Shown here: positions 1 to 64,000 of the stretch, one piece after another
Layout: each line of letters opens with the position of its first letter
Position numbering within the stretch: position 1 is the first letter of the stretch
Source of the DNA: Subtercola sp.
Lineage (GTDB): Bacteria > Actinomycetota > Actinomycetes > Actinomycetales > Microbacteriaceae
Direction: 5' to 3'
Assembly: GCA_025463765.1 (NCBI GenBank)
Contig: JAODBC010000044.1
Coordinates: forward strand, 1-64,000
Length of the DNA stretch: 64,000 nucleotides
Notes under the pieces: generated by a model
What the model was told of the DNA's origin: nothing
What the model saw: only the letters and a program-made list of their open reading frames with translations
Databases searched by the model: none
Made by a program: the position numbers and the translations under genes

Positions 1-115
1 CCGCGGCCTGGCCCCTTGCCACGCGCCCGCCGCCTGACCCGCACGCGGGCGCCCACCCCCGCGCGCGGCTTCGCTCCACTCGGCCCCGCCCCCGGGGCTG
101 CCCCTGCGTTGCGCG

Positions 116-148
116 AAAGCATCTTCCGGCGCACGCGAAGGTGCTTTT
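116..148 (+). terminator. probable bidirectional rho-independent terminator
   Basis: An 11-bp inverted repeat (AAAGCATCTTC at 116-126 against GAAGGTGCTTT at 137-147, one G-U pair on the plus strand) encloses a 10-nt GC-rich loop and ends in a short T run. On the minus strand it lies just past the stop codon of the lipase gene, so it probably ends that transcript. On the plus strand it could end a gene left of the window. No gene is visible in bases 1-182. Confidence 0.55.
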
Positions 149-182
149 GGGCAACCCCGAAGGTGGCGCCCAAGCGTGCGGC

Positions 183-1481
183 TCAGCAGGTGAGTGGGGC
201 CGGCACGCCGGGCGGGAGGGGAGTGCCCGCCGCGAGGTGCGCGAACCACGGCAGCAGCACCGTGAGCGACCGGAACGCCACCAGCCCGTGGCCCGTGTCG
301 GGCACGCTGAGGTACGTGACGGAGGCGCCGAGCGAGCACTCCGACTGCGCGAACGACGCCGTGTCGTCGGGCCGCACAAGCGTGTCGTCCGTGCCCTGCG
401 CCACCAGCAGGGGTACGGGCGACGCGGTCGCGCCCGGAGTGTTCGAGGCGAGCAGCGTCGCCCAGGGCTGCACCACGGTCGGGTCGCCCGAGAGGTAGTT
501 TCCGATGAGCGGCGCCGCGATCTTGTGCAATTGCGCGTTCTGCGAGAGCAGGCAGAGCGAGTACATCGACGGGGTCGCCGCGACTGCGTCGGGCGTCAGA
601 ATCGACGACAACGTGGCCCCGGGCGTCGACGGCCCGTACACGGCGGCGTACGCGGTGAAGGCGTACGACCCGATCGAGACTCCCGACACATCGCCGATGT
701 CGGCCTTCAGTAGGGCGCCGAGCTGAGTCGCGGGCGCGGCGACGGCTGCGCCGAGCAGATGCAGTTCGGGAGCGTACTGCCGGGCATCCTGAGCGGCGAA
801 CAGCACCGCGTGCCCACCTTGCGAGTGCCCCCAGAGCAGCAGTCGGTTGTTCGCGCCGGTCTCGGGCAGCTGGCGTGCGGCCCGTGCGGCATCCAGAACA
901 TTGTTGCCCTCTGTCGCACCGATGAGGTACGAATCCGGCCCGGCGACGCCCATCCCCGAGTAGTCGGTGGCGGCGACCACGTATCCCGCCTGGAGCAGCT
1001 GGCCGAGCCCTTCGATGCCGAACGGATCGATCAACCCCATCAGACTCGGCGGGTCGACGTTCAGCGAGGGCGCGCACTGCACGGCCGCTCCGGTGGTCGG
1101 ATGCCCCCACGAAACGATCGTGCGCCCACCAGCCGGCGCGGGCCCGGTCGGCGCCAGCACCACTCCCGAGACCAGAATGTCGTGCCCCAGCACATCGGTC
1201 GAGTGATACATGATGCGCCAGGCCTGCGAGCCGTCGGGTGCTCCGGGCAGCCGCTCAGAGCGCACCAGCGTGCCGGGCGCGCCGGGCGTCACGGGGTTCG
1301 GCAGCACGTAGAACGGCGCCTCGGTCAGATTGTCGTAGGCGCCGTCGACCAGCCGCCGTTCGACCGGAGAGTAACTGCCGGTCAGGATGCACGCCAGCAG
1401 CGTGACGACCACGATCAACACGACGCGCAGCGCCCGCCGCGGCTTCCCATCGCGCCTGCTCACCCCGCCCGCACCGCCCAC
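183..1481 (-). CDS. secretory lipase family protein (alpha/beta hydrolase)
   Basis: A 432-residue serine hydrolase of the secretory lipase (LIP) type, which releases acyl chains from esters or triglycerides. A basic N-terminus followed by a hydrophobic stretch (about residues 18-34) looks like a signal peptide or anchor, so the enzyme probably acts outside the membrane. The nucleophile elbow is GHSQGG with Ser about 220. An Asp in GTDDTLV (about 365) and His in DTGHG (about 398) complete the expected triad. Length fits the family. The start is GTG; a second in-frame GTG six codons later is equally possible. It stands alone beside a TetR gene on the same strand and has no clear link to the catabolic cluster. 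Confidence 0.8.
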   Translation of the reverse strand: MGGAGGVSRRDGKPRRALRVVLIVVVTLLACILTGSYSPVERRLVDGAYDNLTEAPFYVLPNPVTPGAPGTLVRSERLPGAPDGSQAWRIMYHSTDVLGHDILVSGVVLAPTGPAPAGGRTIVSWGHPTTGAAVQCAPSLNVDPPSLMGLIDPFGIEGLGQLLQAGYVVAATDYSGMGVAGPDSYLIGATEGNNVLDAARAARQLPETGANNRLLLWGHSQGGHAVLFAAQDARQYAPELHLLGAAVAAPATQLGALLKADIGDVSGVSIGSYAFTAYAAVYGPSTPGATLSSILTPDAVAATPSMYSLCLLSQNAQLHKIAAPLIGNYLSGDPTVVQPWATLLASNTPGATASPVPLLVAQGTDDTLVRPDDTASFAQSECSLGASVTYLSVPDTGHGLVAFRSLTVLLPWFAHLAAGTPLPPGVPAPLTC

Positions 1482-1560
1482 TCTCGAACTCTATGGCCCG
1501 CGCCCCGGCGGGTGCCAGTCGTGTGGATGCCCGCCCGCGCCCGCGCAAACGCATGCGTCG

Positions 1561-2199
1561 CTACGACGCGGGCCACCACCCCGGCAGCAGCTGCCCATAC
1601 GCGTGCAATACCGCGTCGATGTCGCGCGGTTCGGGGCCGTTCAGCCACACCGTGATGACGCCGACCGTTCCGCTGGAGATGTAGCGCGCGGCGTACTCGG
1701 CGAGCGACGGGTTCGGAAGTGTGGCTCCGATTGTCGTGCCGGCCACCGTGCTCGCAGCCGCGCCAGACTGCCCAGCCGTGCTGTCGTGAATCGACACGGC
1801 GCCGGTCTCGACGAGCATCCGGATCGACGCCTCGAAATGCGCACTCAGCAGCGCATGCAAACTCGACTCGCCGCTCTGTTCGCTGAGCCCGAAGCGGTAG
1901 ATCGCCGCGTGCTCGTCGATGTGCAGCAGTACGGCGCGGGTGACCGCGGTGATCGCTCGCCCCTCATCACCTGGAGCGATGTCGGTGAGGTACTGCTGCC
2001 GCGCGGCGTCGAGCTCGGCGCGCAGCAGGTCTTCCAGCAGAACCTGAGGGGAGGAGGCGTGCTCGTAGAACGTCGAACGGTTGACTCCGGCGAGGGCGGC
2101 GAGCTGCGACACCGTGAGCTCACTGGCCGGCTGCTTCGAGGCGAGCTCGAAGAGGGCGACGCGCAACTTCTCGCGGCTGCGGCGCTGGCGGGCATCCAT
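1561..2199 (-). CDS. TetR/AcrR family transcriptional regulator
   Basis: A 212-residue repressor-type protein. The N-terminal helix-turn-helix (about residues 28-50, containing LAALAGVNRSTFYEH) is typical TetR, and the remaining 150 residues form the usual variable ligand-binding and dimerisation part. It is transcribed in the same direction as the lipase gene 80 bp downstream and may control it, but this is inferred from position only. An AT-rich stretch upstream (2215-2235) could hold its promoter or operator. Ligand unknown. Confidence 0.8.
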   Translation of the reverse strand: MDARQRRSREKLRVALFELASKQPASELTVSQLAALAGVNRSTFYEHASSPQVLLEDLLRAELDAARQQYLTDIAPGDEGRAITAVTRAVLLHIDEHAAIYRFGLSEQSGESSLHALLSAHFEASIRMLVETGAVSIHDSTAGQSGAAASTVAGTTIGATLPNPSLAEYAARYISSGTVGVITVWLNGPEPRDIDAVLHAYGQLLPGWWPAS

Positions 2200-2360
2200 G
2201 GGCTCAGTGTATCGATCACGGTTATAAACGACAGGTGTTGAATAGCAAGAGCGCCGTCGCAGCCGCCACCTCGTTTATGGTGGATACGCGGCCTAGTAAG
2301 CGTGTGGTAATGTTTTCCCTTGTGTGAAAAGCGATCTTTGCGGGTCGCCGTCATGCAGAT

Positions 2361-2437
<77 letters not shown>

Positions 2438-2439
2438 CT

Positions 2440-2467
2440 CGAAGGCCCCGCAACTGCGGGGCCTTCG
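2440..2467. terminator. perfect 12-bp hairpin after tRNA-Arg
   Basis: CGAAGGCCCCGC at 2440-2451 pairs perfectly with 2456-2467 across a 4-nt AACT loop, directly after the tRNA CCA end and 13 bp before the stop codon of the convergent HTH gene. There is no T run, so it may act as a processing or bidirectional termination structure and not as a classic intrinsic terminator. Confidence 0.55.
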
Positions 2468-2480
2468 GCGGATTCGGGCG

Positions 2481-2816
2481 TCACGATGGCCCGCTCGTGA
2501 CGCCATCGAAGTAGGAGCCGAGGGTATCGACTGCTGCGACGATCATGTCTACACGCGCCCGCCAATACCTGACCGTGCCGGCGCCACGAGGTTGCACCGC
2601 TCTCCGCGAGAGAACGAGGCCCCCTTCGTGGAAGGAGAGCAGATGCATCCTGGCTGTAGCACGCGAAATGCCCAGCTCCCGCGCAACATCAGCGATCGTG
2701 AACTCCGTAACGGTGAGTGCGTAGTGCAGCATTTCGATCCGAATCGGATTTGCTCCGAGAGCGAAGCAGGCGATCCGCAAATCCGAGGGAACATCGGCGC
2801 TTCGAATCGAACTCAA
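2481..2816 (-). CDS. small winged-HTH (ArsR-like) regulator
   Basis: A 111-residue protein starting at TTG (2814-2816) with a good ribosome site GGAGG a few bases upstream; no ATG start gives a sensible product. Residues about 25-75 form a winged helix-turn-helix (IADVARELGISRATARMHLL followed by a wing containing RRAVQPRGAG), as in ArsR/MarR-like repressors. There is no metal-binding CxC motif. It lies 44 bp downstream of the alpha/beta hydrolase in the same direction and is likely co-transcribed with it. It could be the local sensor for the divergent hydrolase/BVMO promoter, but this is an inference. Confidence 0.6.
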   Translation of the reverse strand: MSSIRSADVPSDLRIACFALGANPIRIEMLHYALTVTEFTIADVARELGISRATARMHLLSFHEGGLVLSRRAVQPRGAGTVRYWRARVDMIVAAVDTLGSYFDGVTSGPS

Positions 2817-2860
2817 GAATCCTCCGGTACGTGCGCCCTCAGAGCGCTTCTGGCGTGCGT

Positions 2861-3655
2861 TCAGGAGTTGACGAGCGACTCCGCGAAGAACGTCTGCAGT
2901 GCGGTTGTGACGGGGCCCGGGTGGGTGACGGCTGAGGCATGGGGCGCGCCGTCGATGATGACGATGCCCGCGGAATTGCCGAGTCCCTGAGAGATCGTCT
3001 GTGCCGCGTCGAGAGCGAAGGCGGTGTCTGCCGACCCATGAATGACGAGGGAGGGGCAGGTGATGGAGCCGATTTGAGGAAGAACGGTGTCGTGGAGGAT
3101 GATCGACTGCCACGGTGCCGTCCACTCCTTCGGAGGCCGTGACCGCCACTTTCCGATCCAGGCATCGGCTGCCTGCTGGTCGGAACCGAACTGCATCGCG
3201 GCCATGCCCGCGCTGAGGTCGCCTGTCGGCCCACTCTCGCACCACGCGTCCGCCATCTGCTGGAACGCGTCGACCCCCACCTTGTCCATGGCTACGGCAG
3301 TCGTATCCATCGTGACCAGAGCGACAGTGCGGTCGCCGTAGCGAACTGCGAAGCGCAGAGCGATATAACCTCCCTGAGAGAGCCCGACGATGGCCGCCTT
3401 CTCGACGCCGAGGTGATTCAGAATCGCAGCGAGGTCGTCTGCCGAATCCCACTCGGTGTGCGGCTCGTGGATCTCCGACATGCCGTGTCCCCGCGAGTCC
3501 CAGGTTATGCAGCGATAGTCGCTGGAGAGTACCGCCACCTGCGCATCCCACATCGAGTGATCCAGCAGAAAGCCATGACAGAAGACGACCACCGGTTTCG
3601 CTTCGCCGGTATCTTCGTAGTGGAGGCGGTTTCCGTTTATTGTCACAAAAGGCAT
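2861..3655 (-). CDS. alpha/beta-fold hydrolase, candidate lactone/ester hydrolase
   Basis: A 264-residue cytoplasmic alpha/beta hydrolase. It shows the oxyanion motif CHGFLLD, the nucleophile elbow GLSQGG (Ser about 103), an acid residue in HGSADTAF and a late His (GAPHASAVTH). The start at 3655 is preferred over one 63 bp upstream because it follows a GAAAGAAG ribosome site and begins with the typical MPFVTINGNRLHYEDTG strand. The gene is divergent from a BVMO, a common pairing in which the hydrolase opens the ester or lactone made by the oxygenase. The small HTH gene follows in the same transcript. Substrate not determinable; an esterase or lactonase role is inferred. Confidence 0.8.
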   Translation of the reverse strand: MPFVTINGNRLHYEDTGEAKPVVVFCHGFLLDHSMWDAQVAVLSSDYRCITWDSRGHGMSEIHEPHTEWDSADDLAAILNHLGVEKAAIVGLSQGGYIALRFAVRYGDRTVALVTMDTTAVAMDKVGVDAFQQMADAWCESGPTGDLSAGMAAMQFGSDQQAADAWIGKWRSRPPKEWTAPWQSIILHDTVLPQIGSITCPSLVIHGSADTAFALDAAQTISQGLGNSAGIVIIDGAPHASAVTHPGPVTTALQTFFAESLVNS

Positions 3656-3833
3656 GATCCGACTTCTTTCTCGAATAGGGCGACCGGCGAGACGCCATAG
3701 TCTCGTCACCTCAGACATGACGGCTCACCCGCGAGTCGTCGTGCCCGTCAAGAGTCCATCATACAAACGCGGTTCGGAAAATGCGCGTATGTCTCGAAAA
3801 AAAGTGCTTCTTTCGTGCTGAGCGCTGCCTAGA

Positions 3834-3854
3834 TAGGTCCAATATGCGGACTCT
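3834..3854. promoter_or_regulatory. operator-like dyad, copy 1 (AGAGTCC-N7-GGACTCT type)
   Basis: Left arm TAGGTCC, centre AATATGC, right arm GGACTCT. The 15 bases GGTCCAATATGCGGAC match 23989-24004 with only two differences. It touches a TATAAA box. Confidence 0.55.
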
Positions 3855-3892
3855 ATAAAATAACTGCTTGCCGAAGGGTGTGCTGCTGGTTT

Positions 3893-3912
3893 AGAGTCCG
3901 TGCATCGCGGAC
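3893..3912. promoter_or_regulatory. operator-like dyad, copy 2
   Basis: AGAGTCC followed by GTGCATCGC and GGAC: the same left arm as the other copies, with a spacer two bases longer before the right half. It is 38 bp from copy 1 and in inverted orientation. Confidence 0.45.
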
Positions 3913-4019
3913 ATCATCGCCGCGACTCGAGATCCGCCGAACAATGACGCCTGATGTGTACCGCATGAGGGCTTCTTCCGCTCGGATGGCGGTTCGATCA
4001 ACAGGGAGAGGCGGCCACC

Positions 4020-5864
4020 TTGGCTACTGACGACACAAACAATTCCGATCAAGACCTTTCAATTGAGTTGCGCGACAAGTATCGGCTCGAACGCGAAAAA
4101 AGAGTGGCCGCTAACGACCGCCGTCGCTACCTCCCTATCGAGGCGGGCTCGCGATTCGACGCGGATCCCTTAGCGTCTGCGGATTATTCGCGAGAGCCGA
4201 TCATCGAAGAGCTCGACGTGGTCGTCATCGGGGCTGGAATCTCGGGTCTCTGCGCCGCCGTCAACCTCCGTCAGGCGGGAGTGAAGGATTTTCGAATCGT
4301 AGACAAGGCGGCGGACTTCGGCGGCACCTGGTACTGGAATCGCTACCCGGGTCTGCGGTGCGACGTCGAGTCGTACATCTATATGCCACTGCTGGAGGTT
4401 TCGGACTATATGCCCTCTGAACGCTATGTACGCGGGCCTGAGATCGGCGACTACATGACTCGCATCGCCCGTCAGAACGATCTGTACTCGCGGGCGCTGT
4501 TCCAGACGAGGGTCAGCGATGTCGAGTGGGACGAGGCCGTCACGCGCTGGCAGGTGACGACCGAGAGCGGCGATCGACTCAGCGCCCGCCACGTGGTTCT
4601 TGCGACCGGTGGATTGCTGCACCGCCCCAAGCTCCCCGCGATTCCGGGCATCGATTCATTCGAGGGTCACTCGTTCCACACCAGCCGATGGGATTACGCG
4701 TACACCGGTGGCGATGAATCCGGGGCCGCGATGGACAAGCTGGCTGACAAACGAGTGGCCGTGATCGGCACAGGCGCGACGGCGATCCAGGTCGTGCCCG
4801 AACTGGCGAAGCACGCTGCGCAGCTGTACGTGGTTCAGCGCACGCCGTCGATCGTCGATGAGCGGAACAATGCAAAAACTGACGCGCGATGGTGGAATGA
4901 ACAGCAAGCGGCATCGGGCTGGATCACTCGGCGACGGGAGAGCTTCGAGGCTGGGATCTTCGGGCTGCCACGGGAGCGTGATCTCGTTGGCGACCAATGG
5001 AGCGCGATCTGGGGCCTGCCGGACTTGGAATTGCCTGCAGACGGTACGCCGCCGGATTATGTGGCGTACGCGGCGTTGATTTCGCAGTACGACGACGCGC
5101 AGATGGAACGGATTCGCCGGCGTGTCGACGACATTGTCGAAGACCCCGCCACGGCTGAGGCTCTCAAGCCGTATTACACGACCCACTGCAAGCGTCCATG
5201 CTTCAGTGACTTGTATCTCCCCGCGTTCAATCGCGAGAATGTCACGCTCGTGAACACTCTGGGCCGAGGGCTCGACTCGATCAGCGCCAACGCGATCCAG
5301 TTCGACGGCGTGAGTTACGAGGTGGATTGCATCATCTTCGCGACGGGCTTCGAGACCTCTGTCTCGCCCGCGAGGGCTGGTGGATTCGGCGTGCGGGGTA
5401 CGGGTGGCATTTCGTTGGAAGATCGTTGGCGAGAGGGTGTGAAGACGGTGCACGGCATGTATCTCAATGGATTCCCCAACCTGTTCATCGCGGGAGGTCT
5501 GCGCAACGCAGGCGTCTCCGGCAACGGCGTCTACACCCTCGAGACTCAGGCCGAGCATGTGGCTGAAGTGATCGCGGCACTGCTGGAAGACGGAGTCGAT
5601 CGATTCGAGGTCACAGCGGCGGCCGAGGACGAGTGGTTGGCGAAGATGGCGGAGAAGTCACTGTTCGATGTCGAGACGACACGAAATTGCACCCCTGGCT
5701 ATTACAACAACGAGGGCGATGTCGACAGCCAGAATCACCCGCTCTTCGCAGACAACTATGACGCTGGACCGATGGAATACAAGGAACTTCTTCGTCAGCT
5801 TCGCAGTACTCGCAGACTGAGCGAATTGGCGGAGATGGCCGGGGCGCGTCAACTACCGAACTGA
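4020..5864 (+). CDS. FAD-dependent Baeyer-Villiger monooxygenase (type I)
   Basis: A 614-residue flavoprotein that would use NADPH and O2 to insert oxygen next to a ketone carbonyl, giving an ester or lactone. It has the FAD Rossmann motif GAGISG (71-76), the BVMO fingerprint FEGHSFHTSRW (214-224) and the NADPH motif GTGATA (250-255). The roughly 65-residue extension before the first Rossmann fold and the overall length resemble large-ring or steroid-type BVMOs more than 540-residue cyclohexanone monooxygenase. The start is TTG after AGGGAGAG. It is divergent from an alpha/beta hydrolase that could cleave its product. The 3' end overlaps the convergent SDR gene by 16 bp. Confidence 0.9.
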   Translation: MATDDTNNSDQDLSIELRDKYRLEREKRVAANDRRRYLPIEAGSRFDADPLASADYSREPIIEELDVVVIGAGISGLCAAVNLRQAGVKDFRIVDKAADFGGTWYWNRYPGLRCDVESYIYMPLLEVSDYMPSERYVRGPEIGDYMTRIARQNDLYSRALFQTRVSDVEWDEAVTRWQVTTESGDRLSARHVVLATGGLLHRPKLPAIPGIDSFEGHSFHTSRWDYAYTGGDESGAAMDKLADKRVAVIGTGATAIQVVPELAKHAAQLYVVQRTPSIVDERNNAKTDARWWNEQQAASGWITRRRESFEAGIFGLPRERDLVGDQWSAIWGLPDLELPADGTPPDYVAYAALISQYDDAQMERIRRRVDDIVEDPATAEALKPYYTTHCKRPCFSDLYLPAFNRENVTLVNTLGRGLDSISANAIQFDGVSYEVDCIIFATGFETSVSPARAGGFGVRGTGGISLEDRWREGVKTVHGMYLNGFPNLFIAGGLRNAGVSGNGVYTLETQAEHVAEVIAALLEDGVDRFEVTAAAEDEWLAKMAEKSLFDVETTRNCTPGYYNNEGDVDSQNHPLFADNYDAGPMEYKELLRQLRSTRRLSELAEMAGARQLPN

Positions 5865-6769
5865 AGGCCGGGCGCCCGGGTGTGAAAGACCTCAGTCTCG
5901 AAGATGCGGCCCAGGGTTGCGGCGTTCCATCGCTTACCGCCGTTCGATACGACGGCGTCCTGAGTCCATCCGCCGAGCAGAGAGATGGTCTCGCCCATGG
6001 CGCGAACGATCTGACCGCTCACGTAACCCGCTTCCGGGCTGGCCAACCACGCAACCACTGGCGCGCACAGAGAGGGGTCCATAGGGTCGAATTCGTCTTC
6101 GGGTCGCTCGTCGGGCTCGACAGGTGCACCGGCGTTTATGCCCGCTGAGATGCGCGTAAGTCCGCCAGGAGAGATCGCGTTCACGGTCACGCCGATGCTG
6201 GCGAGTTCGAGGCTGAGCGTCAGCGTAAGGCCAGCGACAGCCGACTTCGCCGCCGCGTAGTTCGTCTGGCCGAAATTTCCGAGCAGACCGGAGCCCGAGA
6301 CCGTATTGATGATGCGACCGTAGGTCGTACCGGTGCCCGATTTGGCTTCTGCGCGCCACCGTTGCGCCACGGCTCTAGACGCGAGCCATGTGCCTCGCGC
6401 ATGCACGCGCATGACGAGGTCGAAGTCTTCGACGCTCATATTCCAGATCGCGCGGTCGCGCACGATTCCGGCGTTGTTGATCAGTATGTCCAGTCGACCG
6501 TGGCGCTCCCACGCGCTGGCGATCATCGCCTCGACCTGGTGCTCGTCGCCGATGTCGCCGTAGTCAGAAGATGCCGTGCCTCCGCGTGACTCAATGATTC
6601 CGACGACGTGATCGGCTGCACGGCTCGATCCTTCGCCGTCGACCGATCCGCCGAGATCGTTGACCACGACCGTGGCACCGTGCTTGGCGAGTTCTAGCGC
6701 GTGACCTCGGCCGATGCCGTGGCCGGCCCCGGTGACCAGGGCGACTTTTCCCTCAAGAAGGCGCGACAT
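5849..6769 (-). CDS. SDR oxidoreductase, 3-hydroxyacyl-CoA dehydrogenase-like
   Basis: A 306-residue short-chain dehydrogenase. The cofactor motif TGAGHGIG (13-20), the NDLGG segment after beta-2 (Asp favours NAD), NNAG, a Ser in NTVSGSG and the YAAAK catalytic pair are intact. The NDLGG segment and the long C-terminus resemble the dehydrogenase domain of peroxisomal multifunctional enzyme type 2, so a (3R)-hydroxyacyl-CoA dehydrogenase role in beta-oxidation is plausible. It is the last gene of a three-gene minus-strand operon (crotonase, DUF35 protein, SDR). Confidence 0.85.
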   Translation of the reverse strand: MSRLLEGKVALVTGAGHGIGRGHALELAKHGATVVVNDLGGSVDGEGSSRAADHVVGIIESRGGTASSDYGDIGDEHQVEAMIASAWERHGRLDILINNAGIVRDRAIWNMSVEDFDLVMRVHARGTWLASRAVAQRWRAEAKSGTGTTYGRIINTVSGSGLLGNFGQTNYAAAKSAVAGLTLTLSLELASIGVTVNAISPGGLTRISAGINAGAPVEPDERPEDEFDPMDPSLCAPVVAWLASPEAGYVSGQIVRAMGETISLLGGWTQDAVVSNGGKRWNAATLGRIFETEVFHTRAPGLQFGS

Positions 6770-6820
6770 GTATGAGTTCTCCTCTGTTCAGATGACGTGG
6801 AATGGCTGGTAGTCCGTGGC

Positions 6821-7231
6821 TCACGGCGCGGGACGGAAGAAGGGTGCAGAGATCTGGTCGGTCAGCTCTGCGAATTCGGCGACGAGCGGCATGCCGATGG
6901 CGATGTCGTCGACAGACGAGTGAAGCAGCCGGGTCATCACGCGAGGTCCTTCTTCGAGGTCGACGACTGCGGCGATATAAGGGAGATTCTGGTCGAAAGG
7001 CGGAAGATCGTTCATGAACACCACCGAGTACGTGTACAGAGTGGCTCGACCGCTGGCCTCTTCCCAGTGCACGTTCTCGCTCCAGCAGAACGGGCAGAAT
7101 GGGCGAGGATAGTGATGTGCCTTCCCGCATGAGTCGCATCGCACGATCAGGAAGACGCCCCGCTGGGCGGCCTCCCAGAACGGTTGGCTCTCTTCTTCGA
7201 TGGTCGGGAGGTCTGTGCGTCTCTCAGTCAT
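6821..7231 (-). CDS. Zn-ribbon OB-fold protein (DUF35)
   Basis: A 136-residue protein with an N-terminal zinc ribbon, CxxC (CDSC) and CxxC (CPFC) about 15 residues apart, followed by a DUF35 OB-fold. In cholesterol side-chain catabolism the DUF35 part of ChsH2 binds the lipid-transfer aldolase Ltp2 and is needed for its activity. Here the likely partner is the Cys-less lipid-transfer protein at 10538-11686. The ATG start at 7231 is preferred over a GTG four codons upstream because the latter overlaps its own GAGAG site. It lies between a crotonase and an SDR in one operon. Confidence 0.85.
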   Translation of the reverse strand: MTERRTDLPTIEEESQPFWEAAQRGVFLIVRCDSCGKAHHYPRPFCPFCWSENVHWEEASGRATLYTYSVVFMNDLPPFDQNLPYIAAVVDLEEGPRVMTRLLHSSVDDIAIGMPLVAEFAELTDQISAPFFRPAP

Positions 7232-7260
7232 AGTCGATGTCACTCTCTCGGCGCTGCCGG

Positions 7261-8076
7261 TTAGAACCCGCGGTACTCGGGTTGCCTGTGTTCTTTGAAA
7301 GCGGCAATACCTTCGGCCGCGTCGAGCGAATGACCGTTCAGTTCTTGTGCCATGGCCTCGGCGAGCAGCGAATCACTTCGTGACTGGTCGAGCGAGGAGT
7401 TGAGAAGGCGCTTAGTCATGCTGAGGGCAGTCGTGGGCAGTACTGCCAGACGGCCCGCGAGTTCGGCTGTAGCAGGTACGAGGTCGTCAAGCGGCACGAC
7501 GCGATTCACGAGCCCGAGCCCGCGTGCCTCGATCGCTGAAAGCGGCTCCCCCAGCAGGGCGAGTTCCTTTGCTCGTTGAATACCGATTCGGCGGGGAAGC
7601 AGATAGGCGCCGGCAGTGTCGACGACGAGCCCGCGGGTGACGAACGATTCGATGAACCGTGCTGTTTCGGATGCAACGATGAGGTCTGCGGCGTAGGCCA
7701 GGTGCGCTCCCATTCCGGCCGCGGCACCTTGTACTGAAGCGATGACGGGCTTGGGGCAGTCCAGCACGCTCGTGATGAGGCGCTGTGCGCCCAGAAGCAG
7801 GCGTTGCATCGTCTCACCGACGTGGTTCTGCGTTCCCGGTTTCACTCCCTGAACGTCAGCACCGGCGCAGAAATGCTTGCCAGTCGAAGCGAGAACGACA
7901 GCGCGAACATCCGGGTCGGCCCCGGCGCTCTCGATGAGACGGATGATCGTGTTGCGCTGATCCGGATTGATGGCGTTCGCGACCTCAGGCCGGTTGAGAG
8001 TGATCGTCAAGACTCCCTCGCGAAAGCTGTCGAGTACTGCCTCACCCGACGCTGGGGATAACTGCTTGTGCTCCAT
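7261..8076 (-). CDS. enoyl-CoA hydratase/isomerase (crotonase) family
   Basis: A 271-residue crotonase-fold protein that would act on acyl-CoA thioesters in the cytosol. The two oxyanion-hole segments are visible (KHFCAGADV and QGAAAGMGAH). An Asp in the GLVVDTAGAYLLPR loop occupies the usual acid/base region, and the C-terminus ends in a typical FKEHRQPEY-like tail. The start at 8076 follows GAGAGCGGCA; a longer reading frame to 8364 lacks crotonase similarity and is not used. It is the first gene of the minus-strand operon and is divergent to the MaoC pair. Hydratase or isomerase activity cannot be told apart from sequence. Confidence 0.85.
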   Translation of the reverse strand: MEHKQLSPASGEAVLDSFREGVLTITLNRPEVANAINPDQRNTIIRLIESAGADPDVRAVVLASTGKHFCAGADVQGVKPGTQNHVGETMQRLLLGAQRLITSVLDCPKPVIASVQGAAAGMGAHLAYAADLIVASETARFIESFVTRGLVVDTAGAYLLPRRIGIQRAKELALLGEPLSAIEARGLGLVNRVVPLDDLVPATAELAGRLAVLPTTALSMTKRLLNSSLDQSRSDSLLAEAMAQELNGHSLDAAEGIAAFKEHRQPEYRGF

Positions 8077-8302
8077 TGCCGCTCTCTCATTCCCACCCGT
8101 TTGCCCTCGAACCGATCGAACACAGAAAGCGCTTCGGTTGAATAAATCTGGCACTGGTGTCACTATATCGTATGACCGAGAATGCCGAGATGGCAAGACG
8201 ATTCCTAGCGGGCAAGCCCATATCACGCCTGTTCGATGCGAGCAGACCTCCCGTCTCGAGTGAGATGGAGTGTTCAGATATGGTTCGAGGAAGGTGAGAG
8301 AG

Positions 8303-8728
8303 ATGAGCGAGAACAGTGCGTCTGGGCAGGGAGAGTCCTGGGAGGTGCCCATTGAGCGCGGCAAGATCCGTGAGTTCGCGGCGGCGATGCAGTCGTCTCA
8401 CCCGGCCTATCAGGGAGCCGGCGCTGTCGTGCCGCCGACCTTTCTGGTGACGGGTCGCCAGTGGGCGCCAGACGGAGTCGCGCTGGCACACGGTTTCGAC
8501 CGCTCTCGGCTGCTGCACGGAGGTCAGGAGTTCGTCTTCTACGGCCCGCCGCCGCACGCCGGAGATCTGCTCTATGCGAGCGAGCGCATCGCCGAGCGAT
8601 ATGAAAAACAAGGAAAAAAGGGGGGGACAATGCGTTTTCTCGTCATCGTCACCGACTTTCGTGACGCCGACGGCGACGTGGTCGCCGAGTCGCGTTCCAC
8701 CCTCATCGAGCGGGCGGCCTCAGCATGA
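8303..8728 (+). CDS. MaoC N-terminal-type (FAS1-like) dehydratase subunit
   Basis: A 141-residue hot-dog protein of the MaoC-N type (WEVPIERGKIREFAAAMQ, then PPTFLVTG, and a late GGTMRFLVIVTDFRDADGD strand). Alone it would lack the hydratase-2 active site; such proteins pair with a MaoC subunit, as in ChsH1-ChsH2, to hydrate bulky enoyl-CoAs. The next gene, overlapping by 4 bp (ATGA), supplies that subunit. The start at 8303 follows AAGGTGAGAGAG. A6G7 homopolymer sits inside the coding region at 8614-8626. Confidence 0.85.
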   Translation: MSENSASGQGESWEVPIERGKIREFAAAMQSSHPAYQGAGAVVPPTFLVTGRQWAPDGVALAHGFDRSRLLHGGQEFVFYGPPPHAGDLLYASERIAERYEKQGKKGGTMRFLVIVTDFRDADGDVVAESRSTLIERAASA

Positions 8729-9162
8729 CGGACGAAACGGCGCGAATGGAAAACACGTCTCGAGTGGAGGTCGGCGACGCGCCCGCGCCCCGGGAGTTCG
8801 GCCCTGTGACGACGTCGATGTTCGTTCAATATTCCGGCGCATCGGGAGATCTCAACCCCGTTCATTACGACCACGGCTTCGCGACGAAGGCCGGCTACCC
8901 TTCGGTTTTCGCCCAAGGCATGCTGCTGGCCGCCCTGCTTTCCACCTTCGCCACCGACTGGCTCGGGCCAGACCAGGTGCGGCGATTCTCCGTGAGATTC
9001 CTCGACCAGTTGTGGCCGGGCGACACGCTCACGTGCAGAGGAGTGGTGACACACGTCGCTGAGGGTCCGGAGGGTCGATCAGCCACGATCACTCTGGCGG
9101 GTGAGCGCCCGGACGGCACGGTTGCGATCAGCGCGACGGCCGAGTTTCTGCTCCGCGAGTAG
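8725..9162 (+). CDS. MaoC family enoyl-CoA hydratase subunit
   Basis: A 145-residue hot-dog protein carrying the hydratase-2 signature GDLNPVHYDHGFA, whose Asp and His add water across an enoyl-CoA double bond to give the 3R-hydroxyacyl-CoA. The later segment VRRFSVRFLDQLWPGDTL is typical of the family. Translationally coupled (ATGA overlap) to the MaoC-N partner, with which it probably forms a heteromeric hydratase. Stereochemistry matches the SDR at 5849-6769, which resembles (3R)-hydroxyacyl-CoA dehydrogenases. Confidence 0.9.
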   Translation: MTDETARMENTSRVEVGDAPAPREFGPVTTSMFVQYSGASGDLNPVHYDHGFATKAGYPSVFAQGMLLAALLSTFATDWLGPDQVRRFSVRFLDQLWPGDTLTCRGVVTHVAEGPEGRSATITLAGERPDGTVAISATAEFLLRE

Positions 9163-9167
9163 GCAGA

Positions 9168-10541
9168 ATGGCTGATTCAGGGAAGCGCACGCGTCGCGCC
9201 AAGTACGATGAACGGATGCCAAGTGAGTTGCAGCGGCGTCCCGGCTATGGCGCGGCCAGTCCGTCTGTCGGCGCACGCGGAGCCGCAACCCGCGAGCGCA
9301 TCGTGCAGGAGACGTTGACGCTCTTCTCGAGATACGGCTACCACGCCACGACCATCCTTGACATCGCGCACGCGGCTCACGTCTCGCGATCGACCCTGTA
9401 CCAGTATTTCGAGAACAAGGGCGAGATCTTCATCGAGCTCCTCGAGGAGTGCGGTCGGAGCATCCTGTCTCTGGCGCAGGAGGTCGAGGAGCTCGGGCCC
9501 ACAGAGCGGGGTTTCACCCGTCTGATGGAGTGGGTGTCGCGCTGGACCCTCATCTACCGCAAGTACGGCACCCTCTACGTGGAATGGACGCACATCGACA
9601 TCGCCGCAAGCGACGTCAATGACTTGGTCGCATCGTTTCTTCGACGCCTGCACAGGCGCATCGCCGATCTCTATCGGCGATCCGACCTCGTTGGAATCAC
9701 GCCGGAAGATGCGGCGGTCGTGACGACGAGTGTCGTCAATCGCTTCAACTACTTCTTGTACGTGGGGAGGAGGACGCCGCCGTCCGACGCTCCGGTATGG
9801 GAGATCTCTGCCGCGCTTCAGCTCACACTCTTTCCCGATACCCCGCTCGACACGTTCGATAAGGCGCCCGGCCGGCGAGCGACGATGATGTGCAGGCATG
9901 GGCGCGGGGCATCTCGGCGACGATCGACGGAACGCCAAGCGAGGTTAGGCGACGCCTCCGCCCGATCGATTGCGACAGCCACGCTGCTCGTGGATGCTGG
10001 AGCGGTCGTCTTCGCCGACGTCGGCTATCATCGAGCGTCGGTCGAAGAGATCGCCAAGAAGGCCGGCTTCGCTCGTGCCACCTTCTACCGCTATTTCGAC
10101 GACAAACTCGATCTGCTTCTGCTGCTGTCGGAGGACTGCGAGGCCGCACTCGAGGCGCGGCTGGCCGATTTTCCAACACCGATATCCGACCTGCGCTCGG
10201 ATCCTGCGCCGCTTCGGCGCTGGTTGGAGGAGTTCTATTCGGATCGGGATAAATACATAGGCGTGATACGAGCGTGGGTGGACCGCTCTACGCGCGACGC
10301 CAGGCTCGACGAAGCCCGCGAGCATGTCGCTGTGCAGACCCACGATGTCGTTGTCGCTCTGTTGGGCGCGAGTCGCCTGGCCGACATCGTCAGCGCTCGC
10401 ACGTTCGAGACGATGCTTCTCGCGCTGGTCGAGCGTCTCCCCGATGCACTCGTCGACGGCAAAAGTGAGATATCGCCCGCCATTCAGGAGCGCGGCCTGG
10501 AACTGATCTACACGGTCATCCGGCGCGCCCTGTGGTACTAG
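9168..10541 (+). CDS. tandem TetR regulator: two TetR units in one chain
   Basis: A 457-residue protein made of two complete TetR-like units. The first helix-turn-helix lies at about 61-83 (ILDIAHAAHVSRSTLYQYFENK) and the second at about 290-312 (VEEIAKKAGFARATFYRYFDDK). Each is followed by its own alpha-helical ligand/dimer part, and a basic linker around 235-262 joins them. A single chain with two DNA-binding heads could act as an internal pseudodimer. The reading frame is open throughout, with no stop between units. It follows the MaoC pair by 5 bp and overlaps the convergent aldolase-like gene by 4 bp, so it probably regulates these neighbours. Ligand unknown, perhaps an acyl-CoA intermediate. 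Confidence 0.85.
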   Translation: MADSGKRTRRAKYDERMPSELQRRPGYGAASPSVGARGAATRERIVQETLTLFSRYGYHATTILDIAHAAHVSRSTLYQYFENKGEIFIELLEECGRSILSLAQEVEELGPTERGFTRLMEWVSRWTLIYRKYGTLYVEWTHIDIAASDVNDLVASFLRRLHRRIADLYRRSDLVGITPEDAAVVTTSVVNRFNYFLYVGRRTPPSDAPVWEISAALQLTLFPDTPLDTFDKAPGRRATMMCRHGRGASRRRSTERQARLGDASARSIATATLLVDAGAVVFADVGYHRASVEEIAKKAGFARATFYRYFDDKLDLLLLLSEDCEAALEARLADFPTPISDLRSDPAPLRRWLEEFYSDRDKYIGVIRAWVDRSTRDARLDEAREHVAVQTHDVVVALLGASRLADIVSARTFETMLLALVERLPDALVDGKSEISPAIQERGLELIYTVIRRALWY

Positions 10542-11686
10542 CCCCGACCGAGGATCATCGTTCCGCTCGAGCAGAACCAGCCTCCGGTGCCGCTGACAAG
10601 CGCGAGTTCGGCATTGGGAACCTGACGCGGGCCCGCGTCGCCTCGAAGCTGCCGTACCGCCTCGACGAGGAGGAACAGGCCGCGCTGACCTGGATGGCAC
10701 GCAGAAAGCCCGCCTCCATCGGTGTTGGTCGGTAGGGCACCGCCCAATCGCAGCGCACCGGACTCCACGAAAGCTCCTCCCTCACCCTTCGCGCACAGAC
10801 CGAGATCTTCGAGCGACATGAGCAGCATGTAGGTGAATGCGTCGTAGATCTCGGCGACGTCGATGTCGTCGGGAGTGACGCCGGCCCGCTGAAACGCCAG
10901 CGGCCCGGTCGTCGCGGCGGGGCCCGTCGTGAAATCGTTCCACTGGCTCATCGATACGTGACTTGTAGCCTCGGCCGATCCGAGAATCCACACCGGAGTG
11001 GTGGGGATGTCGGGCAGCCGGTCTTCGGCGACCAAGACGATCGCGGCCCCGCCATCTGAACGAATGCAGCATTGCAGTTTGGTGAAGGGATCGGCGATCA
11101 TAGGGCCGCTGAGCACCTCGTCGATGGTGATCGGCTCGCGATAGAACGCTTCGGGGTTCTCTGCCGCGTTGAATCTCGCCGAGACGGCGACTTCGGCGAG
11201 CTGCTCCAGCGTGGTTCCATAGTCGTGCATGTGGCGGCGCGCGGCCATCGCGTACTTGGCGATCAGGGTGTGCCCGTAGGGCGCCTCGTATTGCAGAGGT
11301 CCGCGGCTTCCCCAGTTCAAGCTTGCCGTGCGAAGCCCCTTCTTGAGGTCGGCGCGCGCCGTAGAGGCGTAGGTGATGAGCACCACATCGGCGTGTCCGG
11401 CCGCGATGGCATCAGCAGCATGCGCTGCCATCACCTCCCACGTCGAACCGCCGACTGCGGTCGAGTCGATCCAGAGAGGTCTGAGCCCGAGATATTCCGC
11501 GACATCGATCGGAGCCATGGCTCCGAGCCCGGTAGATGCGAACCCGTCGACATCGGTCGGCAGAAGCCCGGCGTCATTCAGCGCCCTTCGGCTCGCCTGA
11601 GCGGCAAGTGCATAGGGCGTCAGGTGATCGACCCGGCCGACATCTGAGAGTGCGACTCCGGCGATCGCGACTCGGCGGGGGATCAC
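10538..11686 (-). CDS. lipid-transfer/thiolase-fold protein, aldolase-like (Ltp2-type)
   Basis: A 382-residue thiolase-fold protein without the thiolase nucleophile: where thiolases have a Cys in a CASG-type motif, this protein reads STAVGGS (about 75-81). It keeps EIYDAFTYMLLMSLEDLG, resembling the Tyr-containing segment of Ltp2 aldolase, and CHPGQRG. Ltp2-like proteins catalyse retro-aldol release of a short acyl-CoA from a 3-hydroxyacyl-CoA with a tertiary carbon and need a DUF35 partner, which is encoded at 6821-7231. The GTG start at 11686 overlaps the upstream acyl-CoA dehydrogenase stop (GTGA). Last gene of a three-gene operon. Aldolase activity is inferred. Confidence 0.75.
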   Translation of the reverse strand: MIPRRVAIAGVALSDVGRVDHLTPYALAAQASRRALNDAGLLPTDVDGFASTGLGAMAPIDVAEYLGLRPLWIDSTAVGGSTWEVMAAHAADAIAAGHADVVLITYASTARADLKKGLRTASLNWGSRGPLQYEAPYGHTLIAKYAMAARRHMHDYGTTLEQLAEVAVSARFNAAENPEAFYREPITIDEVLSGPMIADPFTKLQCCIRSDGGAAIVLVAEDRLPDIPTTPVWILGSAEATSHVSMSQWNDFTTGPAATTGPLAFQRAGVTPDDIDVAEIYDAFTYMLLMSLEDLGLCAKGEGGAFVESGALRLGGALPTNTDGGGLSACHPGQRGLFLLVEAVRQLRGDAGPRQVPNAELALVSGTGGWFCSSGTMILGRG

Positions 11687-12711
11687 TGCGGGGCTCCGGT
11701 CGTGAGAACGGCCTCGAGCGACGCCTCGTTCGTTCCGAACTGCTGGCCGAGAGTCTCGGTTCGCACTACATGCAGGTGACCCTCGAATTCCATTGTGAAC
11801 CCCATTCCGCCGTGTATCTGTATGTTCTTCGCGGCATTGTCGCGTGCCGCGTTCGCGGCGATCACCCTCGCCGCGTGGGCCTGGAACCGAGCGTCGGGCA
11901 GGTCGCCGTCGCAACTCGCCGCGGCGAAGAACAATTGCGCCCGTGCCTGTTCTGCGGCCACGGTCATGTCGACGCAGGCGTGTTTGATCGCCTGATTCAC
12001 GCCGATCGGCCTGCCGAATTGTTCGCGAGTCTTAGCGTGGGTCACAGCGGCGTCGCGACAGGCTTCGGCGATTCCGACGAGCTGTGCGGCCACCAACACG
12101 AGCGCGCGAATGCATGTGGTGTCGCCGGGCGTCCAGTGCGAGAGTGGCACGTCATTTGCGAAGGCACTTCCCAGTCGTGTGCCCGGGTCGATCGACCGCT
12201 CCGGTCGCAGAGGGAGGAGCTGATCCGTCTGCACGAGCCCGGCGCCGTCAGCAGTCACGACGACGAGCCAGGTCGAGCCCGTCGAGTCCCACAGCATGAG
12301 TTCTCCATTCAACACTGCGGCTGCGTCGTGGTCTGTGTGCTGCAACGATCGTGCAGTACCCGCGCGAAGGCTTCCTGCCGCGAACTCGGCTGCCAGGGCT
12401 TCGTCACCGCTGTCGAGAGCAATGTGTGCGGCCAGAACAGTGCTCAGCAGGGGTCCAGGTGCGAGCTGTCTGCCGACTTCGCGAAAGAGCATAGTTTCTT
12501 CTTGCATTCCGGCGTCGGCCCCTCCCACACGATCAGGCAGGCCGATTCCCAAGAGTCCGGCTTCCGCGATCGAGCCCCACGCCGAGTCGGAGATCGCTAC
12601 CGAATCGTCTCGCCGCCTGGCCAGACTCGCGGTCGGCGCTACGGCGCTCAGCAACTCGGCAGCAGCTTCAGCGATGCTGAGCTGATCGTCAGAGGGAACG
12701 AGATCCATCAA
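11683..12711 (-). CDS. acyl-CoA dehydrogenase, small/partner subunit
   Basis: A 342-residue acyl-CoA dehydrogenase-fold protein. The C-terminal helical domain is well kept (TREQFGRPIGVNQAIKHACVDM and IQIHGGMGFTMEFEGH), but the middle SEPxxGSD flavin/substrate motif of normal dehydrogenases is absent. This pattern, together with a full-length paralogue 9 bp upstream in the same operon, matches the heteromeric (alpha2beta2) steroid-type dehydrogenases, in which two different subunits share the FAD sites. It would work with 12721-13890 to introduce the alpha,beta double bond into a bulky acyl-CoA. Confidence 0.85.
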   Translation of the reverse strand: MMDLVPSDDQLSIAEAAAELLSAVAPTASLARRRDDSVAISDSAWGSIAEAGLLGIGLPDRVGGADAGMQEETMLFREVGRQLAPGPLLSTVLAAHIALDSGDEALAAEFAAGSLRAGTARSLQHTDHDAAAVLNGELMLWDSTGSTWLVVVTADGAGLVQTDQLLPLRPERSIDPGTRLGSAFANDVPLSHWTPGDTTCIRALVLVAAQLVGIAEACRDAAVTHAKTREQFGRPIGVNQAIKHACVDMTVAAEQARAQLFFAAASCDGDLPDARFQAHAARVIAANAARDNAAKNIQIHGGMGFTMEFEGHLHVVRTETLGQQFGTNEASLEAVLTTGAPQ

Positions 12712-12720
12712 GAATGCCTT

Positions 12721-13890
12721 TCAACGCGGGAGACCGAGGACTCGGTCTCCGATGATGTTTCGCTGGATCTCGGATGTTCCACCCCCGATTGTCGAGGAGA
12801 ACGTGTGCAGGAAGTAGCCGGACCAGCCGCCGCGATGGCCCGCGTCGATGAACTTCAGCGAGTCGGCCCCGAGGATGTCCATGCCCAGGCGCGCCACTTT
12901 CTGCTGAAGCTCGGAATAGTACAGCTTCACGATGGAGCCTTCCGGACCGGGTATGGCGCCCTTGGCGCTCTTGGAGACCATGAGGTACGTCAGCGAACGA
13001 AGTGACGCGACTTCAGCGCGGACGGTTGCGAGCCGCCGCCGCAATCCGTCATCGTCGACCAAGGCGCGTCCGCGTGCATCGACTCGATCCTGCGTCGCCG
13101 CGATGAGGTCTTCGACCGTTCGGGCGAGCTTCACCTGGCTCGCGGTGAAGGCTGTGCCGCGTTCGAACGACAGCGTCGACATGGCGACGCCCCATCCGCG
13201 ATCGATCTCGCCGACGACATTCGAGCGTGGGATGCGCACGTCGTCGTAGAAGACCTCGCAGAAGTCGGTTCCACCGTCGATCGTCTCGATCGGGCGAATG
13301 GTGATTCCGGGGCTGCGCATGTCGCAGATGAGCCACGTGATACCGTCGTGCTTCTTTCCGCTCCGGTTCGTGCGTACGAGAAGTTCCTGCCAGTCGGCCA
13401 GGTCGGCGTAACTGGTCCAGATCTTCTGGCCGTTGACCACGATGTCGTCTCCGTCGACCTCGCCCCGAACGCTGAGTGATGCGAGGTCCGAGCCGGAACC
13501 CGGTTCGGAGAACCCTTGGCACCAGATCACGTCGCCCGCGAGGATCGGCGGCAGGTGGAATTCCTTTTGATCCTCACGCGCACAAGCCATCAAGGTGGGG
13601 CCGGCGTGGCTCAGGCCGACGAAGCAGGAATCCATCGTCGGGAGGCCGGCGCGCCCATACTCTTCGAACCAGATCAGTTGCTCGAGAACGCTGCCGCCAC
13701 GGCCTCCATACTCCTTCGGCCACGAGATTCCCGCCCAGCCCGCCTTCGATTGCGTGTGTTGCCATGCGAGGTCATGCTCTCGCATCTCGGTGCCACCGTG
13801 CGGACGCGCCTCGCGAGGCGCGTTTTCGGCCAGCCATGTGCGCACCTCGTCGCGGAACGCCTGCTGCTCGTTCGAAAAATCGACGTCCAT
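12721..13890 (-). CDS. acyl-CoA dehydrogenase, large subunit
   Basis: A 389-residue FAD enzyme with the standard motifs WPKEYGGRG, FSEPGSGSDLASL, NGQKIWTSYADLADW and the C-terminal GGGTSEIQRNIIGDRVLGLP. It oxidises an acyl-CoA to the trans-2-enoyl-CoA and passes electrons to ETF; the only ETF genes in the window are at 38.5-40.3 kb. It is first in the operon with the small subunit and the aldolase-like protein. The promoter lies in the divergent gap with the CoA ligase. Confidence 0.9.
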   Translation of the reverse strand: MDVDFSNEQQAFRDEVRTWLAENAPREARPHGGTEMREHDLAWQHTQSKAGWAGISWPKEYGGRGGSVLEQLIWFEEYGRAGLPTMDSCFVGLSHAGPTLMACAREDQKEFHLPPILAGDVIWCQGFSEPGSGSDLASLSVRGEVDGDDIVVNGQKIWTSYADLADWQELLVRTNRSGKKHDGITWLICDMRSPGITIRPIETIDGGTDFCEVFYDDVRIPRSNVVGEIDRGWGVAMSTLSFERGTAFTASQVKLARTVEDLIAATQDRVDARGRALVDDDGLRRRLATVRAEVASLRSLTYLMVSKSAKGAIPGPEGSIVKLYYSELQQKVARLGMDILGADSLKFIDAGHRGGWSGYFLHTFSSTIGGGTSEIQRNIIGDRVLGLPR

Positions 13891-13982
13891 TGTTGCTCCA
13901 CGGTTGAATATCCGAAATTCGGGAAAACTGATTCTAATTAGGTGACGTAAGTGTCAGATTACAGTAGCATAGGCCTGAGTGA

Positions 13983-14014
13983 TTGCCGAAGACGTACATC
14001 TACTTCTTCGGCAA
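13983..14014 (+). promoter_or_regulatory. 9-bp perfect inverted repeat ahead of CoA ligase
   Basis: TTGCCGAAG at 13983-13991 and CTTCGGCAA at 14006-14014 enclose 14 nt, ending 12 bp before the AAGGAG ribosome site of the CoA ligase. It could be an operator or a 5'-leader hairpin in the 148-bp divergent promoter gap. Confidence 0.4.
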
Positions 14015-14038
14015 GGCGCGTAGACGAAGGAGCAAAGT

Positions 14039-15604
14039 TTGAGTGTGCCGATAGTCGCGGCTGGCCCGTCGGAGTTCGACTGCATCTGGAACCTTGTGCT
14101 TCATCGGGCGAGGGAGCATCCGTCGGCCGTGCTGGTGTCAGACGAACACGGCGCGCAGCTCACCCTCTCGCAACTGGCAGAACGGGCCGAACGGGTTGCG
14201 GCCGGCCTTTACGGGCGTGGAGTGCGAGCCGGTGACGTGGTCTCTTGGCAACTGCCGAGCCGAATCGACACCCTTGTTCTCGTCATGGCCCTCAGCCGTC
14301 TCGGCGTTGTTCAGAATCCTCTCATTCCCATGCTTCGCGAGCCGGAGGTGGCGTTCATCTGCGGCCAGACCCGGTCGAAGCTGCTGATAGTGCCGCGCAC
14401 ATTCCGCAATTTCGACCATCTGGCCATGGCCGAGGCGGTGGCGCTGCGGCTTCCGCTACTCCAGGTGCTGGATGCCGATGGCGGAATGCCAGAGGCCGAT
14501 CCCGCTGACCTGCCTCTGTTGTCGCTCGCGTCGCCCGACGATTCCGACTCGGCTGTGCGATGGCTGTTCTACACCTCGGGTACCACGGCGATGCCGAAGG
14601 GCGCCCGCCACACGGATAGCGGGTTGCTTGCCGCTGCCAGAGTGTTGCGCGACAGTGTCGGCCTCCGAGCGGGGGATCGCATTGCCGATCTGGTGCCGAT
14701 GGCGCATGTCGGGGGAATTTTGTACGCGCTGTCGGCGATCATGACGGAGGGTCAGGTGATCATCACTGAAGTGTTCGACCCCACGACAACCCCAGAACAA
14801 CTATCTGACGCCGGTGTCACGCTGGGGGGTTGCGGCGTGCCCTTTCTGCAGGCGTATCTCAAAAGGCAGCGGGAGCGGCCGGACAGGCCATTCTTCCCCC
14901 TCGCACGAGCGCATCTGATCGGTGGATCTCCTCGACCGCCGCACTTGCATGATGCTGTTAAGAACGAGCTGGGTGGAGTAGGTCTCATTTCGGGGTACGG
15001 GCTGACGGAGTGTCCCTATGTCTGCTGGGGGAGCCCCGACGATCCGAGTGACCGTTTGGCCACGAGTGAAGGAAGGCCCACGCTGCCTGTCGAAGTCAAG
15101 GTCGTGGATGCTGACGGGAACGAGGTGCCCTCGGGCACCGCCGGCGAACTGCGGGTGCGCGGGCCTCAGCTGATGATCGGATACGTCGATCCCGGTCTCG
15201 ATACCGACGCCTTCGATGGCGAGGGATTCTTTCTCACAGGCGACATGGCCGTGTTGGATAGCGAGGGATACCTCACGATCACCGGCAGAACGAAAGATGT
15301 CGTCATTCGCAACATGGAGAACATTTCGGCGCGCGAGGTAGAGGAGTTGGCGTCGACCATGCCCCAGATCGCCACGATCGCGATCATCGGGCTTCCCGAT
15401 GAAGATACGGGAGAGCGAGTGGTGGCGGTAGTCGTGCCCGACGATGCGAGGTTCCCACCGTCGCTCGACGAGTTGTGCGCATATCTGCGTGGTCGCGGTC
15501 TGAATCCACGAAAACTTCCCGTGCAACTCGAGATCGTCGCGTCACTCCCCATGAATGCGATGGGAAAAGTCGTCAAGACGAAAGTGAAAGAGCAGCTCCG
15601 GTGA
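14039..15604 (+). CDS. AMP-forming acyl-CoA synthetase
   Basis: A 521-residue member of the ANL family that activates a carboxylic acid to its CoA thioester through an acyl-AMP. Visible motifs are the nucleotide loop YTSGTTAMPKG (178-188), GYGLTECPY, the hinge-region TGDMAVLDSEGYLTITGRTKD and a C-terminal Lys in MNAMGKVVKT. TTG start with AAGGAG 6 bp upstream. It overlaps the next crotonase gene by GTGA and is divergent from the acyl-CoA dehydrogenase operon. It probably activates the ring-opened acid made by the BVMO/hydrolase pair or the imported substrate. Confidence 0.9.
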   Translation: MSVPIVAAGPSEFDCIWNLVLHRAREHPSAVLVSDEHGAQLTLSQLAERAERVAAGLYGRGVRAGDVVSWQLPSRIDTLVLVMALSRLGVVQNPLIPMLREPEVAFICGQTRSKLLIVPRTFRNFDHLAMAEAVALRLPLLQVLDADGGMPEADPADLPLLSLASPDDSDSAVRWLFYTSGTTAMPKGARHTDSGLLAAARVLRDSVGLRAGDRIADLVPMAHVGGILYALSAIMTEGQVIITEVFDPTTTPEQLSDAGVTLGGCGVPFLQAYLKRQRERPDRPFFPLARAHLIGGSPRPPHLHDAVKNELGGVGLISGYGLTECPYVCWGSPDDPSDRLATSEGRPTLPVEVKVVDADGNEVPSGTAGELRVRGPQLMIGYVDPGLDTDAFDGEGFFLTGDMAVLDSEGYLTITGRTKDVVIRNMENISAREVEELASTMPQIATIAIIGLPDEDTGERVVAVVVPDDARFPPSLDELCAYLRGRGLNPRKLPVQLEIVASLPMNAMGKVVKTKVKEQLR

Positions 15605-16383
15605 CAGGCTCCCGAATCAAACAAGAGACCGTGCTCTTCGACGTCGCCGATCACGTAGCGACGGTCACGCTCAATCGACCGGATCGTCTTAATTCCTTCA
15701 ATCACGCCATGGCCGACGAGATCGACGCGATCTGGCATGAGGTGAAGGTCGATGACGACATCCATTGTGTGGTGCTGCGCGCAGCTGGTGATCGTGCGTT
15801 CTGCACGGGCATCGATGTGCGGGAAGGCGCCTGGTGGACGGACGCTTCGGTATTCCATCAAGAGGACCCGGGAGAGATTCTCGGTCCGAAAGCGCAGCAT
15901 GTGTGGAAGCCGGTGATTGCTGCTGCTCACGGGTTGGTCGGCGGCGGTGCCTTCTATTTCCTGAATGAGGCAGACATCGTGATCTGCTCGGATGATGCGA
16001 CCTTCTTCGACCCGCATGCTTCGGGAGGCATCGTTTCGGCGCTGGAACCAATCGGGCTCCTGAATCGCGGTGTGCCGCTGGGCGACGTGCTGCGCTGGGC
16101 GCTTCTCGGCAGCGAGGAGCGCATCAGCGCCGACACCGCGCTGCGGCTCGGTATCGTGACCGAGGTCGTTCCTCGTCAGGACCTGTGGCAGCACGCCGCT
16201 CGACTGGCGGCGGAGATCGCTGCACGACGACCCCTTGCTGTGCAAGGAACTATCAGGGCCATCTGGGAGTCGCTCGATCTGCCCGCGTCGGTCGCACGCC
16301 GAATGGGCATGTCGTACACCCATCTGGGTAACGAGGGTGGCCCGGCTCTGCCTACGGAGCGGCGTATTCCGCGCGTGCGTTGA
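15601..16383 (+). CDS. enoyl-CoA hydratase/isomerase family
   Basis: A 260-residue crotonase. It keeps VTLNRPDRLNSFN, DRAFCTGIDV and HGLVGGGAFYF (the two oxyanion-hole loops). The active-site loop reads HASGGIVSALEP, so the usual acidic pair is not obvious; the reaction could be hydration, isomerisation or C-C cleavage. GTG start overlapping the CoA ligase stop by 4 bp, so translation is coupled. A long in-frame upstream extension inside the ligase is not used. Confidence 0.85.
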   Translation: MTGSRIKQETVLFDVADHVATVTLNRPDRLNSFNHAMADEIDAIWHEVKVDDDIHCVVLRAAGDRAFCTGIDVREGAWWTDASVFHQEDPGEILGPKAQHVWKPVIAAAHGLVGGGAFYFLNEADIVICSDDATFFDPHASGGIVSALEPIGLLNRGVPLGDVLRWALLGSEERISADTALRLGIVTEVVPRQDLWQHAARLAAEIAARRPLAVQGTIRAIWESLDLPASVARRMGMSYTHLGNEGGPALPTERRIPRVR

Positions 16384-16432
16384 CCGTATCGTGACAATTC
16401 AGCCGAAATACACACAATCAAGGAGAATGACA

Positions 16433-16486
16433 ATGGCTACGATGATTTTCGCGGGCTGTGCCCGTCACGGTCAGGTGACACGGTGA
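16433..16486 (+). CDS. 17-residue small ORF coupled to downstream SDR
   Basis: An ATG at 16433 follows a strong AAGGAG ribosome site (16420-16425). It opens a 17-codon frame (MATMIFAGCARHGQVTR) whose TGA overlaps the GTG start of the SDR at 16483. The arrangement resembles a coupled leader cistron or the scar of a deleted gene. No family is recognised. Its main effect may be to deliver ribosomes to the weakly signposted SDR start. Confidence 0.4.
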   Translation: MATMIFAGCARHGQVTR

Positions 16487-17271
16487 CCAGCTCAGACTCG
16501 AGTCCCGTACCGGACTACGCCTCGATGCTCGACCTGTCTGGTCGCCGTCTGCTCGTGATCGGCGCCGGAAACGGAATGGGCCGCCAGGCCGCGCATGCCG
16601 TTGCGCTCAACGGAGCCGATGTGGTGTGCGTGGATCGAGACCCTGACCTCGCCCGCGAGATCGCTCGCGAGGTCGGCGGCCTCGGCCTCGCTGCCGATAT
16701 GACCAAGCGCGACGAGGTCGAGCGCGTCGTCGAAGCGGCCCACGTGGGCACGGGCTGCATCGACGGACTCATCGACGTGGTGGGCATGGCGCGCTGGGGC
16801 GCTCTGCTGGAAATCGAGGATGAGTCGTGGGATTTTCAGTTCGATGTCTGTCTGCGACACGCGTTCCTGACGATGCAGATAGCGGGGCGGGCGATGAAGC
16901 GAACCGGAGGGGGAACGATGAGTTTCGTCTCGTCGATCTCCGGAATCTCTGCCGCACCCAATCATGCCGCGTACGGGGCCGCGAAGGCCGGTTTGATGGC
17001 GCTCGTACGCAGCGGCGCAGTCGAGCTCGGCCCCAGCGGCATCCGAGTGAATGCGGTCGCGCCCGGCGGAACAGCTACCCCCCGCATTATCGAAACGACT
17101 CCCGACGAGACGATGAAGCGCGATGAAGCGCTCATACCGACGGGGAGATTCAATAAGCCGTCGGAGATCGCATCGGCGCTCCTCTTCTTATCGTCTGACC
17201 TGAGCCAGAACATGACCGGTCAGACCTTGGTGGTCGACGGTGGAGTGACCGCGCGATATGCGTTCCAGTAG
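16483..17271 (+). CDS. SDR family oxidoreductase
   Basis: A 262-residue short-chain dehydrogenase. The glycine motif GAGNGMG (about 27-33), Ser in SSISGIS and YGAAK are intact. The usual NNAG is replaced by DVVGMA. Asp in VCVDRDP points to NAD(H). The C-terminus MTGQTLVVDGG is standard. GTG start overlapping the small ORF. It probably oxidises a hydroxy intermediate, but no substrate can be assigned. Operon with the CoA ligase, a crotonase and the SGNH esterase. Confidence 0.85.
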   Translation: MTSSDSSPVPDYASMLDLSGRRLLVIGAGNGMGRQAAHAVALNGADVVCVDRDPDLAREIAREVGGLGLAADMTKRDEVERVVEAAHVGTGCIDGLIDVVGMARWGALLEIEDESWDFQFDVCLRHAFLTMQIAGRAMKRTGGGTMSFVSSISGISAAPNHAAYGAAKAGLMALVRSGAVELGPSGIRVNAVAPGGTATPRIIETTPDETMKRDEALIPTGRFNKPSEIASALLFLSSDLSQNMTGQTLVVDGGVTARYAFQ

Positions 17272-17283
17272 GGGTGATCGAGA

Positions 17284-18267
17284 GTGGATGATCGAACCCT
17301 CGCCGAGCTGATACGGGGGTGTGCCTATCCGGCGTTCGGGGATGTCTCCTACCCGCGGGCCGATGTGGCCGACCTCAGGCTCCCATCGGACATCGTCGAT
17401 ACTGCGAAGAATCCAGCGAGTGTCGTGTTGCGCCTTGAGGGCGATGCGCGATTCGTCGACATCGTCTACAGCACGTCGAGCGCGCAGAGCGCTGCGCAGA
17501 ATTGGAGAGCGCCGGCAGCAGGTACGACGTTCATCGCCTATGACGGCCGAGCGCCGCTCGGTGAGGCCGACGCGGTGATCGGTGGGGGAACGGTTCGGCT
17601 CCCTGTGGGTACTGGAACCACGACGATCTACCTTCCCGAGGGTCTGCGACCAACGATCGACGAGGTCAGGCCAATCGACGGTGATGTGATGCCGGTGCCG
17701 CAAGAGCCCAGATGGCTCGCTTACGGGGATTCGATCACCGAGGGGTGGGGCGCCGCATCCGCTGCATCGTCATGGGTCGCAACCGTGTCGCGAGAACTCG
17801 GGTGGGAGGCAGTCAATCTCGGATATGCCGGTTGTGGTCGTGGCGAGCTCGCCGTCGCGGACGCCATGAGCCGCCTGCAGGCCGATGTCGTCTCGATAGC
17901 TTTCGGCACGAATTGCTGGAGCATGGTCGCCTTCGACGAAGCGCTGCTCGAAGCCACGCTGGCCGCATTCGTCGCAACTGTGCGGCAGGGGCTCGCTCAT
18001 GCCCCGATCGTTCTGGCGTCGCCGATTCATCGACCCGACGCCGAGACCACGCCCAATCGGCTCGGATGCACGCTCGCCGATCTCAGAGACGCTTTCGAGC
18101 GCACAGTCCTGCGCCTGCAGGCCCAGGATCCCCTCATCACTCTCGTCTCCGGAGGGGATCTGGTGACCGCGGCCGAGCTCATCGACCGCGTGCACCCCGA
18201 CGATGCGGGGCATCGCTTGATCGCTGATGCGATGAAGGCTGCCCTGGCGGCCGCTCTTCACTCGTAG
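17284..18267 (+). CDS. SGNH/GDSL hydrolase
   Basis: A 327-residue esterase. The second half has SGNH blocks: GDSITEG (148-154, nucleophile Ser150), a Gly in GYAGCGRGE, Asn in FGTNCW and the catalytic Asp/His in DRVHPDDAGH. The first 140 residues form a beta-rich N-terminal domain like that of two-domain GDSL esterases. No signal peptide, so probably cytosolic. GTG start after a 12-bp gap. It could hydrolyse an ester or thioester intermediate; it closes the CoA-ligase operon and runs convergent to the importer operon. Confidence 0.8.
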   Translation: MDDRTLAELIRGCAYPAFGDVSYPRADVADLRLPSDIVDTAKNPASVVLRLEGDARFVDIVYSTSSAQSAAQNWRAPAAGTTFIAYDGRAPLGEADAVIGGGTVRLPVGTGTTTIYLPEGLRPTIDEVRPIDGDVMPVPQEPRWLAYGDSITEGWGAASAASSWVATVSRELGWEAVNLGYAGCGRGELAVADAMSRLQADVVSIAFGTNCWSMVAFDEALLEATLAAFVATVRQGLAHAPIVLASPIHRPDAETTPNRLGCTLADLRDAFERTVLRLQAQDPLITLVSGGDLVTAAELIDRVHPDDAGHRLIADAMKAALAAALHS

Positions 18268-18358
18268 CGTCGCGACCCGAATACGAAGCACTCCCGAGCG
18301 CGCGAACTCTGGCGCGCATGTGTGACTCGTAATGGGCGTGGGTGTCGTCGGAGCCGAC

Positions 18359-18956
18359 TCAGGCGATGACGATCCCCCCGTTCGGTGAGAGATTCTGCCC
18401 CGTCAGATAGCTGCTCATGTCGGACGCGAGGAACAAGGCTGCTTGGGCGACATCGTTCGCTTCGCCGAGTCGACGCAACGGTATCGAAGGCAGCCATTGC
18501 TCTAACACCTCCGCGGGATAGAACTTGCTCATACCAGCGTCGATGATTCCGGGGGACAACGCGTTCACTCTGATGCCCGATGGCCCTGTTGCTCTGGCCA
18601 ACGACCGCACAAAGCCCAAGATGCCTCCTTTCGCGGCCGAATAGTGAAGCGGTCCGATTCCCGCGGTTCCGGCAATGCTCGAGACGCAGACGATGGACCC
18701 TCCGCGGCTTCTCATCAACGGAACGGCCGCGCGAGCGCAGCGAAAGGTCCCGGTCAACGTCGATCATTCGTGACCACGCGATCGATCGATCAGTGTGTGC
18801 GCGGCAACGCTCTGCGACGAACTCGGCCTTGTCTCGGTCGATGTCGTTGACTCCCACAATGGCGCCTTGACGGGCGAACAGCTCAGCGATCTGTTGACCG
18901 AGGCCGCCGCCCGCACCAGTGATCAAAGCGAACCGACCGGCCAAGCCTCCGGTCAC
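18359..18956 (-). pseudogene. broken SDR gene (internal deletion plus frameshift)
   Basis: The 5' part, GTG start at 18956, encodes an SDR N-terminus with TGAGGGLG and VNDIDRD. The 3' part encodes LTGTFRCARAAVPLM, SSIAGTAG, YSAAK and the C-terminal TGQNLSPNGG, but in another frame. The frames switch near 18757, where GACGTTGACCGGG would need about five more bases to read DVNLTGTF. The two parts sum to about 200 residues instead of about 250, and the alpha-4/NNAG region is missing. The GTG start overlaps the upstream ATPase stop, so this was once the last gene of the importer operon. It should be non-functional unless the sequence is in error. Confidence 0.75.
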
Positions 18957-19678
18957 GCAGTCACCTCGTCGCTTTCGATCGGATCGTGCTCAGCATCGGC
19001 AGCGAAGTAGGAGGCCTGGAGGTCGCCCACGCGGTCGGCGATCTCCGCCGCCTGACCGCTGAGCACTACCCGCCCACGCTGGAGAACGTATACCCGGTCG
19101 GCGATGGCGAGAGCTTCTCTCACGTGCTGTTCGACAAGCAGAACGCCGACGCCGGTATCGGCAGCAGCACGGAGGGCCTGCAGCAGCCGCTTCACGATGA
19201 CGGGAGCCAGTCCGAGCGACAGCTCGTCGGCCAGAATGACCGACGGGTTGCGAGACAGAACTCGGGCGAGTGCCAACATCTGTTGCTGGCCACCCGAGAG
19301 CAGGCCGACCTTTCGGTGTAGGTGTGCTTCAAGCTCGGGGAACAGCTCAAGAGCCCTCGCCGTGTCACTGCGGCAGACACGGAGGTTCTCGGCCACCGTG
19401 AGCCCCATCAGCACGGTGCGTTCTTCTCCGATGACGCCGAGCCCCGACTGTACGCGCTTGTGCAGCGGAGCCGTTGTCGGCCTGCCGAAGAGCTCAACGT
19501 CGCCACCGAGCGGCGTGAGTGCACCCGCGAGTGTCATCAGTGTGGTCGTCTTGCCTGCGCCGTTCGGCCCGAGGAGGGCGACGATCTCCCCGGGTTCGAT
19601 CGAAAGGTCGAGGTCTCTGACGATGACCACCTTGCCGTAGCCGGCCGACAGTCCGCGCGCTTCGATGATTGCGGTCAT
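18953..19678 (-). CDS. branched-chain-type ABC transporter ATPase (LivF-like)
   Basis: A 241-residue ATPase with Walker A GPNGAGKTT (about 37-45), signature LSGGQQQMLALAR, a Walker B-like ILADELSLGL and the switch His in EQHVREAL. Its length and the short helical insert GLGVIGEERTVLMGLTVAENL are typical of LivF. It energises the importer together with the ATPase domain fused to the permeases, and its start overlaps that gene by 4 bp. Confidence 0.9.
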   Translation of the reverse strand: MTAIIEARGLSAGYGKVVIVRDLDLSIEPGEIVALLGPNGAGKTTTLMTLAGALTPLGGDVELFGRPTTAPLHKRVQSGLGVIGEERTVLMGLTVAENLRVCRSDTARALELFPELEAHLHRKVGLLSGGQQQMLALARVLSRNPSVILADELSLGLAPVIVKRLLQALRAAADTGVGVLLVEQHVREALAIADRVYVLQRGRVVLSGQAAEIADRVGDLQASYFAADAEHDPIESDEVTA

Positions 19679-22491
19679 GCCGCGCCTCCCGTCACAGGCA
19701 CACTCACGACGGGAGTCGCACCGGTGCGCAGTTCCTCGTCAGCCGGTGCTTCGCCGAGATAGGCGCGAACGACGTCGGAATGCTGAAGCACGTCGACGGG
19801 TGGCCCTTCGATGACGAATCGACCGAAGTCGAGCACGATCAGTCTGGAGCAGGTCGCTCTGAGCAGCGACATGTCGTGCTCGATGATGAGGATGCCGATG
19901 CCGAGATTCTGAGCGAGGCGGTGGAGCAGTTCGGCCAGCTCGGCAGTTTCGGTGTCGTCCAACCCTGCGGCCGGCTCGTCGAGCAGAAGCATCCGAGGCC
20001 GGCAAGCGACGGCTCGCCCGATACCGACGAGGCGCGCGACGCCGTGTGGAAGTGAGGACGGTCGCGAGTCCAGGTAGGGTTCGAGCCCGAAGTCGGCGAT
20101 GATCCCCGCCAGCGCCCTCTCCCCTTTCGAGGATTTTCGAGAGGCGTTCGTGTTTCGAGCCCTGTCGTTCCCCGACCGGCTGACAAGGAGGTTCTCCCGC
20201 ACGGTCATCTCGTTGAAGAGTTCGACGCCCTGCCACGATCGAACGAGTCCGTCGCGAGCGCGAGCATGCGGTGAGAACTTGCTGATCGGGCGGCCATCGA
20301 AGTACACCTCTCCCGACGTCGGGCTGGTGAATCCGGTGATCACATCGAGCATCGTCGTCTTTCCGGCCCCATTCGGGCCCATGAGCCCCACGATCTCGCC
20401 AGGATTCACGCGGAAGCTGATGGAGTCGAGTGCGACGAGACCGCCGAAGCGCACGGTGACATTGCGTACCTCGAGGGTTGCGTCAGGGCGAGCGTCGCTC
20501 GCGGGTGGCGCGAGAGCCTCCACAGCAGGCGTTGATCGTCGACCGGCCTCCCGCGCAGAAGTCCGACGGGTGCGCCACCGGTCGCGCAGCCTGTTGAGCG
20601 ACTCCGAGTTGACTGCGGCGAGCCCGTCGGGCGCCACCCTGAGAATCACCAGCACATTGAGCCCGGCGACCACCAGCAACCAGTAGTCGATCTGTCCGAC
20701 GCCGGGGAAGATCGTGTTGAGGATCTGCGTGACGATTCCTCCGTTTGCCGAGAGTGCGCCGGCGGGCGCGCCGGAGACCCAGCCCACGCCTCCGAATACG
20801 GAGAACAGCACGACCTCCATTGAGCCGAAGACATCGAAGAAGTTGAGCTGGATGTGCGTGCTTCGGAACCCGAGGATGATGCCTCCGGCTCCGGCAACGA
20901 CTCCGGCGAGCGCACATGCGAAGAGCTTCGCGCCCACAACGTTGATTCCCAGAGAGGCTGCAGCTCGTTCATTTCCTCGAACGGCGAGCATCTCGCGGCC
21001 GCGGCGAGCTCGGCGTACTGCCACCAAGATGAGGCTGACGACGATGATGACGACAAGAGCGAATGCGCCGTAGACGCGCGGGGTGAGGATCGGATCCAGA
21101 TCGATTCCGAATACGCTCGGGGAAGCGACTGTCAGACCCTCGAATCCGCCGGTCAGTGCGGGGTTGGTGAATACCATGGCTTCCAGCACCGACGCCAGAC
21201 CGAGGGTGACGATCGCGAAGTTGACGCCTCGAGTGCGCACGGAGAGCAGCGCTACCAGGAGCCCCGTTGCGGTCGCGACGACCAGCCCCACGACGAAGGC
21301 GATCTCGAACGGCCATCCGGCCGAGCCGACGAGAGCGGCAGCCCAGCATCCGGCACCGGCGAGTGCGAATTGAGCGAGAGAGAGCTGGCCCGCAAAACCG
21401 GTGACGACGACCACCGAGAGAACCACCAAGGTGAAGCCGAACGTGATTATCAGTCCGTTCGCCCAAGAATCCGGAGAGAAGACGAGCAACGCGACGCCGA
21501 TTGCTATCGCTATTGCGAGGGTCCCCGGCCGCAGGATGCCCGGTCCAGGCAGGGGGAGGCTTTCGGATGATTCGCCGCGACCCGGTCTGCTGCGTCCGGT
21601 GAGTACGAGCACGACGATGATGATGACGAGCGGAACCATCTCAGGCAGTCCGACGAGCGAGGCCGGATCCATTTTGAACGCATCAGCGATGTTGGTCTGG
21701 AAGTAAGAGAGTTCCGACTGGAGAACACCGATTCCGATGGCAGCGATGACGGTGATCGCGAACGACTGGAAGCGGCCGACGAGTGCGGCCGCCAGCGCGG
21801 GGATCACGGTCAGCGCGAGCACGCTGGACGACAGCGTCAGAATCGGTGCGAGAAGAATCGCAGCAAGCGCCGACAGAACGCCCGCGATTGCGAAGTTCGT
21901 GAGTTCGAGCTTCGTCGGCGACCAGCCAGAGGCCGAGGTCACGAACCTGCTCTCTGCGACAGCGGAAGTGGCGAGCCCGAACACGGACTTCGTGTAAAGC
22001 AGCCACAGTCCGATTGCGAGAACGATCGCGCTGGCGGTGAGGATCAGCCGGTCGATCGGGATTTCCAAACCCGGAAGAATCGCGATGCGATTTGTGGGGA
22101 GGATGCTCATCGGTTGGCCGCCGTTTCCGCCCCAGATGAGATTCATGACACCCTGCAACAGAGTGAGGAGAGCGACCGTCGCGATCAGGCGAGTGAGTTG
22201 CGATCCCTTTTTCAGCCATCTCAGCAACAGTGCTGTGCCCGCTCCGATGATCCCGCCGAGCACGAGCGAAGCGATGAGTGCGACGACCGAGGGGATTCCC
22301 ATGTCATCGCGAAGCGAATAGAAGACGAAAGCGGCAAGCGCCCCAGAGGCACCTGCCGCGAAGTTCAGTACCCGGGAAGCCTTGAACGACACCACGACCC
22401 CGAGGGCGACGAGTGCGTACATTGCTCCCGAGGCCATACCGAGGATGGCGAAACGCAGGACTTCTGTGGTGAGTGCCGAGTCGACAGTCAT
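19675..22491 (-). CDS. fused branched-chain-type ABC permease-permease-ATPase (LivH-LivM-LivG)
   Basis: One 938-residue reading frame holds three normally separate transporter parts. Residues about 1-300 are a LivH-like permease (GMASGAMYALVALG at the start). Residues about 320-625 are a LivM-like permease (GLIITFGFTLVVLSV, then the loop with RGNERAAASLGINV). After a linker, 670-938 form a LivG-like ATPase with Walker A GPNGAGKT (705-712), signature LPHGVARLVGIGRA and Walker B LLLDEPAAGLDD. No stop interrupts the junctions. Start ATG after AAAGGAG. With LivF and the lipoprotein SBP it makes a complete importer for a small carboxylate or similar anion. Confidence 0.9.
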   Translation of the reverse strand: MTVDSALTTEVLRFAILGMASGAMYALVALGVVVSFKASRVLNFAAGASGALAAFVFYSLRDDMGIPSVVALIASLVLGGIIGAGTALLLRWLKKGSQLTRLIATVALLTLLQGVMNLIWGGNGGQPMSILPTNRIAILPGLEIPIDRLILTASAIVLAIGLWLLYTKSVFGLATSAVAESRFVTSASGWSPTKLELTNFAIAGVLSALAAILLAPILTLSSSVLALTVIPALAAALVGRFQSFAITVIAAIGIGVLQSELSYFQTNIADAFKMDPASLVGLPEMVPLVIIIVVLVLTGRSRPGRGESSESLPLPGPGILRPGTLAIAIAIGVALLVFSPDSWANGLIITFGFTLVVLSVVVVTGFAGQLSLAQFALAGAGCWAAALVGSAGWPFEIAFVVGLVVATATGLLVALLSVRTRGVNFAIVTLGLASVLEAMVFTNPALTGGFEGLTVASPSVFGIDLDPILTPRVYGAFALVVIIVVSLILVAVRRARRGREMLAVRGNERAAASLGINVVGAKLFACALAGVVAGAGGIILGFRSTHIQLNFFDVFGSMEVVLFSVFGGVGWVSGAPAGALSANGGIVTQILNTIFPGVGQIDYWLLVVAGLNVLVILRVAPDGLAAVNSESLNRLRDRWRTRRTSAREAGRRSTPAVEALAPPASDARPDATLEVRNVTVRFGGLVALDSISFRVNPGEIVGLMGPNGAGKTTMLDVITGFTSPTSGEVYFDGRPISKFSPHARARDGLVRSWQGVELFNEMTVRENLLVSRSGNDRARNTNASRKSSKGERALAGIIADFGLEPYLDSRPSSLPHGVARLVGIGRAVACRPRMLLLDEPAAGLDDTETAELAELLHRLAQNLGIGILIIEHDMSLLRATCSRLIVLDFGRFVIEGPPVDVLQHSDVVRAYLGEAPADEELRTGATPVVSVPVTGGAA

Positions 22492-22516
22492 TCGTTCCCA
22501 TCTCCTTTAATGGTGT

Positions 22517-22553
22517 GGTCGGGGCTTCCGAATTCCGTAGGGAAGCCCCGACC
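22517..22553 (-). terminator. strong intercistronic hairpin between SBP and permease genes
   Basis: A perfect 13-bp stem (GGTCGGGGCTTCC at 22517-22529 with 22541-22553) with an 11-nt loop lies after the binding-protein gene and just before the AAGGAG site of the permease fusion. It has no U tract on the minus-strand transcript. Such hairpins often stabilise the upstream SBP message or attenuate readthrough so that more SBP than permease is made. Confidence 0.55.
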
Positions 22554-22613
22554 TTTCGTTCGATCAGCGCGGTGGGCCGTTCGGCGGTCGATGCCGAACG
22601 AACGGGCGGACCG

Positions 22614-23867
22614 TTAGGTGCCGACGATGGTGAAAGGTTGCATGAAGTTCACGAACCCATCGGTGACAGGAACGGAAGTGCCGTTTTTCACTTCCGTGAG
22701 CACGATGTCATCGGTGAAGGCGCGCAGCTTCGAGAAGGGCGAGCTCGCTGGGAACGGACTCTTGCTGAAGTCTGTGGGAGCGAGTTCGGGCCTTTGGATC
22801 TCTCCCGACGAATTCAGCAGTTTGACGAGGTTCGCAGGGCTGACGTCTGTCTGGCCCTTCAGAAGATCGGCGATGATGTGCACGCTCGACCACGAGGCTA
22901 TCGAGCTGTTGGTGTTCGTGGCCTTGCCGAAACCGGCAGCGCCCATCTCACTCAGGTACTGAGCGATACCGGTGTTCTTGGTGTCGGTCGCCGGCCAGAC
23001 GAATCCAGCTGCATAGATGCCGTTGGCTTTATCGCCCAGTGTCTGAAGAAGCTTCGGAGAAGACAGAACTGTCGATGCTCCGACGAAGTGTGTCTGGGTG
23101 AAATCCACGCCCTGTTCTGTCAGCGCGGTGACAAGGGGAGCCATCAATGCGGCCGACACGAGCGGGATGATCGTGTCCGCGCCACTGGCGATGGCGCGCG
23201 CGGCGTACTGATTGAGATCTGTGGCCGTCGGCGGCATGAGCACGGGGTCGGCGAAGTCCATTCCCATATTTGTGATGCTGCTCTTGAGGCCGTCGATGAC
23301 ACCACCGAGCGCCGGCACGTTGAGGCTGACGACGACTGCCTTCTTTCCACCGAGCGACTTCGCACCTTGTGCCGCCGCGGTGAGAATGGTGAGGGTGTTT
23401 TGAAGCGGGAATGACAGGTCTGACGTGTTGTCCAGCGAAGAAGATGCGGTGTTTCCGACCCACGGAATTCCCGCGGGCGTGAGAATCGGCCAGATACTAT
23501 CGCCGAGTGTGCTGGTGCCGCCCACGACAGCGAGCACCTTCTCTGAAACCGCCTCGCGGGCGCACGCTTCGCCCGCATTCGGGTCGAGCTTGTCGTCACA
23601 GGTCAGAATCTGCACCGGTCGGCCAAGTTCGCAATCGTTGGTCACTGCCAGACCGGCGGCCTGCGCGCCTTGCCAGATCTCCGGCGTCTGCTGTGCCGGG
23701 CTGTCGACTGTCGTGATCGACATCAGCTTGATCGGGTCGCCCGGGCAATTGGCGGTGGCTTGGGGTGCTGCGCCTGACTGGCTGCAGCCCGTGAGGGCAG
23801 TGGCAGCGAGAGCCAAGGTGATGATGAGGGCGGCCGAGCGACCTGACGATCGTCGTTGATTGATCAT
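22614..23867 (-). CDS. branched-chain-type ABC transporter substrate-binding lipoprotein (LivK-like)
   Basis: A 417-residue extracellular binding protein with a lipoprotein signal: a basic N-terminus, a hydrophobic core and the lipobox ALTGC (Cys28). The mature part has the periplasmic-binding type 1 fold signature (VLAVVGGTSTLGDSIWPIL, VKNT-like C-terminal lobe). Family members bind branched-chain amino acids, aromatic acids or other carboxylates; location between catabolic operons suggests the pathway substrate. First gene of the importer operon; ribosome site GAAAGGAAG. Confidence 0.9.
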   Translation of the reverse strand: MINQRRSSGRSAALIITLALAATALTGCSQSGAAPQATANCPGDPIKLMSITTVDSPAQQTPEIWQGAQAAGLAVTNDCELGRPVQILTCDDKLDPNAGEACAREAVSEKVLAVVGGTSTLGDSIWPILTPAGIPWVGNTASSSLDNTSDLSFPLQNTLTILTAAAQGAKSLGGKKAVVVSLNVPALGGVIDGLKSSITNMGMDFADPVLMPPTATDLNQYAARAIASGADTIIPLVSAALMAPLVTALTEQGVDFTQTHFVGASTVLSSPKLLQTLGDKANGIYAAGFVWPATDTKNTGIAQYLSEMGAAGFGKATNTNSSIASWSSVHIIADLLKGQTDVSPANLVKLLNSSGEIQRPELAPTDFSKSPFPASSPFSKLRAFTDDIVLTEVKNGTSVPVTDGFVNFMQPFTIVGT

Positions 23868-23986
23868 GTTCGCTTCCTTTCAGCTCGTGACAGCTTCGAT
23901 ACTTGATCACAATGCGTCCGTTATGTGGTCATGTTTGCACTCAAGGCGCTTTGATCCAAGGGTCTGCGTATGCATACCTGCTGCCG

Positions 23987-24007
23987 ATGGTCCAATATAC
24001 AGACGCT
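23987..24007. promoter_or_regulatory. operator-like dyad, copy 3
   Basis: ATGGTCC, AATATAC, AGACGCT. The core GGTCCAATATACAGAC differs at two positions from copy 1 at 3836-3851, although the surrounding sequences are unrelated. Confidence 0.55.
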
Positions 24008-24096
24008 ACCCACCTGGCGGAAGACCTAAAGTAAACAAAGTGGTCACGATCGGCTAGTAGCTCACAAACGGGCATCCGAATCGATCAGAAAAATCA

Positions 24097-24117
24097 AGAG
24101 TTCATATGTCGGACTCT
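24097..24117. promoter_or_regulatory. operator-like dyad, copy 4 (best palindrome)
   Basis: AGAGTTC, ATATGTC, GGACTCT: arms are inverted repeats except for one base, with a 7-bp spacer. It lies about 130 bp ahead of the CoA-transferase start. Confidence 0.6.
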
Positions 24118-24227
24118 TAACCACGTTCTTTCGCTGATATCAAAAGCCTGCTACAGTCGCATCGAAATGACAGTCCATTATGCAGACGGAGCTGTCTTGT
24201 GCACATGAACAGATACAGGAGTACACA

Positions 24228-25418
24228 GTGGCCGACCGATTCGACTCAGCAGAAAGCAGTACCGCTGGAGCGCTGTCAGGAATCAGGGTTGTGGACTTCA
24301 CGGCGAACGCCGCAGGTCCGGCGGCGACGATGCTCTTGGCTGATTTCGGCGCCGAGGTGATCAAAATCGAGTCTCCGGGTGGAGACAGTACGAGGCGATG
24401 GGGCGCGGTACGACTCGGCGACGAAGGTGTCACGCCTACGTTCTTGTCGATGAACCGCAATAAGAGCAGCGTCGTTCTCGATCTCAAATCCGACCCGCAC
24501 GACAGACGCGCGGTCGAAGAGCTGATTGCGACAGCCGATGTCGTCATCGAGAGTTTCGCTCCCGGAACGGCGGATCGGTTGGGCATCGGTTACGAACGAC
24601 TGAGCTCAATGAGACCAGAACTCGTCTACTGCAGTGTCTCCGGATTCGGACAGACCGGCCCGCTGTCGGTCAGACCTGGGTTCGACATGCTGATGCAAGC
24701 GTTTTGCGGCCATATGAGCATCACCGGCGAAGACGGTCGCCCGTCGGTTCGCAACGGGCCTTCGGCCATCGACCTGCTCACCGGGGCATTTGCGGCATTC
24801 GGCATTCTCACCGCGCTGCGGTCGCGCGATGCGACGGGGCGCGGGCAACGAGTGGATGCCTCGCTTTTCGACACGGCGGTCTACCTCGTCAGCAATCACC
24901 TCACGGAATACCTCGCCACAGACGTTGTTCCCAGTAAGTTCGGTTCGCATTTTCCGCTCATGGCACCGTATGGAATCTTTGCCGGTGAAGATCGTGAGTT
25001 CTATCTCGGAGTGTCGAGCGATCAGATGTGGCAGCGATTCACTTCGGCGGCGAATCTCGCGATCGGACAAGACCCGAGATTCGAAACGAACGCCGGGCGC
25101 CTTGCTCATCGCGACGAGCTCGACCCGGAACTCACTCGGCTGTTCCGCGAGAAGCCGGCCGCGTATTGGGTGGAGTTGGCGATCGGTCTGGGCGTGCCCA
25201 CCTCCCTGGTGCACACATTAGACGAGGTGGCGGCCCACCCCCAGACGCGCGCGCGAGACCTGCTGGTCGACAGTGGCGTAGAGGGTGTGAAGACTGTCGG
25301 AATTCCGCTGAAGCTCAGCGAGACTCCGGGCGTCGCGCTGCGCCCAGCCCCACGACTCGATGAGCATCGAGCAGTGGTGTTCGCCGACGACCGGTTTTCG
25401 AAGGAGCCACTGTCGTGA
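24228..25418 (+). CDS. family III CoA-transferase (CaiB/BaiF)
   Basis: A 396-residue enzyme that moves CoA between acyl-CoA and a free acid. It has the typical start GIRVVDFTANAAGPAATMLLADFGAEVIKIE and the catalytic Asp in PGFDMLMQA. GTG start (24228) with CAGGAG 6 bp upstream; an ATG 48 bp earlier has no ribosome site. It opens the 13-gene operon of module B and overlaps the crotonase by GTGA. It may activate the imported acid with CoA recycled from the pathway end product. Confidence 0.9.
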   Translation: MADRFDSAESSTAGALSGIRVVDFTANAAGPAATMLLADFGAEVIKIESPGGDSTRRWGAVRLGDEGVTPTFLSMNRNKSSVVLDLKSDPHDRRAVEELIATADVVIESFAPGTADRLGIGYERLSSMRPELVYCSVSGFGQTGPLSVRPGFDMLMQAFCGHMSITGEDGRPSVRNGPSAIDLLTGAFAAFGILTALRSRDATGRGQRVDASLFDTAVYLVSNHLTEYLATDVVPSKFGSHFPLMAPYGIFAGEDREFYLGVSSDQMWQRFTSAANLAIGQDPRFETNAGRLAHRDELDPELTRLFREKPAAYWVELAIGLGVPTSLVHTLDEVAAHPQTRARDLLVDSGVEGVKTVGIPLKLSETPGVALRPAPRLDEHRAVVFADDRFSKEPLS

Positions 25419-26257
25419 CACCGCTCGTCACTCGCGACACGCGCGGTTCCTCAGGGACGATCGGCGTCATCGCCCTGAATCGTCCCGATCGCGCAAACGC
25501 TTTCACTCCCGAGATGGCCCGCGAGCTGAGGGATGCGCTCGATTGGGCGAGCAGCTCGGACCAGGTGAAGGCGATCGTGCTCACGGGCACCGGAAAGCAG
25601 TTCTGCGCAGGCATGGATGCCACGGTGGTGGCGCAGATCGCCCAAGCCCATGAGCGAGGATCAAGCGGTGCGACGGCGTTGCAATCGACACTACTCGAGG
25701 TGCAGCGAGCCACTCTCGCCCTGAGCGCAGTCAGAAAACCCGTAGTCGCCGCGATAAACGGATCGGCCGCTGCGGGAGGACTGGATATCGCATTGGCGTG
25801 CGACTATCGCATTGCGTCGTCGGCAGCGACCTTCGTGCAGAGTTACGCTCGCCTGGGGCTTCCGCCTCTCAACGGCAGCACGTTCTTCCTGGGTCGTCTC
25901 ATTTCGCGTAGCGCCGCGTTTCGGCTCCTCTCGACCGCGGAGTCCCTCACTGCCGATCAGGCGCTGTCGCTCGGCATCGTCGACCGTGTGTATGCCCCCG
26001 AAGATGTTCTCGACGAAGCGATCGACCTGGCCGAGCGGATGTCGATAGCGTCGCCGGAACTGGTCAGCCATCTCAAAGACGAGTTCGACCATCAATACGA
26101 GGGCGAACTCGCCGCGACGCTGGAACGTGCCTTCAGGGCAGGATCCATCTTCGTCGAGTCCGAGGAGTTCAGGCGCGCGAGTGCGCGGATGCTTTCCCCT
26201 GCTCACAGGGCCGCCACCCCTTCTTCTTCGAAGCCGATGGGGGAGGTGGCGCGTTGA
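25415..26257 (+). CDS. enoyl-CoA hydratase/isomerase family
   Basis: A 280-residue crotonase with ALNRPDRANAFT, GKQFCAGMDA and NGSAAAGGLDIAL (oxyanion loops). The active-site loop ARLGLPPLNGSTFFL lacks the usual Gly-Gly/Glu pattern, so hydration is not assured. GTG start overlapping the CoA-transferase stop; a TTG of the next gene overlaps its own stop. Second gene of the module B operon. Confidence 0.85.
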   Translation: MTPLVTRDTRGSSGTIGVIALNRPDRANAFTPEMARELRDALDWASSSDQVKAIVLTGTGKQFCAGMDATVVAQIAQAHERGSSGATALQSTLLEVQRATLALSAVRKPVVAAINGSAAAGGLDIALACDYRIASSAATFVQSYARLGLPPLNGSTFFLGRLISRSAAFRLLSTAESLTADQALSLGIVDRVYAPEDVLDEAIDLAERMSIASPELVSHLKDEFDHQYEGELAATLERAFRAGSIFVESEEFRRASARMLSPAHRAATPSSSKPMGEVAR

Positions 26258-26694
26258 GTAGTGTCGAGCCGAAAGTAGCACCGCCTTTTCGCACCCGAGT
26301 GGAGCGGGCGAAACTGATGCAGTTCGCCGAAGGACTTCACTTGGAGAACCCGGTGCACCGCGACGTGGAGTCAGCGCGGGCTGCAGGATTTCGGGACATC
26401 GTCGCTCCCGCCGGCTTCATCATCTCCAACACCGTGCAGTCGAAGGCGGCAAAGCTTGCTGCCTTCGGCATCGATGAGGATCGCGCGCTAGCAGGCGAGA
26501 TGACGTTCGATCACAAGGCCCTCGTCTTCGCCGGCGACGAACTCACCGGACAGACCCGGTTGGTCGACGTGCGAGAGCGTGAGACCGATCGCCGACGCAC
26601 GTTCTTCACCTTACAGACCACGATCAACAATCAATTCGACACCGAAGTGCTTGTGATCAACGAGGTCGTCGTCGTAGCGGAGGTCGACTCGTGA
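26254..26694 (+). CDS. MaoC N-terminal-type dehydratase subunit
   Basis: A 146-residue hot-dog protein of the MaoC-N class: an early LHLENPVHRDVESARAAGFRDI-like segment and IVAPAGFIIS (substrate tunnel), later EMTFDHKALVFAGDEL. TTG start overlapping the crotonase stop. It is coupled to the MaoC gene at 26691. The run MaoC-N, MaoC, DUF35, lipid-transfer thiolase is the same set of parts as the ChsH1-ChsH2-Ltp2 complex of cholesterol side-chain degradation, here as separate genes. Confidence 0.8.
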   Translation: MSSVEPKVAPPFRTRVERAKLMQFAEGLHLENPVHRDVESARAAGFRDIVAPAGFIISNTVQSKAAKLAAFGIDEDRALAGEMTFDHKALVFAGDELTGQTRLVDVRERETDRRRTFFTLQTTINNQFDTEVLVINEVVVVAEVDS

Positions 26695-27083
26695 CCCTGG
26701 TCAAGACATACCCGCCGATCAGTCGGGTCGATATCGCATGGACGTGCGTGGCCACAGACGATCCCTCGCCGCTGCACCTGGACGAGCCGTTCGCTACAGC
26801 GTTGGGACACCCGTCAGTCATGGCGCCGGGAACGATGCTGCTGGGGTGGACAGGCGAGCTACTGGAAAGAATCGCCGGCTCGCCGCAGGCCCTCGTGTCG
26901 TGGACGATCCGGTTCGTTCGACCGGTGTGGCCCGGCGATCAGCTCACCATCGGTCCCGCGGACGCGGCCTCGGGCGAGACCTCGTTGATTGCGACGAGAG
27001 CAGATGGAACAGTCGTGGCCCGGGTGCAGTACCGGGTCGACCAAGCAGCCGTGAAGGAGAGGAATGACAAAGACGATGAGTGA
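26691..27083 (+). CDS. MaoC family hydratase subunit
   Basis: A 130-residue hot-dog protein. The hydratase-2-like segment reads ATDDPSPLHLDEPFA, keeping Asp and His of the motif, followed by HPSVMAPGTMLLGW and VSWTIRFVRPVWPGDQL. GTG start overlapping the MaoC-N stop, and its own 3' end overlaps the DUF35 gene by 20 bp. Expected to pair with 26254-26694 as a heteromeric enoyl-CoA hydratase. Confidence 0.85.
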   Translation: MTLVKTYPPISRVDIAWTCVATDDPSPLHLDEPFATALGHPSVMAPGTMLLGWTGELLERIAGSPQALVSWTIRFVRPVWPGDQLTIGPADAASGETSLIATRADGTVVARVQYRVDQAAVKERNDKDDE

Positions 27084-27492
27084 ACTGTCGTATGTGACCG
27101 ACCGGATGTTCCGGCCGGACGTGGTGGCCGTCGTTGACGGAGCAGAGGTTCTCGTCGGCGGCGAGTGCGAGCAGTGCGGAGACGTGCGTTTTCCGCGGGC
27201 ACTCGCTTGTCCGGTGTGCAACGCCGCAGCCGAGAGCATTCACCCCCGCTCCCTAGGGAGCGAGGGGGTGATCGTCGCGGCGAGCCGGGTCGATCGCGCG
27301 ATACCGCCATTCGTTCCCCCTTTCATGCTCGCGTACGTGGAGATCGGCGGAGCGCGGGCGCTCGGCCAGGTCGAGACCGACGAAGGCGAACCGGCTGTGC
27401 TGATCGGGCGTTCCTGCCGTGTCATCACTGGCGAAAACTATCGGGTGAATGAAGAATCAGTGCACAGCTTCAGATTTGAGGTGAACAAATGA
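27064..27492 (+). CDS. Zn-ribbon OB-fold protein (DUF35)
   Basis: A 142-residue protein with a zinc ribbon (CEQCG, then CPVCN) and a DUF35 OB-fold containing IPPFVPPFMLAYVEI. The ATG at 27064 has AAGGAGAGG just upstream although it lies inside the MaoC gene. The next gene, overlapping by 4 bp, encodes an SCP2-type thiolase, the usual partner. Compared with the DUF35 protein at 6821 it carries an extra N-terminal strand before the ribbon. Confidence 0.85.
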   Translation: MTKTMSELSYVTDRMFRPDVVAVVDGAEVLVGGECEQCGDVRFPRALACPVCNAAAESIHPRSLGSEGVIVAASRVDRAIPPFVPPFMLAYVEIGGARALGQVETDEGEPAVLIGRSCRVITGENYRVNEESVHSFRFEVNK

Positions 27493-28625
27493 GCGCATTT
27501 GTGCTCGGAGTGGGCCAGGTTCCGTTCACGGGCCCAACCCGCGTGGAGATGGGCGACCTGGGGGGCGCTGCGGCGCGAGCAGCAGTCGCGGATGCGGGAT
27601 TGACGTTGGCTGACATACAGATGGCGGCCGTCGGCTCGGTCTACGAGCATCCATCGGTCGGACAACGCGTGCTGCTCCGACTCGGCATCAACGGCGTGCC
27701 GTTGGTCAACGTAGAGAACGCCTGTACAAGCGGCAGCACGGCGATCATCGAAGCGATCCGCTGGATCGAGTCGGGAGAGGCCGATGTGGCCATTGCCATC
27801 GGAGTCGACAAGATGGCGTCACATTACTCGTCGGGACCCATCGATCTCGTCGACGCGGACGACATGTTCGGTGCACAGGGATTGACCGTGCCGGCGATGT
27901 TCGGGCTGCTCGCCGAGAAGCACATGTCGGAGTTCGGTAGCACGCGCGAGGATTTTGCGCAGATCGCTTTGAAAAATCGCACCTATGCCGCTAGCAATCC
28001 TTATGCGCGCTTTCAGAAGGCCCCTACTCTCGAGGAGATTCTCGGGGCTCCGAACATCGCGACACCGCTCGGCAAATTCGATTGTTGCGCAAACGCCGAC
28101 GGGGCTGCCGCAGTCGTCTTGGCGAGCGAGTCCTTCGCTCGAACGCACGGTGATGGTCGTCAGATCGGGATTCTGTCAGCCGTTCTCGGCGGAGGTCATC
28201 TGGGTGACCGTCTCTTCGACGACCCGATGACTCCGGTGTCTCGGCGTGCTTACGAACGAGCCGGCGTGGGTCCCGAAGACATCGACGTCGTCGAGTGCCA
28301 CGACAATTTCTCGGTGGCCGAATTCGAGGCGTACGAGCGACTCGGTTTTTGTGCGCCTGGCGAAGCCCAACTGTACTTGCGGGAGGGCAAGTCGAAGATC
28401 GGCGGTGGCGGGGCGGCGTTCAATACGAATGGCGGGCTGCTCGGTCGTGGTCATCCGGCGGGCGCCACCGGCTGCGTGCAGGTCGCCTCTGTCGTCGCGC
28501 AGCTGCGTGGCGAGGCCGGCGCTCTGCAGCATCCCGGCGCCAAGACCGCACTGGTGCACACCTCCGGCGGAGGGGTCATGGAGCTGCAGTCCAACGCCAC
28601 GACGGCGATCGTGCTCAGCCGATGA
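27489..28625 (+). CDS. SCP2-type thiolase / lipid-transfer protein, Cys retained
   Basis: A 378-residue thiolase-fold protein. Unlike the aldolase-like paralogue at 10538, the nucleophile is present: ENACTSGS with Cys79. The GHPAGATG His loop is also present, while the second catalytic Cys position (HDCF in SCP2 thiolases) reads HDNF. It could be a thiolase for branched 3-ketoacyl-CoA, or with DUF35 a C-C lyase. ATGA overlaps on both sides place it in the operon core. Confidence 0.85.
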   Translation: MSAFVLGVGQVPFTGPTRVEMGDLGGAAARAAVADAGLTLADIQMAAVGSVYEHPSVGQRVLLRLGINGVPLVNVENACTSGSTAIIEAIRWIESGEADVAIAIGVDKMASHYSSGPIDLVDADDMFGAQGLTVPAMFGLLAEKHMSEFGSTREDFAQIALKNRTYAASNPYARFQKAPTLEEILGAPNIATPLGKFDCCANADGAAAVVLASESFARTHGDGRQIGILSAVLGGGHLGDRLFDDPMTPVSRRAYERAGVGPEDIDVVECHDNFSVAEFEAYERLGFCAPGEAQLYLREGKSKIGGGGAAFNTNGGLLGRGHPAGATGCVQVASVVAQLRGEAGALQHPGAKTALVHTSGGGVMELQSNATTAIVLSR

Positions 28626-29125
28626 GCGAGATCGAGTCTGAGTCTTTCCGCCTGGGCCAAGGGTTTCACGCCGAACAGCTGCCCGTCGGGTTTCGGTTTC
28701 ACACGATGGGTCGAACGATCACCGAGACTGACCTGGTGACGTTCATCAACCTCACCTGGTTCACCGAAGAACTCTTCACAGACGTGCACCACGACGAGGG
28801 CCGCGCACTGACCGGGCGAGTTGTTCCCGCCAACCTGGTCTATTGCTTTGCAGAGGGTCTCGTGATGCCGTCGCTTCAGTTCACGGGCCTGGCGTTCCTG
28901 AACTCGCGGCTCGATGTCAAAGCGTCTGTGCGGGTCAGTGACACGATTCGCGTCGAAGCCGAGGTGATCGAGTCCCGCCCGGCCTCGAACGGTCGCAGAG
29001 GTCTCGTTCGCACTCGCAACGAGATCATCAATCAAGACGGCGACACCGTCATTGTCTATGAGCCTCTTCGGCTCGTCGCCGCCGAGTCGAATTTCCCTCA
29101 ACTACCCACCAATGAAAAGGAATGA
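28622..29125 (+). CDS. MaoC-like hot-dog protein
   Basis: A 167-residue protein beginning with FRLGQGFHAEQLPVGFRFHTMGRTITETDLVTFINLTW, characteristic of MaoC-domain acyl-CoA dehydratases. The usual catalytic region reads FTDVHHDEGRA, with His and Asp, then VVPANLVYCF. ATG overlaps the thiolase stop (ATGA). A long in-frame extension upstream lies in the thiolase and is not used. It is the third hot-dog protein of this operon and may act on a different chain-length or ring intermediate. Confidence 0.8.
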   Translation: MSEIESESFRLGQGFHAEQLPVGFRFHTMGRTITETDLVTFINLTWFTEELFTDVHHDEGRALTGRVVPANLVYCFAEGLVMPSLQFTGLAFLNSRLDVKASVRVSDTIRVEAEVIESRPASNGRRGLVRTRNEIINQDGDTVIVYEPLRLVAAESNFPQLPTNEKE

Positions 29126-29128
29126 ACA

Positions 29129-29977
29129 ATGGAATACACAGATATCACCCTCGAGGTCGAGGACTACGTCGCTACCATCACACTGAACCGGCCCGAGAAG
29201 CGCAACGCAATGTCGCTGGCCATGACGCGTGAGATGCCGCACGTTCTCGAGGCCCTCCGCTACCGCAAAGACGTTCGGGTCGTGGTCATCACCGGCGCCG
29301 GTGACGCGTTCTGTGCGGGCGCCGACCTCAAGGAGTTCTTCTACGATCTGCTGGTCGACAAGGATGACGACTGGTCGGAGTTCGAGTACTACCTCAAGCT
29401 GATGACCGAGTGGCGCGCGCGTACCCTCTATTACTACCCGAAACCCACGATCGCCATGATCAACGGCTGGTGCTTCGGCGGGGCCTTCCCTATCGTGGAG
29501 GGTTGCGATCTCGCCATCGCTGCAGACGAGGCGCAGTTCGGTCTGTCTGAAGTTAACTTCGATATTTTCCCGGGTGGCACGGCAGGCAAGTCGGTTTCGC
29601 GGGTTATGCGACCCAAGGATGCCCTGTGGTACTCGCTCACAGCTGAGGTCTTCGACGGCAAGAAGGCGGCAGAGCTCGGCTTCATCAACAAGTCCGTGCC
29701 GCTGGCCGAGCTCAAGGAGACCACGATGCAGCTCGCCAAGTCGCTCGCGGCCAAGAACCCGATGGCACTCAAGGCGACCAAGCAGGTCGTGCGCAACTCG
29801 CTCGAGATGACGTGGGAGGCCGCAGTCGACTACGCCTACGCAAAGGAGAAAGAGGTCACCCTTGCGACGGCAGGCGCATGGCTGAAGCATGCGATCCCGG
29901 ACTTCCAGAAGGGCTTGTACAAGCCCGGACTAGAGGGACACGAGTCAGTTACGGCGCAAGAATCCACCGACAAGTGA
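29129..29977 (+). CDS. crotonase of the hydroxycinnamoyl-CoA hydratase-lyase type
   Basis: A 282-residue crotonase that strongly resembles hydroxycinnamoyl-CoA hydratase-lyase (HCHL): KPTIAMINGWCFGG, CDLAIAADEAQFGLSEVNF and TWEAAVDYAYAK. HCHL hydrates a cinnamoyl-CoA and then cleaves it to aldehyde and acetyl-CoA. The Glu in FGLSE (Glu141) and a Tyr in the late DYAYAK segment are present, while a Ser I recall as part of the HCHL site (FSPL) is Pro121 here, so the substrate may differ. Retro-aldol output would supply the aldehyde dehydrogenase two genes after the CoA-transferase. Good AAAAGGAATGA ribosome site; gap 3 bp. Confidence 0.8.
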   Translation: MEYTDITLEVEDYVATITLNRPEKRNAMSLAMTREMPHVLEALRYRKDVRVVVITGAGDAFCAGADLKEFFYDLLVDKDDDWSEFEYYLKLMTEWRARTLYYYPKPTIAMINGWCFGGAFPIVEGCDLAIAADEAQFGLSEVNFDIFPGGTAGKSVSRVMRPKDALWYSLTAEVFDGKKAAELGFINKSVPLAELKETTMQLAKSLAAKNPMALKATKQVVRNSLEMTWEAAVDYAYAKEKEVTLATAGAWLKHAIPDFQKGLYKPGLEGHESVTAQESTDK

Positions 29978-31122
29978 GTTCGCAAGACGAGCGCGATCAA
30001 CTGCGGGCGACCGTTCGCAGATTGATGGACACGGTTGCGACCGACGAATACATCAGGCGCAGCGATGCCGAGGCGAGTTATCCGTACGAGTTGTACGACG
30101 CCTGGGTGGAGGCGGAGCTCCTGCGGGTTCCGTTCCCCGAGGAGTACGGCGGACACGGCGGAGGCGTAGCCGAGATGGTGGTCATCGCTGAAGAACTCGG
30201 ACGCAAGTCGTACGACTTCTTCGGGGCCTACGCCTCGGGAGTGTTCACCGGCCTGACGTTGCTCGCCCACGGTTCACCGCAGCAGAAGAAACACTGGATC
30301 GGGAGACTCCAGTCGGGGCAGAGCCGGATGTCGGTCTCCATCTCCGAGCCGGAGGCTGGGTCGGATGTCTCGAATATGCGCACTCGTGCGAAGCGCGTCG
30401 ACGGAGGCTGGGTGATCGATGGCCAGAAGCTCTGGTCATCCGGCGCAGGCGCGAAAGACAATGTGATGCATGTCTATGCCGTCACGGGCGAGAGCGATAC
30501 GGGGCGCAAGCAGATCTCGTTGTTCCTCGTCGACAACAACGCTCCCGGCGTGCAGTTGCGCAAGCTCGACATGTTGGGTCGTCGGTGCGTCGGCACCTAC
30601 GAAGTGTTCCTAGACGGCGTCGAGGTGCGCGATGACCGGCTCGTCGGTGAGGAGGGAGCCGGCTGGACCTACCTGCGAACGGGTCTCGACTTCGAACGCA
30701 TCGCGGGTGCCGCCGCGTATACCGGAAGCGCGCAAGCGATCGTCGACCTTGCGGCAGATCACGCGCGCACACGCAAACAGTTCGGATCGACGATCGGCTC
30801 TTTTCAGGCGATCGCTCATCTGCTGGCCGACATGCAGACGCGGGTGTTTGCTGCCCGGGCGCTGACGCATCAGGTGGCCGAGCGGGTCGCCGACGGCGAA
30901 TCCGTCGGCGCCGAGGTGTCGATGGCGAAGCTGTTCGCGTCGGAAACGCTTGTGGCGGTCGCGGGAGACGGAATGCAGATCATGGGCGCGAGCGGCTATA
31001 GCATGGAGTTCGACATGCAGCGGATGTACCGGGATGCACGCGGGGCCACGATCGCTGGGGGCACATCGCAGATGCAGCGCAATGCGATCGCCAAATCGAT
31101 GGGCCTCGGGAGCAGCCGATGA
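29974..31122 (+). CDS. acyl-CoA dehydrogenase (stand-alone)
   Basis: A 382-residue FAD dehydrogenase with FPEEYGGHGGG, SISEPEAGSDVSNM, GQKLWSSGAG and the C-terminal GGTSQMQRNAIAKSMGL. It has all motifs in one chain and no small partner next to it, unlike the three paired sets elsewhere, so it is probably a homotetramer. GTG start overlapping the HCHL-like gene stop; an extended in-frame upstream stretch lies inside that gene. Electron acceptor would be ETF. Confidence 0.9.
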   Translation: MSSQDERDQLRATVRRLMDTVATDEYIRRSDAEASYPYELYDAWVEAELLRVPFPEEYGGHGGGVAEMVVIAEELGRKSYDFFGAYASGVFTGLTLLAHGSPQQKKHWIGRLQSGQSRMSVSISEPEAGSDVSNMRTRAKRVDGGWVIDGQKLWSSGAGAKDNVMHVYAVTGESDTGRKQISLFLVDNNAPGVQLRKLDMLGRRCVGTYEVFLDGVEVRDDRLVGEEGAGWTYLRTGLDFERIAGAAAYTGSAQAIVDLAADHARTRKQFGSTIGSFQAIAHLLADMQTRVFAARALTHQVAERVADGESVGAEVSMAKLFASETLVAVAGDGMQIMGASGYSMEFDMQRMYRDARGATIAGGTSQMQRNAIAKSMGLGSSR

Positions 31123-32333
31123 AACTGCTCGAAGGTGTGCGGATTCTCGACCTCGGAGGATTCATCGCTGGTCCTCTCACGTCGGCGTTACTCGCCGAGT
31201 GGGGGGCCGACGTGATCAAGGTCGAGCGTCCGGGTATCGGTGACCCGTTCCGTCGATTCGAGAGAAAGAAGGGGGTTGTCGACCCCGCCAACCTCTACGC
31301 GCCGCAGTTCCGTTCGCACAATCGCAACAAGCGATCGATCGCATTGGATATCACCAGCGACGAGGGGCTTGAGATCTTCCGCTCTCTTGTCGCCACCGTC
31401 GACGTACTCGTGATCAATTCCCGCCCGGGCGTGCCCGAGCGCCTGGGCATCGGCTACCAGGCCCTCAAAGCGATCAACGAGCGCCTGGTGTTCTGCGAGA
31501 TCACCGGCTTCGGCAGCGATGGGCCGTACGCCGACCGGCCTGCCTTCGACAACGTCGGGCAGGCCGTGTCGGGATGGTCGAGTCGCTATCGAGTCGGCGA
31601 TGACCCCCGTGTGCTGGGGCCGGCCATCGCAGATCCGATGGCCTCTTACAATTCGGCGATCGGCATTCTGGCCGCTCTCTACGATCGGCAGCGCACAGGA
31701 CAGGGCCGCCTCATCGAGGTGAATCTGCTCGAGCCGCTCATAGCTCTGGCCGTGGAGCCGATCATGCACTACCTGAACACGGGTATGGGGGCCGACGTGT
31801 ACTATCGCGCAGCGATGTCGCAGGCGTACACAGTCACCTGCAGCGACGGGCTCCGCATCGGTCTGCACCCGGGTGCGGTAGACAAGTTCTGGGAATCGAT
31901 GAGTGACGCGATAGGGCGCAGCGATCTGCCCGTCACGTATCCGACTCGCGCGGCTCGTATCGAGCACTACCAATCGATCGCGGAGCAGCTCAACGAGGTC
32001 TTTCTGACGCGGTCACGCGACGAGTGGCTCGACATCCTTTCGACAGGCGACGTGCCGTACGCGCCGGAGCGGGGCGTGGAAGACATCATGACCGACCCGC
32101 AAGTCGAGCACCTCGGAACGTTCTACGAAACCGAGCATCCTCGATTCGGCAAGATCGTCGGTCCGCATCGACCGGTGCTGGCCGACGGGAGCCGGGAGAT
32201 CGATTTCCGCCCGCCGCCCGCGCTCGGCGAACATACCGCTGAAGTGCTCACAGAACTCGGTATTCTCGACGAGCGAATCGTGGAACTGGCGCGCCTCGGA
32301 ATCATCAATGACGACAGTGGAAGTGGGGGCTGA
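31119..32333 (+). CDS. family III CoA-transferase (CaiB/BaiF)
   Basis: A 404-residue CoA-transferase, the second in this operon. It keeps GVRILDLGGFIAGPLTSALLAEWGADVIKVE, and the catalytic Asp in PAFDNVGQA. A long C-terminal region and FRSHNRNKRSIALDI are standard. ATGA overlap with the dehydrogenase stop. Two CoA-transferases in one operon suggest activation of two different acids or donors, for instance the imported acid and an acid made by the aldehyde dehydrogenase. Confidence 0.9.
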   Translation: MKLLEGVRILDLGGFIAGPLTSALLAEWGADVIKVERPGIGDPFRRFERKKGVVDPANLYAPQFRSHNRNKRSIALDITSDEGLEIFRSLVATVDVLVINSRPGVPERLGIGYQALKAINERLVFCEITGFGSDGPYADRPAFDNVGQAVSGWSSRYRVGDDPRVLGPAIADPMASYNSAIGILAALYDRQRTGQGRLIEVNLLEPLIALAVEPIMHYLNTGMGADVYYRAAMSQAYTVTCSDGLRIGLHPGAVDKFWESMSDAIGRSDLPVTYPTRAARIEHYQSIAEQLNEVFLTRSRDEWLDILSTGDVPYAPERGVEDIMTDPQVEHLGTFYETEHPRFGKIVGPHRPVLADGSREIDFRPPPALGEHTAEVLTELGILDERIVELARLGIINDDSGSGG

Positions 32334-32337
32334 TCAT

Positions 32338-33183
32338 ATGGCTGAACGCGAACCGACCGGTACCCAGGGATTGGACCGCGGAATAGACATTCTGCGCTCC
32401 TTGGTTCGGGCAGGTGCTCCCGGAGTGCGGTTGATCGATCTGCAACGCGAACTCGGTTTGACCCGGCCTACGGCGCATCGTCTGCTTCTGTCACTGATCA
32501 GGAACAGGTTCGTCGAGCAAGATCCGCGTACGAGACGCTATTGCGTCGCGCGGGAACTGTTGACCATCGGCTGGTCGATGCTGGCGTGGGAGGCCGACCT
32601 CCGCTCCCTCAGCGACGGCGATGTCGCCGGACTCGCGAACGACGTCGGCGACTCCGCTCACCTAGTCGCTCGCTCCGGTTTCGAAACGGTCTGTCTTCAT
32701 CGCTACGTCGGCAGCTACCCGATCAAGGTGATGACGGTGGACGTCGGGGACCGACGGCCGTTGGGCATCGGCGCGAGCGGTATCGCATTGCTCGCGGCGC
32801 TTCCCGATGTCGAGGTGCAAGACACACTGCGGGTGATCGAGCCGCGTCTGGAGTCCTACTCGCCCATCACGATCGACAAGATCTCAGAGCAGGTAGCCGC
32901 ATGCCGTGAGAAGGGTTACGCGACCAGCGGCGGCTACCTCGGTCAGCGTCTCGTCGGCCTTGCCGTGCCGATTCTGACGTCGAGCGGGGTGCCCATCGCT
33001 GCACTCTCCGTCGCGGCCGTCGCCGATCGCATTCCTCCGGAACGGATACCGACGGTCGTCGGCCTGATCAAGAAGAGGCGTGATTCCATCTCCGCACTCA
33101 TGCAGCGCACGGGGTTCACGATCGAGACCGACCCTCGCGCGGCGAGCCAGAACAACACGAACGAAAGACTGGAGAACGTATGA
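32338..33183 (+). CDS. IclR family transcriptional regulator
   Basis: A 281-residue regulator with an N-terminal winged HTH (GVRLIDLQRELGLTRPTAHRLL) and the IclR effector domain (GIGASGIALLAALPD, CREKGYATSGG, GLAVPILTSSGVPIAALSV). An upstream ATG at 32308 adds ten residues and overlaps the transferase; 32338 is chosen as it leaves a 4-bp gap, but the choice is weak. Being inside the operon it probably autoregulates it, perhaps through the dyads at 24.0-24.1 kb, which is an inference. Confidence 0.85.
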   Translation: MAEREPTGTQGLDRGIDILRSLVRAGAPGVRLIDLQRELGLTRPTAHRLLLSLIRNRFVEQDPRTRRYCVARELLTIGWSMLAWEADLRSLSDGDVAGLANDVGDSAHLVARSGFETVCLHRYVGSYPIKVMTVDVGDRRPLGIGASGIALLAALPDVEVQDTLRVIEPRLESYSPITIDKISEQVAACREKGYATSGGYLGQRLVGLAVPILTSSGVPIAALSVAAVADRIPPERIPTVVGLIKKRRDSISALMQRTGFTIETDPRAASQNNTNERLENV

Positions 33184-34643
33184 TCCCGATGACGATTGGA
33201 GGGAAGGCTCATCACGGGTCGGCAGAGTTCGGCAGCCTGGATCCCTACGCCGGAGAACCCTGGGTCACTCTTCCTGAGGCTTCGGAGTTCGACGTGAACG
33301 ACGCAGTCGAGGCGGCACGTGCGGCACTCGACGGCGAGTGGGGCGCGTTGACAGGACGGGAACGCGGCGCGCTGATGCGCCGGCTCTCCGAAGTGATCCT
33401 TGCCCACGCCGAAGATCTGGCACAGTGCGAAACCCGCGACAACGGCAAGGCGATCAGGGACACGCGCGGTCAGATGAAGTTGATGGCGACCCACTACGAC
33501 TATTTCGCGGGCCTTGCCGACAAACTCGACGGAAGGATCGTCGACACGGGTTCTCCCGAGCTCGTCGGTTTCGTGCGGCGCGAACCGATCGGTGTCGTCG
33601 GCGCCATTCTGCCGTGGAACTCGCCCCTGGTCATCCTGACGGCGAAGCTCTCCGCTGCGCTGGCCGCCGGATGCACGATGGTGGCCAAACCGTCGGAGCA
33701 CGCCTCAGCTGCGGTGCTGATGTTCGCCGAACTCTTCGCAGAGGCAGGCTTTCCGCCGGGAGTGTTCAATACGGTCAGCGGAAGTAGCCGGGAAGTCGGC
33801 GGATGGCTGGCTCGGCATCCCGGTGTGAATCATGTTTCGTTCACCGGGTCGGATGTCACCGGAATCGCGGTGGCCCACTCAGCGGCGAGCCATATCGCCC
33901 CCGTCACTTTGGAACTGGGCGGAAAGTCGGCGCACATCGTCTTCGCAGACGCGGACATCGAGGCGGCATGCCAAGGAATTGCGGCGGGCATCTTTCTTTC
34001 GGCGGGTCAAAGCTGCGTGGCAGGATCCCGAGTTCTCGTGCACCGGAGCATTTCTCATGAGGTGACCGAGCGTCTCGTCGACATAGCGAATTCGCTCCGA
34101 TTAGGAGATCCTCGCGACCCGAACACTCATATCGGCCCCATCTGCTTCCCGGGGCAACGCGAGAAGATCGGCCGTATGGTCGAATCGGCTCGGATCACCG
34201 GTGAGATCTTGTGCGGTGGAGACGACGGTGGTCTCGGTGGATTGTTCTTTCGCCCGACGATCGTCAGCGGAGTCGGCACGGCCGCGGAGCTCTGGCGCGA
34301 GGAGGTGTTCGGTCCTGTGCTGGCGGTCGACACGTTCGACGAGGAAGCGGAGGCGATCACCATCGCGAATGACTCGGCCTACGGTCTGGCCGCGGGAGTC
34401 TGGACGAACGATCTGCGCCGCACCTGGCGCGTCAGTTCCGCTCTGCGCGCGGGAACGGTCTGGGTGAACACCTACCGCTTCCTCAACCCTTCGATGCCAT
34501 TTGGTGGTGTCAAATCCAGTGGATACGGAAAAGTGAGCGGCACTGAAGGCCTCTCCGAGTTCCTGGTCGAGAAGGCCATCTGGCTCGACATGACCGGTCA
34601 GCCGCTGAACCCGTTTCCCAGCTTCGGTGCGGCTCATGCGTGA
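33180..34643 (+). CDS. NAD(P)-dependent aldehyde dehydrogenase
   Basis: A 487-residue ALDH that oxidises an aldehyde to the acid. Conserved PWNSP (Asn147), the Glu in LELGGKS (Glu245), the catalytic Cys in GQSCVAGS (Cys279) and EEVFGPVLAV are all present. ATGA overlap with the IclR gene. Likely substrate is the aldehyde released by the HCHL-like or aldolase step. Confidence 0.9.
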   Translation: MIPMTIGGKAHHGSAEFGSLDPYAGEPWVTLPEASEFDVNDAVEAARAALDGEWGALTGRERGALMRRLSEVILAHAEDLAQCETRDNGKAIRDTRGQMKLMATHYDYFAGLADKLDGRIVDTGSPELVGFVRREPIGVVGAILPWNSPLVILTAKLSAALAAGCTMVAKPSEHASAAVLMFAELFAEAGFPPGVFNTVSGSSREVGGWLARHPGVNHVSFTGSDVTGIAVAHSAASHIAPVTLELGGKSAHIVFADADIEAACQGIAAGIFLSAGQSCVAGSRVLVHRSISHEVTERLVDIANSLRLGDPRDPNTHIGPICFPGQREKIGRMVESARITGEILCGGDDGGLGGLFFRPTIVSGVGTAAELWREEVFGPVLAVDTFDEEAEAITIANDSAYGLAAGVWTNDLRRTWRVSSALRAGTVWVNTYRFLNPSMPFGGVKSSGYGKVSGTEGLSEFLVEKAIWLDMTGQPLNPFPSFGAAHA

Positions 34644-35421
34644 CCCGTTCTCCGTCGCCGGCCGAGTGGCGCTGGTCACCGGTGCTGCAAGCGGAATCGG
34701 ACGAGCCTCTGCCATCGCGCTGGCGCGGTCCGGCGCAATCGTCGTCTGCGCCGATCTCGACGGCGAGGGCGCTGCCGCGACCGCACTCGCTGCAGAGAAC
34801 GGCTCGACGTCGGCGATCCTCGACATTGCCGATTCGGGCGCTGTCGAGCGTCTCGTCGACGGTATCGTGGCCGATTTAGGTCGACTCGATGTGATGGTGG
34901 CGAACGCGGGAACGATGAGCAGCGCGAAAGTGCTAGACCTCACCGCAGGCGAGATCGATCGGGTGTTCGATGTGAATGTGAAAGGTACCCTTTTCTGCAT
35001 TCAGAGTGCCGCTAGGGCGATGACTCGCACGGGGCAGGGTTCGATAGTCACGATGGCTTCTGCGGCTATCGATGTGCCAGGAGTTGGCATCAGCGCCTAC
35101 GCGATGAGTAAGGCCGCGATCGCGCAACTCACCAAGGCCGCCGCCGCCGAGCTCGGAGAACTCGGTATTCGTGTGAATGCCATTGCGCCCGGATTCGTCG
35201 AGACCGCGATCACGGAGCGGCATTACCTGCTGCCCGACGGCAGCTACGACGAAGACCGCCGCGAGCAGGTCTTGGGCGGCATGCGCAGTCAATCCCCGCT
35301 CGGCCTGATGGGCGTTCCCGACGATATCGCGTGGGCGGTGCTCTACCTCGCGAGCGAGGCCTCCCGGTTTGTGACGGGCCAGGTGATCAGGCCGAACGGC
35401 GGCATCGCCATGCCGGGCTGA
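34636..35421 (+). CDS. SDR family oxidoreductase
   Basis: A 261-residue short-chain dehydrogenase with TGAASGIG, CADLDGEG (Asp favours NAD), NAG in VANAGTMSS, Ser in MASAAID and YAMSK. The C-terminus VTGQVIRPNGGIAMPG is standard. The ATG at 34636 overlaps the ALDH stop by 8 bp; a GTG three codons upstream is possible. Last gene of the module B operon, convergent to the IclR gene with only 30 bp between, where no terminator hairpin is visible. Confidence 0.85.
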   Translation: MRDPFSVAGRVALVTGAASGIGRASAIALARSGAIVVCADLDGEGAAATALAAENGSTSAILDIADSGAVERLVDGIVADLGRLDVMVANAGTMSSAKVLDLTAGEIDRVFDVNVKGTLFCIQSAARAMTRTGQGSIVTMASAAIDVPGVGISAYAMSKAAIAQLTKAAAAELGELGIRVNAIAPGFVETAITERHYLLPDGSYDEDRREQVLGGMRSQSPLGLMGVPDDIAWAVLYLASEASRFVTGQVIRPNGGIAMPG

Positions 35422-35451
35422 TCTCCGAAAACGCGTGCTCGAGGGGAGTGG

Positions 35452-36357
35452 TCAGCCGACGACACCGGTCTCGGGCAACGGAACGCGGCCGCCGACCTGC
35501 TGGGTGATGTAGAGCGTCGTCGAAGCCAACATATCCGCGGCGTCGAGGATCTGCCGTCCTGTTGCGTTCAGCAGACCCGACAACGTCAGAGCATAGATCA
35601 CCGATCCGTCGGGCCCGAAGACGGGTGCGGCGATCAACGCCCCTCGGTAGTTGTCTTGCGGTTGCGCGTCGAGGAGTTCGTAGTCGTCTTCCAGCCCCCT
35701 GATGATGCTCGAGACTTTGCTCCGCAGATCAGATCGGTGTGGTGCAGCGTCGAGCTCCACGAGAAGTCGCGATACCGCGAACAGATGATCGCTGAGGAGG
35801 TTGATCGCACAGCCCCGCTGTCTCACCCTTTCCAGCACCGCACGCAGGTGATCGTGAGCGCTGGCATCGGTCTTGTCGAGATGCCCGAACCATTCGTCGA
35901 CCTCGTCGTCTGAGCCCCACGCCACGAACACTTCTCCATACGGGGGCGTCAGAGGCACTCTCTGCCCTGGCGCCATCTGCTGGAGTCGAAGTGTCGGTTC
36001 GCCGGCATTGGCCAAGATGAGCATCTCCTGACCGATCGCGACGCTGCCGACGCACTGACAGGCGGTTGCTGCGGCGAGTCGCTCCATCTCGACTCGAGCG
36101 ACTTCGAAAACGGGATTGTGCGCGGCTGCTGCCAGCCCAGCCGCGATCATCGCAGGCCCGAGTGAGTAGGTGCGGTGTTGAGAGTTGCGGGCGAGATACC
36201 CGCCATCTGTCAACGTTGCGAGGATCGCCGAAAGCGATGCCTTGTTGATTCCGAGGGCCACCGAGAGTTCCGAGAGAGTGAACGAGCGGCGGGCGTTGGC
36301 AGTCAGATACGTGACCACGGCGAATGCGCGCTCAGCGGCGGGTGCCGGTCCGCTCAT
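35452..36357 (-). CDS. IclR family transcriptional regulator
   Basis: A 301-residue regulator. The N-terminal HTH contains FTLSELSVALGINKASLSAIL; the C-terminal effector domain has YGEVFVAW and GALIAAPVFGPDGSVIYALTLSG. ATG at 36357 is preferred because AGGAGG lies just upstream; longer frames run into the promoter. It is divergent from the second BVMO, with a clear 26-bp dyad between them, so it is the likely regulator of BVMO-ETF. Activator or repressor cannot be decided. Confidence 0.85.
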   Translation of the reverse strand: MSGPAPAAERAFAVVTYLTANARRSFTLSELSVALGINKASLSAILATLTDGGYLARNSQHRTYSLGPAMIAAGLAAAAHNPVFEVARVEMERLAAATACQCVGSVAIGQEMLILANAGEPTLRLQQMAPGQRVPLTPPYGEVFVAWGSDDEVDEWFGHLDKTDASAHDHLRAVLERVRQRGCAINLLSDHLFAVSRLLVELDAAPHRSDLRSKVSSIIRGLEDDYELLDAQPQDNYRGALIAAPVFGPDGSVIYALTLSGLLNATGRQILDAADMLASTTLYITQQVGGRVPLPETGVVG

Positions 36358-36462
36358 GTGGCCTCCTGAATCGACGAATGTCTCCAGCATATTGTGCGGC
36401 GTGCGGAGGCTCCGCCTGATCGGCGCACCGCTTCGGTCGGCTTCATCGTCGACTGTTGTTAG

Positions 36463-36488
36463 GTATATCACTCTAGTGTTCGATATAC
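36463..36488. promoter_or_regulatory. operator-like dyad between IclR and BVMO genes
   Basis: GTATATC (36463-36469) and GATATAC (36482-36488) are a perfect 7-bp inverted repeat around 12 bp that themselves contain CACTCTAGTG, a smaller dyad. It sits in the 184-bp divergent gap, 54 bp before the BVMO start, and is the best candidate binding site for the IclR protein. Confidence 0.6.
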
Positions 36489-36541
36489 TGAACAATAGGC
36501 CGACTGGCCGGGCGAACTTTCCAATGGTGGAGGAGATAGGC

Positions 36542-38518
36542 ATGGCGATGACGGCATCCGGGGTAGACGATTCCTTCGTTCTCGAAGCGGTGGAGCGAGC
36601 GGATCTCAACGCCCTCCGTGTGGCGCTCTATCAGGCCACGCGTAATCCAGAAGTGCGGGACATGAAGGTGGAGCGCGTCGTGGTCAGGGCGGGCGCAGCT
36701 GTCATCACCGTTCTCGCCGAGAGCGATCGTGAACGACTCGTCGAGCTCGCCGTCGAATTTCTCACGAAGAAGGCGATCGACTACGTGCCCGTTGTGCCGA
36801 CGGCCGGCGAACTCGACCAGATGATCCCCATGGTCGAAGGTCGCGAAGTGAGTGCTCGTGATCTGACCATGCGACGTGGCATTCCGGCGTTCGAGGAATT
36901 CCCACGCGAGGCCGCGTGGAGCGGGGAGCGCCCGGCGAGTGCTGACAGCATGAAGGTGCTGATCGTCGGAGCGGGCTTTGCAGGTATCGCGATGGGCGTG
37001 CAGTTGTCGCGCCTCGGAATCCCCTATCAGATTCTCGAACGCCGCTCGGAGCTCGGTGGTGTCTGGAGTATCAACACCTACCCCGATGCCCGCACCGATA
37101 CCCATCACATGACTTATCAGTTCGGGTTCGAGAAGAACTACCCGTGGACAGAGCATTTCGCGCGGCAGCCCGAGGTGCGGCACTACTTGGAATATGTCGC
37201 CGAAAAGTATGGGGTGCTGCCTCACATCCGATTCGATCATGACGTCGTTGAGGCGGCATTCGACAGCCGCACGGCGACGTGGGTGGTCGATGTCGCAGTC
37301 GGCGATACCCGTGATCGCCTTGAAGCGAACATCGTGATCAGCGCATCCGGGCTCTTCGCAACACCTCGCTATCTCGATGCGCCCGGCGTTGACGAGTTCG
37401 AGGGCGAGATCATTCACACCACCGAGTGGGGCCGCGCCGATATCGACGGCAAGAACGTCGCCGTGGTCGGAAACGGATCGACGGGGGTGCAGCTTCTCGG
37501 AGCCGTCGCCCGACGTGCCAAGACCGTCTCTATCTATCAGCGCACGCCCCAATGGATCAGCCCGCGCGAGCTGTACGGCTCGCCGCTTTCGGAGCACGAG
37601 CGCTGGCTCCGTACGGCTATGCCGTACTACTGGAACTGGTGCCGCTACACCGCGGTGCTACCGATGCTCGACATGCGAGAATTCCTGTTGCCCGATCGGG
37701 AGTGGATTGCACAAGGCGGGCAGGTCAACGAGAAGAGCGATCTCTTCAGAAAAGGAATGGTCGCCTACATCCGGGCGCAGCTTCCGGGGCAACCCGACCT
37801 CGTAGAGAAGCTCATTCCAGACTATGCGCCGCTTGCCCGACGCCCAGTCGTCGACAACGGTTGGTACCGAGCTCTCAACGACGATCACGTCGACCTCGTG
37901 ACAGCGCCTATCGAGCGGGTCACTCGGTCGGGGATCCGCACGACAGACGGGGAGGAGCGCCCGATCGACGTGATCGTCTCTGCGACCGGGTTCCAGACGA
38001 CCAAGTATCTGGCGCCTGCCGAATATCGAGGCGTTGACGGCGTCAGGCTGGAAGACGCCTGGTCGGAGGGGGGCCCGAAGGCGTACCTGGGAATGACGGT
38101 TCCGGGATTCCCGAACTTCTTCATGCTCTACGGCCCCAACTCCCAGCCGACCACAGGGGGAGCAACGATCCCGGGCTGGTTCGAGATCTGGTCCGAGTAC
38201 ATCGGCGAGGCCATCGTCGCGATGATCGAGAACCGCTACCGAACGCTCGACGTACGCCGTGATGTCTACGAGGACTACAACACACGACTCGACGAAGCCG
38301 CTCGGGAGCTGGTCTACATCGACGACACGCAGTCGAAGGCACACAACTACTATGTCAACGCATGGGGCAGGCTCGAGACGAACATCCCCTGGGCTGCCGA
38401 AGAATTCTTTCAGTGGAGCAGTTCGCCCAACCTGGATGACTTCGTGATCGATGGCGAACTGGCGCGCTCCGAGACGGCGAATGACGACACGGTATTCGCG
38501 CAGCGAGAGAATGCCTGA
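36542..38518 (+). CDS. FAD Baeyer-Villiger monooxygenase with N-terminal extension (HAPMO-like)
   Basis: A 658-residue type I BVMO. Residues 1-135 form an extra helical N-terminal domain as in 4-hydroxyacetophenone monooxygenase (HAPMO). Then come the FAD motif GAGFAG (143-148), the fingerprint FEGEIIHTTEW (286-296) and the NADPH motif GNGSTG. The C-terminal part includes MLYGPNSQPTTGG. ATG chosen because GGAGGAG precedes it by 6 bp; longer frames enter the promoter. It would convert an aryl or cyclic ketone into an ester or lactone. Followed 12 bp downstream by the ETF genes. Confidence 0.9.
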   Translation: MAMTASGVDDSFVLEAVERADLNALRVALYQATRNPEVRDMKVERVVVRAGAAVITVLAESDRERLVELAVEFLTKKAIDYVPVVPTAGELDQMIPMVEGREVSARDLTMRRGIPAFEEFPREAAWSGERPASADSMKVLIVGAGFAGIAMGVQLSRLGIPYQILERRSELGGVWSINTYPDARTDTHHMTYQFGFEKNYPWTEHFARQPEVRHYLEYVAEKYGVLPHIRFDHDVVEAAFDSRTATWVVDVAVGDTRDRLEANIVISASGLFATPRYLDAPGVDEFEGEIIHTTEWGRADIDGKNVAVVGNGSTGVQLLGAVARRAKTVSIYQRTPQWISPRELYGSPLSEHERWLRTAMPYYWNWCRYTAVLPMLDMREFLLPDREWIAQGGQVNEKSDLFRKGMVAYIRAQLPGQPDLVEKLIPDYAPLARRPVVDNGWYRALNDDHVDLVTAPIERVTRSGIRTTDGEERPIDVIVSATGFQTTKYLAPAEYRGVDGVRLEDAWSEGGPKAYLGMTVPGFPNFFMLYGPNSQPTTGGATIPGWFEIWSEYIGEAIVAMIENRYRTLDVRRDVYEDYNTRLDEAARELVYIDDTQSKAHNYYVNAWGRLETNIPWAAEEFFQWSSSPNLDDFVIDGELARSETANDDTVFAQRENA

Positions 38519-38530
38519 GGAGAAGGCCAG

Positions 38531-39307
38531 ATGAAGATCATCGTGCTAGTCAAAGAGGTTCCCGATACGTATGGCGATCGAAAGCTCAGTCTGGAGACCG
38601 GTATTGCGGATCGTGCAGCGAGCGAGGCTGTGCTCGACGAGATAGGCGAGCGTTCGCTCGAAGTCGCGTTGAGTTTCGCAGATGAGAACCCGAAAACCGA
38701 CGTCGTCGTCATGTCGATGTCGCCGGAGTCGTCGAAGGCGACGATCGTTAAGGCCCTGGCGATGGGCGCCGCGTCAGCGGTGCACATCGTCGACGACACA
38801 CTTTCCGGCGCAGATCTCGGGCTGACCGCAGAGGCGCTCGCCGCCGCTATCTCGCGTGCGGGCTTCGATCTCGTGATCGCGGGCAATCAGTCGACTGACG
38901 GCACGGGCGGAGTCATCCCGGCTATGGTCGCCGAGCTGCTAGAGGTTCCTCAGCTGACGGCGCTCCGATCCGTCACGATCGAGCCCGACTCGGTCGGCGG
39001 AGTGCGAGTCTCCGACAATGCGACGCTGACCGTCTCGTCACGATTGCCTGCGGTGATCTCGGTGACAGAGTCTCTCCCCGACGCACGGTTCGCCAACTTC
39101 AAGGGAATTCTGGCGGCGAAGAAGAAGCCCTACGAAATGATTTCGCTTGCCGAGCTGGGTGTGCAGCCTGACAACGCCAACTCTGCTCGGTCGATCATGG
39201 TGGCCGTCAGTGAAGCACCTCCTCGCGCCGGAGGCGTGAAGATCGTCGACCAAGGTGACGCCGGCGAGAAGATCGCCGAGTTTCTGATCGCCAACCGTGT
39301 GGCCTAA
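38531..39307 (+). CDS. etfB: electron transfer flavoprotein beta subunit
   Basis: A 258-residue ETF beta subunit (binds AMP) with the N-terminal VLVKEVPDTYG, GAASAVHIVDD and GNQSTDGTGGVIPAMVAELL. With the alpha subunit it carries electrons from acyl-CoA dehydrogenases to the respiratory chain. Seven dehydrogenase subunits in this window would need such an acceptor, so this is probably a cluster-specific ETF. The BVMO upstream does not need ETF, so co-transcription likely reflects shared timing of expression. Confidence 0.9.
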   Translation: MKIIVLVKEVPDTYGDRKLSLETGIADRAASEAVLDEIGERSLEVALSFADENPKTDVVVMSMSPESSKATIVKALAMGAASAVHIVDDTLSGADLGLTAEALAAAISRAGFDLVIAGNQSTDGTGGVIPAMVAELLEVPQLTALRSVTIEPDSVGGVRVSDNATLTVSSRLPAVISVTESLPDARFANFKGILAAKKKPYEMISLAELGVQPDNANSARSIMVAVSEAPPRAGGVKIVDQGDAGEKIAEFLIANRVA

Positions 39308-39316
39308 GGAATCGTT

Positions 39317-40306
39317 ATGAGTGAATTCGCTGAAGACTCCATTGTTGTGCTCGCGGAGGTGACGCCATCGGGCGAACTCGCGAGGAACATGGCCGCCTTG
39401 ATAGGGGCTGCCTCGCTCGTCGGCACCCCCGTGGTGCTCGTCGTGACGCCCCCCGGAGCCGGTGCTGACGTTGCTCGGGCTGCTGCGCAGGTCGGCGCTG
39501 CCCACGTGCTCGTGGCCGAGTCGGCCGAGGTTACGACGCTACTGAGCGTTCCGGCGGCTGATGCGCTCGCCGCAGCCGCGGAGCTCGTGCAGCCCGACGC
39601 AATCCTCGTGTCGAACTCGATAGAAGGGCGCGATGCCGCGGCCAGGTTCGCCGCGCGCACGAGATCGGCGCTCTGCGTCGACGCGATCGGCGTAGCGCGA
39701 GACGACGAGGGTGTGCTCGCTTCGCACTCCGTCTACGGCGGCACCTACGAGGTGACGTCGACCGCGACGTTCGGCGCGCCTGTCATCACCGTGCGTCAGG
39801 GCGCCATCGAGGCTCGCGCGTCGGCCGTTGCGGCTCCGGTGATTCGGTCCCTGGAGGTCGCAGCATCTGGTCGCCGAGCCGCATCGATCGACTCCATCGA
39901 GGAGGAGACGCAGTCTGCGACGACGCGACCCGAACTGCGCGGTGCCGGAAAGGTCGTATCGGGTGGTCGGGGGCTCGGCTCCAAAGAGAAGTTCGAACTC
40001 GTCGATCAACTCGCCGATGTGCTCGGCGCGGCCGTCGGCGCCTCGCGCGCCGCCGTCGACGCGGGCTACGTGCCGCAGTCGTATCAGGTCGGGCAAACTG
40101 GGGTGTCGGTTTCGCCGCAGCTCTACGTCGCCTTGGGAATCTCCGGCGCGATTCAGCACCGGGCCGGCATGCAGACGGCGAAGACGATCGTAGCGATCAA
40201 TCGGGATGAAGATGCTCCGATCTTCGAGATCGCCGATTTCGGTGTGGTCGGCGACGTGTTCACGGTCGTGCCGCAGCTGATCGCTGCACTGCGGTCGCGA
40301 GCATAG
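39317..40306 (+). CDS. etfA: electron transfer flavoprotein alpha subunit
   Basis: A 329-residue ETF alpha subunit. The FAD-binding C-terminal domain is complete: GGRGLGSKEKFELVDQLA, GYVPQSYQVGQTG and the family signature YVALGISGAIQHRAGM. Nine bp after etfB. No ETF:quinone oxidoreductase is visible in the window, so that partner must be encoded elsewhere. Confidence 0.95.
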   Translation: MSEFAEDSIVVLAEVTPSGELARNMAALIGAASLVGTPVVLVVTPPGAGADVARAAAQVGAAHVLVAESAEVTTLLSVPAADALAAAAELVQPDAILVSNSIEGRDAAARFAARTRSALCVDAIGVARDDEGVLASHSVYGGTYEVTSTATFGAPVITVRQGAIEARASAVAAPVIRSLEVAASGRRAASIDSIEEETQSATTRPELRGAGKVVSGGRGLGSKEKFELVDQLADVLGAAVGASRAAVDAGYVPQSYQVGQTGVSVSPQLYVALGISGAIQHRAGMQTAKTIVAINRDEDAPIFEIADFGVVGDVFTVVPQLIAALRSRA

Positions 40307-40543
40307 CGGGCGAAGACTGATGAGTTCCCATCGTTCATAGCCCGGCTCACGGGCAAGGTCAGCTCACGCTGAAGTCGCGGACTGGTCGCTTCGAACTCGC
40401 GCAGCATCGTGGCGACCCACTGATAATGATAAGAACTAAATGAATTGGGCTGTTGCCCGTCGGCGTGACATCAGGGGGGTTCTCGTCGACTGCCAACGGC
40501 GGCCCGCCGTCGATTCGTCTTCGAACCTGAAAAGGAACTCCAT

Positions 40544-41422
40544 ATGAACGTTGACGCGAGTTGGCAGGTTGCCTTTGAACACGACGCGCAACTCGGCGAA
40601 GGACCGAGCTGGGATCACGTGCGGCAGGAACTGCTGTGGGTCGACATGCGCCGATGCGAGATCTTGCGGAGCAACCCAGGCACGGGACTCACGGAACGAC
40701 GAGTCATGTCTGATGTGGTGGGCGCCATAGTTCCTCGCGAGCAAGGGGGATACCTCTTCACTGACCCACAGGGGTTCTGGACGATCGGCAGCTTCGAAGA
40801 GCAGCCCGAATTGCTCACCAGCGTAGAAGCAGGCGTCACGGCCTCGCGAATGAACGACGGCAAGTGCGATCTGGTGGGCCGCATGTGGTCGGGAAGCATG
40901 TTCCGTGTGCCGAGCGAGGGATCGGGCATCCTGTACCGACTCGGGCCGGATCGGAGCGTCGAGCACATTCTGGAGCCGGTCACGATACCGAACGGCATCG
41001 CTTTCGCTCGGGATGGCGTTCACGTCTACTTCATCGACACCGCCCTCTCTGCCATCGACGAGCTGACGTTCGATGGTGATCGGCTCGTCTCGCGCAGAAC
41101 TCTCGCAGATCTGTCTCAGCTGGAAGGGTCTGCTGACGGCATGACCGTCGACGAGGAGGGGTGTCTCTGGGTCGCCTTTTTCAGGGGCGACGTCTGCAGA
41201 TTCAGCCCTAATGGTGATCTCGATCGCGTGCTGGAGTTGCCGGTTTCTATTCCCACCAGCGTTGCTTTTGGTGGACGCGATCTCGACACTCTCTACGTGA
41301 CGACTGCCGCCGGGCCGCTGTCCGGCCAGGAACGAACTGCAGAACCCCTTTCAGGATCTGTGTTGGCTCTGGACGTTGGCGTAAAGGGTTTTCCAGAAGT
41401 GCCGTACCGACTCGCCGAGTAG
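40544..41422 (+). CDS. SMP-30/gluconolactonase family protein, candidate lactonase
   Basis: A 292-residue six-bladed beta-propeller. Metal and active-site landmarks are visible: Glu in LGEGPSWD, Asn in IPNGIAF and Asp in ADGMTVDEEGCLWVA. Family members hydrolyse lactones with a divalent metal. Coming after the BVMO-ETF operon, it could open a BVMO-made lactone, which is an inference. It has its own 237-bp upstream region, containing an AT-rich ATAATGATAAGAA stretch (40423-40436), and an AAAAGGAAC ribosome site. Confidence 0.85.
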   Translation: MNVDASWQVAFEHDAQLGEGPSWDHVRQELLWVDMRRCEILRSNPGTGLTERRVMSDVVGAIVPREQGGYLFTDPQGFWTIGSFEEQPELLTSVEAGVTASRMNDGKCDLVGRMWSGSMFRVPSEGSGILYRLGPDRSVEHILEPVTIPNGIAFARDGVHVYFIDTALSAIDELTFDGDRLVSRRTLADLSQLEGSADGMTVDEEGCLWVAFFRGDVCRFSPNGDLDRVLELPVSIPTSVAFGGRDLDTLYVTTAAGPLSGQERTAEPLSGSVLALDVGVKGFPEVPYRLAE

Positions 41423-41482
41423 ATTCGCGCGGATGAGACGACTATCACTGGGTCCGTGACCCCACAGCGCAGTTGAATGAAG

Positions 41483-41490
41483 AGTATCCT
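41483..41490. promoter_or_regulatory. AGTRYACT-type site 1 (AGTATCCT)
   Basis: Variant of the 8-bp palindrome repeated through 41-60 kb, 44 bp ahead of the SnoaL-like gene, flanked by GAAG and GAATTA. Confidence 0.35.
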
Positions 41491-41533
41491 GAATTACGAG
41501 CAGTTGGATGGCGGGGGAAACGGAGCGATGCAC

Positions 41534-41959
41534 ATGAACGATAGAGACGAGATCTCCAATCTGATGACGCGGTACGCCGAGCTGTACGACTCCGGGCAGC
41601 ACGAGGCATACGCGCAGCTCTTTGTGCACGGGCGCATAGTCGGGCCCGGAGGAGAGGTGCGCGCGACGCCCGCAGAGATTCTCGAGTATCATGCGAATCA
41701 CTCGATCAGCTATGACGACGGAACGCCCCGCACGGCCCACAACATCTCGAATGTCTTCATCGAGGTCGATGAGGGCGGCGAGACGGCACGGGCCCGCTGC
41801 TATTTCACTGTGGTGCAAGAGGCGCCGGGCTTTGCGTTGCAGGTCATCTCGGCGGGGCAGTATCACGACGATCTGATCAAGGTAGACGGTGCATGGTTCT
41901 TCGAAGAGCGCCGCGCAACCATGCGTTTCGCGGGTGACATGCACGCCCACATTCGCTGA
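41534..41959 (+). CDS. SnoaL/NTF2-like small-pocket protein
   Basis: A 141-residue alpha+beta barrel protein (MNDRDEISNLMTRYAELYDSG start, HNISNVFIEV and ARCYFTVVQ strands, and a late WFFEERR). Such proteins act as isomerases, hydratases or dehydratases, or only bind ligands, for example ketosteroid-isomerase-like or limonene-epoxide-hydrolase-like folds. No catalytic set can be assigned. The ATG at 41534 is chosen because GGAG lies 8 bp upstream; two earlier ATGs are possible. Convergent with the flavoprotein reductase gene. Confidence 0.75.
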   Translation: MNDRDEISNLMTRYAELYDSGQHEAYAQLFVHGRIVGPGGEVRATPAEILEYHANHSISYDDGTPRTAHNISNVFIEVDEGGETARARCYFTVVQEAPGFALQVISAGQYHDDLIKVDGAWFFEERRATMRFAGDMHAHIR

Positions 41960-42071
41960 CACGAAGGTGCACCGGCGCGCCGAGCGCGGCTTCGACGCCG
42001 AGCAGGTCGAACGACTCCAGTGAGACGTCGTGGCCGCCGACCAGCCCGACCGCGTGCGGCGGCCTTCTCAC
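41877..42071 (-). other. possible small ORF or gene remnant
   Basis: A 64-codon frame starts at GTG (42071) overlapping the reductase stop by GTGA. Its first 40 residues (VGLVGGHDVSLESFDLLGVE in the middle) look protein-like with GC-rich third positions. It then runs antisense into the SnoaL gene. I recognise no family. It may be the remnant of a gene once coupled to the reductase, such as a partner protein, but it has no cysteine cluster that would suggest a ferredoxin. Confidence 0.2.
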
Positions 42072-43327
42072 ACCAGCTCAGCGGCTATGGCTTTCAGGGT
42101 GCGCGATGTGTCGCCGGCGAGTTCGGGCGGAATGTTCGCGCCTCGTTTGAGCGCGGCGCGCACGGCCATGAAATCGGCGGGGTGATTCACGAAGTCGCCC
42201 GCGATGATGCGACCGTCGCGGTAATAGACGATCGAGAGCTTTCGATCGCCGGGGGAGGTACGGGTCACCACCTCGTCGAAGCCCGTCGATATGCCCGCCA
42301 TCTGCAGTTTCAGTGCGCCCTGATTCGACCAGAACCAGGGCACGATGCGGTACGGCGTCGGGCGACCGCAAACGGTCTCGGCGGCGTTGGCTGCCTGCTC
42401 GACGGCGTTGTTCACACTCTCGAGCCGAATGCGCTCTGACTGCTGGTCGCCCACGGTGTACGGGGGCAGACTGGCGCAGTCCCCGATGACGATGGTGCGA
42501 CCATCGGATGCGAGCGAGTGCTCGTCGACAACAATTCCGTTGCCGGTCTGCAGGTGCAGAATGTCTGCCAGCGCGATACGAGGCAGCACGCCGATGCCGA
42601 TCAGCACGATTTCGGCGGCGACGACCTCTCCCGATGCGAGTTGCACACCGCTCACGACTCCGTCTGCGGTGCCTACGAGGCGGCTGAGCTTCGCGTCCAC
42701 TCTGATGTCAAGGCCATGAACGGAGTGTTCGTGGAGAAAGAAGTCGGAGGTCGTTTCGCCGACAGCGCGACCCATGAGCCGGGGTGCGGCCTCGAGCACG
42801 CACACGCGCTTGCCGAGCGACTGGCAGCTCACCGCGGCCTCGAGTCCGATGAATCCGCCCCCGATGACGACGACATTCTCGGCGCCGCGCAAACGCGCGG
42901 CGAGCGCATAGGCGTCGTCGGCATCGCGCAGGTAGACGACGCCGTCGAGGTCGGCCCCCTCGATCGGCAAAGGGCGGGGGGCGGCTCCCACCGCCAAGGC
43001 CAGTGTTTCGAATGGAAACGTTCGACCCGATTCGGCGACGGCGAAACCGCCCGTCGACGACCGCACGATATCGACGATCCGCTCGCCCAGCACGAGGTCG
43101 ATGTCGTGAGACTGGTAGTAGTCGGCACTCCGCAGCACGAGCGAGTCGGCGGTGGCGGAACCGTCGAGAAACGACTTCGAGAGTGGTGGCCGGTGGTACG
43201 GCACGTGTTTCTCTGCGCCGAGCAGGGTGATCGGCAACGAATATCCGCGATCCCGGAGGGCACTCGCCAACTCGACTCCGGCGTGAGAGGCACCGACGAT
43301 GAGAGTACCGGCGGAGGAGCTACTCAT
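42068..43327 (-). CDS. FAD/NAD(P)H ferredoxin (rubredoxin) reductase-type flavoprotein
   Basis: A 419-residue pyridine nucleotide-disulphide oxidoreductase of the putidaredoxin/rubredoxin reductase group: FAD motif near the N-terminus (LIVGASHAGVELA), HVPYHRPPLSK, NADH motif VVIGGGFIGLEAA and TIVIGDCA. Members pass electrons from NAD(P)H to a ferredoxin that serves a P450 or ring oxygenase. No ferredoxin, P450 or Rieske gene is visible in the window, so its partner must lie elsewhere. Divergent from the LLM gene, with a shared AGTACACT site between. Confidence 0.85.
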   Translation of the reverse strand: MSSSSAGTLIVGASHAGVELASALRDRGYSLPITLLGAEKHVPYHRPPLSKSFLDGSATADSLVLRSADYYQSHDIDLVLGERIVDIVRSSTGGFAVAESGRTFPFETLALAVGAAPRPLPIEGADLDGVVYLRDADDAYALAARLRGAENVVVIGGGFIGLEAAVSCQSLGKRVCVLEAAPRLMGRAVGETTSDFFLHEHSVHGLDIRVDAKLSRLVGTADGVVSGVQLASGEVVAAEIVLIGIGVLPRIALADILHLQTGNGIVVDEHSLASDGRTIVIGDCASLPPYTVGDQQSERIRLESVNNAVEQAANAAETVCGRPTPYRIVPWFWSNQGALKLQMAGISTGFDEVVTRTSPGDRKLSIVYYRDGRIIAGDFVNHPADFMAVRAALKRGANIPPELAGDTSRTLKAIAAELV

Positions 43328-43368
43328 GCGCAGAGTCTATATTGTTAATCGGCCGCAAAGAGCGCTAA

Positions 43369-43376
43369 AGTACACT
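43369..43376. promoter_or_regulatory. AGTRYACT-type site 2 (AGTACACT)
   Basis: Lies in the 145-bp divergent gap between the flavoprotein reductase and the LLM oxidoreductase; flanks are CTAA and CAATAG. Confidence 0.45.
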
Positions 43377-43472
43377 CAATAGCTACATCGCCGCAAAGAA
43401 AGTCGCGCACATAGAGGTGCCGAAAATCCGGCGAGTGGATCGGAGACGTGCTGTGTTCGAGTCGCTGCGCTG

Positions 43473-44495
43473 ATGTTCTACGGAGACCGTATCCAAGAGA
43501 CGGCGGATGCTCGGCAGATACTCGACCATGCCCGAAGCGTGGAGGCTGCCGGCATGGCGACGATGTGGTCGTCAGAGAGCGCGCGAGACCCGTATTTGGC
43601 GTTGGCGCTCGCGACGAGCGTCACCGAGCACGTCAAATTGGGCACCGGAATAGCGGTCGCCTACGGGCGGCCGCCCTACGCGACCGCGCAGGCGGCCTGG
43701 CACCTCCAGCAGCTGTCGGGGGGACGGTTTCAGCTCGGGCTGGCGACCCAGGTGCGTGCGCACATCGAGCGCAGATACGGCATGCCGTGGCCAGGCGGCG
43801 TTGGGGCGTTCCGGGAATACATCCTGTGCTGCCGGGCGATCTGGAACCATTGGCAGTTCGGTACGAGCCCCGATTTCGAAGGCGAGCACTACCGCTTCAC
43901 GCTCAGCAATCCCGAGTTCCGCCCGGCACCGTTGCCCGGTGTCGAGTACGAGATACCCCTCTGGGTCGCCGGAGTCGGCCCGCGCATGGTGGAGTTGGCG
44001 GGTGAGTTGGGGCAGGGGCTGCACGTGCACGCGTTCCATACTCCGTCGTACCTGTCTGAGGTGCTGTTGCCGGCGGCGCACCGCGGCAGGCGAATGGCCG
44101 GTCGGCCAGAGCAGATCGACGCAACGTGCCCTGTATTCGCCGGCATTGTGCACGACGGTGCCGAGGAGTCGGTGCTGCGCGAGAACGTTCGTCAGCAGAT
44201 CGCTTTCTACGCCTCGACACCTGCCTACGTCGCCGTGCTCGAGCACGAAGGCTACGCGGGCATTCACGAACCGGCGCGACAACTCGCACGCGAGAAACGC
44301 TGGCACGAACTGGCGGGCCTGGTCGATGACTCGCTGGTCGACCGATTCGCGATCTTCGATACTCCACGCGAACTCGCTTTGCGCCTGCGGGCACGGTACG
44401 ACGGTCTCCTTACCGAGGTCGGGCTGTATCGCGGAGGCGACCGGTTCGCGTCGCCCGGCGAACTCGCGGAGTTCGTCGGGCTATTGGGAGCCTGA
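43473..44495 (+). CDS. LLM-class flavin/F420-dependent oxidoreductase
   Basis: A 340-residue luciferase-like TIM-barrel enzyme. TSVTEHVKLGTGIAVAYGRPP, LSGGRFQLGLATQVRAHIERRYGMPW and AGVGPRMVELAG match the actinobacterial subfamily usually annotated as F420-dependent. It could reduce or oxygenate a pathway intermediate, for example a C=C bond. No ribosome site is seen before the ATG at 43473 and the N-terminus seems a few residues short, so the true start is uncertain. Convergent with the acyl-CoA dehydrogenase operon. Confidence 0.8.
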   Translation: MFYGDRIQETADARQILDHARSVEAAGMATMWSSESARDPYLALALATSVTEHVKLGTGIAVAYGRPPYATAQAAWHLQQLSGGRFQLGLATQVRAHIERRYGMPWPGGVGAFREYILCCRAIWNHWQFGTSPDFEGEHYRFTLSNPEFRPAPLPGVEYEIPLWVAGVGPRMVELAGELGQGLHVHAFHTPSYLSEVLLPAAHRGRRMAGRPEQIDATCPVFAGIVHDGAEESVLRENVRQQIAFYASTPAYVAVLEHEGYAGIHEPARQLAREKRWHELAGLVDDSLVDRFAIFDTPRELALRLRARYDGLLTEVGLYRGGDRFASPGELAEFVGLLGA

Positions 44496-44532
44496 CCGGG
44501 GCGAGCGGTCGCTTCTCGCACCCGAACTGCGT

Positions 44533-44567
44533 CCGTGCCGTGCCGTGCCGTGCCGTGCGGTGCCGTG
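44533..44567. repeat. pentanucleotide tandem repeat (CCGTG)n
   Basis: Five exact CCGTG units (44533-44557), one variant CGGTG and another CCGTG fill the short gap between two convergent genes, 4 bp before the stop codon of the acyl-CoA dehydrogenase gene. It may vary in copy number between strains. Confidence 0.85.
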
Positions 44568-44570
44568 CGA

Positions 44571-45557
44571 TCAGCGCTGTTCTGGGTCGAACGAGACAGA
44601 CCAGTCCACGAGTCCTGGGATCGCAGCGTGATCGGTGGTGTTCACGACCGCCCGGGCGCTTTTCGCTACGCCACCGAGCAGTGTGCGCACCCGCTGGGCG
44701 CGCGACAGCGCTCTGCCGAGGCGCAGTTCTGCAGTGAATCCGACCCCGCCGTGAAGCTGAATCGCGTTCTCTGCGACCCACACGGAGTCTCTGCCGGCGT
44801 TGAATGCGGCCTGCAATGACGCGGTGACGCCGTCGCCGGTCTCCCAACCCTCGGTCGCCTCATCGAGAAGGGCCGACCCGACCATTGCCGCGAGACGCAT
44901 ATCCACCAGCCGATGCTGAAGCACCTGCTGGGTCGACAAGGGGGAGCCGAACTGCCGCCGCACCTGCAGATGCTCGAGAGTGCGCTGAGTGGCGAGCTGC
45001 GCCGTGACGACCGCCTCGACGGCCAGAAAGAAGCCGACTCGAGCGTCGTGGCGCGCACCGATGGCCGAACCCCCGGCGACGGGGTGCACGGCGCCCTTCG
45101 GAATGTCGACGGAGCGAACGTGGGCGCCGGCCAGCAGAAGAATGGGTTCGCGCGTCGTCTCGACGTCGGCCGAGGCGACGGTCGCGACGATTCCGCCGGG
45201 CAGACTGGCGACGATCACGTCGGCTCTTTCGTCTCCCCATAGCCGGCCCCGCCACGAACCTTCGGCGGTCTCGATCAGGTCGACCGCCACGGCGAAACCG
45301 GTCGCATCGTCGGGCAGCTCGCCCGCCTCGGTCAAGGTCGCCGCCGCGGCGAAATACGCACCGACCGAAATGTCAGCTTCCGCCCCCGCGGCGAGCTCCA
45401 CTACCAGTCGGGCGATTTCGGCGGTCGACCATTCCTCCGCCGACTCCGGCAGCGCCTCGAGCCAGCCGTCCTCGGCCAAGGCCGACCAGATCGCTTCGGC
45501 ATCGTTCCGGCGCATGAGGCTTGCTACAGCGTCTCGTTCGGTCGTCAAGTCGGTCAT
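44571..45557 (-). CDS. acyl-CoA dehydrogenase, small/partner subunit
   Basis: A 328-residue acyl-CoA dehydrogenase-fold protein without the SEPxxGSD motif. The N-terminal half is degenerate, while the C-terminal domain has VRRQFGSPLSTQQVLQHRLVDM and IQLHGGVGFTAELRLGRALS. This matches the small partner of a heteromeric dehydrogenase; the large partner is the next gene upstream (45581-46699), 23 bp away. Last gene of the operon beginning with the crotonase at 47454. Confidence 0.85.
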   Translation of the reverse strand: MTDLTTERDAVASLMRRNDAEAIWSALAEDGWLEALPESAEEWSTAEIARLVVELAAGAEADISVGAYFAAAATLTEAGELPDDATGFAVAVDLIETAEGSWRGRLWGDERADVIVASLPGGIVATVASADVETTREPILLLAGAHVRSVDIPKGAVHPVAGGSAIGARHDARVGFFLAVEAVVTAQLATQRTLEHLQVRRQFGSPLSTQQVLQHRLVDMRLAAMVGSALLDEATEGWETGDGVTASLQAAFNAGRDSVWVAENAIQLHGGVGFTAELRLGRALSRAQRVRTLLGGVAKSARAVVNTTDHAAIPGLVDWSVSFDPEQR

Positions 45558-45580
45558 GGCAGTTCCCTTTTTCTCATGAT

Positions 45581-46699
45581 TCAGACTCGAGGCAGGCCGA
45601 GCGCCCTGCGAGCCAGCACGCCTCTCAGCAGTTCATTCGCGCCACCTGAGATGGTGTAGCCCCGCGAATACACATAACTGTCGGCCCAGCGCCGCACCCA
45701 TCCGGCCGGTACGGCCTGCGGGTAGGCGGCGCCGAGATCGATTCCGAGTTGGGTGAGGCGGATGTTGATCTCCGAGAAGAGAATCTTGCCCGCACTCTCG
45801 AAGTTCTCGGGAAAGCCCGCCTTAGCGAGCACCACCAGGGCGTCGACATCGCACAACACCTCGGCCAGTCGAACCACGAGGTCGTCGGTGATCGCGTTCC
45901 CGAGGTCGTCGACCACCCGCGCCAGCCGGCGCGCATCCGCCTCCAGGCCGAGCACGAGCGCGCCGACGACTCTGCGCTCTTCGGCCAGGGTGCCCATGCT
46001 CACTCCCCAGCCACCGTCCACCTCGCCGAGCAAGGCGTCTGCACCCAGGTGCACGTCATCGAAGAAGACCTCGTTGAAGTCGGAGTCGCCGGTGAGCTCG
46101 ACGATGGGCACGACGCGGATGCCCGGAGCATCCATCGGCACCAGAAACATCGAGAGGCTCTTGTGCCGGCTGCTCTGCTCGCCCGTGCGCGCAAGCAACA
46201 GCCCCCAGCCCGCAATGTGAGCGTAGGTGTTCCAGACCTTCTGGCCGTTGATCAGCCAGCCGTCTCCGTCGGGCACCGCGCGTGTGCGCAGCGACGCCAG
46301 GTCACTGCCGGCCTCTGGCTCTGAGAAGAGCTGGGTCCAGATGGCGGTGCCGTCGCCGATGCGCGGCAGGTGGTGCTCTTTCTGCTCGTCGGTTCCATAC
46401 GCCATCACAGAGGGGGCGACCAGGTTCAGCGCGACGTCAGTGAGCGGCAGCGGCATTCCGGCCTCGCGGAGCACTCGCGTCACCGCCCGCACATCGTCGG
46501 CACCCGCGTCTTCGCCGCCCCAGCGCTCGGGCCAGTGCAGGGTCGCGAGACCCGACGCGTGCAGATCTCGCGTCCACTGAACCCACGCGTCGTGTTCCCC
46601 GGCAGAGCTCGGAGTGCGGTTTCCGCCCGGGGCGCCGATGGGCGGGGGGTGTTCGTTGCTCCACGCGACGGCGCGGGCTGTGGTCTGCTCGATCGACAT
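45581..46699 (-). CDS. acyl-CoA dehydrogenase, large subunit
   Basis: A 372-residue dehydrogenase with WPERWGGEDA, LFSEPEAGSDLASL, NGQKVWNTYAHIAGWG and the C-terminal GGANELLRGVLARRALGLP. The usual TSEIQ segment is replaced by ANELL. Its ATG overlaps the crotonase stop (TGATG). Pairs with 44571-45557; together they would introduce a double bond in a bulky acyl-CoA. Confidence 0.9.
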   Translation of the reverse strand: MSIEQTTARAVAWSNEHPPPIGAPGGNRTPSSAGEHDAWVQWTRDLHASGLATLHWPERWGGEDAGADDVRAVTRVLREAGMPLPLTDVALNLVAPSVMAYGTDEQKEHHLPRIGDGTAIWTQLFSEPEAGSDLASLRTRAVPDGDGWLINGQKVWNTYAHIAGWGLLLARTGEQSSRHKSLSMFLVPMDAPGIRVVPIVELTGDSDFNEVFFDDVHLGADALLGEVDGGWGVSMGTLAEERRVVGALVLGLEADARRLARVVDDLGNAITDDLVVRLAEVLCDVDALVVLAKAGFPENFESAGKILFSEINIRLTQLGIDLGAAYPQAVPAGWVRRWADSYVYSRGYTISGGANELLRGVLARRALGLPRV

Positions 46700-47454
46700 C
46701 AGCGCGCGTCCGCCGCGGCGAGCAGACCCTCCGCCATCGTGCGGAATCGTTCGCTGCCGATGAACTCGGATTGATAGTCAGCACACAGGTCGAAGTACGA
46801 GTCGTCCGGCCAGTCGCCGGTGCGCGACAGCCGGGCGTAGGCGGCGACGACGTCTAACGGAACGCTGCTGAGTGCCTCGACGCGGGCCAGGGCGCTGGTG
46901 AGAGCGCTGGGCTCCGAGACATCGGCGAGCCCCAGTTCGACCGAGAGTTCGGCGGTGAGCTTGGGCTGATCGGCGATGAGCGCCCACACCGAACCGCGAC
47001 GCTGCTGCTCGATGAACCACGTGCCGCCTGTCGCCGAGATGAGACCGGCGCGCGCCCAGCCCTGGCGCATCCACCCTGACGCGCCGATGAACCGAGTGTC
47101 GCAGGCAAGTGCCAGATCCATGCCGAGACCCACTGCCGGGCCGTCGACCGCCGCCACCGTGTGCATCGGCGCATCTCGCAGCGCCCTGACGATCGCCTGA
47201 ACATCGCCGTAGACGTGCGTTCGGATCTCGGTGGGTGTCATGCGAGCAGAGATGTCGGCGAACGCCTTGAGGTCACCTCCGGCGCAGAAGGCTCCCTCTC
47301 CGGTGAGCACGATGCCGTGCGCTCCCGTTGTGGCCGCCTCGCGGATGGCTTCTGCGACCTCTCGGGCTTCGTCGGGGCCGAGCGCGTTGCGGCGATCGGT
47401 CCAGCGAAGCGTGACGACTGCGGCATGGCCGACGGACTCCAGTGACACTCCCAT
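46699..47454 (-). CDS. enoyl-CoA hydratase/isomerase family
   Basis: A 251-residue crotonase: VTLRWTDRRNALGP, EGAFCAGGDLKAF and DGPAVGLGMDLAL form the CoA and oxyanion-hole elements. The loop RAGLISATGGTWFIEQQ replaces the standard Glu region, so activity is open. ATG at 47454 follows GAGGAGAGG; a start nine codons upstream lacks a site. First gene of the three-gene operon with the dehydrogenase pair, facing an AGTRYACT-type site. Confidence 0.85.
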   Translation of the reverse strand: MGVSLESVGHAAVVTLRWTDRRNALGPDEAREVAEAIREAATTGAHGIVLTGEGAFCAGGDLKAFADISARMTPTEIRTHVYGDVQAIVRALRDAPMHTVAAVDGPAVGLGMDLALACDTRFIGASGWMRQGWARAGLISATGGTWFIEQQRRGSVWALIADQPKLTAELSVELGLADVSEPSALTSALARVEALSSVPLDVVAAYARLSRTGDWPDDSYFDLCADYQSEFIGSERFRTMAEGLLAAADAR

Positions 47455-47531
47455 GTGGGCACCTCTCCTCGCCGCAACCACGCTGATTCGGCGATGAATT
47501 ACTCAGCCGCTTGAATGACGACGGCGATTAC

Positions 47532-47539
47532 AGGATACT
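47532..47539. promoter_or_regulatory. AGTRYACT-type site 3 (AGGATACT) with promoter-like spacing
   Basis: GATACT within the site lies 17 bp after TTGAAT (47511-47516), a plausible -35/-10 pair reading toward the acyl-CoA dehydrogenase at 47671. The site is in the divergent gap between two beta-oxidation operons and is followed by CTAATAG. Confidence 0.45.
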
Positions 47540-47670
47540 CTAATAGCTGAGCCGCAGTGCGAGCGAGAAGATCGAACGTCTCGCTGAGCCGGCGTGGACT
47601 CCAGGTCGCCAAAGACCCGGCAGGCCCAACTGCAGCTGAACCAGTGTGGCGCGATACGAAAGGCAAGGCA

Positions 47671-48852
47671 ATGACGACAGTCGAAGATGACGTCGACCGG
47701 GATTACACCTTCACTCCCGAGGAGATCGAGTATCGTGCAGCTATTCGTGCCTTTCTGGCCGAACATCTGCCCGAGTCGTGGGTGAGCCTGTTCTCACGGC
47801 CGGATGCGGTCGAAGTGAGTAATAAGGTCACTAAAGAGCTCGCAGATGCGGGTTACCTGATTCAGCACTGGCCGAGCGAATACGGCGGTAAAGACGGCTC
47901 GATCTGGATGCAGGCCGTGGCTCAAGAAGAACTCTGGGCGCACGGCGAGCCTCGTGGCGGTCAGTACATGAACGTGAACTGGATCGGCCCGGCGATCATG
48001 CACTTCGGAACCGAAGAGCAGAAGCGACGCTACCTTCCGCCGATCATGCGCGGCGAGGTGCTCTGGGCTCAGCTCTTCAGCGAGCCGGATGCCGGGTCAG
48101 ACCTGGCAAGCCTCAGCACGAGCGCGGCGGTGCAGCCCGACGGCAGCTTCATCGTCAACGGCGCGAAGACGTGGACCTCGTACGGCCATCTGGCCGAGAC
48201 CGGGTTTCTGCTCTGCCGCACCGAGCCGGGCTCGCGCCGAAGCAAGGGACTCTCGGTGTTGATCATCGACATGAACACGCCCGGCATTGAACGTCGAGAG
48301 ATCAAGACGTCTCTGGGCACCAATCGCATTGCTGAAGAGTTCTTCACCGACGTGCACGTGCCCGCCGATGCTCTGCTGGGCGAACTCAACAACGGCTGGG
48401 CCGTGGCCATGACGGCGCTGGGATTCGAGCGCTCCGGCTCGGCACGATATGCCCGCTCGACCCGTGTACTCGGCTGGCTCGAGCGCCTGCCCGAGTCGGC
48501 GGCGCCTGAGCTGCGCACCGAGCTCGCCGAGCTGCTCGCCGAGGGGCGCGCCGCAGAGTTGGCGAACTACAACGTCGTCAGTGTGAAGGAAGAGGGGCGC
48601 ACCCCCACCTGGCAATCGTCGGAGGCCAGAATCTTCAATTCGCTCTATGAGCAGCGCGTTGCCGACTTCGGCGAGACGTTGCTGGGCCCCTATGTTCGGG
48701 TCAAGGCAGACTCGGCGCCCTCCCGGGCCGTGGCCGAGGTCGCCTCGTTGACGACCTCGCAGGCGAGCTCGGCGACGGTGACCGCAGGAACGTATGAAAT
48801 TCAATTAGGCATCATTGCTCAGCGCCGGCTGGGATTGGAGTTGGCGCGATGA
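47671..48852 (+). CDS. acyl-CoA dehydrogenase, large subunit
   Basis: A 393-residue dehydrogenase: WPSEYGGKDGS, LFSEPDAGSDLASL, NGAKTWTSYGHLAETG and a C-terminal AGTYEIQLGIIAQRRLGL. The EIQ-helix is kept although GGTS is replaced by AGTY. ATG at 47671 follows AAGGCAAGGCA; the longer frame upstream is promoter. Coupled by ATGA to a small partner, making the third such pair in the window. Confidence 0.9.
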   Translation: MTTVEDDVDRDYTFTPEEIEYRAAIRAFLAEHLPESWVSLFSRPDAVEVSNKVTKELADAGYLIQHWPSEYGGKDGSIWMQAVAQEELWAHGEPRGGQYMNVNWIGPAIMHFGTEEQKRRYLPPIMRGEVLWAQLFSEPDAGSDLASLSTSAAVQPDGSFIVNGAKTWTSYGHLAETGFLLCRTEPGSRRSKGLSVLIIDMNTPGIERREIKTSLGTNRIAEEFFTDVHVPADALLGELNNGWAVAMTALGFERSGSARYARSTRVLGWLERLPESAAPELRTELAELLAEGRAAELANYNVVSVKEEGRTPTWQSSEARIFNSLYEQRVADFGETLLGPYVRVKADSAPSRAVAEVASLTTSQASSATVTAGTYEIQLGIIAQRRLGLELAR

Positions 48853-49802
48853 AATTCGGCCTGGACGAGATCGCACAGGCGATCACTGACGAGATGTCGT
48901 CGATCGCGAGTGCGCGGCTCGCTGACATCGGGCACTTCGAGGCCCACGACGACGCGACCTGGAAGTCGCTCGCCGAATTCGGTCTGCTCACCGGCTCAGA
49001 AGACGGCATGCGTGACCTCGACGTGGCCGTCGGGTTCATGGGCGTGGCCAGAGGCGGCCTCCCGGGCCCGCTGCTCGAGGCCGAGCTGGCCGGATTCGCG
49101 GGTTCGGAACGCGCCGTGGAGCTTCTCCGTGCGGGTCGCTATGTGTCATCCGTCGCGCCGGGGCCGGCCGGCCCGGTGATCGTGGGCTGGGGTGCCGTTG
49201 CTGATCTCATCGTCGACCAGGCGACGGGCGCAACACTCGTCGACGGGTCGGCCGAGCCGGTCGACACAGCGCTGCCGATGGAGCACGGCGTCATCAGCCG
49301 GCCCGAAGGCGGCGACGATCCACTGCGCTCTCGCCGCTGGCTGCTCGGTTCCGCTCTGCTCGTAGGCCTCGGCAAGGGAGCAATCGAACTCGCCGCGAAT
49401 TATGTCAAGAGCAGGGTTCAATTCGGCCGGCCGCTTTCGTCGTTCCAGGCCGTTCAGTTTCGCCTGGCAGAGTCGGTCACCAAGCTGGATGCGGCCGAGT
49501 TGATGGTGCTCGATGCCGCACGCCGCTCAGACGCGGGAGATCCCATGGCCGAGGTAGCGGCCGCCCTCGCCTGGATCTACGCGACGGAGTCGTTGCTGCT
49601 CATCGAGAAGCACGTGCACCAGGTGTTCGGCGCCATCGGATTCACCACCGAGATGGGCGTCATCCGGTTCACCTACCAGATCTCGTGGCTGCGCACCTCG
49701 GTGGGTCGTGATGACGCGATCGATCTCGTATTGAGCTCGCGCGACCCCTCGGCCGAGGTGCCTGCATCCATCGTCTTCGACGGGTTCGCGACGGCCTCGT
49801 AG
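48849..49802 (+). CDS. acyl-CoA dehydrogenase, small/partner subunit
   Basis: A 317-residue acyl-CoA dehydrogenase-fold protein with a degenerate N-terminal half (no SEPxxGSD) and a kept C-terminal domain: SRVQFGRPLSSFQAVQFRL and HQVFGAIGFTTEMGVIRFTY. Overlaps the large-subunit stop by 4 bp. Convergent with the crotonase at 49816, 13 bp away, with no clear terminator between. Confidence 0.85.
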   Translation: MKFGLDEIAQAITDEMSSIASARLADIGHFEAHDDATWKSLAEFGLLTGSEDGMRDLDVAVGFMGVARGGLPGPLLEAELAGFAGSERAVELLRAGRYVSSVAPGPAGPVIVGWGAVADLIVDQATGATLVDGSAEPVDTALPMEHGVISRPEGGDDPLRSRRWLLGSALLVGLGKGAIELAANYVKSRVQFGRPLSSFQAVQFRLAESVTKLDAAELMVLDAARRSDAGDPMAEVAAALAWIYATESLLLIEKHVHQVFGAIGFTTEMGVIRFTYQISWLRTSVGRDDAIDLVLSSRDPSAEVPASIVFDGFATAS

Positions 49803-49815
49803 AGAGCGAGCCGCT

Positions 49816-50595
49816 TCACCCCTGGTCTTTCGAGGTGAAGCGCTCGGTCGCCTGCGCGAATTCATCGCTGAAGATCAGCGTCGTGTTCATCACGCGCTCG
49901 ATGTTTCGCGCGGTCGCGCGGTCGGTCTCTGCCACCATATCGATGGCGAGTTTGCTGGCGCCGAGCGCCTCACGAGGCAGCTTGATGATGTCGATCACGA
50001 GTTCGTGCACCCGGTCGTGAAACCCGTCGACGGCGAAAACCTCGTGCACCAGCCCGATCTGCAGAGCCTGTGCGGCCGAGACCTTGCGGTTGGCCATGGC
50101 GATCCATTTCGCCCAGTGTACGCCCACCAGGCGAGTGACGCGGCTGATACCCCCGCTTCCGGCGATTGTCGCCAGAGCGACCTCCGGCAGCTGGAAGTAG
50201 GCCGTGTCTGACGCGATCCGAAAATCGCACGACGCTGCCATCTCGAGGCCGGCGCCCAGGCACGGCCCCTGCGCCGCGAGAAACACAGGCTTCTCGAGTG
50301 CCTCGATTTCATCGTAGAGCAGGTGATGTTCACGATAGAGACGCCTGAATTGCGATCCCACCTCTGCCCTGGTGGCGGCCGAAGGCGCTGCGAGATCAAT
50401 TCCGGCGGTGAAGAAGCGACCGGTGCCGGTGATCACCAGCGCCCGCAGGTCGTCGCGTTCGGCGACCGCTCGCACAGCTTGCCAGAGCACGGCCGTGATC
50501 TCTGGGCTGATGGCGTTCAATTTGTCAGGACGATTCAGCGTCACCGTGAGAATCGAGTCGGCTTCAGCGACGAGTGCGTGACTCGGTGGGTTCAC
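49816..50595 (-). CDS. enoyl-CoA hydratase/isomerase family
   Basis: A 259-residue crotonase: VTLNRPDKLNAISPE, TGRFFTAGIDLAAP, QGPCLGAGLEMAASCDFRIAS and LPEVALATIAGSGGISRV. The Glu in the LPEV loop and the Gly pattern resemble true hydratases more than the other crotonases here. GTG start at 50595 after GAGG; a longer frame to 50661 runs into the promoter. Single gene, divergent to the cyclase operon. Confidence 0.85.
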   Translation of the reverse strand: MNPPSHALVAEADSILTVTLNRPDKLNAISPEITAVLWQAVRAVAERDDLRALVITGTGRFFTAGIDLAAPSAATRAEVGSQFRRLYREHHLLYDEIEALEKPVFLAAQGPCLGAGLEMAASCDFRIASDTAYFQLPEVALATIAGSGGISRVTRLVGVHWAKWIAMANRKVSAAQALQIGLVHEVFAVDGFHDRVHELVIDIIKLPREALGASKLAIDMVAETDRATARNIERVMNTTLIFSDEFAQATERFTSKDQG

Positions 50596-50654
50596 GATGA
50601 GACCTCGGTTCCTCTCAGACGGTGCTGCTCTCAGAACAGCCCCGATTGGTATTG

Positions 50655-50662
50655 AGCACACT
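50655..50662. promoter_or_regulatory. AGTRYACT-type site 4 (AGCACACT)
   Basis: Located between the crotonase (minus) and the cyclase-family operon (plus); continues as GTATAGTGG, so that CACTGTATAGTG forms a further small dyad. Confidence 0.4.
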
Positions 50663-50766
50663 GTATAGTGGTTTTGGCGACAGATCGATCTTAGAGGGCA
50701 ATGTCACGCTAGCCTCAGGCGGTCTCGGTTCGAGCGCCCGTTCAATGACGATCCAGAGCGAGGAAA

Positions 50767-51639
50767 ATGTCCGAAAAAGCAACACTCCGAACCAACTGGG
50801 GCCGCTGGGGAGACGCAGACGAGCGGGGCACGCTCAACCTGCTGACCCCTGAGCGCGTGAGCGCTGCGCTCAGCATCCCACGCGCAGGAGACGTTTACAC
50901 CCTGGGCAGCGAGATCGGAAAACGGGGCGTCGTCACGGGGGCTAGAAATGCGACCTGGCACGTGACCACGCAGGTCGAGAATCCGGATGAACCCGGCAGC
51001 GGCCGCGCCGAAGACGTGATCGTCATGCACACCCACGCGCACACCCACATCGATGGACTCGGACACGCCTGGTTCGACGGCATGCTCTATAACGGAGCAT
51101 CAGCAGCGAAGACCGTCGGCCGTGGTGGCAGCAAGCACGGCGGCGTCGACAAGTATGGCGGAATCATCGGTACCGCGATCGTGCTCGATGTGACCGTGGG
51201 GCGGAAGCGGCTGCAGCCGGGGCACGCCATCTCGGCAAGCGAACTCGAGGCCGCGGCAGAGCGGTCGAGCATCTCGCCGAGCGACGCCGACATCATCATC
51301 GTGCGCACGGGCTGGACCGAACTCTATTTCAGCGACCGAAAGACATTCAACGCCGGCTCGCCGGGCCTCGGGCCCGATGCCGCCGAATGGATTGCAGCGG
51401 CAGATCCCGCGGTGGTGGGCATGGACAGTCCGGCCATCGAGCCGGTTCCCGCACCCCCGGGCGTGCATCCGCTCGCCAACCATCGCCTTTTTCTGCATCA
51501 ACTCGGCACTCCGCTGATCGAGTCTCTCGATCTTGCCGCCGTGGGTGCGGCCGGCGTCACCGACGGGCTCTTCATCGCGACTCCACTGAACATCACCCAC
51601 GGGCTCGGTAGCCCCCTGAACCCTCTGCTGGTGGTCTAA
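50767..51639 (+). CDS. cyclase-family (kynurenine formamidase-like) metal hydrolase
   Basis: A 290-residue protein with the cyclase-family signature: HTHAHTHIDGLGH (metal His cluster), VLDVTVGRKRLQPGHAIS, IIIVRTGWTELYF and GMDSPAIEP. Relatives include kynurenine formamidase, isatin hydrolase and ring-opening hydrolases for cyclic diketones or lactones. Its place ahead of a CoA ligase and an SDR suggests ring opening followed by activation of the acid. Start ATG after GAGGAAA. Confidence 0.85.
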   Translation: MSEKATLRTNWGRWGDADERGTLNLLTPERVSAALSIPRAGDVYTLGSEIGKRGVVTGARNATWHVTTQVENPDEPGSGRAEDVIVMHTHAHTHIDGLGHAWFDGMLYNGASAAKTVGRGGSKHGGVDKYGGIIGTAIVLDVTVGRKRLQPGHAISASELEAAAERSSISPSDADIIIVRTGWTELYFSDRKTFNAGSPGLGPDAAEWIAAADPAVVGMDSPAIEPVPAPPGVHPLANHRLFLHQLGTPLIESLDLAAVGAAGVTDGLFIATPLNITHGLGSPLNPLLVV

Positions 51640-53253
51640 ATGGTCAATAGATTCGACACGCTTCCTCACATCGCCCGCCGTTACTCCAAACGTAAGGCGC
51701 TCTACGCAGGCACGGGGCTGTGGCCGCAGACGACGCTGAAGGAATCTTTCTTCGCGAAGCTCCGGGCACATCCCGAGCAACGGTGGACGTTCAGCCTCGA
51801 TGGTGCGGTCACTCAATTGACGTTAGGCGAGCTCGGCACCGAGGCCATCGAGTTCGGTCACGCTGTGCTCAGCAGCGACGCGCACACGGTCGACGACACG
51901 ATCGCCATCGTGCTGCCGAACTCTCCCGGCGCATTCAGCGCCTTCTTCGGGGCGCAATTGGCCGGCCTCACAGCTTTTCCGACCAGCATGCGCGAGGGGC
52001 GGGATTCGCTGGCCGAGCTCTTCGGTCGGGTGGGTATCTCACACGTGGTCGTCGCCGAAGGTGACGAGCAACGCGCCGAGTGGGTGCTCGATCTGATTCG
52101 CGAGGGTTCGGTCAGTTCGCTCTGGTACGCCGACGGCGCGGGCCATATCAGGCCGCATGCTCCGCTCGAGATCGACTACAGCCAAGAGTTCCCGCTGACC
52201 GAAGACGGTGTTCACCTCATCGCTTACACGTCAGGTTCGACAAGCGAACCGAAAATCGTGCTGCACACCGATGCCGAGCTGCTGGCCGAGTCGCACAGTC
52301 TCACCGAGGTGTTCGGATGCTTCGGAACCATGCTCGTCGCAGCGCCAGTCGGCCACATCACGGGCATCCTGCACCTGCTGACCGTACCGCTCGTGCGTGA
52401 CGGCGACATCGTGTCGATGGACCGCTGGAACGCAGAACTCGCGGTGAAGCTGTGCCGTGAGTTCGGCGCCGAGACGCTGGCCGGCACCAGCTTGTACTTT
52501 CAGGCGATGCAGGTCGTCGATCCGGAGCTCGGTGGTATCAAGGGCGGCATCGCGGGCGGCGGCCCGGTGGCGCCGATCATCGTCGAGAGCGTGTATCGCA
52601 CGTCGGGTGTGCGGCTCGTGCGCTCCTACGGGTCGACGGAGCATCCTACTATCACGCAGTCGCACCCGGATGACCCGCTCGAGGTTCGAGCGCTGACCGA
52701 TGGCAGCCTGAACGCCGGCGTGGAGGCGAGGTTCGTCGACCCCGAGGGCAACGACGTGCCCGTCGGTGTGGCCGGTGAGATCCTCAGCCGAGGGCCTGAT
52801 GCGATGGCGGGCTACCTCGAGCCCGAACTCGATGCGGAGTTCTACGACGAAGACGGCTGGTTCCGAACCAGTGACGTCGGAATTCTCGACGAGTCGGGCA
52901 ACGTGACGCTGACCGACCGCATCAAAGACCTCATTATTCGAGGCGGAGAGAACATCTCGGCCAAAGAGGTCGAAGACATCATTCACCGGTGGGATGTGAT
53001 CGTCGAGGTCTCGGTAGTCGGAGTGCCCGATGTCGCATACGGCGAACGTGCCTGTGCGTTCGTGCAGACCGCAGAACCGGTGACGCTCGAATCGCTGCGC
53101 GACTACCTCGCCGAGACGCGGCTCGAGAAGTTCAAATGGCCGGAATTCGTGCAGATCGTCGACGATTTTCCCCGAACCCCGTCGGGCAAGGTGCGAAAGC
53201 AGAGCCTTCGTGAGCTCTGGGTGCAATCGGAGTTCCAGGTCACCAGCGGATGA
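51640..53253 (+). CDS. AMP-forming acyl-CoA synthetase
   Basis: A 537-residue ANL-family ligase: YTSGSTSEPKIVLHTD (nucleotide loop), VRSYGSTEHPTI, DGWFRTSDVGILDESGNVTLTDRIKDLIIRGGENIS and the C-terminal Lys in PRTPSGKVRK. It starts directly after the cyclase stop (TAA-ATG), so translation is probably coupled. Would activate the acid opened by the cyclase-family hydrolase. Overlaps the SDR by ATGA. Confidence 0.9.
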   Translation: MVNRFDTLPHIARRYSKRKALYAGTGLWPQTTLKESFFAKLRAHPEQRWTFSLDGAVTQLTLGELGTEAIEFGHAVLSSDAHTVDDTIAIVLPNSPGAFSAFFGAQLAGLTAFPTSMREGRDSLAELFGRVGISHVVVAEGDEQRAEWVLDLIREGSVSSLWYADGAGHIRPHAPLEIDYSQEFPLTEDGVHLIAYTSGSTSEPKIVLHTDAELLAESHSLTEVFGCFGTMLVAAPVGHITGILHLLTVPLVRDGDIVSMDRWNAELAVKLCREFGAETLAGTSLYFQAMQVVDPELGGIKGGIAGGGPVAPIIVESVYRTSGVRLVRSYGSTEHPTITQSHPDDPLEVRALTDGSLNAGVEARFVDPEGNDVPVGVAGEILSRGPDAMAGYLEPELDAEFYDEDGWFRTSDVGILDESGNVTLTDRIKDLIIRGGENISAKEVEDIIHRWDVIVEVSVVGVPDVAYGERACAFVQTAEPVTLESLRDYLAETRLEKFKWPEFVQIVDDFPRTPSGKVRKQSLRELWVQSEFQVTSG

Positions 53254-54092
53254 ATCCCAGCGACGCGCTCTCAGCGTGGGCGGATCTCGCCGGCCGAAGG
53301 GCGATCGTCATCGGTGCGGCCGGCGGAATCGGCCGCGGGGTCGCTCTAGCGCTTGCTCAGGTCGGTGTCGAATTGGCCGTGTGCGATCTCGATGCGGATG
53401 CCCTGCTGATCACCTGCACTGAGCTCGAAAGGGCCTCGGGCGCGCCCGTCGTCAGGGCGGGTGTCGATGTGCGAGACCTGGGGGCCATCGAGACGTTCTT
53501 CGATCTGCTCGCCGAGCGCGACTTCACTCCCGACATTCTCGTGAATGTTGTCGGCGGGTCGTTTCATAGCGACTTTCTCGCCACGAGGCCGAAGGGGTGG
53601 CAGGTGCTCGTCGATCTCAACCTCACCTACGTGTTGGCGTCGTCGCAGCGCGCTGCACGAGCGATGATCGAAGCGGGCCGTCAGGGCTCGATCATCAACA
53701 TCACGACCATCGAAGCTCACCGTGCCGCCCCCGGCTACGCTGTCTACGCCGGCCTCAAGTCGGCCGTCGAAGGATTCGGCCGTTCGCTGGCTGTCGAACT
53801 CGGCCCGCACGGTATTCGCGTCAACTCGATCGCCCCCGACTACGTCGTGACGCCCGGAGTGCAAGCGCTGCAGCGTGACCTCGGCCGCGACATCATCAGC
53901 GCCGAAGAGGCGGCTGCCATCGTGCCGCTCGGTCGGCTCGGCACGGTGGATGACGTCGCCGGATGCGCAATCTTTCTGGCCTCGGGACTGTCGCGCTTCG
54001 TCACGGGCAGCACGCTGCACCCCGACGGCGGCGCGCTAGTGGCAGGCCGATGGTCGCTCTCGGGCGACGAGTGGGCTCCGCGTCTGCCGTGA
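53250..54092 (+). CDS. SDR oxidoreductase with Thr at the Ser position
   Basis: A 280-residue short-chain dehydrogenase. GAAGGIG, CDLDAD and YAGLK are present. The catalytic Ser is replaced: the strand reads NITTIEAHR, so a Thr would have to serve. The NNAG motif is VNVVGG. These changes raise the chance of an altered reaction, although Thr can sometimes substitute. C-terminus VTGSTLHPDGG is standard. Last gene of the cyclase-ligase operon; GntR gene is convergent, 19 bp away. Confidence 0.85.
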   Translation: MNPSDALSAWADLAGRRAIVIGAAGGIGRGVALALAQVGVELAVCDLDADALLITCTELERASGAPVVRAGVDVRDLGAIETFFDLLAERDFTPDILVNVVGGSFHSDFLATRPKGWQVLVDLNLTYVLASSQRAARAMIEAGRQGSIINITTIEAHRAAPGYAVYAGLKSAVEGFGRSLAVELGPHGIRVNSIAPDYVVTPGVQALQRDLGRDIISAEEAAAIVPLGRLGTVDDVAGCAIFLASGLSRFVTGSTLHPDGGALVAGRWSLSGDEWAPRLP

Positions 54093-54111
54093 ACTCTGCG
54101 AGCGGCGCGCT

Positions 54112-54876
54112 TCACTGCTCCGCGCCTCGTTGCTCGGCGCCTCGCTGTTCGGCGCCTCGCTGTTCAGTGAGTCCCTGCCCCTCCGGTGCATTCTCGCGGT
54201 CTCGGTAATAGTGAGTCGCGGCAGAGAGATGCTTGCGCATGCGATGCTGCGCCAGAGCGGGGTCGCCGGCGATGATGGCGTCGACAACGCGATCATGGGC
54301 CTCGAACACCTCGTCGGCTTGTTCGTCGCGGTATTCGAGGTGCTGAGCTCGTTCGTACGCGAGGTTCGCCATCGTCTCGACGAACAGCAGGAGCGCGGGG
54401 TTGTTGCTGAGGCGCGCGATAAGAATGTGCAACTCGTGCGAGCGGCCTTCGCGCACCCCGTTCAGACCGGCGGCCCGCTCGGCGGCGAGCGTCGTTCGCA
54501 ACAACGCTGCGCTCTCGTCGGTGACGTTGGTGGCGACAATGCGTACGCAGGTCAGCTCGAGCGTGCTGCGCACCGCGCTGAGGTCGAGCGTCGTCACGTT
54601 CGCGTAATCCAGCCACAAGGTGGTCGGCCGTTGCACCGAGCGAAGCTCGGGTGAACTCACTACGAGCCCGCCTCGCGGACCGCGCTTCATCTCCGCGGCG
54701 CCGTGGTGCTCGATGATCCGCACCGCCTCACGGAACACGGCTCGGCTCACCTGATAGCGAGCGACGAGCTCCGCCTCGGAGCCGAGGTATTCGCCCTGCA
54801 CCCAACCGTGATCCATGACCACCGCTTCGAGTTCGCGGGCAAGCTCCTCGGCCCTTTTCGGAGCGGAGGCAGTCAT
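54112..54876 (-). CDS. GntR family regulator (FCD subfamily)
   Basis: A 254-residue regulator with an N-terminal winged HTH (LVARYQVSRAVFREAVRIIEHHG then KRGPRGGLVV) and a helical FCD domain with spaced His (SHELHILIARLSNNP, AQHRMRKHLSA). FadR/FCD regulators bind short palindromes with GT and AC half-sites, which matches the AGTRYACT sites spread over 41-60 kb, including those in front of this gene. It is therefore the best candidate regulator of module D. The C-terminus is odd: RGAEQ is repeated three times, encoded by a 15-bp DNA repeat. Confidence 0.9.
   Translation of the reverse strand: MTASAPKRAEELARELEAVVMDHGWVQGEYLGSEAELVARYQVSRAVFREAVRIIEHHGAAEMKRGPRGGLVVSSPELRSVQRPTTLWLDYANVTTLDLSAVRSTLELTCVRIVATNVTDESAALLRTTLAAERAAGLNGVREGRSHELHILIARLSNNPALLLFVETMANLAYERAQHLEYRDEQADEVFEAHDRVVDAIIAGDPALAQHRMRKHLSAATHYYRDRENAPEGQGLTEQRGAEQRGAEQRGAEQ
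54113..54165. repeat. 15-bp tandem repeat at the 3' end of the GntR gene
   Basis: Three imperfect 15-bp units (54113-54127, 54128-54142, 54143-54157, consensus CGCTGTTCGGCGCCT) and part of a fourth encode RGAEQ repeats at the C-terminus. A 15-bp unit keeps frame, so copy number could change without inactivating the protein. Confidence 0.8.
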
Positions 54877-55026
54877 CTCACCGACTCGTCTGTGCAGAGC
54901 CGTGCCGGGCGGGGGTACGTTTCCTGATGCAGAATTCCGTGGTCATATCGAAACCTTTCAGCCTCATCTTTGCGGCCGTGAAACGCGTTCGGCGGTTCAT
55001 CCGTCGTTTTCATCGTAGCGCCAATG

Positions 55027-55034
55027 GGTGTACT
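55027..55034. promoter_or_regulatory. AGTRYACT-type site 5 (GGTGTACT)
   Basis: Followed 7 bp later by AGTGCAC and AGTACT, making a site cluster nearer the GntR gene. Confidence 0.45.
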
Positions 55035-55141
55035 TTATTGAGTGCACGAGTACTGAATCGAATCCGTGTTCGCCGTCTTGGCCACGCCGTTCGGCTACGG
55101 CGCCCCGAACCGGCCGCATGGTTCGAAACGGCAATAGTATG

Positions 55142-55149
55142 GGTGTACT
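55142..55149. promoter_or_regulatory. AGTRYACT-type site 6 (GGTGTACT)
   Basis: Ends 39 bp before the crotonase start at 55188; identical octamer to site 5. Confidence 0.45.
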
Positions 55150-55187
55150 AAATGCAGGTGAATGGTCGATGGAGACGGAGAGAGACA

Positions 55188-55979
55188 ATGGATGCGGGCG
55201 CTGTTCTGCTTCGTCGAGAAGGGCCAGTGGCGTGGCTGATGCTCAACCGTCCCAACGAGGGTAATTCGATCGACCTCGGCGTGGCATCGGCGTTTGCCGA
55301 CGCCGCGCGCGAGCTCGACGAAGATCCGACGATTCGCATTCTCATGATCGGCTCGACCGGCAAGCTCTTCTGCGGTGGGGGAGACGTCGCGGCCGTGGCC
55401 GCCGCGGAGGATCCGGCGGGTTACATCGGTGAGCTTGCGAGAGAGTTTCACCGAGGGCTGCACATCCTCGCGCAGTCCCATCTGATCACGGTCGGAGTCG
55501 TACAGGGAACTGCCGCCGGTGGCGGCCTCGGCCTGGTGCTGAACTGCGACTACGTCATCGCCAGTTCGAAGGCCCGCTTTCTGAGCGCCTATTCGGGAAT
55601 CGGGCTCACTCCGGACTCGGGCGTCTCGTACCTTCTGCCACGCGTAATCGGCCCCCGTCGCGCCGTCGAACTCACCGTGGCCGGGCGAGTGCTCGACGCC
55701 GAGACGGCGAGAGAGTGGGGGATCGTCAATGAGGTGTGCGAACCAGAAGAACTGGATTCCGCTGCTGCAGCCTTCGCAGCCCGGCTCGCAGGCTCGCCCG
55801 GCCAGTCGTTCGGCGAGACGAAGCGGATGCTCGTCTCCAGCTACGCGCACTCCTACATCGACCACCTCGACATCGAAGCAGACAACATCGAACGGTTTGC
55901 CGCGCGAACCGACTCGCGCGAACTGATCGACGCATTTGCGGCTCAGCGCGCCCCGAGCGGCCAGCGAGCCGCCAAATGA
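55188..55979 (+). CDS. enoyl-CoA hydratase/isomerase family
   Basis: A 263-residue crotonase: LMLNRPNEGNSIDL, GKLFCGGGDVAAVAA, QGTAAGGGLGLVLNCDYVIAS and GIGLTPDSGVSYLLPR with Asp in the active loop. ATG at 55188 follows GGAGAGAGACA; an ATG 36 bp upstream overlaps the operator region and is not preferred. First gene of a four-gene run with an SDR, a thiolase and a thioesterase. Confidence 0.9.
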   Translation: MDAGAVLLRREGPVAWLMLNRPNEGNSIDLGVASAFADAARELDEDPTIRILMIGSTGKLFCGGGDVAAVAAAEDPAGYIGELAREFHRGLHILAQSHLITVGVVQGTAAGGGLGLVLNCDYVIASSKARFLSAYSGIGLTPDSGVSYLLPRVIGPRRAVELTVAGRVLDAETAREWGIVNEVCEPEELDSAAAAFAARLAGSPGQSFGETKRMLVSSYAHSYIDHLDIEADNIERFAARTDSRELIDAFAAQRAPSGQRAAK

Positions 55980-56821
55980 ATGCGCCCACCGACCGGTCAC
56001 TGGCCGGCAAGACGATCGTGATGTCGGGTGGCAGCCGCGGTATCGGGCTGGCGATCGCGCTGCGGGCGGCCCGCGACGGCGCGAACATCGTCTTGCTCGC
56101 CAAGACCACCGTGCCTGATTCCCGGCTGCAGGGCACCATCTACAGCGCCGCGGAACAGATAGAGAAAGAAGGCGGTACCGCGCTGCCCGTCGTGGGCGAT
56201 GTGCGGTCAGACGACAGCATCGCCGAGGTCGTCGCGGCTGCCGTGAATAGGTTCGGTGCCATCGACATCTGCGTGAACAATGCGAGCGCTCTCGACCTGT
56301 CGCCGACTCTCGATCTCACGGCGAAGCGGTACGACCTGATGCAAGACGTCAACACCCGAGGCACGTTCATGCTCACGCGGGCATGCCTTCCTTTTCTGCT
56401 CAACGCACCGAATCCGCATGTTCTGACACTGAGCCCTCCGCTGAATCTCAGCCCGGCCTGGCTGGGTGCTTTTCCCGGCTATATGTTGTCGAAGTTCGGC
56501 ATGACCCTCGCGACCCTGGGGTTTGCGGCCGAGTTCGCCGCAGGGGGCATTTCGGCCAACACGCTGTGGCCGCGCACGACGATCGCGACCGATGCGGTGG
56601 GCAATCTACTGGGCGGCGACGACGCTCGCGCGCACTCGCGTACTCCTGAGATCATGGCTGACGCGGCTCATCGAGTTCTCACTTCGCAGTCGATGGCGCG
56701 TTCAGGGGAGACCCTCATCGATGAGGATGTGTTGCGTGAATACGGCCAAACGGACTTCGAACGCTATCGCGCGGCGCCGAACGATACAGAGCTGCGGATC
56801 GACCTCTTTCTCGACCGTTGA
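55976..56821 (+). CDS. SDR oxidoreductase (HSDL2-like)
   Basis: A 281-residue short-chain dehydrogenase of the HSDL2 type: MSGGSRGIGLAIA, LLAKTTVPDSRLQGTIYSAA (the insert typical of this subgroup), VNNASALDL, Ser in LTLSPPLN and YMLSK. HSDL2-type enzymes are linked to fatty-acid or steroid metabolism, substrate unknown. ATGA overlap with the crotonase stop. Followed by a heptanucleotide repeat before the thiolase. Confidence 0.85.
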   Translation: MNAPTDRSLAGKTIVMSGGSRGIGLAIALRAARDGANIVLLAKTTVPDSRLQGTIYSAAEQIEKEGGTALPVVGDVRSDDSIAEVVAAAVNRFGAIDICVNNASALDLSPTLDLTAKRYDLMQDVNTRGTFMLTRACLPFLLNAPNPHVLTLSPPLNLSPAWLGAFPGYMLSKFGMTLATLGFAAEFAAGGISANTLWPRTTIATDAVGNLLGGDDARAHSRTPEIMADAAHRVLTSQSMARSGETLIDEDVLREYGQTDFERYRAAPNDTELRIDLFLDR

Positions 56822-56826
56822 CCCTC

Positions 56827-56860
56827 GAACGCTGAACGCTGAACGCTGAACGTTGAACGC
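56827..56860. repeat. 7-bp tandem repeat (GAACGCT)n before the thiolase
   Basis: GAACGCT three times, then GAACGTT and GAACGC fill the gap between the SDR stop and the thiolase ribosome site GGAG. As it lies in the leader of an operon gene, unit gain or loss could change SDR-thiolase spacing. Confidence 0.8.
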
Positions 56861-56883
56861 ATGAAACGAAATGGAGCTGCAGA

Positions 56884-58077
56884 ATGACCACTGCCGTCAT
56901 TGTCGACGCAATTCGAACCGCCTCGGGCCGGGGCAAGCCGGGAGGTGCGCTTTCGGGTACGCATCCGGTCGACCTGATGGGTACCGTGCTCGCCTCGCTG
57001 CTCGAACGCAACGGGCTCGAGTCGACCCTTATCGACGACGTCCTCATCGGTTGCGTCACTCAAGTGGGTGAACAGAGCACCAACGTCGCCCGCAACTCGG
57101 TGCTGGCAGCTGGGTTCGACGAGTCGATTCCGGCGACGACCATCGACAGGCAGTGCGGCTCGAGTCAGCAGGCGGCTCACTTCGGCGCCCAGGGCATCAT
57201 CGCCGGTGCTTACGACATCGTGATCGCCGGCGGCGTCGAGTCGATGAGCAGGCAACCGCTCGGCTCGGCATCGATCGGAAAAGACTACCTGGGCACGCGC
57301 ATCCACGCCCGATACCCTGACGGACTTGTGAACCAGGGCATCTCGGCAGAACTGATCGCCGCGAAATGGGGCTTCACCAGGGAGCAGCTCGACGAGTTCT
57401 CGGCGCTCTCCCATCAGCGCGCCGCTGCGGCCGCGACCGACGGCTTCTTCGAATCGTCGATCGTACCGATCAACGTACGATCCGCAGAAGGAACGGAGTC
57501 GCTGCACACCGTTGACGAGACGGTGCGGGCCGGCACGACGACGGCGAAACTCGGCACTCTGCTGCCCGCCTTTTACGATGAGGCGATGGCCGCCCGGTTT
57601 CCGCAGCTGAATTGGTCGGTCACCCCCGGAAACTCCTCTCCCCTCACCGACGCCGCGTCGGCGGTTCTGATCATGAGCGAAGAGAAGGCACTCCAGCTGG
57701 GGCTGACCCCGCGCGCACGCTTCCACAGTTTCACGGTGGTCGGCGACGATCCGTTGTATATGCTCACCGGCCCGATTCCGGCCACACACAAGATTCTGCA
57801 GCGTTCCGGCCTGTCGTTCTCCGATCTCGACGCCTATGAGGTCAACGAGGCGTTCGCCTCGGTTCCGTTGGCCTGGGCTCAGGAATTCGACGCCGATCCC
57901 GAGAAGCTCAACCCGCGCGGTGGGGCGATCGCGTTGGGACATGCCGTCGGTTCATCCGGTACCCGATTGCTCGGAACTCTGCTCGCCCAACTCGAGGCGA
58001 CCGGAGGCCGGTATGGGCTGCAGACCATGTGCGAAGGTGGCGGTATGGCGAATGCCCTCATCATCGAACGACTCTGA
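56884..58077 (+). CDS. acetyl-CoA C-acyltransferase (thiolase)
   Basis: A 397-residue thiolase with a full set of catalytic residues: Cys91 in DRQCGSSQQA, His353 in GHAVGSSGTR and Cys383 in MCEGGGMANA. It would cleave a 3-ketoacyl-CoA with CoA to acetyl- or propionyl-CoA plus a shortened acyl-CoA, closing the beta-oxidation cycle. It is the only conventional degradative thiolase of the window. Start ATG after GGAG. Confidence 0.95.
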   Translation: MTTAVIVDAIRTASGRGKPGGALSGTHPVDLMGTVLASLLERNGLESTLIDDVLIGCVTQVGEQSTNVARNSVLAAGFDESIPATTIDRQCGSSQQAAHFGAQGIIAGAYDIVIAGGVESMSRQPLGSASIGKDYLGTRIHARYPDGLVNQGISAELIAAKWGFTREQLDEFSALSHQRAAAAATDGFFESSIVPINVRSAEGTESLHTVDETVRAGTTTAKLGTLLPAFYDEAMAARFPQLNWSVTPGNSSPLTDAASAVLIMSEEKALQLGLTPRARFHSFTVVGDDPLYMLTGPIPATHKILQRSGLSFSDLDAYEVNEAFASVPLAWAQEFDADPEKLNPRGGAIALGHAVGSSGTRLLGTLLAQLEATGGRYGLQTMCEGGGMANALIIERL

Positions 58078-58089
58078 CCGCGGCGCGCG

Positions 58090-58983
58090 TTGACTTCTCA
58101 TGAACCGCTCTCGCGCGTTGCCGGAGGCAGAGCCGCACTCGAGGGCCAGACACCGAACGGCTTGTTCGGTGTGCGCCATGTGCGTCAGCAGAACGCTTGG
58201 CATGTCGAGATGGCGGCCGGCCCGTGGATGGCAGACCGCGACGGTGTGGTGCACCCGGGAACCTTGGGCCTGCTGCTCGACATCGGTCTCAGCATGCCCG
58301 TGCTCTACAGTCGGCCGTCGCTCGATCGAGCTCCTGTCACGGTTTGCCTCTCGCTGAGTTTCGTGCCGAACGCCGACCTGCTCGACGGGCCGCTCGTGGT
58401 GTCGTCTGAGTTGATGCACTCCGACGACGATGGTGGCCAGGGGCGCGGCGAAGCGAGAAACAATTCCGGTGCGATTGTGGCCTTCGGAAGTGTCGAATGC
58501 CAGCAGTTTCCGCTGCCTGACGGGTGGAACGTCATTCGTGAGGAGGCGGGAACGATTCCCGAGCCCGGGTTCTCACTCGATGAGATGTTCGGGCTGCCCA
58601 GCACCCGACCCGGGTCGGCAGAGCTGGTGGTGCCGAGTGCGCAGTGGTTTTCGAACCCGAGAGCGACCTTTCACGGCGGCGTGCTCGTCGCCCTTCTGGA
58701 GTACGTGGCTGCGTCGGCGTTGCCCGGCGGCGCTCGAGACTGGTGCGTGGCAACACTTCGAGTGGATTTCGTTCGTCCCGTGCTCACGGGATCGATCTTG
58801 CGGGTCGAGGCAAAACTTCTGCAGGAGGGCCGACGTCTCGGCATCGTCAGCGCCCGCGCCGTCGGTGCACAGGGCAAGCCGATGTGCTTCGCCCAGGCGT
58901 CGTACATTCGGCGGCAATCGGGCTCTCGACGAACATCTGGTTCTTCGCAGGCGGCCGCTTCGCCGAAACCGGGGGTGGCCTGA
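58090..58983 (+). CDS. double hot-dog acyl-CoA thioesterase-like protein
   Basis: A 297-residue protein with two hot-dog units. The first has HPGTLGLLLDIG (about 56-67) and the second FHGGVLVALLEY (about 197-208), the positions where PaaI-type thioesterases carry their active helix. It may release CoA from dead-end acyl-CoAs. TTG start 12 bp after the thiolase, with no strong ribosome site, so the start is uncertain. The final 20 residues are low-complexity (Ser/Arg/Gly). Confidence 0.75.
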   Translation: MTSHEPLSRVAGGRAALEGQTPNGLFGVRHVRQQNAWHVEMAAGPWMADRDGVVHPGTLGLLLDIGLSMPVLYSRPSLDRAPVTVCLSLSFVPNADLLDGPLVVSSELMHSDDDGGQGRGEARNNSGAIVAFGSVECQQFPLPDGWNVIREEAGTIPEPGFSLDEMFGLPSTRPGSAELVVPSAQWFSNPRATFHGGVLVALLEYVAASALPGGARDWCVATLRVDFVRPVLTGSILRVEAKLLQEGRRLGIVSARAVGAQGKPMCFAQASYIRRQSGSRRTSGSSQAAASPKPGVA

Positions 58984-59017
58984 GTTGCCGCAGTTCATCC
59001 TGGGCTTAGCAGCACAG

Positions 59018-59025
59018 AGTATACT
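59018..59025. promoter_or_regulatory. AGTRYACT-type site 7 (AGTATACT, perfect palindrome)
   Basis: Part of the 12-bp perfect palindrome AGAGTATACTCT (59016-59027). TATACT could double as a -10 element for the esterase gene. Confidence 0.5.
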
Positions 59026-59085
59026 CTAACCAGGGTTTCTGCGATGGCGGGCCCGCAGTGGGCAGACAGTGCCGAGGAGGTCATT

Positions 59086-60042
59086 GTGGACATTGATATT
59101 CGTGCTCGCCTAGAACCTGAGATGGTCGCGACCTACGATGCCGCGCCGCCGACCGACGTCTCGAATATCGTGGCCGCCCGCGAAGGCAGCGCACGGCTCG
59201 CAGAATCGACGAAGGCGGTGCCACCCGACCCCGCCGTGAAGCGAACCGATCACAGCATTCCCGGGCGTGGCGACGCGCCATCGGTCTGGGTGCGCGAATA
59301 CCGGGCTGTGGGGCACGACGAACCGCTTCCCGCTTTGCTCTGGATGCACGGCGGTGGCCACATCATGGGCCACATCGAGACCGATGACGTGGTGATGGAG
59401 CACATCGCCAAAGCCGTCGGCTGTGCCGTGTTCTCGGTCGACTGGCGCCGTGCGCCCGAGCATCCGTACCCCGCCGCCATCGAGGATTCGCACACCTCGG
59501 TCTTGGCGCTGTACGAGCGAGCGGCCGAATTCCGAATCGATCCCCGGCGAATCGCGGTCGGCGGAAAGAGCTCCGGCGCCGGGCTGGCCGCGGGAGTCGC
59601 CTTGCTGTTGCGTGATCGGGGGGAGTTCACGCCGCGCCTTCAGCTTCTGATCTATCCGATGCTCGATGACCGAGACGCCACCGTCTCGGCACGCTCCATC
59701 GTCGACCCGCGCCTGTGGCATCGAGATGCCAACAACACAGCGTGGCGCCATTATCTCGGCGAGGCCTATGGAACGGATGCCGTCGAAGCGTACGCCGCAC
59801 CTTCGCGGGCAGCTAATCTGTCGGGCCTCCCGCCGACGTTTCTGATCGTCGGAGAACTCGATCTGTTTCTCGACGAAGACATCGAGTACGCGCAGCGGCT
59901 GCTCCAGGCCGGTGTGCCCACAGAGCTTCATGTTTACGCCGGTGCGGTGCACGGATTCGAGACGAGACTGCCCGATTCGCCGATCGCTTTGCAGTTCGAA
60001 CGTGACCGAGACGAAGCGCTTCGGCGCGCGTTCTCTCTGTAG
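59086..60042 (+). CDS. HSL-type alpha/beta hydrolase (esterase)
   Basis: A 318-residue esterase of the hormone-sensitive-lipase group: HGGG oxyanion motif (about 88-91), nucleophile in GKSSG (Ser about 162, replacing the usual GDSAG), acid in GELDLFLDED and His in AVHGFE. The GTG start at 59086 is chosen because GGAGG lies 5 bp upstream; an ATG at 59044 adds 14 residues and has only a weak site. It could hydrolyse an ester or lactone of the pathway. Own promoter with a perfect AGTATACT site. Confidence 0.85.
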   Translation: MDIDIRARLEPEMVATYDAAPPTDVSNIVAAREGSARLAESTKAVPPDPAVKRTDHSIPGRGDAPSVWVREYRAVGHDEPLPALLWMHGGGHIMGHIETDDVVMEHIAKAVGCAVFSVDWRRAPEHPYPAAIEDSHTSVLALYERAAEFRIDPRRIAVGGKSSGAGLAAGVALLLRDRGEFTPRLQLLIYPMLDDRDATVSARSIVDPRLWHRDANNTAWRHYLGEAYGTDAVEAYAAPSRAANLSGLPPTFLIVGELDLFLDEDIEYAQRLLQAGVPTELHVYAGAVHGFETRLPDSPIALQFERDRDEALRRAFSL

Positions 60043-60451
60043 TAAGCGCAGTTCGACATTCCTCCGCATATGTACGGTCAGGGATCGGTTTGCGGTCGAC
60101 GGTTCACCTGACGTGGGCTGCCCTGCGCGATCCTGACAAGATCGATCGACATGCTTCGGCTCGTATGTAGTACACTCTTTCTGTGCACCCAGGTCGAACA
60201 CGACCTGCAGTACAGAATCGGCAAAACCCCGGTAGGTCGCGATGGTGCGGCCCGGCTCAGCGAGGAGATAGGTGTGGTTGTCAAGGCGCGTGTTCCGGAT
60301 TCTGCTGCGGCAGGGTCGGCATCGATCGTCGGCTTCATGCTCGACAGAGCCGATACTCGGAACCCCGATCGTTCCGTGCAACGCCTCACGACGCGGTGAC
60401 TCCGACTGATTCGCACTTCGTGTGCCTTCCCTGGAACGGAACTGAATAGTT
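60043..60451 (+). promoter_or_regulatory. 409-bp region upstream of second ABC importer
   Basis: No convincing gene. It holds an AGTACACT site at 60169-60176, so the transcript start should lie near 60180, leaving a leader of about 270 nt before the permease gene. Short frames in this leader have no ribosome sites and match nothing I know. No riboswitch-like fold is recognised. Confidence 0.5.
60169..60176. promoter_or_regulatory. AGTRYACT-type site 8 (AGTACACT)
   Basis: Identical octamer to site 2, flanked by ATGT and CTTTCT; it precedes the importer operon. Confidence 0.45.
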
Positions 60452-61336
60452 ATGACCCAACTTGCGAACGCTCTTCTCGGCGGACTCGGTGTCGGCTCGA
60501 TCTACGCACTCGTTGCGCTCGGGTTCTCCTTCATCTTGAAAACCACGAACAGCTTCAACTTCGCCCAAGGCCAGCTGGTTCCGTTGGGATCGCTTCTGAC
60601 CTGGACCGTCTACACCCTCTGGGGGCTGCCGGCGGCACTCGCTGCCATCGGGGCCGTCATCATTACGGGATTACTGGGCGGCGTGATCGAGCGTGTGGCG
60701 ATCTTCCCCCTCGCGCGGCGCGGTGAGAACAACACGCTGCTCTGGCTGATGGCCACGCTGGGTGTGGCCTCGATCCTCACAGGTCTGAGTACCGTCATCT
60801 GGGGCAGCGAGCCTCTCGGCGTGCAGAACTACTTCGGCGATCCGGTTACCCACTTCGGTAACGCCTATATCGCCACGCCGTACATTCTCGCTTTCGTGTC
60901 TGCGATCGTGTTCGCCGTGCTGATAGCGATCTTCCAGCGCCGAACGCGATGGGGCCGCACCATGCGGGCGATTGCCGACAACCGAGGGGCCGTGCAACTC
61001 TCGGGAGTGAATGTGCTCTCGTACGGCTTCGTCGCCTACGGAATCGGTGCGGCACTCGCCGGCATCGCGGGGTTCATCATCGCGCCGATCACTTATGCAT
61101 CGTCGACGGGCGGCTTCACCTTCACCATTCTGGGCTTCGCCGCACTCGCCATGGGCGGGTTCGGCAGCCAGTGGGGTGCGCTGATCGGAGGTCTGATTGT
61201 CGGCCTCGTGGAACAGCTGGCTGCAACGTATATCGGGCTCACATATCAGGACTTCGCCGTGTTCGTCGTTCTGTTGGTCGTTTTACTGATAAAACCCGAC
61301 GGACTGTTCGGCGGACGAGCCGCGAGAGAGGTCTAG
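60452..61336 (+). CDS. branched-chain-type ABC transporter permease (LivH-like)
   Basis: A 294-residue inner-membrane permease with the LivH start GGLGVGSIYALVALGFSFI, NSFNFAQGQLV and the cytoplasmic loop RTRWGRTMRAIADNRGAVQLSG-like segment that contacts the ATPase. About eight hydrophobic helices. First of three importer genes; 3-bp gap to the next. Confidence 0.9.
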   Translation: MTQLANALLGGLGVGSIYALVALGFSFILKTTNSFNFAQGQLVPLGSLLTWTVYTLWGLPAALAAIGAVIITGLLGGVIERVAIFPLARRGENNTLLWLMATLGVASILTGLSTVIWGSEPLGVQNYFGDPVTHFGNAYIATPYILAFVSAIVFAVLIAIFQRRTRWGRTMRAIADNRGAVQLSGVNVLSYGFVAYGIGAALAGIAGFIIAPITYASSTGGFTFTILGFAALAMGGFGSQWGALIGGLIVGLVEQLAATYIGLTYQDFAVFVVLLVVLLIKPDGLFGGRAAREV

Positions 61337-61339
61337 CAG

Positions 61340-63238
61340 ATGTCGATCACCAGAGACAAAGACTACGTTCCGGCCGCGAAGCTGAACGGTATCGTCGGGG
61401 CTCCGCGCCCGACGATCGCACAGCGCGTGATGAGATCACCGCTGTTGGGCATCTTCATCCTCGCAGTCATCATTCTCGTGCTGGGCATCACGCTCAAGCG
61501 CATCGACTGGCTCACGCAGGGCGCCTCGGCGCTGACGCTCGCCGTGGCCGCCACGGGGCTAGGGCTCGCTCTCGGGCTCGGTGGAGAGTATCTGCTCGGT
61601 ATCTCGCTCATCTTCGCTACCGGCGCCTACACCTCTGCGATCATGACCGAATCGTTCGGCTGGGACTACTGGCCCGCAGCGCTCGTCGGCATCATCGCCT
61701 CCGGAATCGTCGGTGTGGTCATGAGCCTTCCGGGTCTACGCATCTCGCATTTCTATTTCGGCATGATGGGCTTCTTTCTCGTCTACCTCATTCCGTCTCT
61801 CGTGCAGATCGCGTCGACGTGGACGGGGGGCTCGGCTGGTCTCTCAGTGCTCGCGGTACCCAGCCTCTTCGGGGTGGACTTCACTGCGAACGGCATCTTC
61901 TTGCTCGCCGGCTTCGCGCTGATCATTGCGCTTCTCATCTCGATGAACGTGCGGTCGAGTCCGCTCGGGGTTCAGATGCGCCGGATGCGCGAATCATCGG
62001 TGTCGCTCGCGGCATCCGGCGTCTCGGTCTGGCGCGTTCGCCTCGCGACGTATGTGGTGTGCTCATTGCTGGCCGGTCTGGGTGGCGCGGTCTACGGACA
62101 CATCTCGGGCTTCATCTCGCCCAACGAATTCACCTTCAACCTCACCAACCTCATTCTGGCCGCGGTGATCGTGGGCGGTTCGCGCACCCTGATCGGCCCG
62201 GTCATCGGCGTGATCATTCTGTATGTGCTGCCTCGTGTGGTGGTCGATGTCTCGGGATACGCCGACTTCATCTACGGCGCGATCATCTTGGTGTCGGTCA
62301 TCTTGTTCCGGGGTGGCGTCGTGCAGGCACTGCGCGATCTCGCGCGATGGATTCGCAAACGCGTGCGCCCTGCGGCAATTCGGCTGAGTGCAGAAGAAGA
62401 GACCATCGCGCGCTCGCCCGAGGCGCTGGCCGATCTGCTGATGACGGTGCGCGAGAACATCGGCGGCGAGCACACGCTCGAAGCACGGGGCGTGCGCAAG
62501 GCTTACGGCGGAGTGAAGGCTCTCGACTTCGAAGACGATCAGATCGTGACCGTACGCAATGGGCAGGTGCATCTGCTGCTCGGGCCGAACGGATCGGGAA
62601 AGACCACGCTCTTGAACGCACTGACCGGCCTCGTTCGGCCAGGCCAGGGCCAGGTTCTGAAAGACGGTGTGGATGTGGCGAAGATGTCTGTGGCGAAGAT
62701 CGCCAACTCGGGCGTGAGTCGCTCCTTCCAAGGTCCGTCGTTGCCCGATGAAGTGACTCCGGTCGACCTCTTCGCATCGGCGATCGATCAGATGAAGAAG
62801 GTGTCGTACTTTCACTGGATTCTCTCCGACCCGATCGCGAGTAGGGCTCGCCGGGCATCCCGAGACCTCGCCTTGCGCATCGCAGACGCCGCCGGCCTCG
62901 GGCCGGCTGCGAACGAAGACTGCGAAGCGCTCACCTCGGGTCAGCGCCGAATCGTCGACGTGGTCTTCTCGTTGATCTCACGCTCGTCGATCGCGCTGCT
63001 CGACGAGCCGGCCGCCGGCCTGAGCGACATCGAACGCCGCCAGCTCGCAGCAACCGTGCGGGCGCTCGCCGCCAGAGGGCTCGGATTCATCGTGGTCGAA
63101 CACGACCTCGACCTGGCTCTCTCGATCGCCGACGTGGTCACGGTCATGTCGAATGGACGCCCCGTGGCGACGGGCACCCCCGAAGAGATACAGAACAGTG
63201 CAATCGTTCGACAAGTATTGATTGGAACACCGGCATGA
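61340..63238 (+). CDS. fused branched-chain-type permease-ATPase (LivM-LivG)
   Basis: A 632-residue fusion. Residues about 30-330 are a LivM-like permease (LTLAVAATGLGLALGLGGEYLLG, then GVQMRRMRESSVSLAASGV). After a linker at about 335-375, an LivG-like ATPase has Walker A GPNGSGKTT (about 416-424), a signature-like LTSGQRRIVDVVFSL and Walker B SSIALLDEPAAGLSD. Differs from the 19675-22491 importer, where LivH is fused as well. The fused form fixes one permease with one ATPase. Confidence 0.9.
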   Translation: MSITRDKDYVPAAKLNGIVGAPRPTIAQRVMRSPLLGIFILAVIILVLGITLKRIDWLTQGASALTLAVAATGLGLALGLGGEYLLGISLIFATGAYTSAIMTESFGWDYWPAALVGIIASGIVGVVMSLPGLRISHFYFGMMGFFLVYLIPSLVQIASTWTGGSAGLSVLAVPSLFGVDFTANGIFLLAGFALIIALLISMNVRSSPLGVQMRRMRESSVSLAASGVSVWRVRLATYVVCSLLAGLGGAVYGHISGFISPNEFTFNLTNLILAAVIVGGSRTLIGPVIGVIILYVLPRVVVDVSGYADFIYGAIILVSVILFRGGVVQALRDLARWIRKRVRPAAIRLSAEEETIARSPEALADLLMTVRENIGGEHTLEARGVRKAYGGVKALDFEDDQIVTVRNGQVHLLLGPNGSGKTTLLNALTGLVRPGQGQVLKDGVDVAKMSVAKIANSGVSRSFQGPSLPDEVTPVDLFASAIDQMKKVSYFHWILSDPIASRARRASRDLALRIADAAGLGPAANEDCEALTSGQRRIVDVVFSLISRSSIALLDEPAAGLSDIERRQLAATVRALAARGLGFIVVEHDLDLALSIADVVTVMSNGRPVATGTPEEIQNSAIVRQVLIGTPA

Positions 63239-63978
63239 GCGATCTCGTTCTCAAAAACATCGTCGCGGGGTACAAGGGTACAGACGTGCTCCGCGAGATC
63301 GATCTCGAGGTCAAGCCCGGCATGTGCATCGGTGTGCTGGGCGCCAACGGCGCCGGCAAGTCGACGCTGCTGCGCACCATCAGCGGCCAGCTCAAGATCC
63401 GCGGTGGTTCGCGAACACTCGGCGACCTCGACACCACCAACTGGCGCGCGCACAAGGTGGCACGGGCCGGTGTGCGCTGGGTGGGCGACCCGCGGCCTAT
63501 CTACCCGTCGCTCACTGTCGAGGAGAACCTCGACATCGGTGGCACGATCATCCGGTCTCGCGTTCCCGAGAAGCGTGACTGGGTGTATAACCTGCTGCCC
63601 GTGCTGGCCGAGAAGCGCAACGAACGCGGAGCTTCGCTCAGTGGTGGTCAGCAGCAGATGCTCGCCATCGGCCAGGCACTGATGAGCGAGCCGACATTCC
63701 TGTGCCTCGACGAGCCGTCGCTAGGGCTTGCCGCTCAAGTCATCACTTCGCTCTCCGAACTCATCGGCCAGCTCGCGGCGAGCGGCGTGGGCATCGTCTG
63801 GGCCGAGCAGTTTCCCGAAGTGGCCATGAAGCGGTGCACCGACATCGTCGTTCTCGGGGCAGGCAAAGTGGTGCTCTCGGGCCCGCCGTCGGCCATTTCG
63901 AGCGAAGCACTCGAGGCGGCCTACCTCGGCAAGTCCATGCCGGGCGAGGTGGAGCAGGGCGCGCCCGCTCAGTCGTAA
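63235..63978 (+). CDS. branched-chain-type ABC transporter ATPase (LivF-like)
   Basis: A 247-residue ATPase: Walker A GANGAGKST, signature LSGGQQQMLAIGQAL and Walker B FLCLDEPSLGLA. The switch position reads EQFPEVAM, with Phe where His is usual (EQH in the paralogue at 18953). It overlaps the fusion gene by ATGA. No binding-protein gene is seen before the window ends 22 bp after the stop, so the SBP should be just downstream or is shared. Confidence 0.9.
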   Translation: MSDLVLKNIVAGYKGTDVLREIDLEVKPGMCIGVLGANGAGKSTLLRTISGQLKIRGGSRTLGDLDTTNWRAHKVARAGVRWVGDPRPIYPSLTVEENLDIGGTIIRSRVPEKRDWVYNLLPVLAEKRNERGASLSGGQQQMLAIGQALMSEPTFLCLDEPSLGLAAQVITSLSELIGQLAASGVGIVWAEQFPEVAMKRCTDIVVLGAGKVVLSGPPSAISSEALEAAYLGKSMPGEVEQGAPAQS

Positions 63979-64000
63979 CAACGCATCATCCGACAGCACA

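Follow-up and report, generated by a model that had tools for sequence, protein, structure and literature searches.

In the survey of Suvorova et al. 2015, the operators of the FadR (FCD) subfamily are palindromes with GT and AC half-sites (PMC4494728). AlkR of Pseudomonas aeruginosa, an FCD regulator, is described as binding a palindrome over the -10 element of alkB2 and as being released by long-chain acyl-CoA (PMC12042122), and NanR, from sialic acid metabolism, as binding a (GGTATA)3 repeat operator (PMC8012715). The metal-site histidines of the FCD domain are given as His142/186/208 in HypR and His134/174/196 in TM0439 (PMC6608401).

Here we analyzed a 64-kb stretch of Subtercola DNA (the window) in which a preliminary description had singled out eight octamers of the pattern AGTRYACT as candidate operators of one GntR/FCD regulator. 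All eight are present exactly where it placed them. We consider it highly probable that they are the cores of eight 16-bp operators of the FCD regulator encoded at 54112-54876, which would repress a CoA-dependent catabolic regulon and an importer.

Like the surveyed FadR-subfamily systems, this one combines wHTH and FCD domains with a palindromic GT/AC operator and has single sites in divergent gene pairs (PMC4494728). The putative operator takes the form of a subfamily palindrome, with GT and AC half-sites 2-3 nt apart, and the half-site fit claimed in the preliminary description holds: a 2-nt gap is known in part of the subfamily, including the GntR, HpxS, HypR, MdcY, PrpR and UxuR groups (PMC4494728). 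It differs in its A/T-rich outer arms and in the base before GT, which is G or T there (the TKGT box) but A here (PMC4494728). Across 150 sites, that base was A in 85% (0.85, with G at 0.13), departing from the TKGT/ACMA box that is common, but not defining, in FadR-subfamily sites. In the portions of the survey considered here, no group with this operator is named (PMC4494728), and among the papers listed by literature searches no title or beginning of an abstract showed it. AlkR is likewise an FCD regulator of a catabolic gene with a palindromic site, and its release by an acyl-CoA offers an analogy for the mechanism proposed here; however, its site, ATTGTCAGACAAT, is built from a different half-site and separates GT from AC by 3 nt, and it was studied on one enzyme gene, whereas the regulon predicted here is large (PMC12042122). 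The AlkR structure (9isw) was a remote match to the model of our regulator, at 19% identity. Of the solved structures, NanR (6on4, 24% identity) came closest in both sequence and fold; it shares the FCD-GntR fold but not the type of operator.

The regulator and its candidate operators

In the 254-residue product of 54112-54876, the FCD domain (PF07729) scored 67.2 bits against a cut-off of 24.3, and the GntR domain (PF00392) scored 27.1 bits, barely above its cut-off of 27. This was the only product with a DNA-binding domain (Pfam, E 0.001) among 26 ORFs scanned between 36185 and 63978. Its predicted model contains the helices and two strands of a winged helix, and the best Foldseek matches were GntR regulators such as NanR, with TM-scores of just 0.4-0.6. 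All 27 of the 27 members aligned carry His150, His194 and His216, which, when matched by eye, would correspond to the FCD metal-site histidines. The candidate operators, scored with a matrix learned de novo from other species' intergenic DNA, are:

41479..41494, operator 1, before the SnoaL-like gene if that gene starts at 41528 or 41534; 19.5 bits
43365..43380, operator 2, in the divergent gap between the ferredoxin reductase and LLM oxidoreductase genes; 19.2 bits
47528..47543, operator 3, between the divergent enoyl-CoA hydratase-acyl-CoA dehydrogenase pair 1 and acyl-CoA dehydrogenase pair 2; 19.1 bits
50651..50666, operator 4, between the divergent enoyl-CoA hydratase gene and the cyclase-family hydrolase, CoA ligase and SDR genes; 19.8 bits
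55023..55038, operator 5, on the GntR side of the divergent gap between GntR and enoyl-CoA hydratase-SDR-thiolase genes; 20.1 bits
55138..55153, operator 6, likewise in this gap, some 40 bp upstream of the likely hydratase start at 55188; 16.7 bits
59014..59029, operator 7, before the HSL-type esterase gene, with its inner 12 bp a perfect palindrome; 20.7 bits, the window maximum
60165..60180, operator 8, before the ABC importer genes; 17.3 bits

The regulator, the genes of module D around it and the importer are:

41528..41959, plus strand, SnoaL-like protein (PF13577), start proposed
42068..43327, minus strand, ferredoxin-type NAD(P)H reductase (PF07992, PF14759)
43473..44495, plus strand, F420-type LLM oxidoreductase (TIGR03617, 329 bits against a cut-off of 278)
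44571..47481, minus strand, three genes: enoyl-CoA hydratase and a large/small acyl-CoA dehydrogenase pair (Pfam)
47557..49802, plus strand, second large/small acyl-CoA dehydrogenase pair (Pfam); the first gene may start later, at 47644
49816..50595, minus strand, enoyl-CoA hydratase (PF00378); the longest ORF reaches 50661
50767..54092, plus strand, cyclase-family hydrolase (PF04199), acyl-CoA ligase and SDR (Pfam)
54112..54876, minus strand, GntR/FCD regulator, proposed repressor, 254 aa (PF07729, PF00392)
55188..58983, plus strand, enoyl-CoA hydratase, SDR, thiolase and thioesterase-like protein (Pfam)
59044..60042, plus strand, HSL-type alpha/beta esterase (PF07859); a GTG start at 59086 is possible
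60452..63978, plus strand, branched-chain-type ABC importer, permeases and ATPases (PF02653, PF00005)

Promoter-type gaps carried a site in 7 of 10 cases in module D (6 of 10 with the called start of the SnoaL-like gene instead of the hand-moved one that brings in 41483) and in 0 of 18 in the rest of the window. Convergent gaps had none (0 of 3 in module D, 0 of 4 in all). At 12 bits, the other three promoter-type gaps of module D had no site, and neither did the monooxygenase gene at 36185, the ETF genes or the SMP-30 gene. The earlier claim that all sites lie upstream of transcription units stands for most of them, the exception being 41483, which falls within the longest ORF (41477-41959) unless the start is moved. 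Comparison with a 33% identical paralogue, together with a Shine-Dalgarno-like stretch, points to 41528 or 41534 as the start, which would put the site about 41 bp upstream; the paralogue, on contig C41 of the same genome, has a strong site (L038:1332) about 50 bp before its called start. The gap before the GntR gene holds two sites, as described earlier (operators 5 and 6), and a weak one at 55037-55052 (9.8 bits with the window matrix) that overlaps operator 5, its centre 14 bp further on.

We propose that regulator dimers would occupy each 16-bp palindrome, blocking transcription from the promoters of the catabolic operons, of the importer and of the regulator's own gene. A substrate-derived acid or CoA thioester would enter the FCD pocket and make the regulator release the DNA, upon which the catabolic and importer genes would switch on together; the regulon would extend to a second locus on C41. 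As a set, the genes are consistent with the CoA-dependent degradation of a cyclic compound, with NCBIfam matches for the enzymes mostly below cut-off, and the single pathway suggested earlier would rest on predicted co-regulation and gene content.

Conservation of the palindrome with the regulator family

An alignment-based scan of genome contigs gave 111 relatives of the regulator, of which the best 80 were kept; a single-sequence scan of the contigs found none. Among plasmids, 5 of 86 matching records were examined. The non-redundant set comprised 45 of the 80 loci, reduced to 39 for upstream regions after dropping six (five without a gene call and one too short).

Using the de novo matrix, learned from 367 intergenic regions at 45 loci around GntR relatives and with no contribution from the own genome, we recovered the eight noted sites as ranks 1-8 of the 64-kb window (16.7-20.7 bits); rank 9 scored 10.4 bits, more than 6 bits below rank 8. 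A profile built from 70 of the other species' sites gave 13 window matches at E up to 5, all at seven of the eight sites. In the opposite direction, a matrix of seven window sites (41483, then taken as coding, was left out) was applied at a threshold of at least 12 bits to 85 relatives' loci, yielding 221 sites in 234,490 intergenic positions compared to 23 in 1,462,464 coding positions, near-copies included. An intergenic site was present in 75 of the 85 loci, among them Alphaproteobacteria and an Acidobacteriota MAG. Permuted matrices (n = 100) averaged 14.9 intergenic matches, and the two that reached 146 and 185 are taken to be near-identical permutations.

A motif search upstream of the 39 non-redundant relatives recovered the palindrome de novo as ATTGAGTRYACTCAAT, with a log-likelihood ratio of 91.8 compared to 30.2-37.0 in six shuffled sets; 22 of the 39 regions contained it and 17 did not. 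With near-copies counted, 62 of 85 family loci had a site no more than 1.83 kb from the regulator, compared to 2 of 33 for other FCD regulators (P = 2e-11); counting only intergenic sites at non-redundant loci, the figure was 31 of 50. Density was highest beside the regulator gene: intergenic DNA held 2.11 sites per kb up to 1.5 kb away, 1.08 at 1.5-3 kb and 0.72-0.85 at 3-10 kb. Nine of the 80 family loci, a Frankia clade among them, had no site. These results support the earlier reading of the octamers as GntR/FCD operators. Sequence comparison shows that the sites are real and symmetric, that nearly all of them are intergenic, and that they are conserved together with the regulator family across genera and phyla.

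A second locus and other explanations of the sites

The own genome encodes two paralogous regulators on C41, 63% and 42% identical to the 54112-54876 protein. The 63% paralogue has four sites of 14.1-20.5 bits no more than about 7 kb away, at a locus that encodes a substrate-binding protein and an alcohol dehydrogenase and in which a Baeyer-Villiger-like monooxygenase gene comes after an IclR gene. In its own promoter region this paralogue has only a weak site (9.7-10.6 bits; L037:19793), and the retrieved DNA around the 42% paralogue has no site at 12 bits. The operators could be real and yet belong to, or be shared with, one of these paralogues or the IclR protein, whose gene stands behind one C41 site; the R. 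opacus cluster, too, holds an IclR gene. We regard this as unlikely, given that the motif accompanies the FCD family over 80 loci and in 22 of 39 precedes the FCD gene itself. Strong conservation of the wHTH region among the paralogues makes sharing of sites likelier than replacement. The 63% identical regulator probably reads the same sites as the 54112-54876 protein, and both paralogues may do so.

Less probable still is that the octamers are simply the -10 boxes (TATACT, TACACT) that any ordinary promoter would have, with no regulator involved. Such hexamers are present in the core, and an FCD operator may well sit on a -10 element, as that of AlkR does. However, the flanks are symmetric, and the 150 oriented sites, collected with the window matrix, have G at 0.99 and C at 0.97 at the key places of GT-RY-AC with its 2-nt gap (the independent matrix gives the same profile), and show no conservation outside about 9 bp, with neither a conserved -10/-35 beside them nor any conserved column beyond the palindrome. 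The fixed spacing to a -35 element expected of a sigma-70 -10 box was not found, a consensus scan of 41000-60600 detected no sigma-70-like promoter, the 18 promoter-type gaps elsewhere in the window lack sites, and the sites follow the regulator family across genomes.

Chance, by which the eye would have picked A+T-rich octamers out of intergenic DNA that is itself A+T-rich, can practically be discounted: the one-mismatch octamer is not enriched and a window-only motif search barely exceeds its shuffles, but a matrix from other species puts exactly these eight sites on top.

The proposed operator of the FCD regulator was first described as an 8-bp palindrome. On sequence grounds, the octamers are the cores of a longer palindrome of 16 bp, about AWWGAGTRYACTCWWT, which is the real unit. 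With up to one mismatch, AGTRYACT occurred 24 times in the window compared to 29.0 expected (85 of 100 shuffles reached 24), so that the octamer by itself is not convincing, and its strict form lay upstream in 8 of 80 relatives' loci; the bare octamer was rejected as the unit. Raw 8-mer counts in 45 upstream regions of relatives gave no clear winner, indicating that the signal needs the degenerate 16-bp palindrome. Exact AGTRYACT is not common genome-wide (36 places in the 4.32-Mb genome compared to 63 for a reversed control). Counting all 36, clustering in the 18.7-kb interval of the sites had P = 5e-4; without AGTGCACT, 10 places remained, 3 of them in the interval (43369, 59018 and 60169; binomial P about 1e-5). 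AGTATACT occurs once in the genome. WWNNAGTRYACTNNWW with up to one mismatch occurs at 38 places (59 for the reversed control), and 8 fall in the interval (seven of the eight noted sites and 55041) compared to 0.16 expected, with a P of about 5e-12 that is after the fact because the pattern was drawn from the sites themselves. Another IUPAC pattern had 12 distinct genome places, 4 of them in the region, and a pattern with an arbitrary 3' extension had no matches.

An unsupervised palindrome search of 12 module-D intergenic regions ranked the motif formed by these sites first (log-likelihood ratio 29.7, reached by 0 of 100 shuffles). The best shuffle scored 29.5 and 17 control gaps gave a different motif at 28.6, making the window-only search modest alone. 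A sequence-only profile had no match at E up to 10 in the own 4.3-Mb genome, a size at which an 18-position model is powerless.

Two-unit relatives and related catabolic islands

In many relatives a single chain holds two regulator units, and the operator is the same. We lean towards viewing the regulator and its relatives as an undescribed FCD family that has a 16-bp operator to itself and guards CoA-dependent catabolic islands in Actinomycetota, Alphaproteobacteria and Acidobacteriota. Of the members found, more than half would be covalent pseudo-dimers (two wHTH-FCD units) reading the same single palindrome as one-unit members. In the two-unit regulators, nature provides a test of whether a one-chain GntR 'dimer' reads one palindrome, and with what effect on control. 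If this view is correct, the operator could be used to look for degradation islands not yet known.

Eight look-alike octamers thereby become a predicted regulon with a candidate regulator, eight window sites and more on a second contig, and the operator matrix marks related catabolic islands in distant bacteria. Several window genes, the SMP-30, SnoaL, ferredoxin reductase, esterase and first permease genes among them, had no close homologue in any of 89 relatives' or own-genome loci. The relatives' neighbours are mostly not close homologues of the window genes but are of the same kinds.

Palindromic sites in the window and motifs from relatives

The preliminary description proposed eight AGTRYACT octamers as candidate sites for a GntR/FCD regulator in module D (~41–60 kb), and all eight were found at the proposed positions:

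41483, 43369, 47532, 50655, 55027, 55142, 59018 and 60169: octamers, cores of putative 16-bp operators
54112–54876 (–): GntR/FCD regulator (window regulator)
55023–55038: operator 5
55037–55052: weak site overlapping operator 5, centre shifted by 14 bp

By itself, the octamer is weak evidence. Allowing up to one mismatch, it occurred at 24 places in the window compared to 29 expected. Exact matches in the 4.32-Mb genome numbered 36 compared to 63 for the reversed control. The 36 comprised 26 places with AGTGCACT and 10 others, three of which were inside 41483–60176 (18.7 kb). Using palindromic expectation-maximisation on the 12 intergenic regions of module D (1,992 bp; self-trained gene calls), the eight sites were recovered as the top motif (log-likelihood ratio 29.7 compared to a mean of 23.2 and a best of 29.5 across 100 shuffles). 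This window-only search is suggestive only, because the 17 remaining intergenic regions of the window yielded a different motif at 28.6.

Relatives were collected with an alignment of the window regulator, its two paralogues and two plasmid-borne relatives, giving 80 loci. De novo motif discovery in 39 non-redundant upstream regions, with seeds taken solely from those sequences, identified ATTGAGTRYACTCAAT with a log-likelihood ratio of 91.8 compared to 30.2–37.0 in six shuffled sets, and a site of this type was present in 22 of the 39 regions. Another de novo search, covering 367 intergenic regions of 45 non-redundant loci with 640 random seeds, gave a best motif at 580. When the resulting matrix was applied to the window, ranks 1–8 were exactly the eight proposed sites (16.7–20.7 bits), with rank 9 at 10.4 bits. 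A profile from 70 other-species sites produced 13 window matches at E-values up to 5, and these fell exclusively on seven of the proposed sites; only 55142 was missed.

The window matrix was used to collect 158 non-redundant sites, which biases their core, and 150 of them could be oriented by a gene start at most 500 bp away; the next start lay at a median of 70.5 bp. The oriented profile was symmetric, running A, A/T, A/T, G, A, G, T, A/G and then the mirror image of this series. On either side, no column farther out than ~9 bp was conserved. The 367-region matrix, which had no window-matrix input, reproduced this profile. The 16-bp site looks like an operator rather than a core promoter element.

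Distribution of sites across the regulator family

The proposed regulon implied an intergenic bias and conservation in relatives, and both were borne out. Across 85 loci, near-copies included, a matrix built from seven window sites found 221 sites in 234,490 intergenic positions compared to 23 in 1,462,464 coding positions, with at least one site in 75 loci. By comparison, 100 permuted matrices averaged 14.9 such sites; the top two, at 146 and 185, are presumably near-identical permutations.

A site was located within 1.83 kb of the regulator in 62 of 85 family loci compared to 2 of 33 control loci with a different FCD regulator at their centre; among non-redundant family loci, 31 of 50 had an intergenic site within this distance. 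Density per kb of intergenic DNA was 2.11 within 1.5 kb of the regulator, 1.08 at 1.5–3 kb, 0.72–0.85 at 3–10 kb and 0.41–0.53 beyond 10 kb, the last almost wholly from five plasmid loci. One of the two control matches was a 17-bit site (L009:1448–1463) beside an FCD regulator of 29% identity in a genome of the same genus.

On a tree of relatives, sites were scattered through the family: 71 of 80 loci had them, among these Alphaproteobacteria (L104, L105 and L118) and an Acidobacteriota MAG (L103). No operator was found in the scanned loci of a Frankia clade (L086, L087, L089 and L113), where the operator may differ from that of the family. The recognition region of two aligned members of this clade is nevertheless almost unchanged. 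Among 36 same-genus and same-family genomes, the best-scoring match to the window regulator had 30% identity; in a separate search, no same-family genome besides its own passed E 1e-40. The catabolic islands therefore look acquired.

Regulator architecture and proposed mechanism

The window regulator has a clear FCD domain and a GntR domain barely at the cut-off. Its predicted structure (mean pLDDT 88) matched FCD-GntR proteins with moderate TM-scores, the best being NanR, which was also the best of 10 distant matches among solved structures searched by sequence (E 8e-21). His150, His194 and His216 were invariant in all 27 aligned members; judged by eye, they correspond to the metal site described for HypR and TM0439 (PMC6608401).

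Among the 71 relatives with a gene call (nine of 80 had none), 43 encoded regulators of at least 400 aa (L076, L084, L086, L100 and 39 others), and two recognisable recognition helices were present in 35 of these. Judging from sequence, the long regulators are two wHTH-FCD units on one chain. Non-redundant loci comprised 22 with double-unit and 18 with single-unit regulators; their operator matrices were nearly identical, and a site was present at 19 of the 22 double-unit loci and at 17 of the 18 single-unit loci. Pairs of sites less than 250 bp apart numbered 7 among 54 sites for doubles compared to 19 among 68 for singles.

Beyond the sites, their symmetry, their conservation and their link to the regulator family, all demonstrated at the sequence level, what is typical of the family suggests that a regulator dimer would bind the palindrome and repress the target genes until released by an acid or CoA thioester.

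Module D and the second locus

Sites had been described at nearly every module-D promoter; 7 of 10 promoter-type gaps carried one and three did not, compared to 0 of 18 elsewhere in the window (P = 1e-4; gaps of at least 20 bp, three gene starts set by hand). Within module D, sites were present in all four divergent, three of six codirectional and none of three convergent gaps. According to Suvorova et al. (PMC4494728), when a divergent pair has one site, both operons are usually controlled from it. Site 41483 falls inside the longest ORF of a SnoaL-like gene, which likely starts at 41528/41534, placing the site upstream; with the original start, 6 of 10 gaps would carry a site. The later start is supported by a SnoaL-like gene on C41, a second contig of this genome, which has a site at similar distance. 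The weak site overlapping operator 5 possibly allows cooperative binding at the promoter of the regulator gene.

Module D encodes a reductase, an LLM oxidoreductase, two large/small acyl-CoA dehydrogenase pairs, hydratases, a CoA ligase, SDRs, a cyclase-family hydrolase, a thiolase, an esterase and an importer; from general pathway knowledge, this set fits a pathway in which a cyclic compound is activated and degraded by beta-oxidation-like steps. Relatives in R. opacus 1CP and Streptomyces plasmids are surrounded by similar kinds of genes, and relatives' neighbours are mostly not close homologues of window genes. Across 89 loci (85 from relatives and four from this genome; E 1e-15 over half length), 56 had a match to the first large acyl-CoA dehydrogenase, 27 to the CoA ligase and 9 to the thiolase. 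No locus had a match to SMP-30, SnoaL, the ferredoxin reductase, the esterase or several other window genes. Conservation thus extends to operator and regulator, and less to gene content.

C41 encodes the two regulator paralogues (63% and 42% identical to the window regulator) and carries four sites (14.1–20.5 bits):

One site: before the SnoaL-like gene
Two sites: between the genes for a metallo-beta-lactamase-fold protein and a periplasmic substrate-binding protein
L038:7107, strong: between the genes for an alcohol dehydrogenase and an IclR protein, the latter gene followed by one for an FMO/Baeyer-Villiger-like monooxygenase

The substrate-binding protein gene (L038:3780–4865) has operator sites upstream. 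The regulon may join this protein with the importer permeases and ATPases of the window, because the scan of 26 ORFs where the latter sit (36185–63978) revealed no substrate-binding protein. The 63% paralogue is itself preceded by only a weak site (9.7–10.6 bits), and at L038:7107 a regulator cascade via the IclR-type gene is possible.
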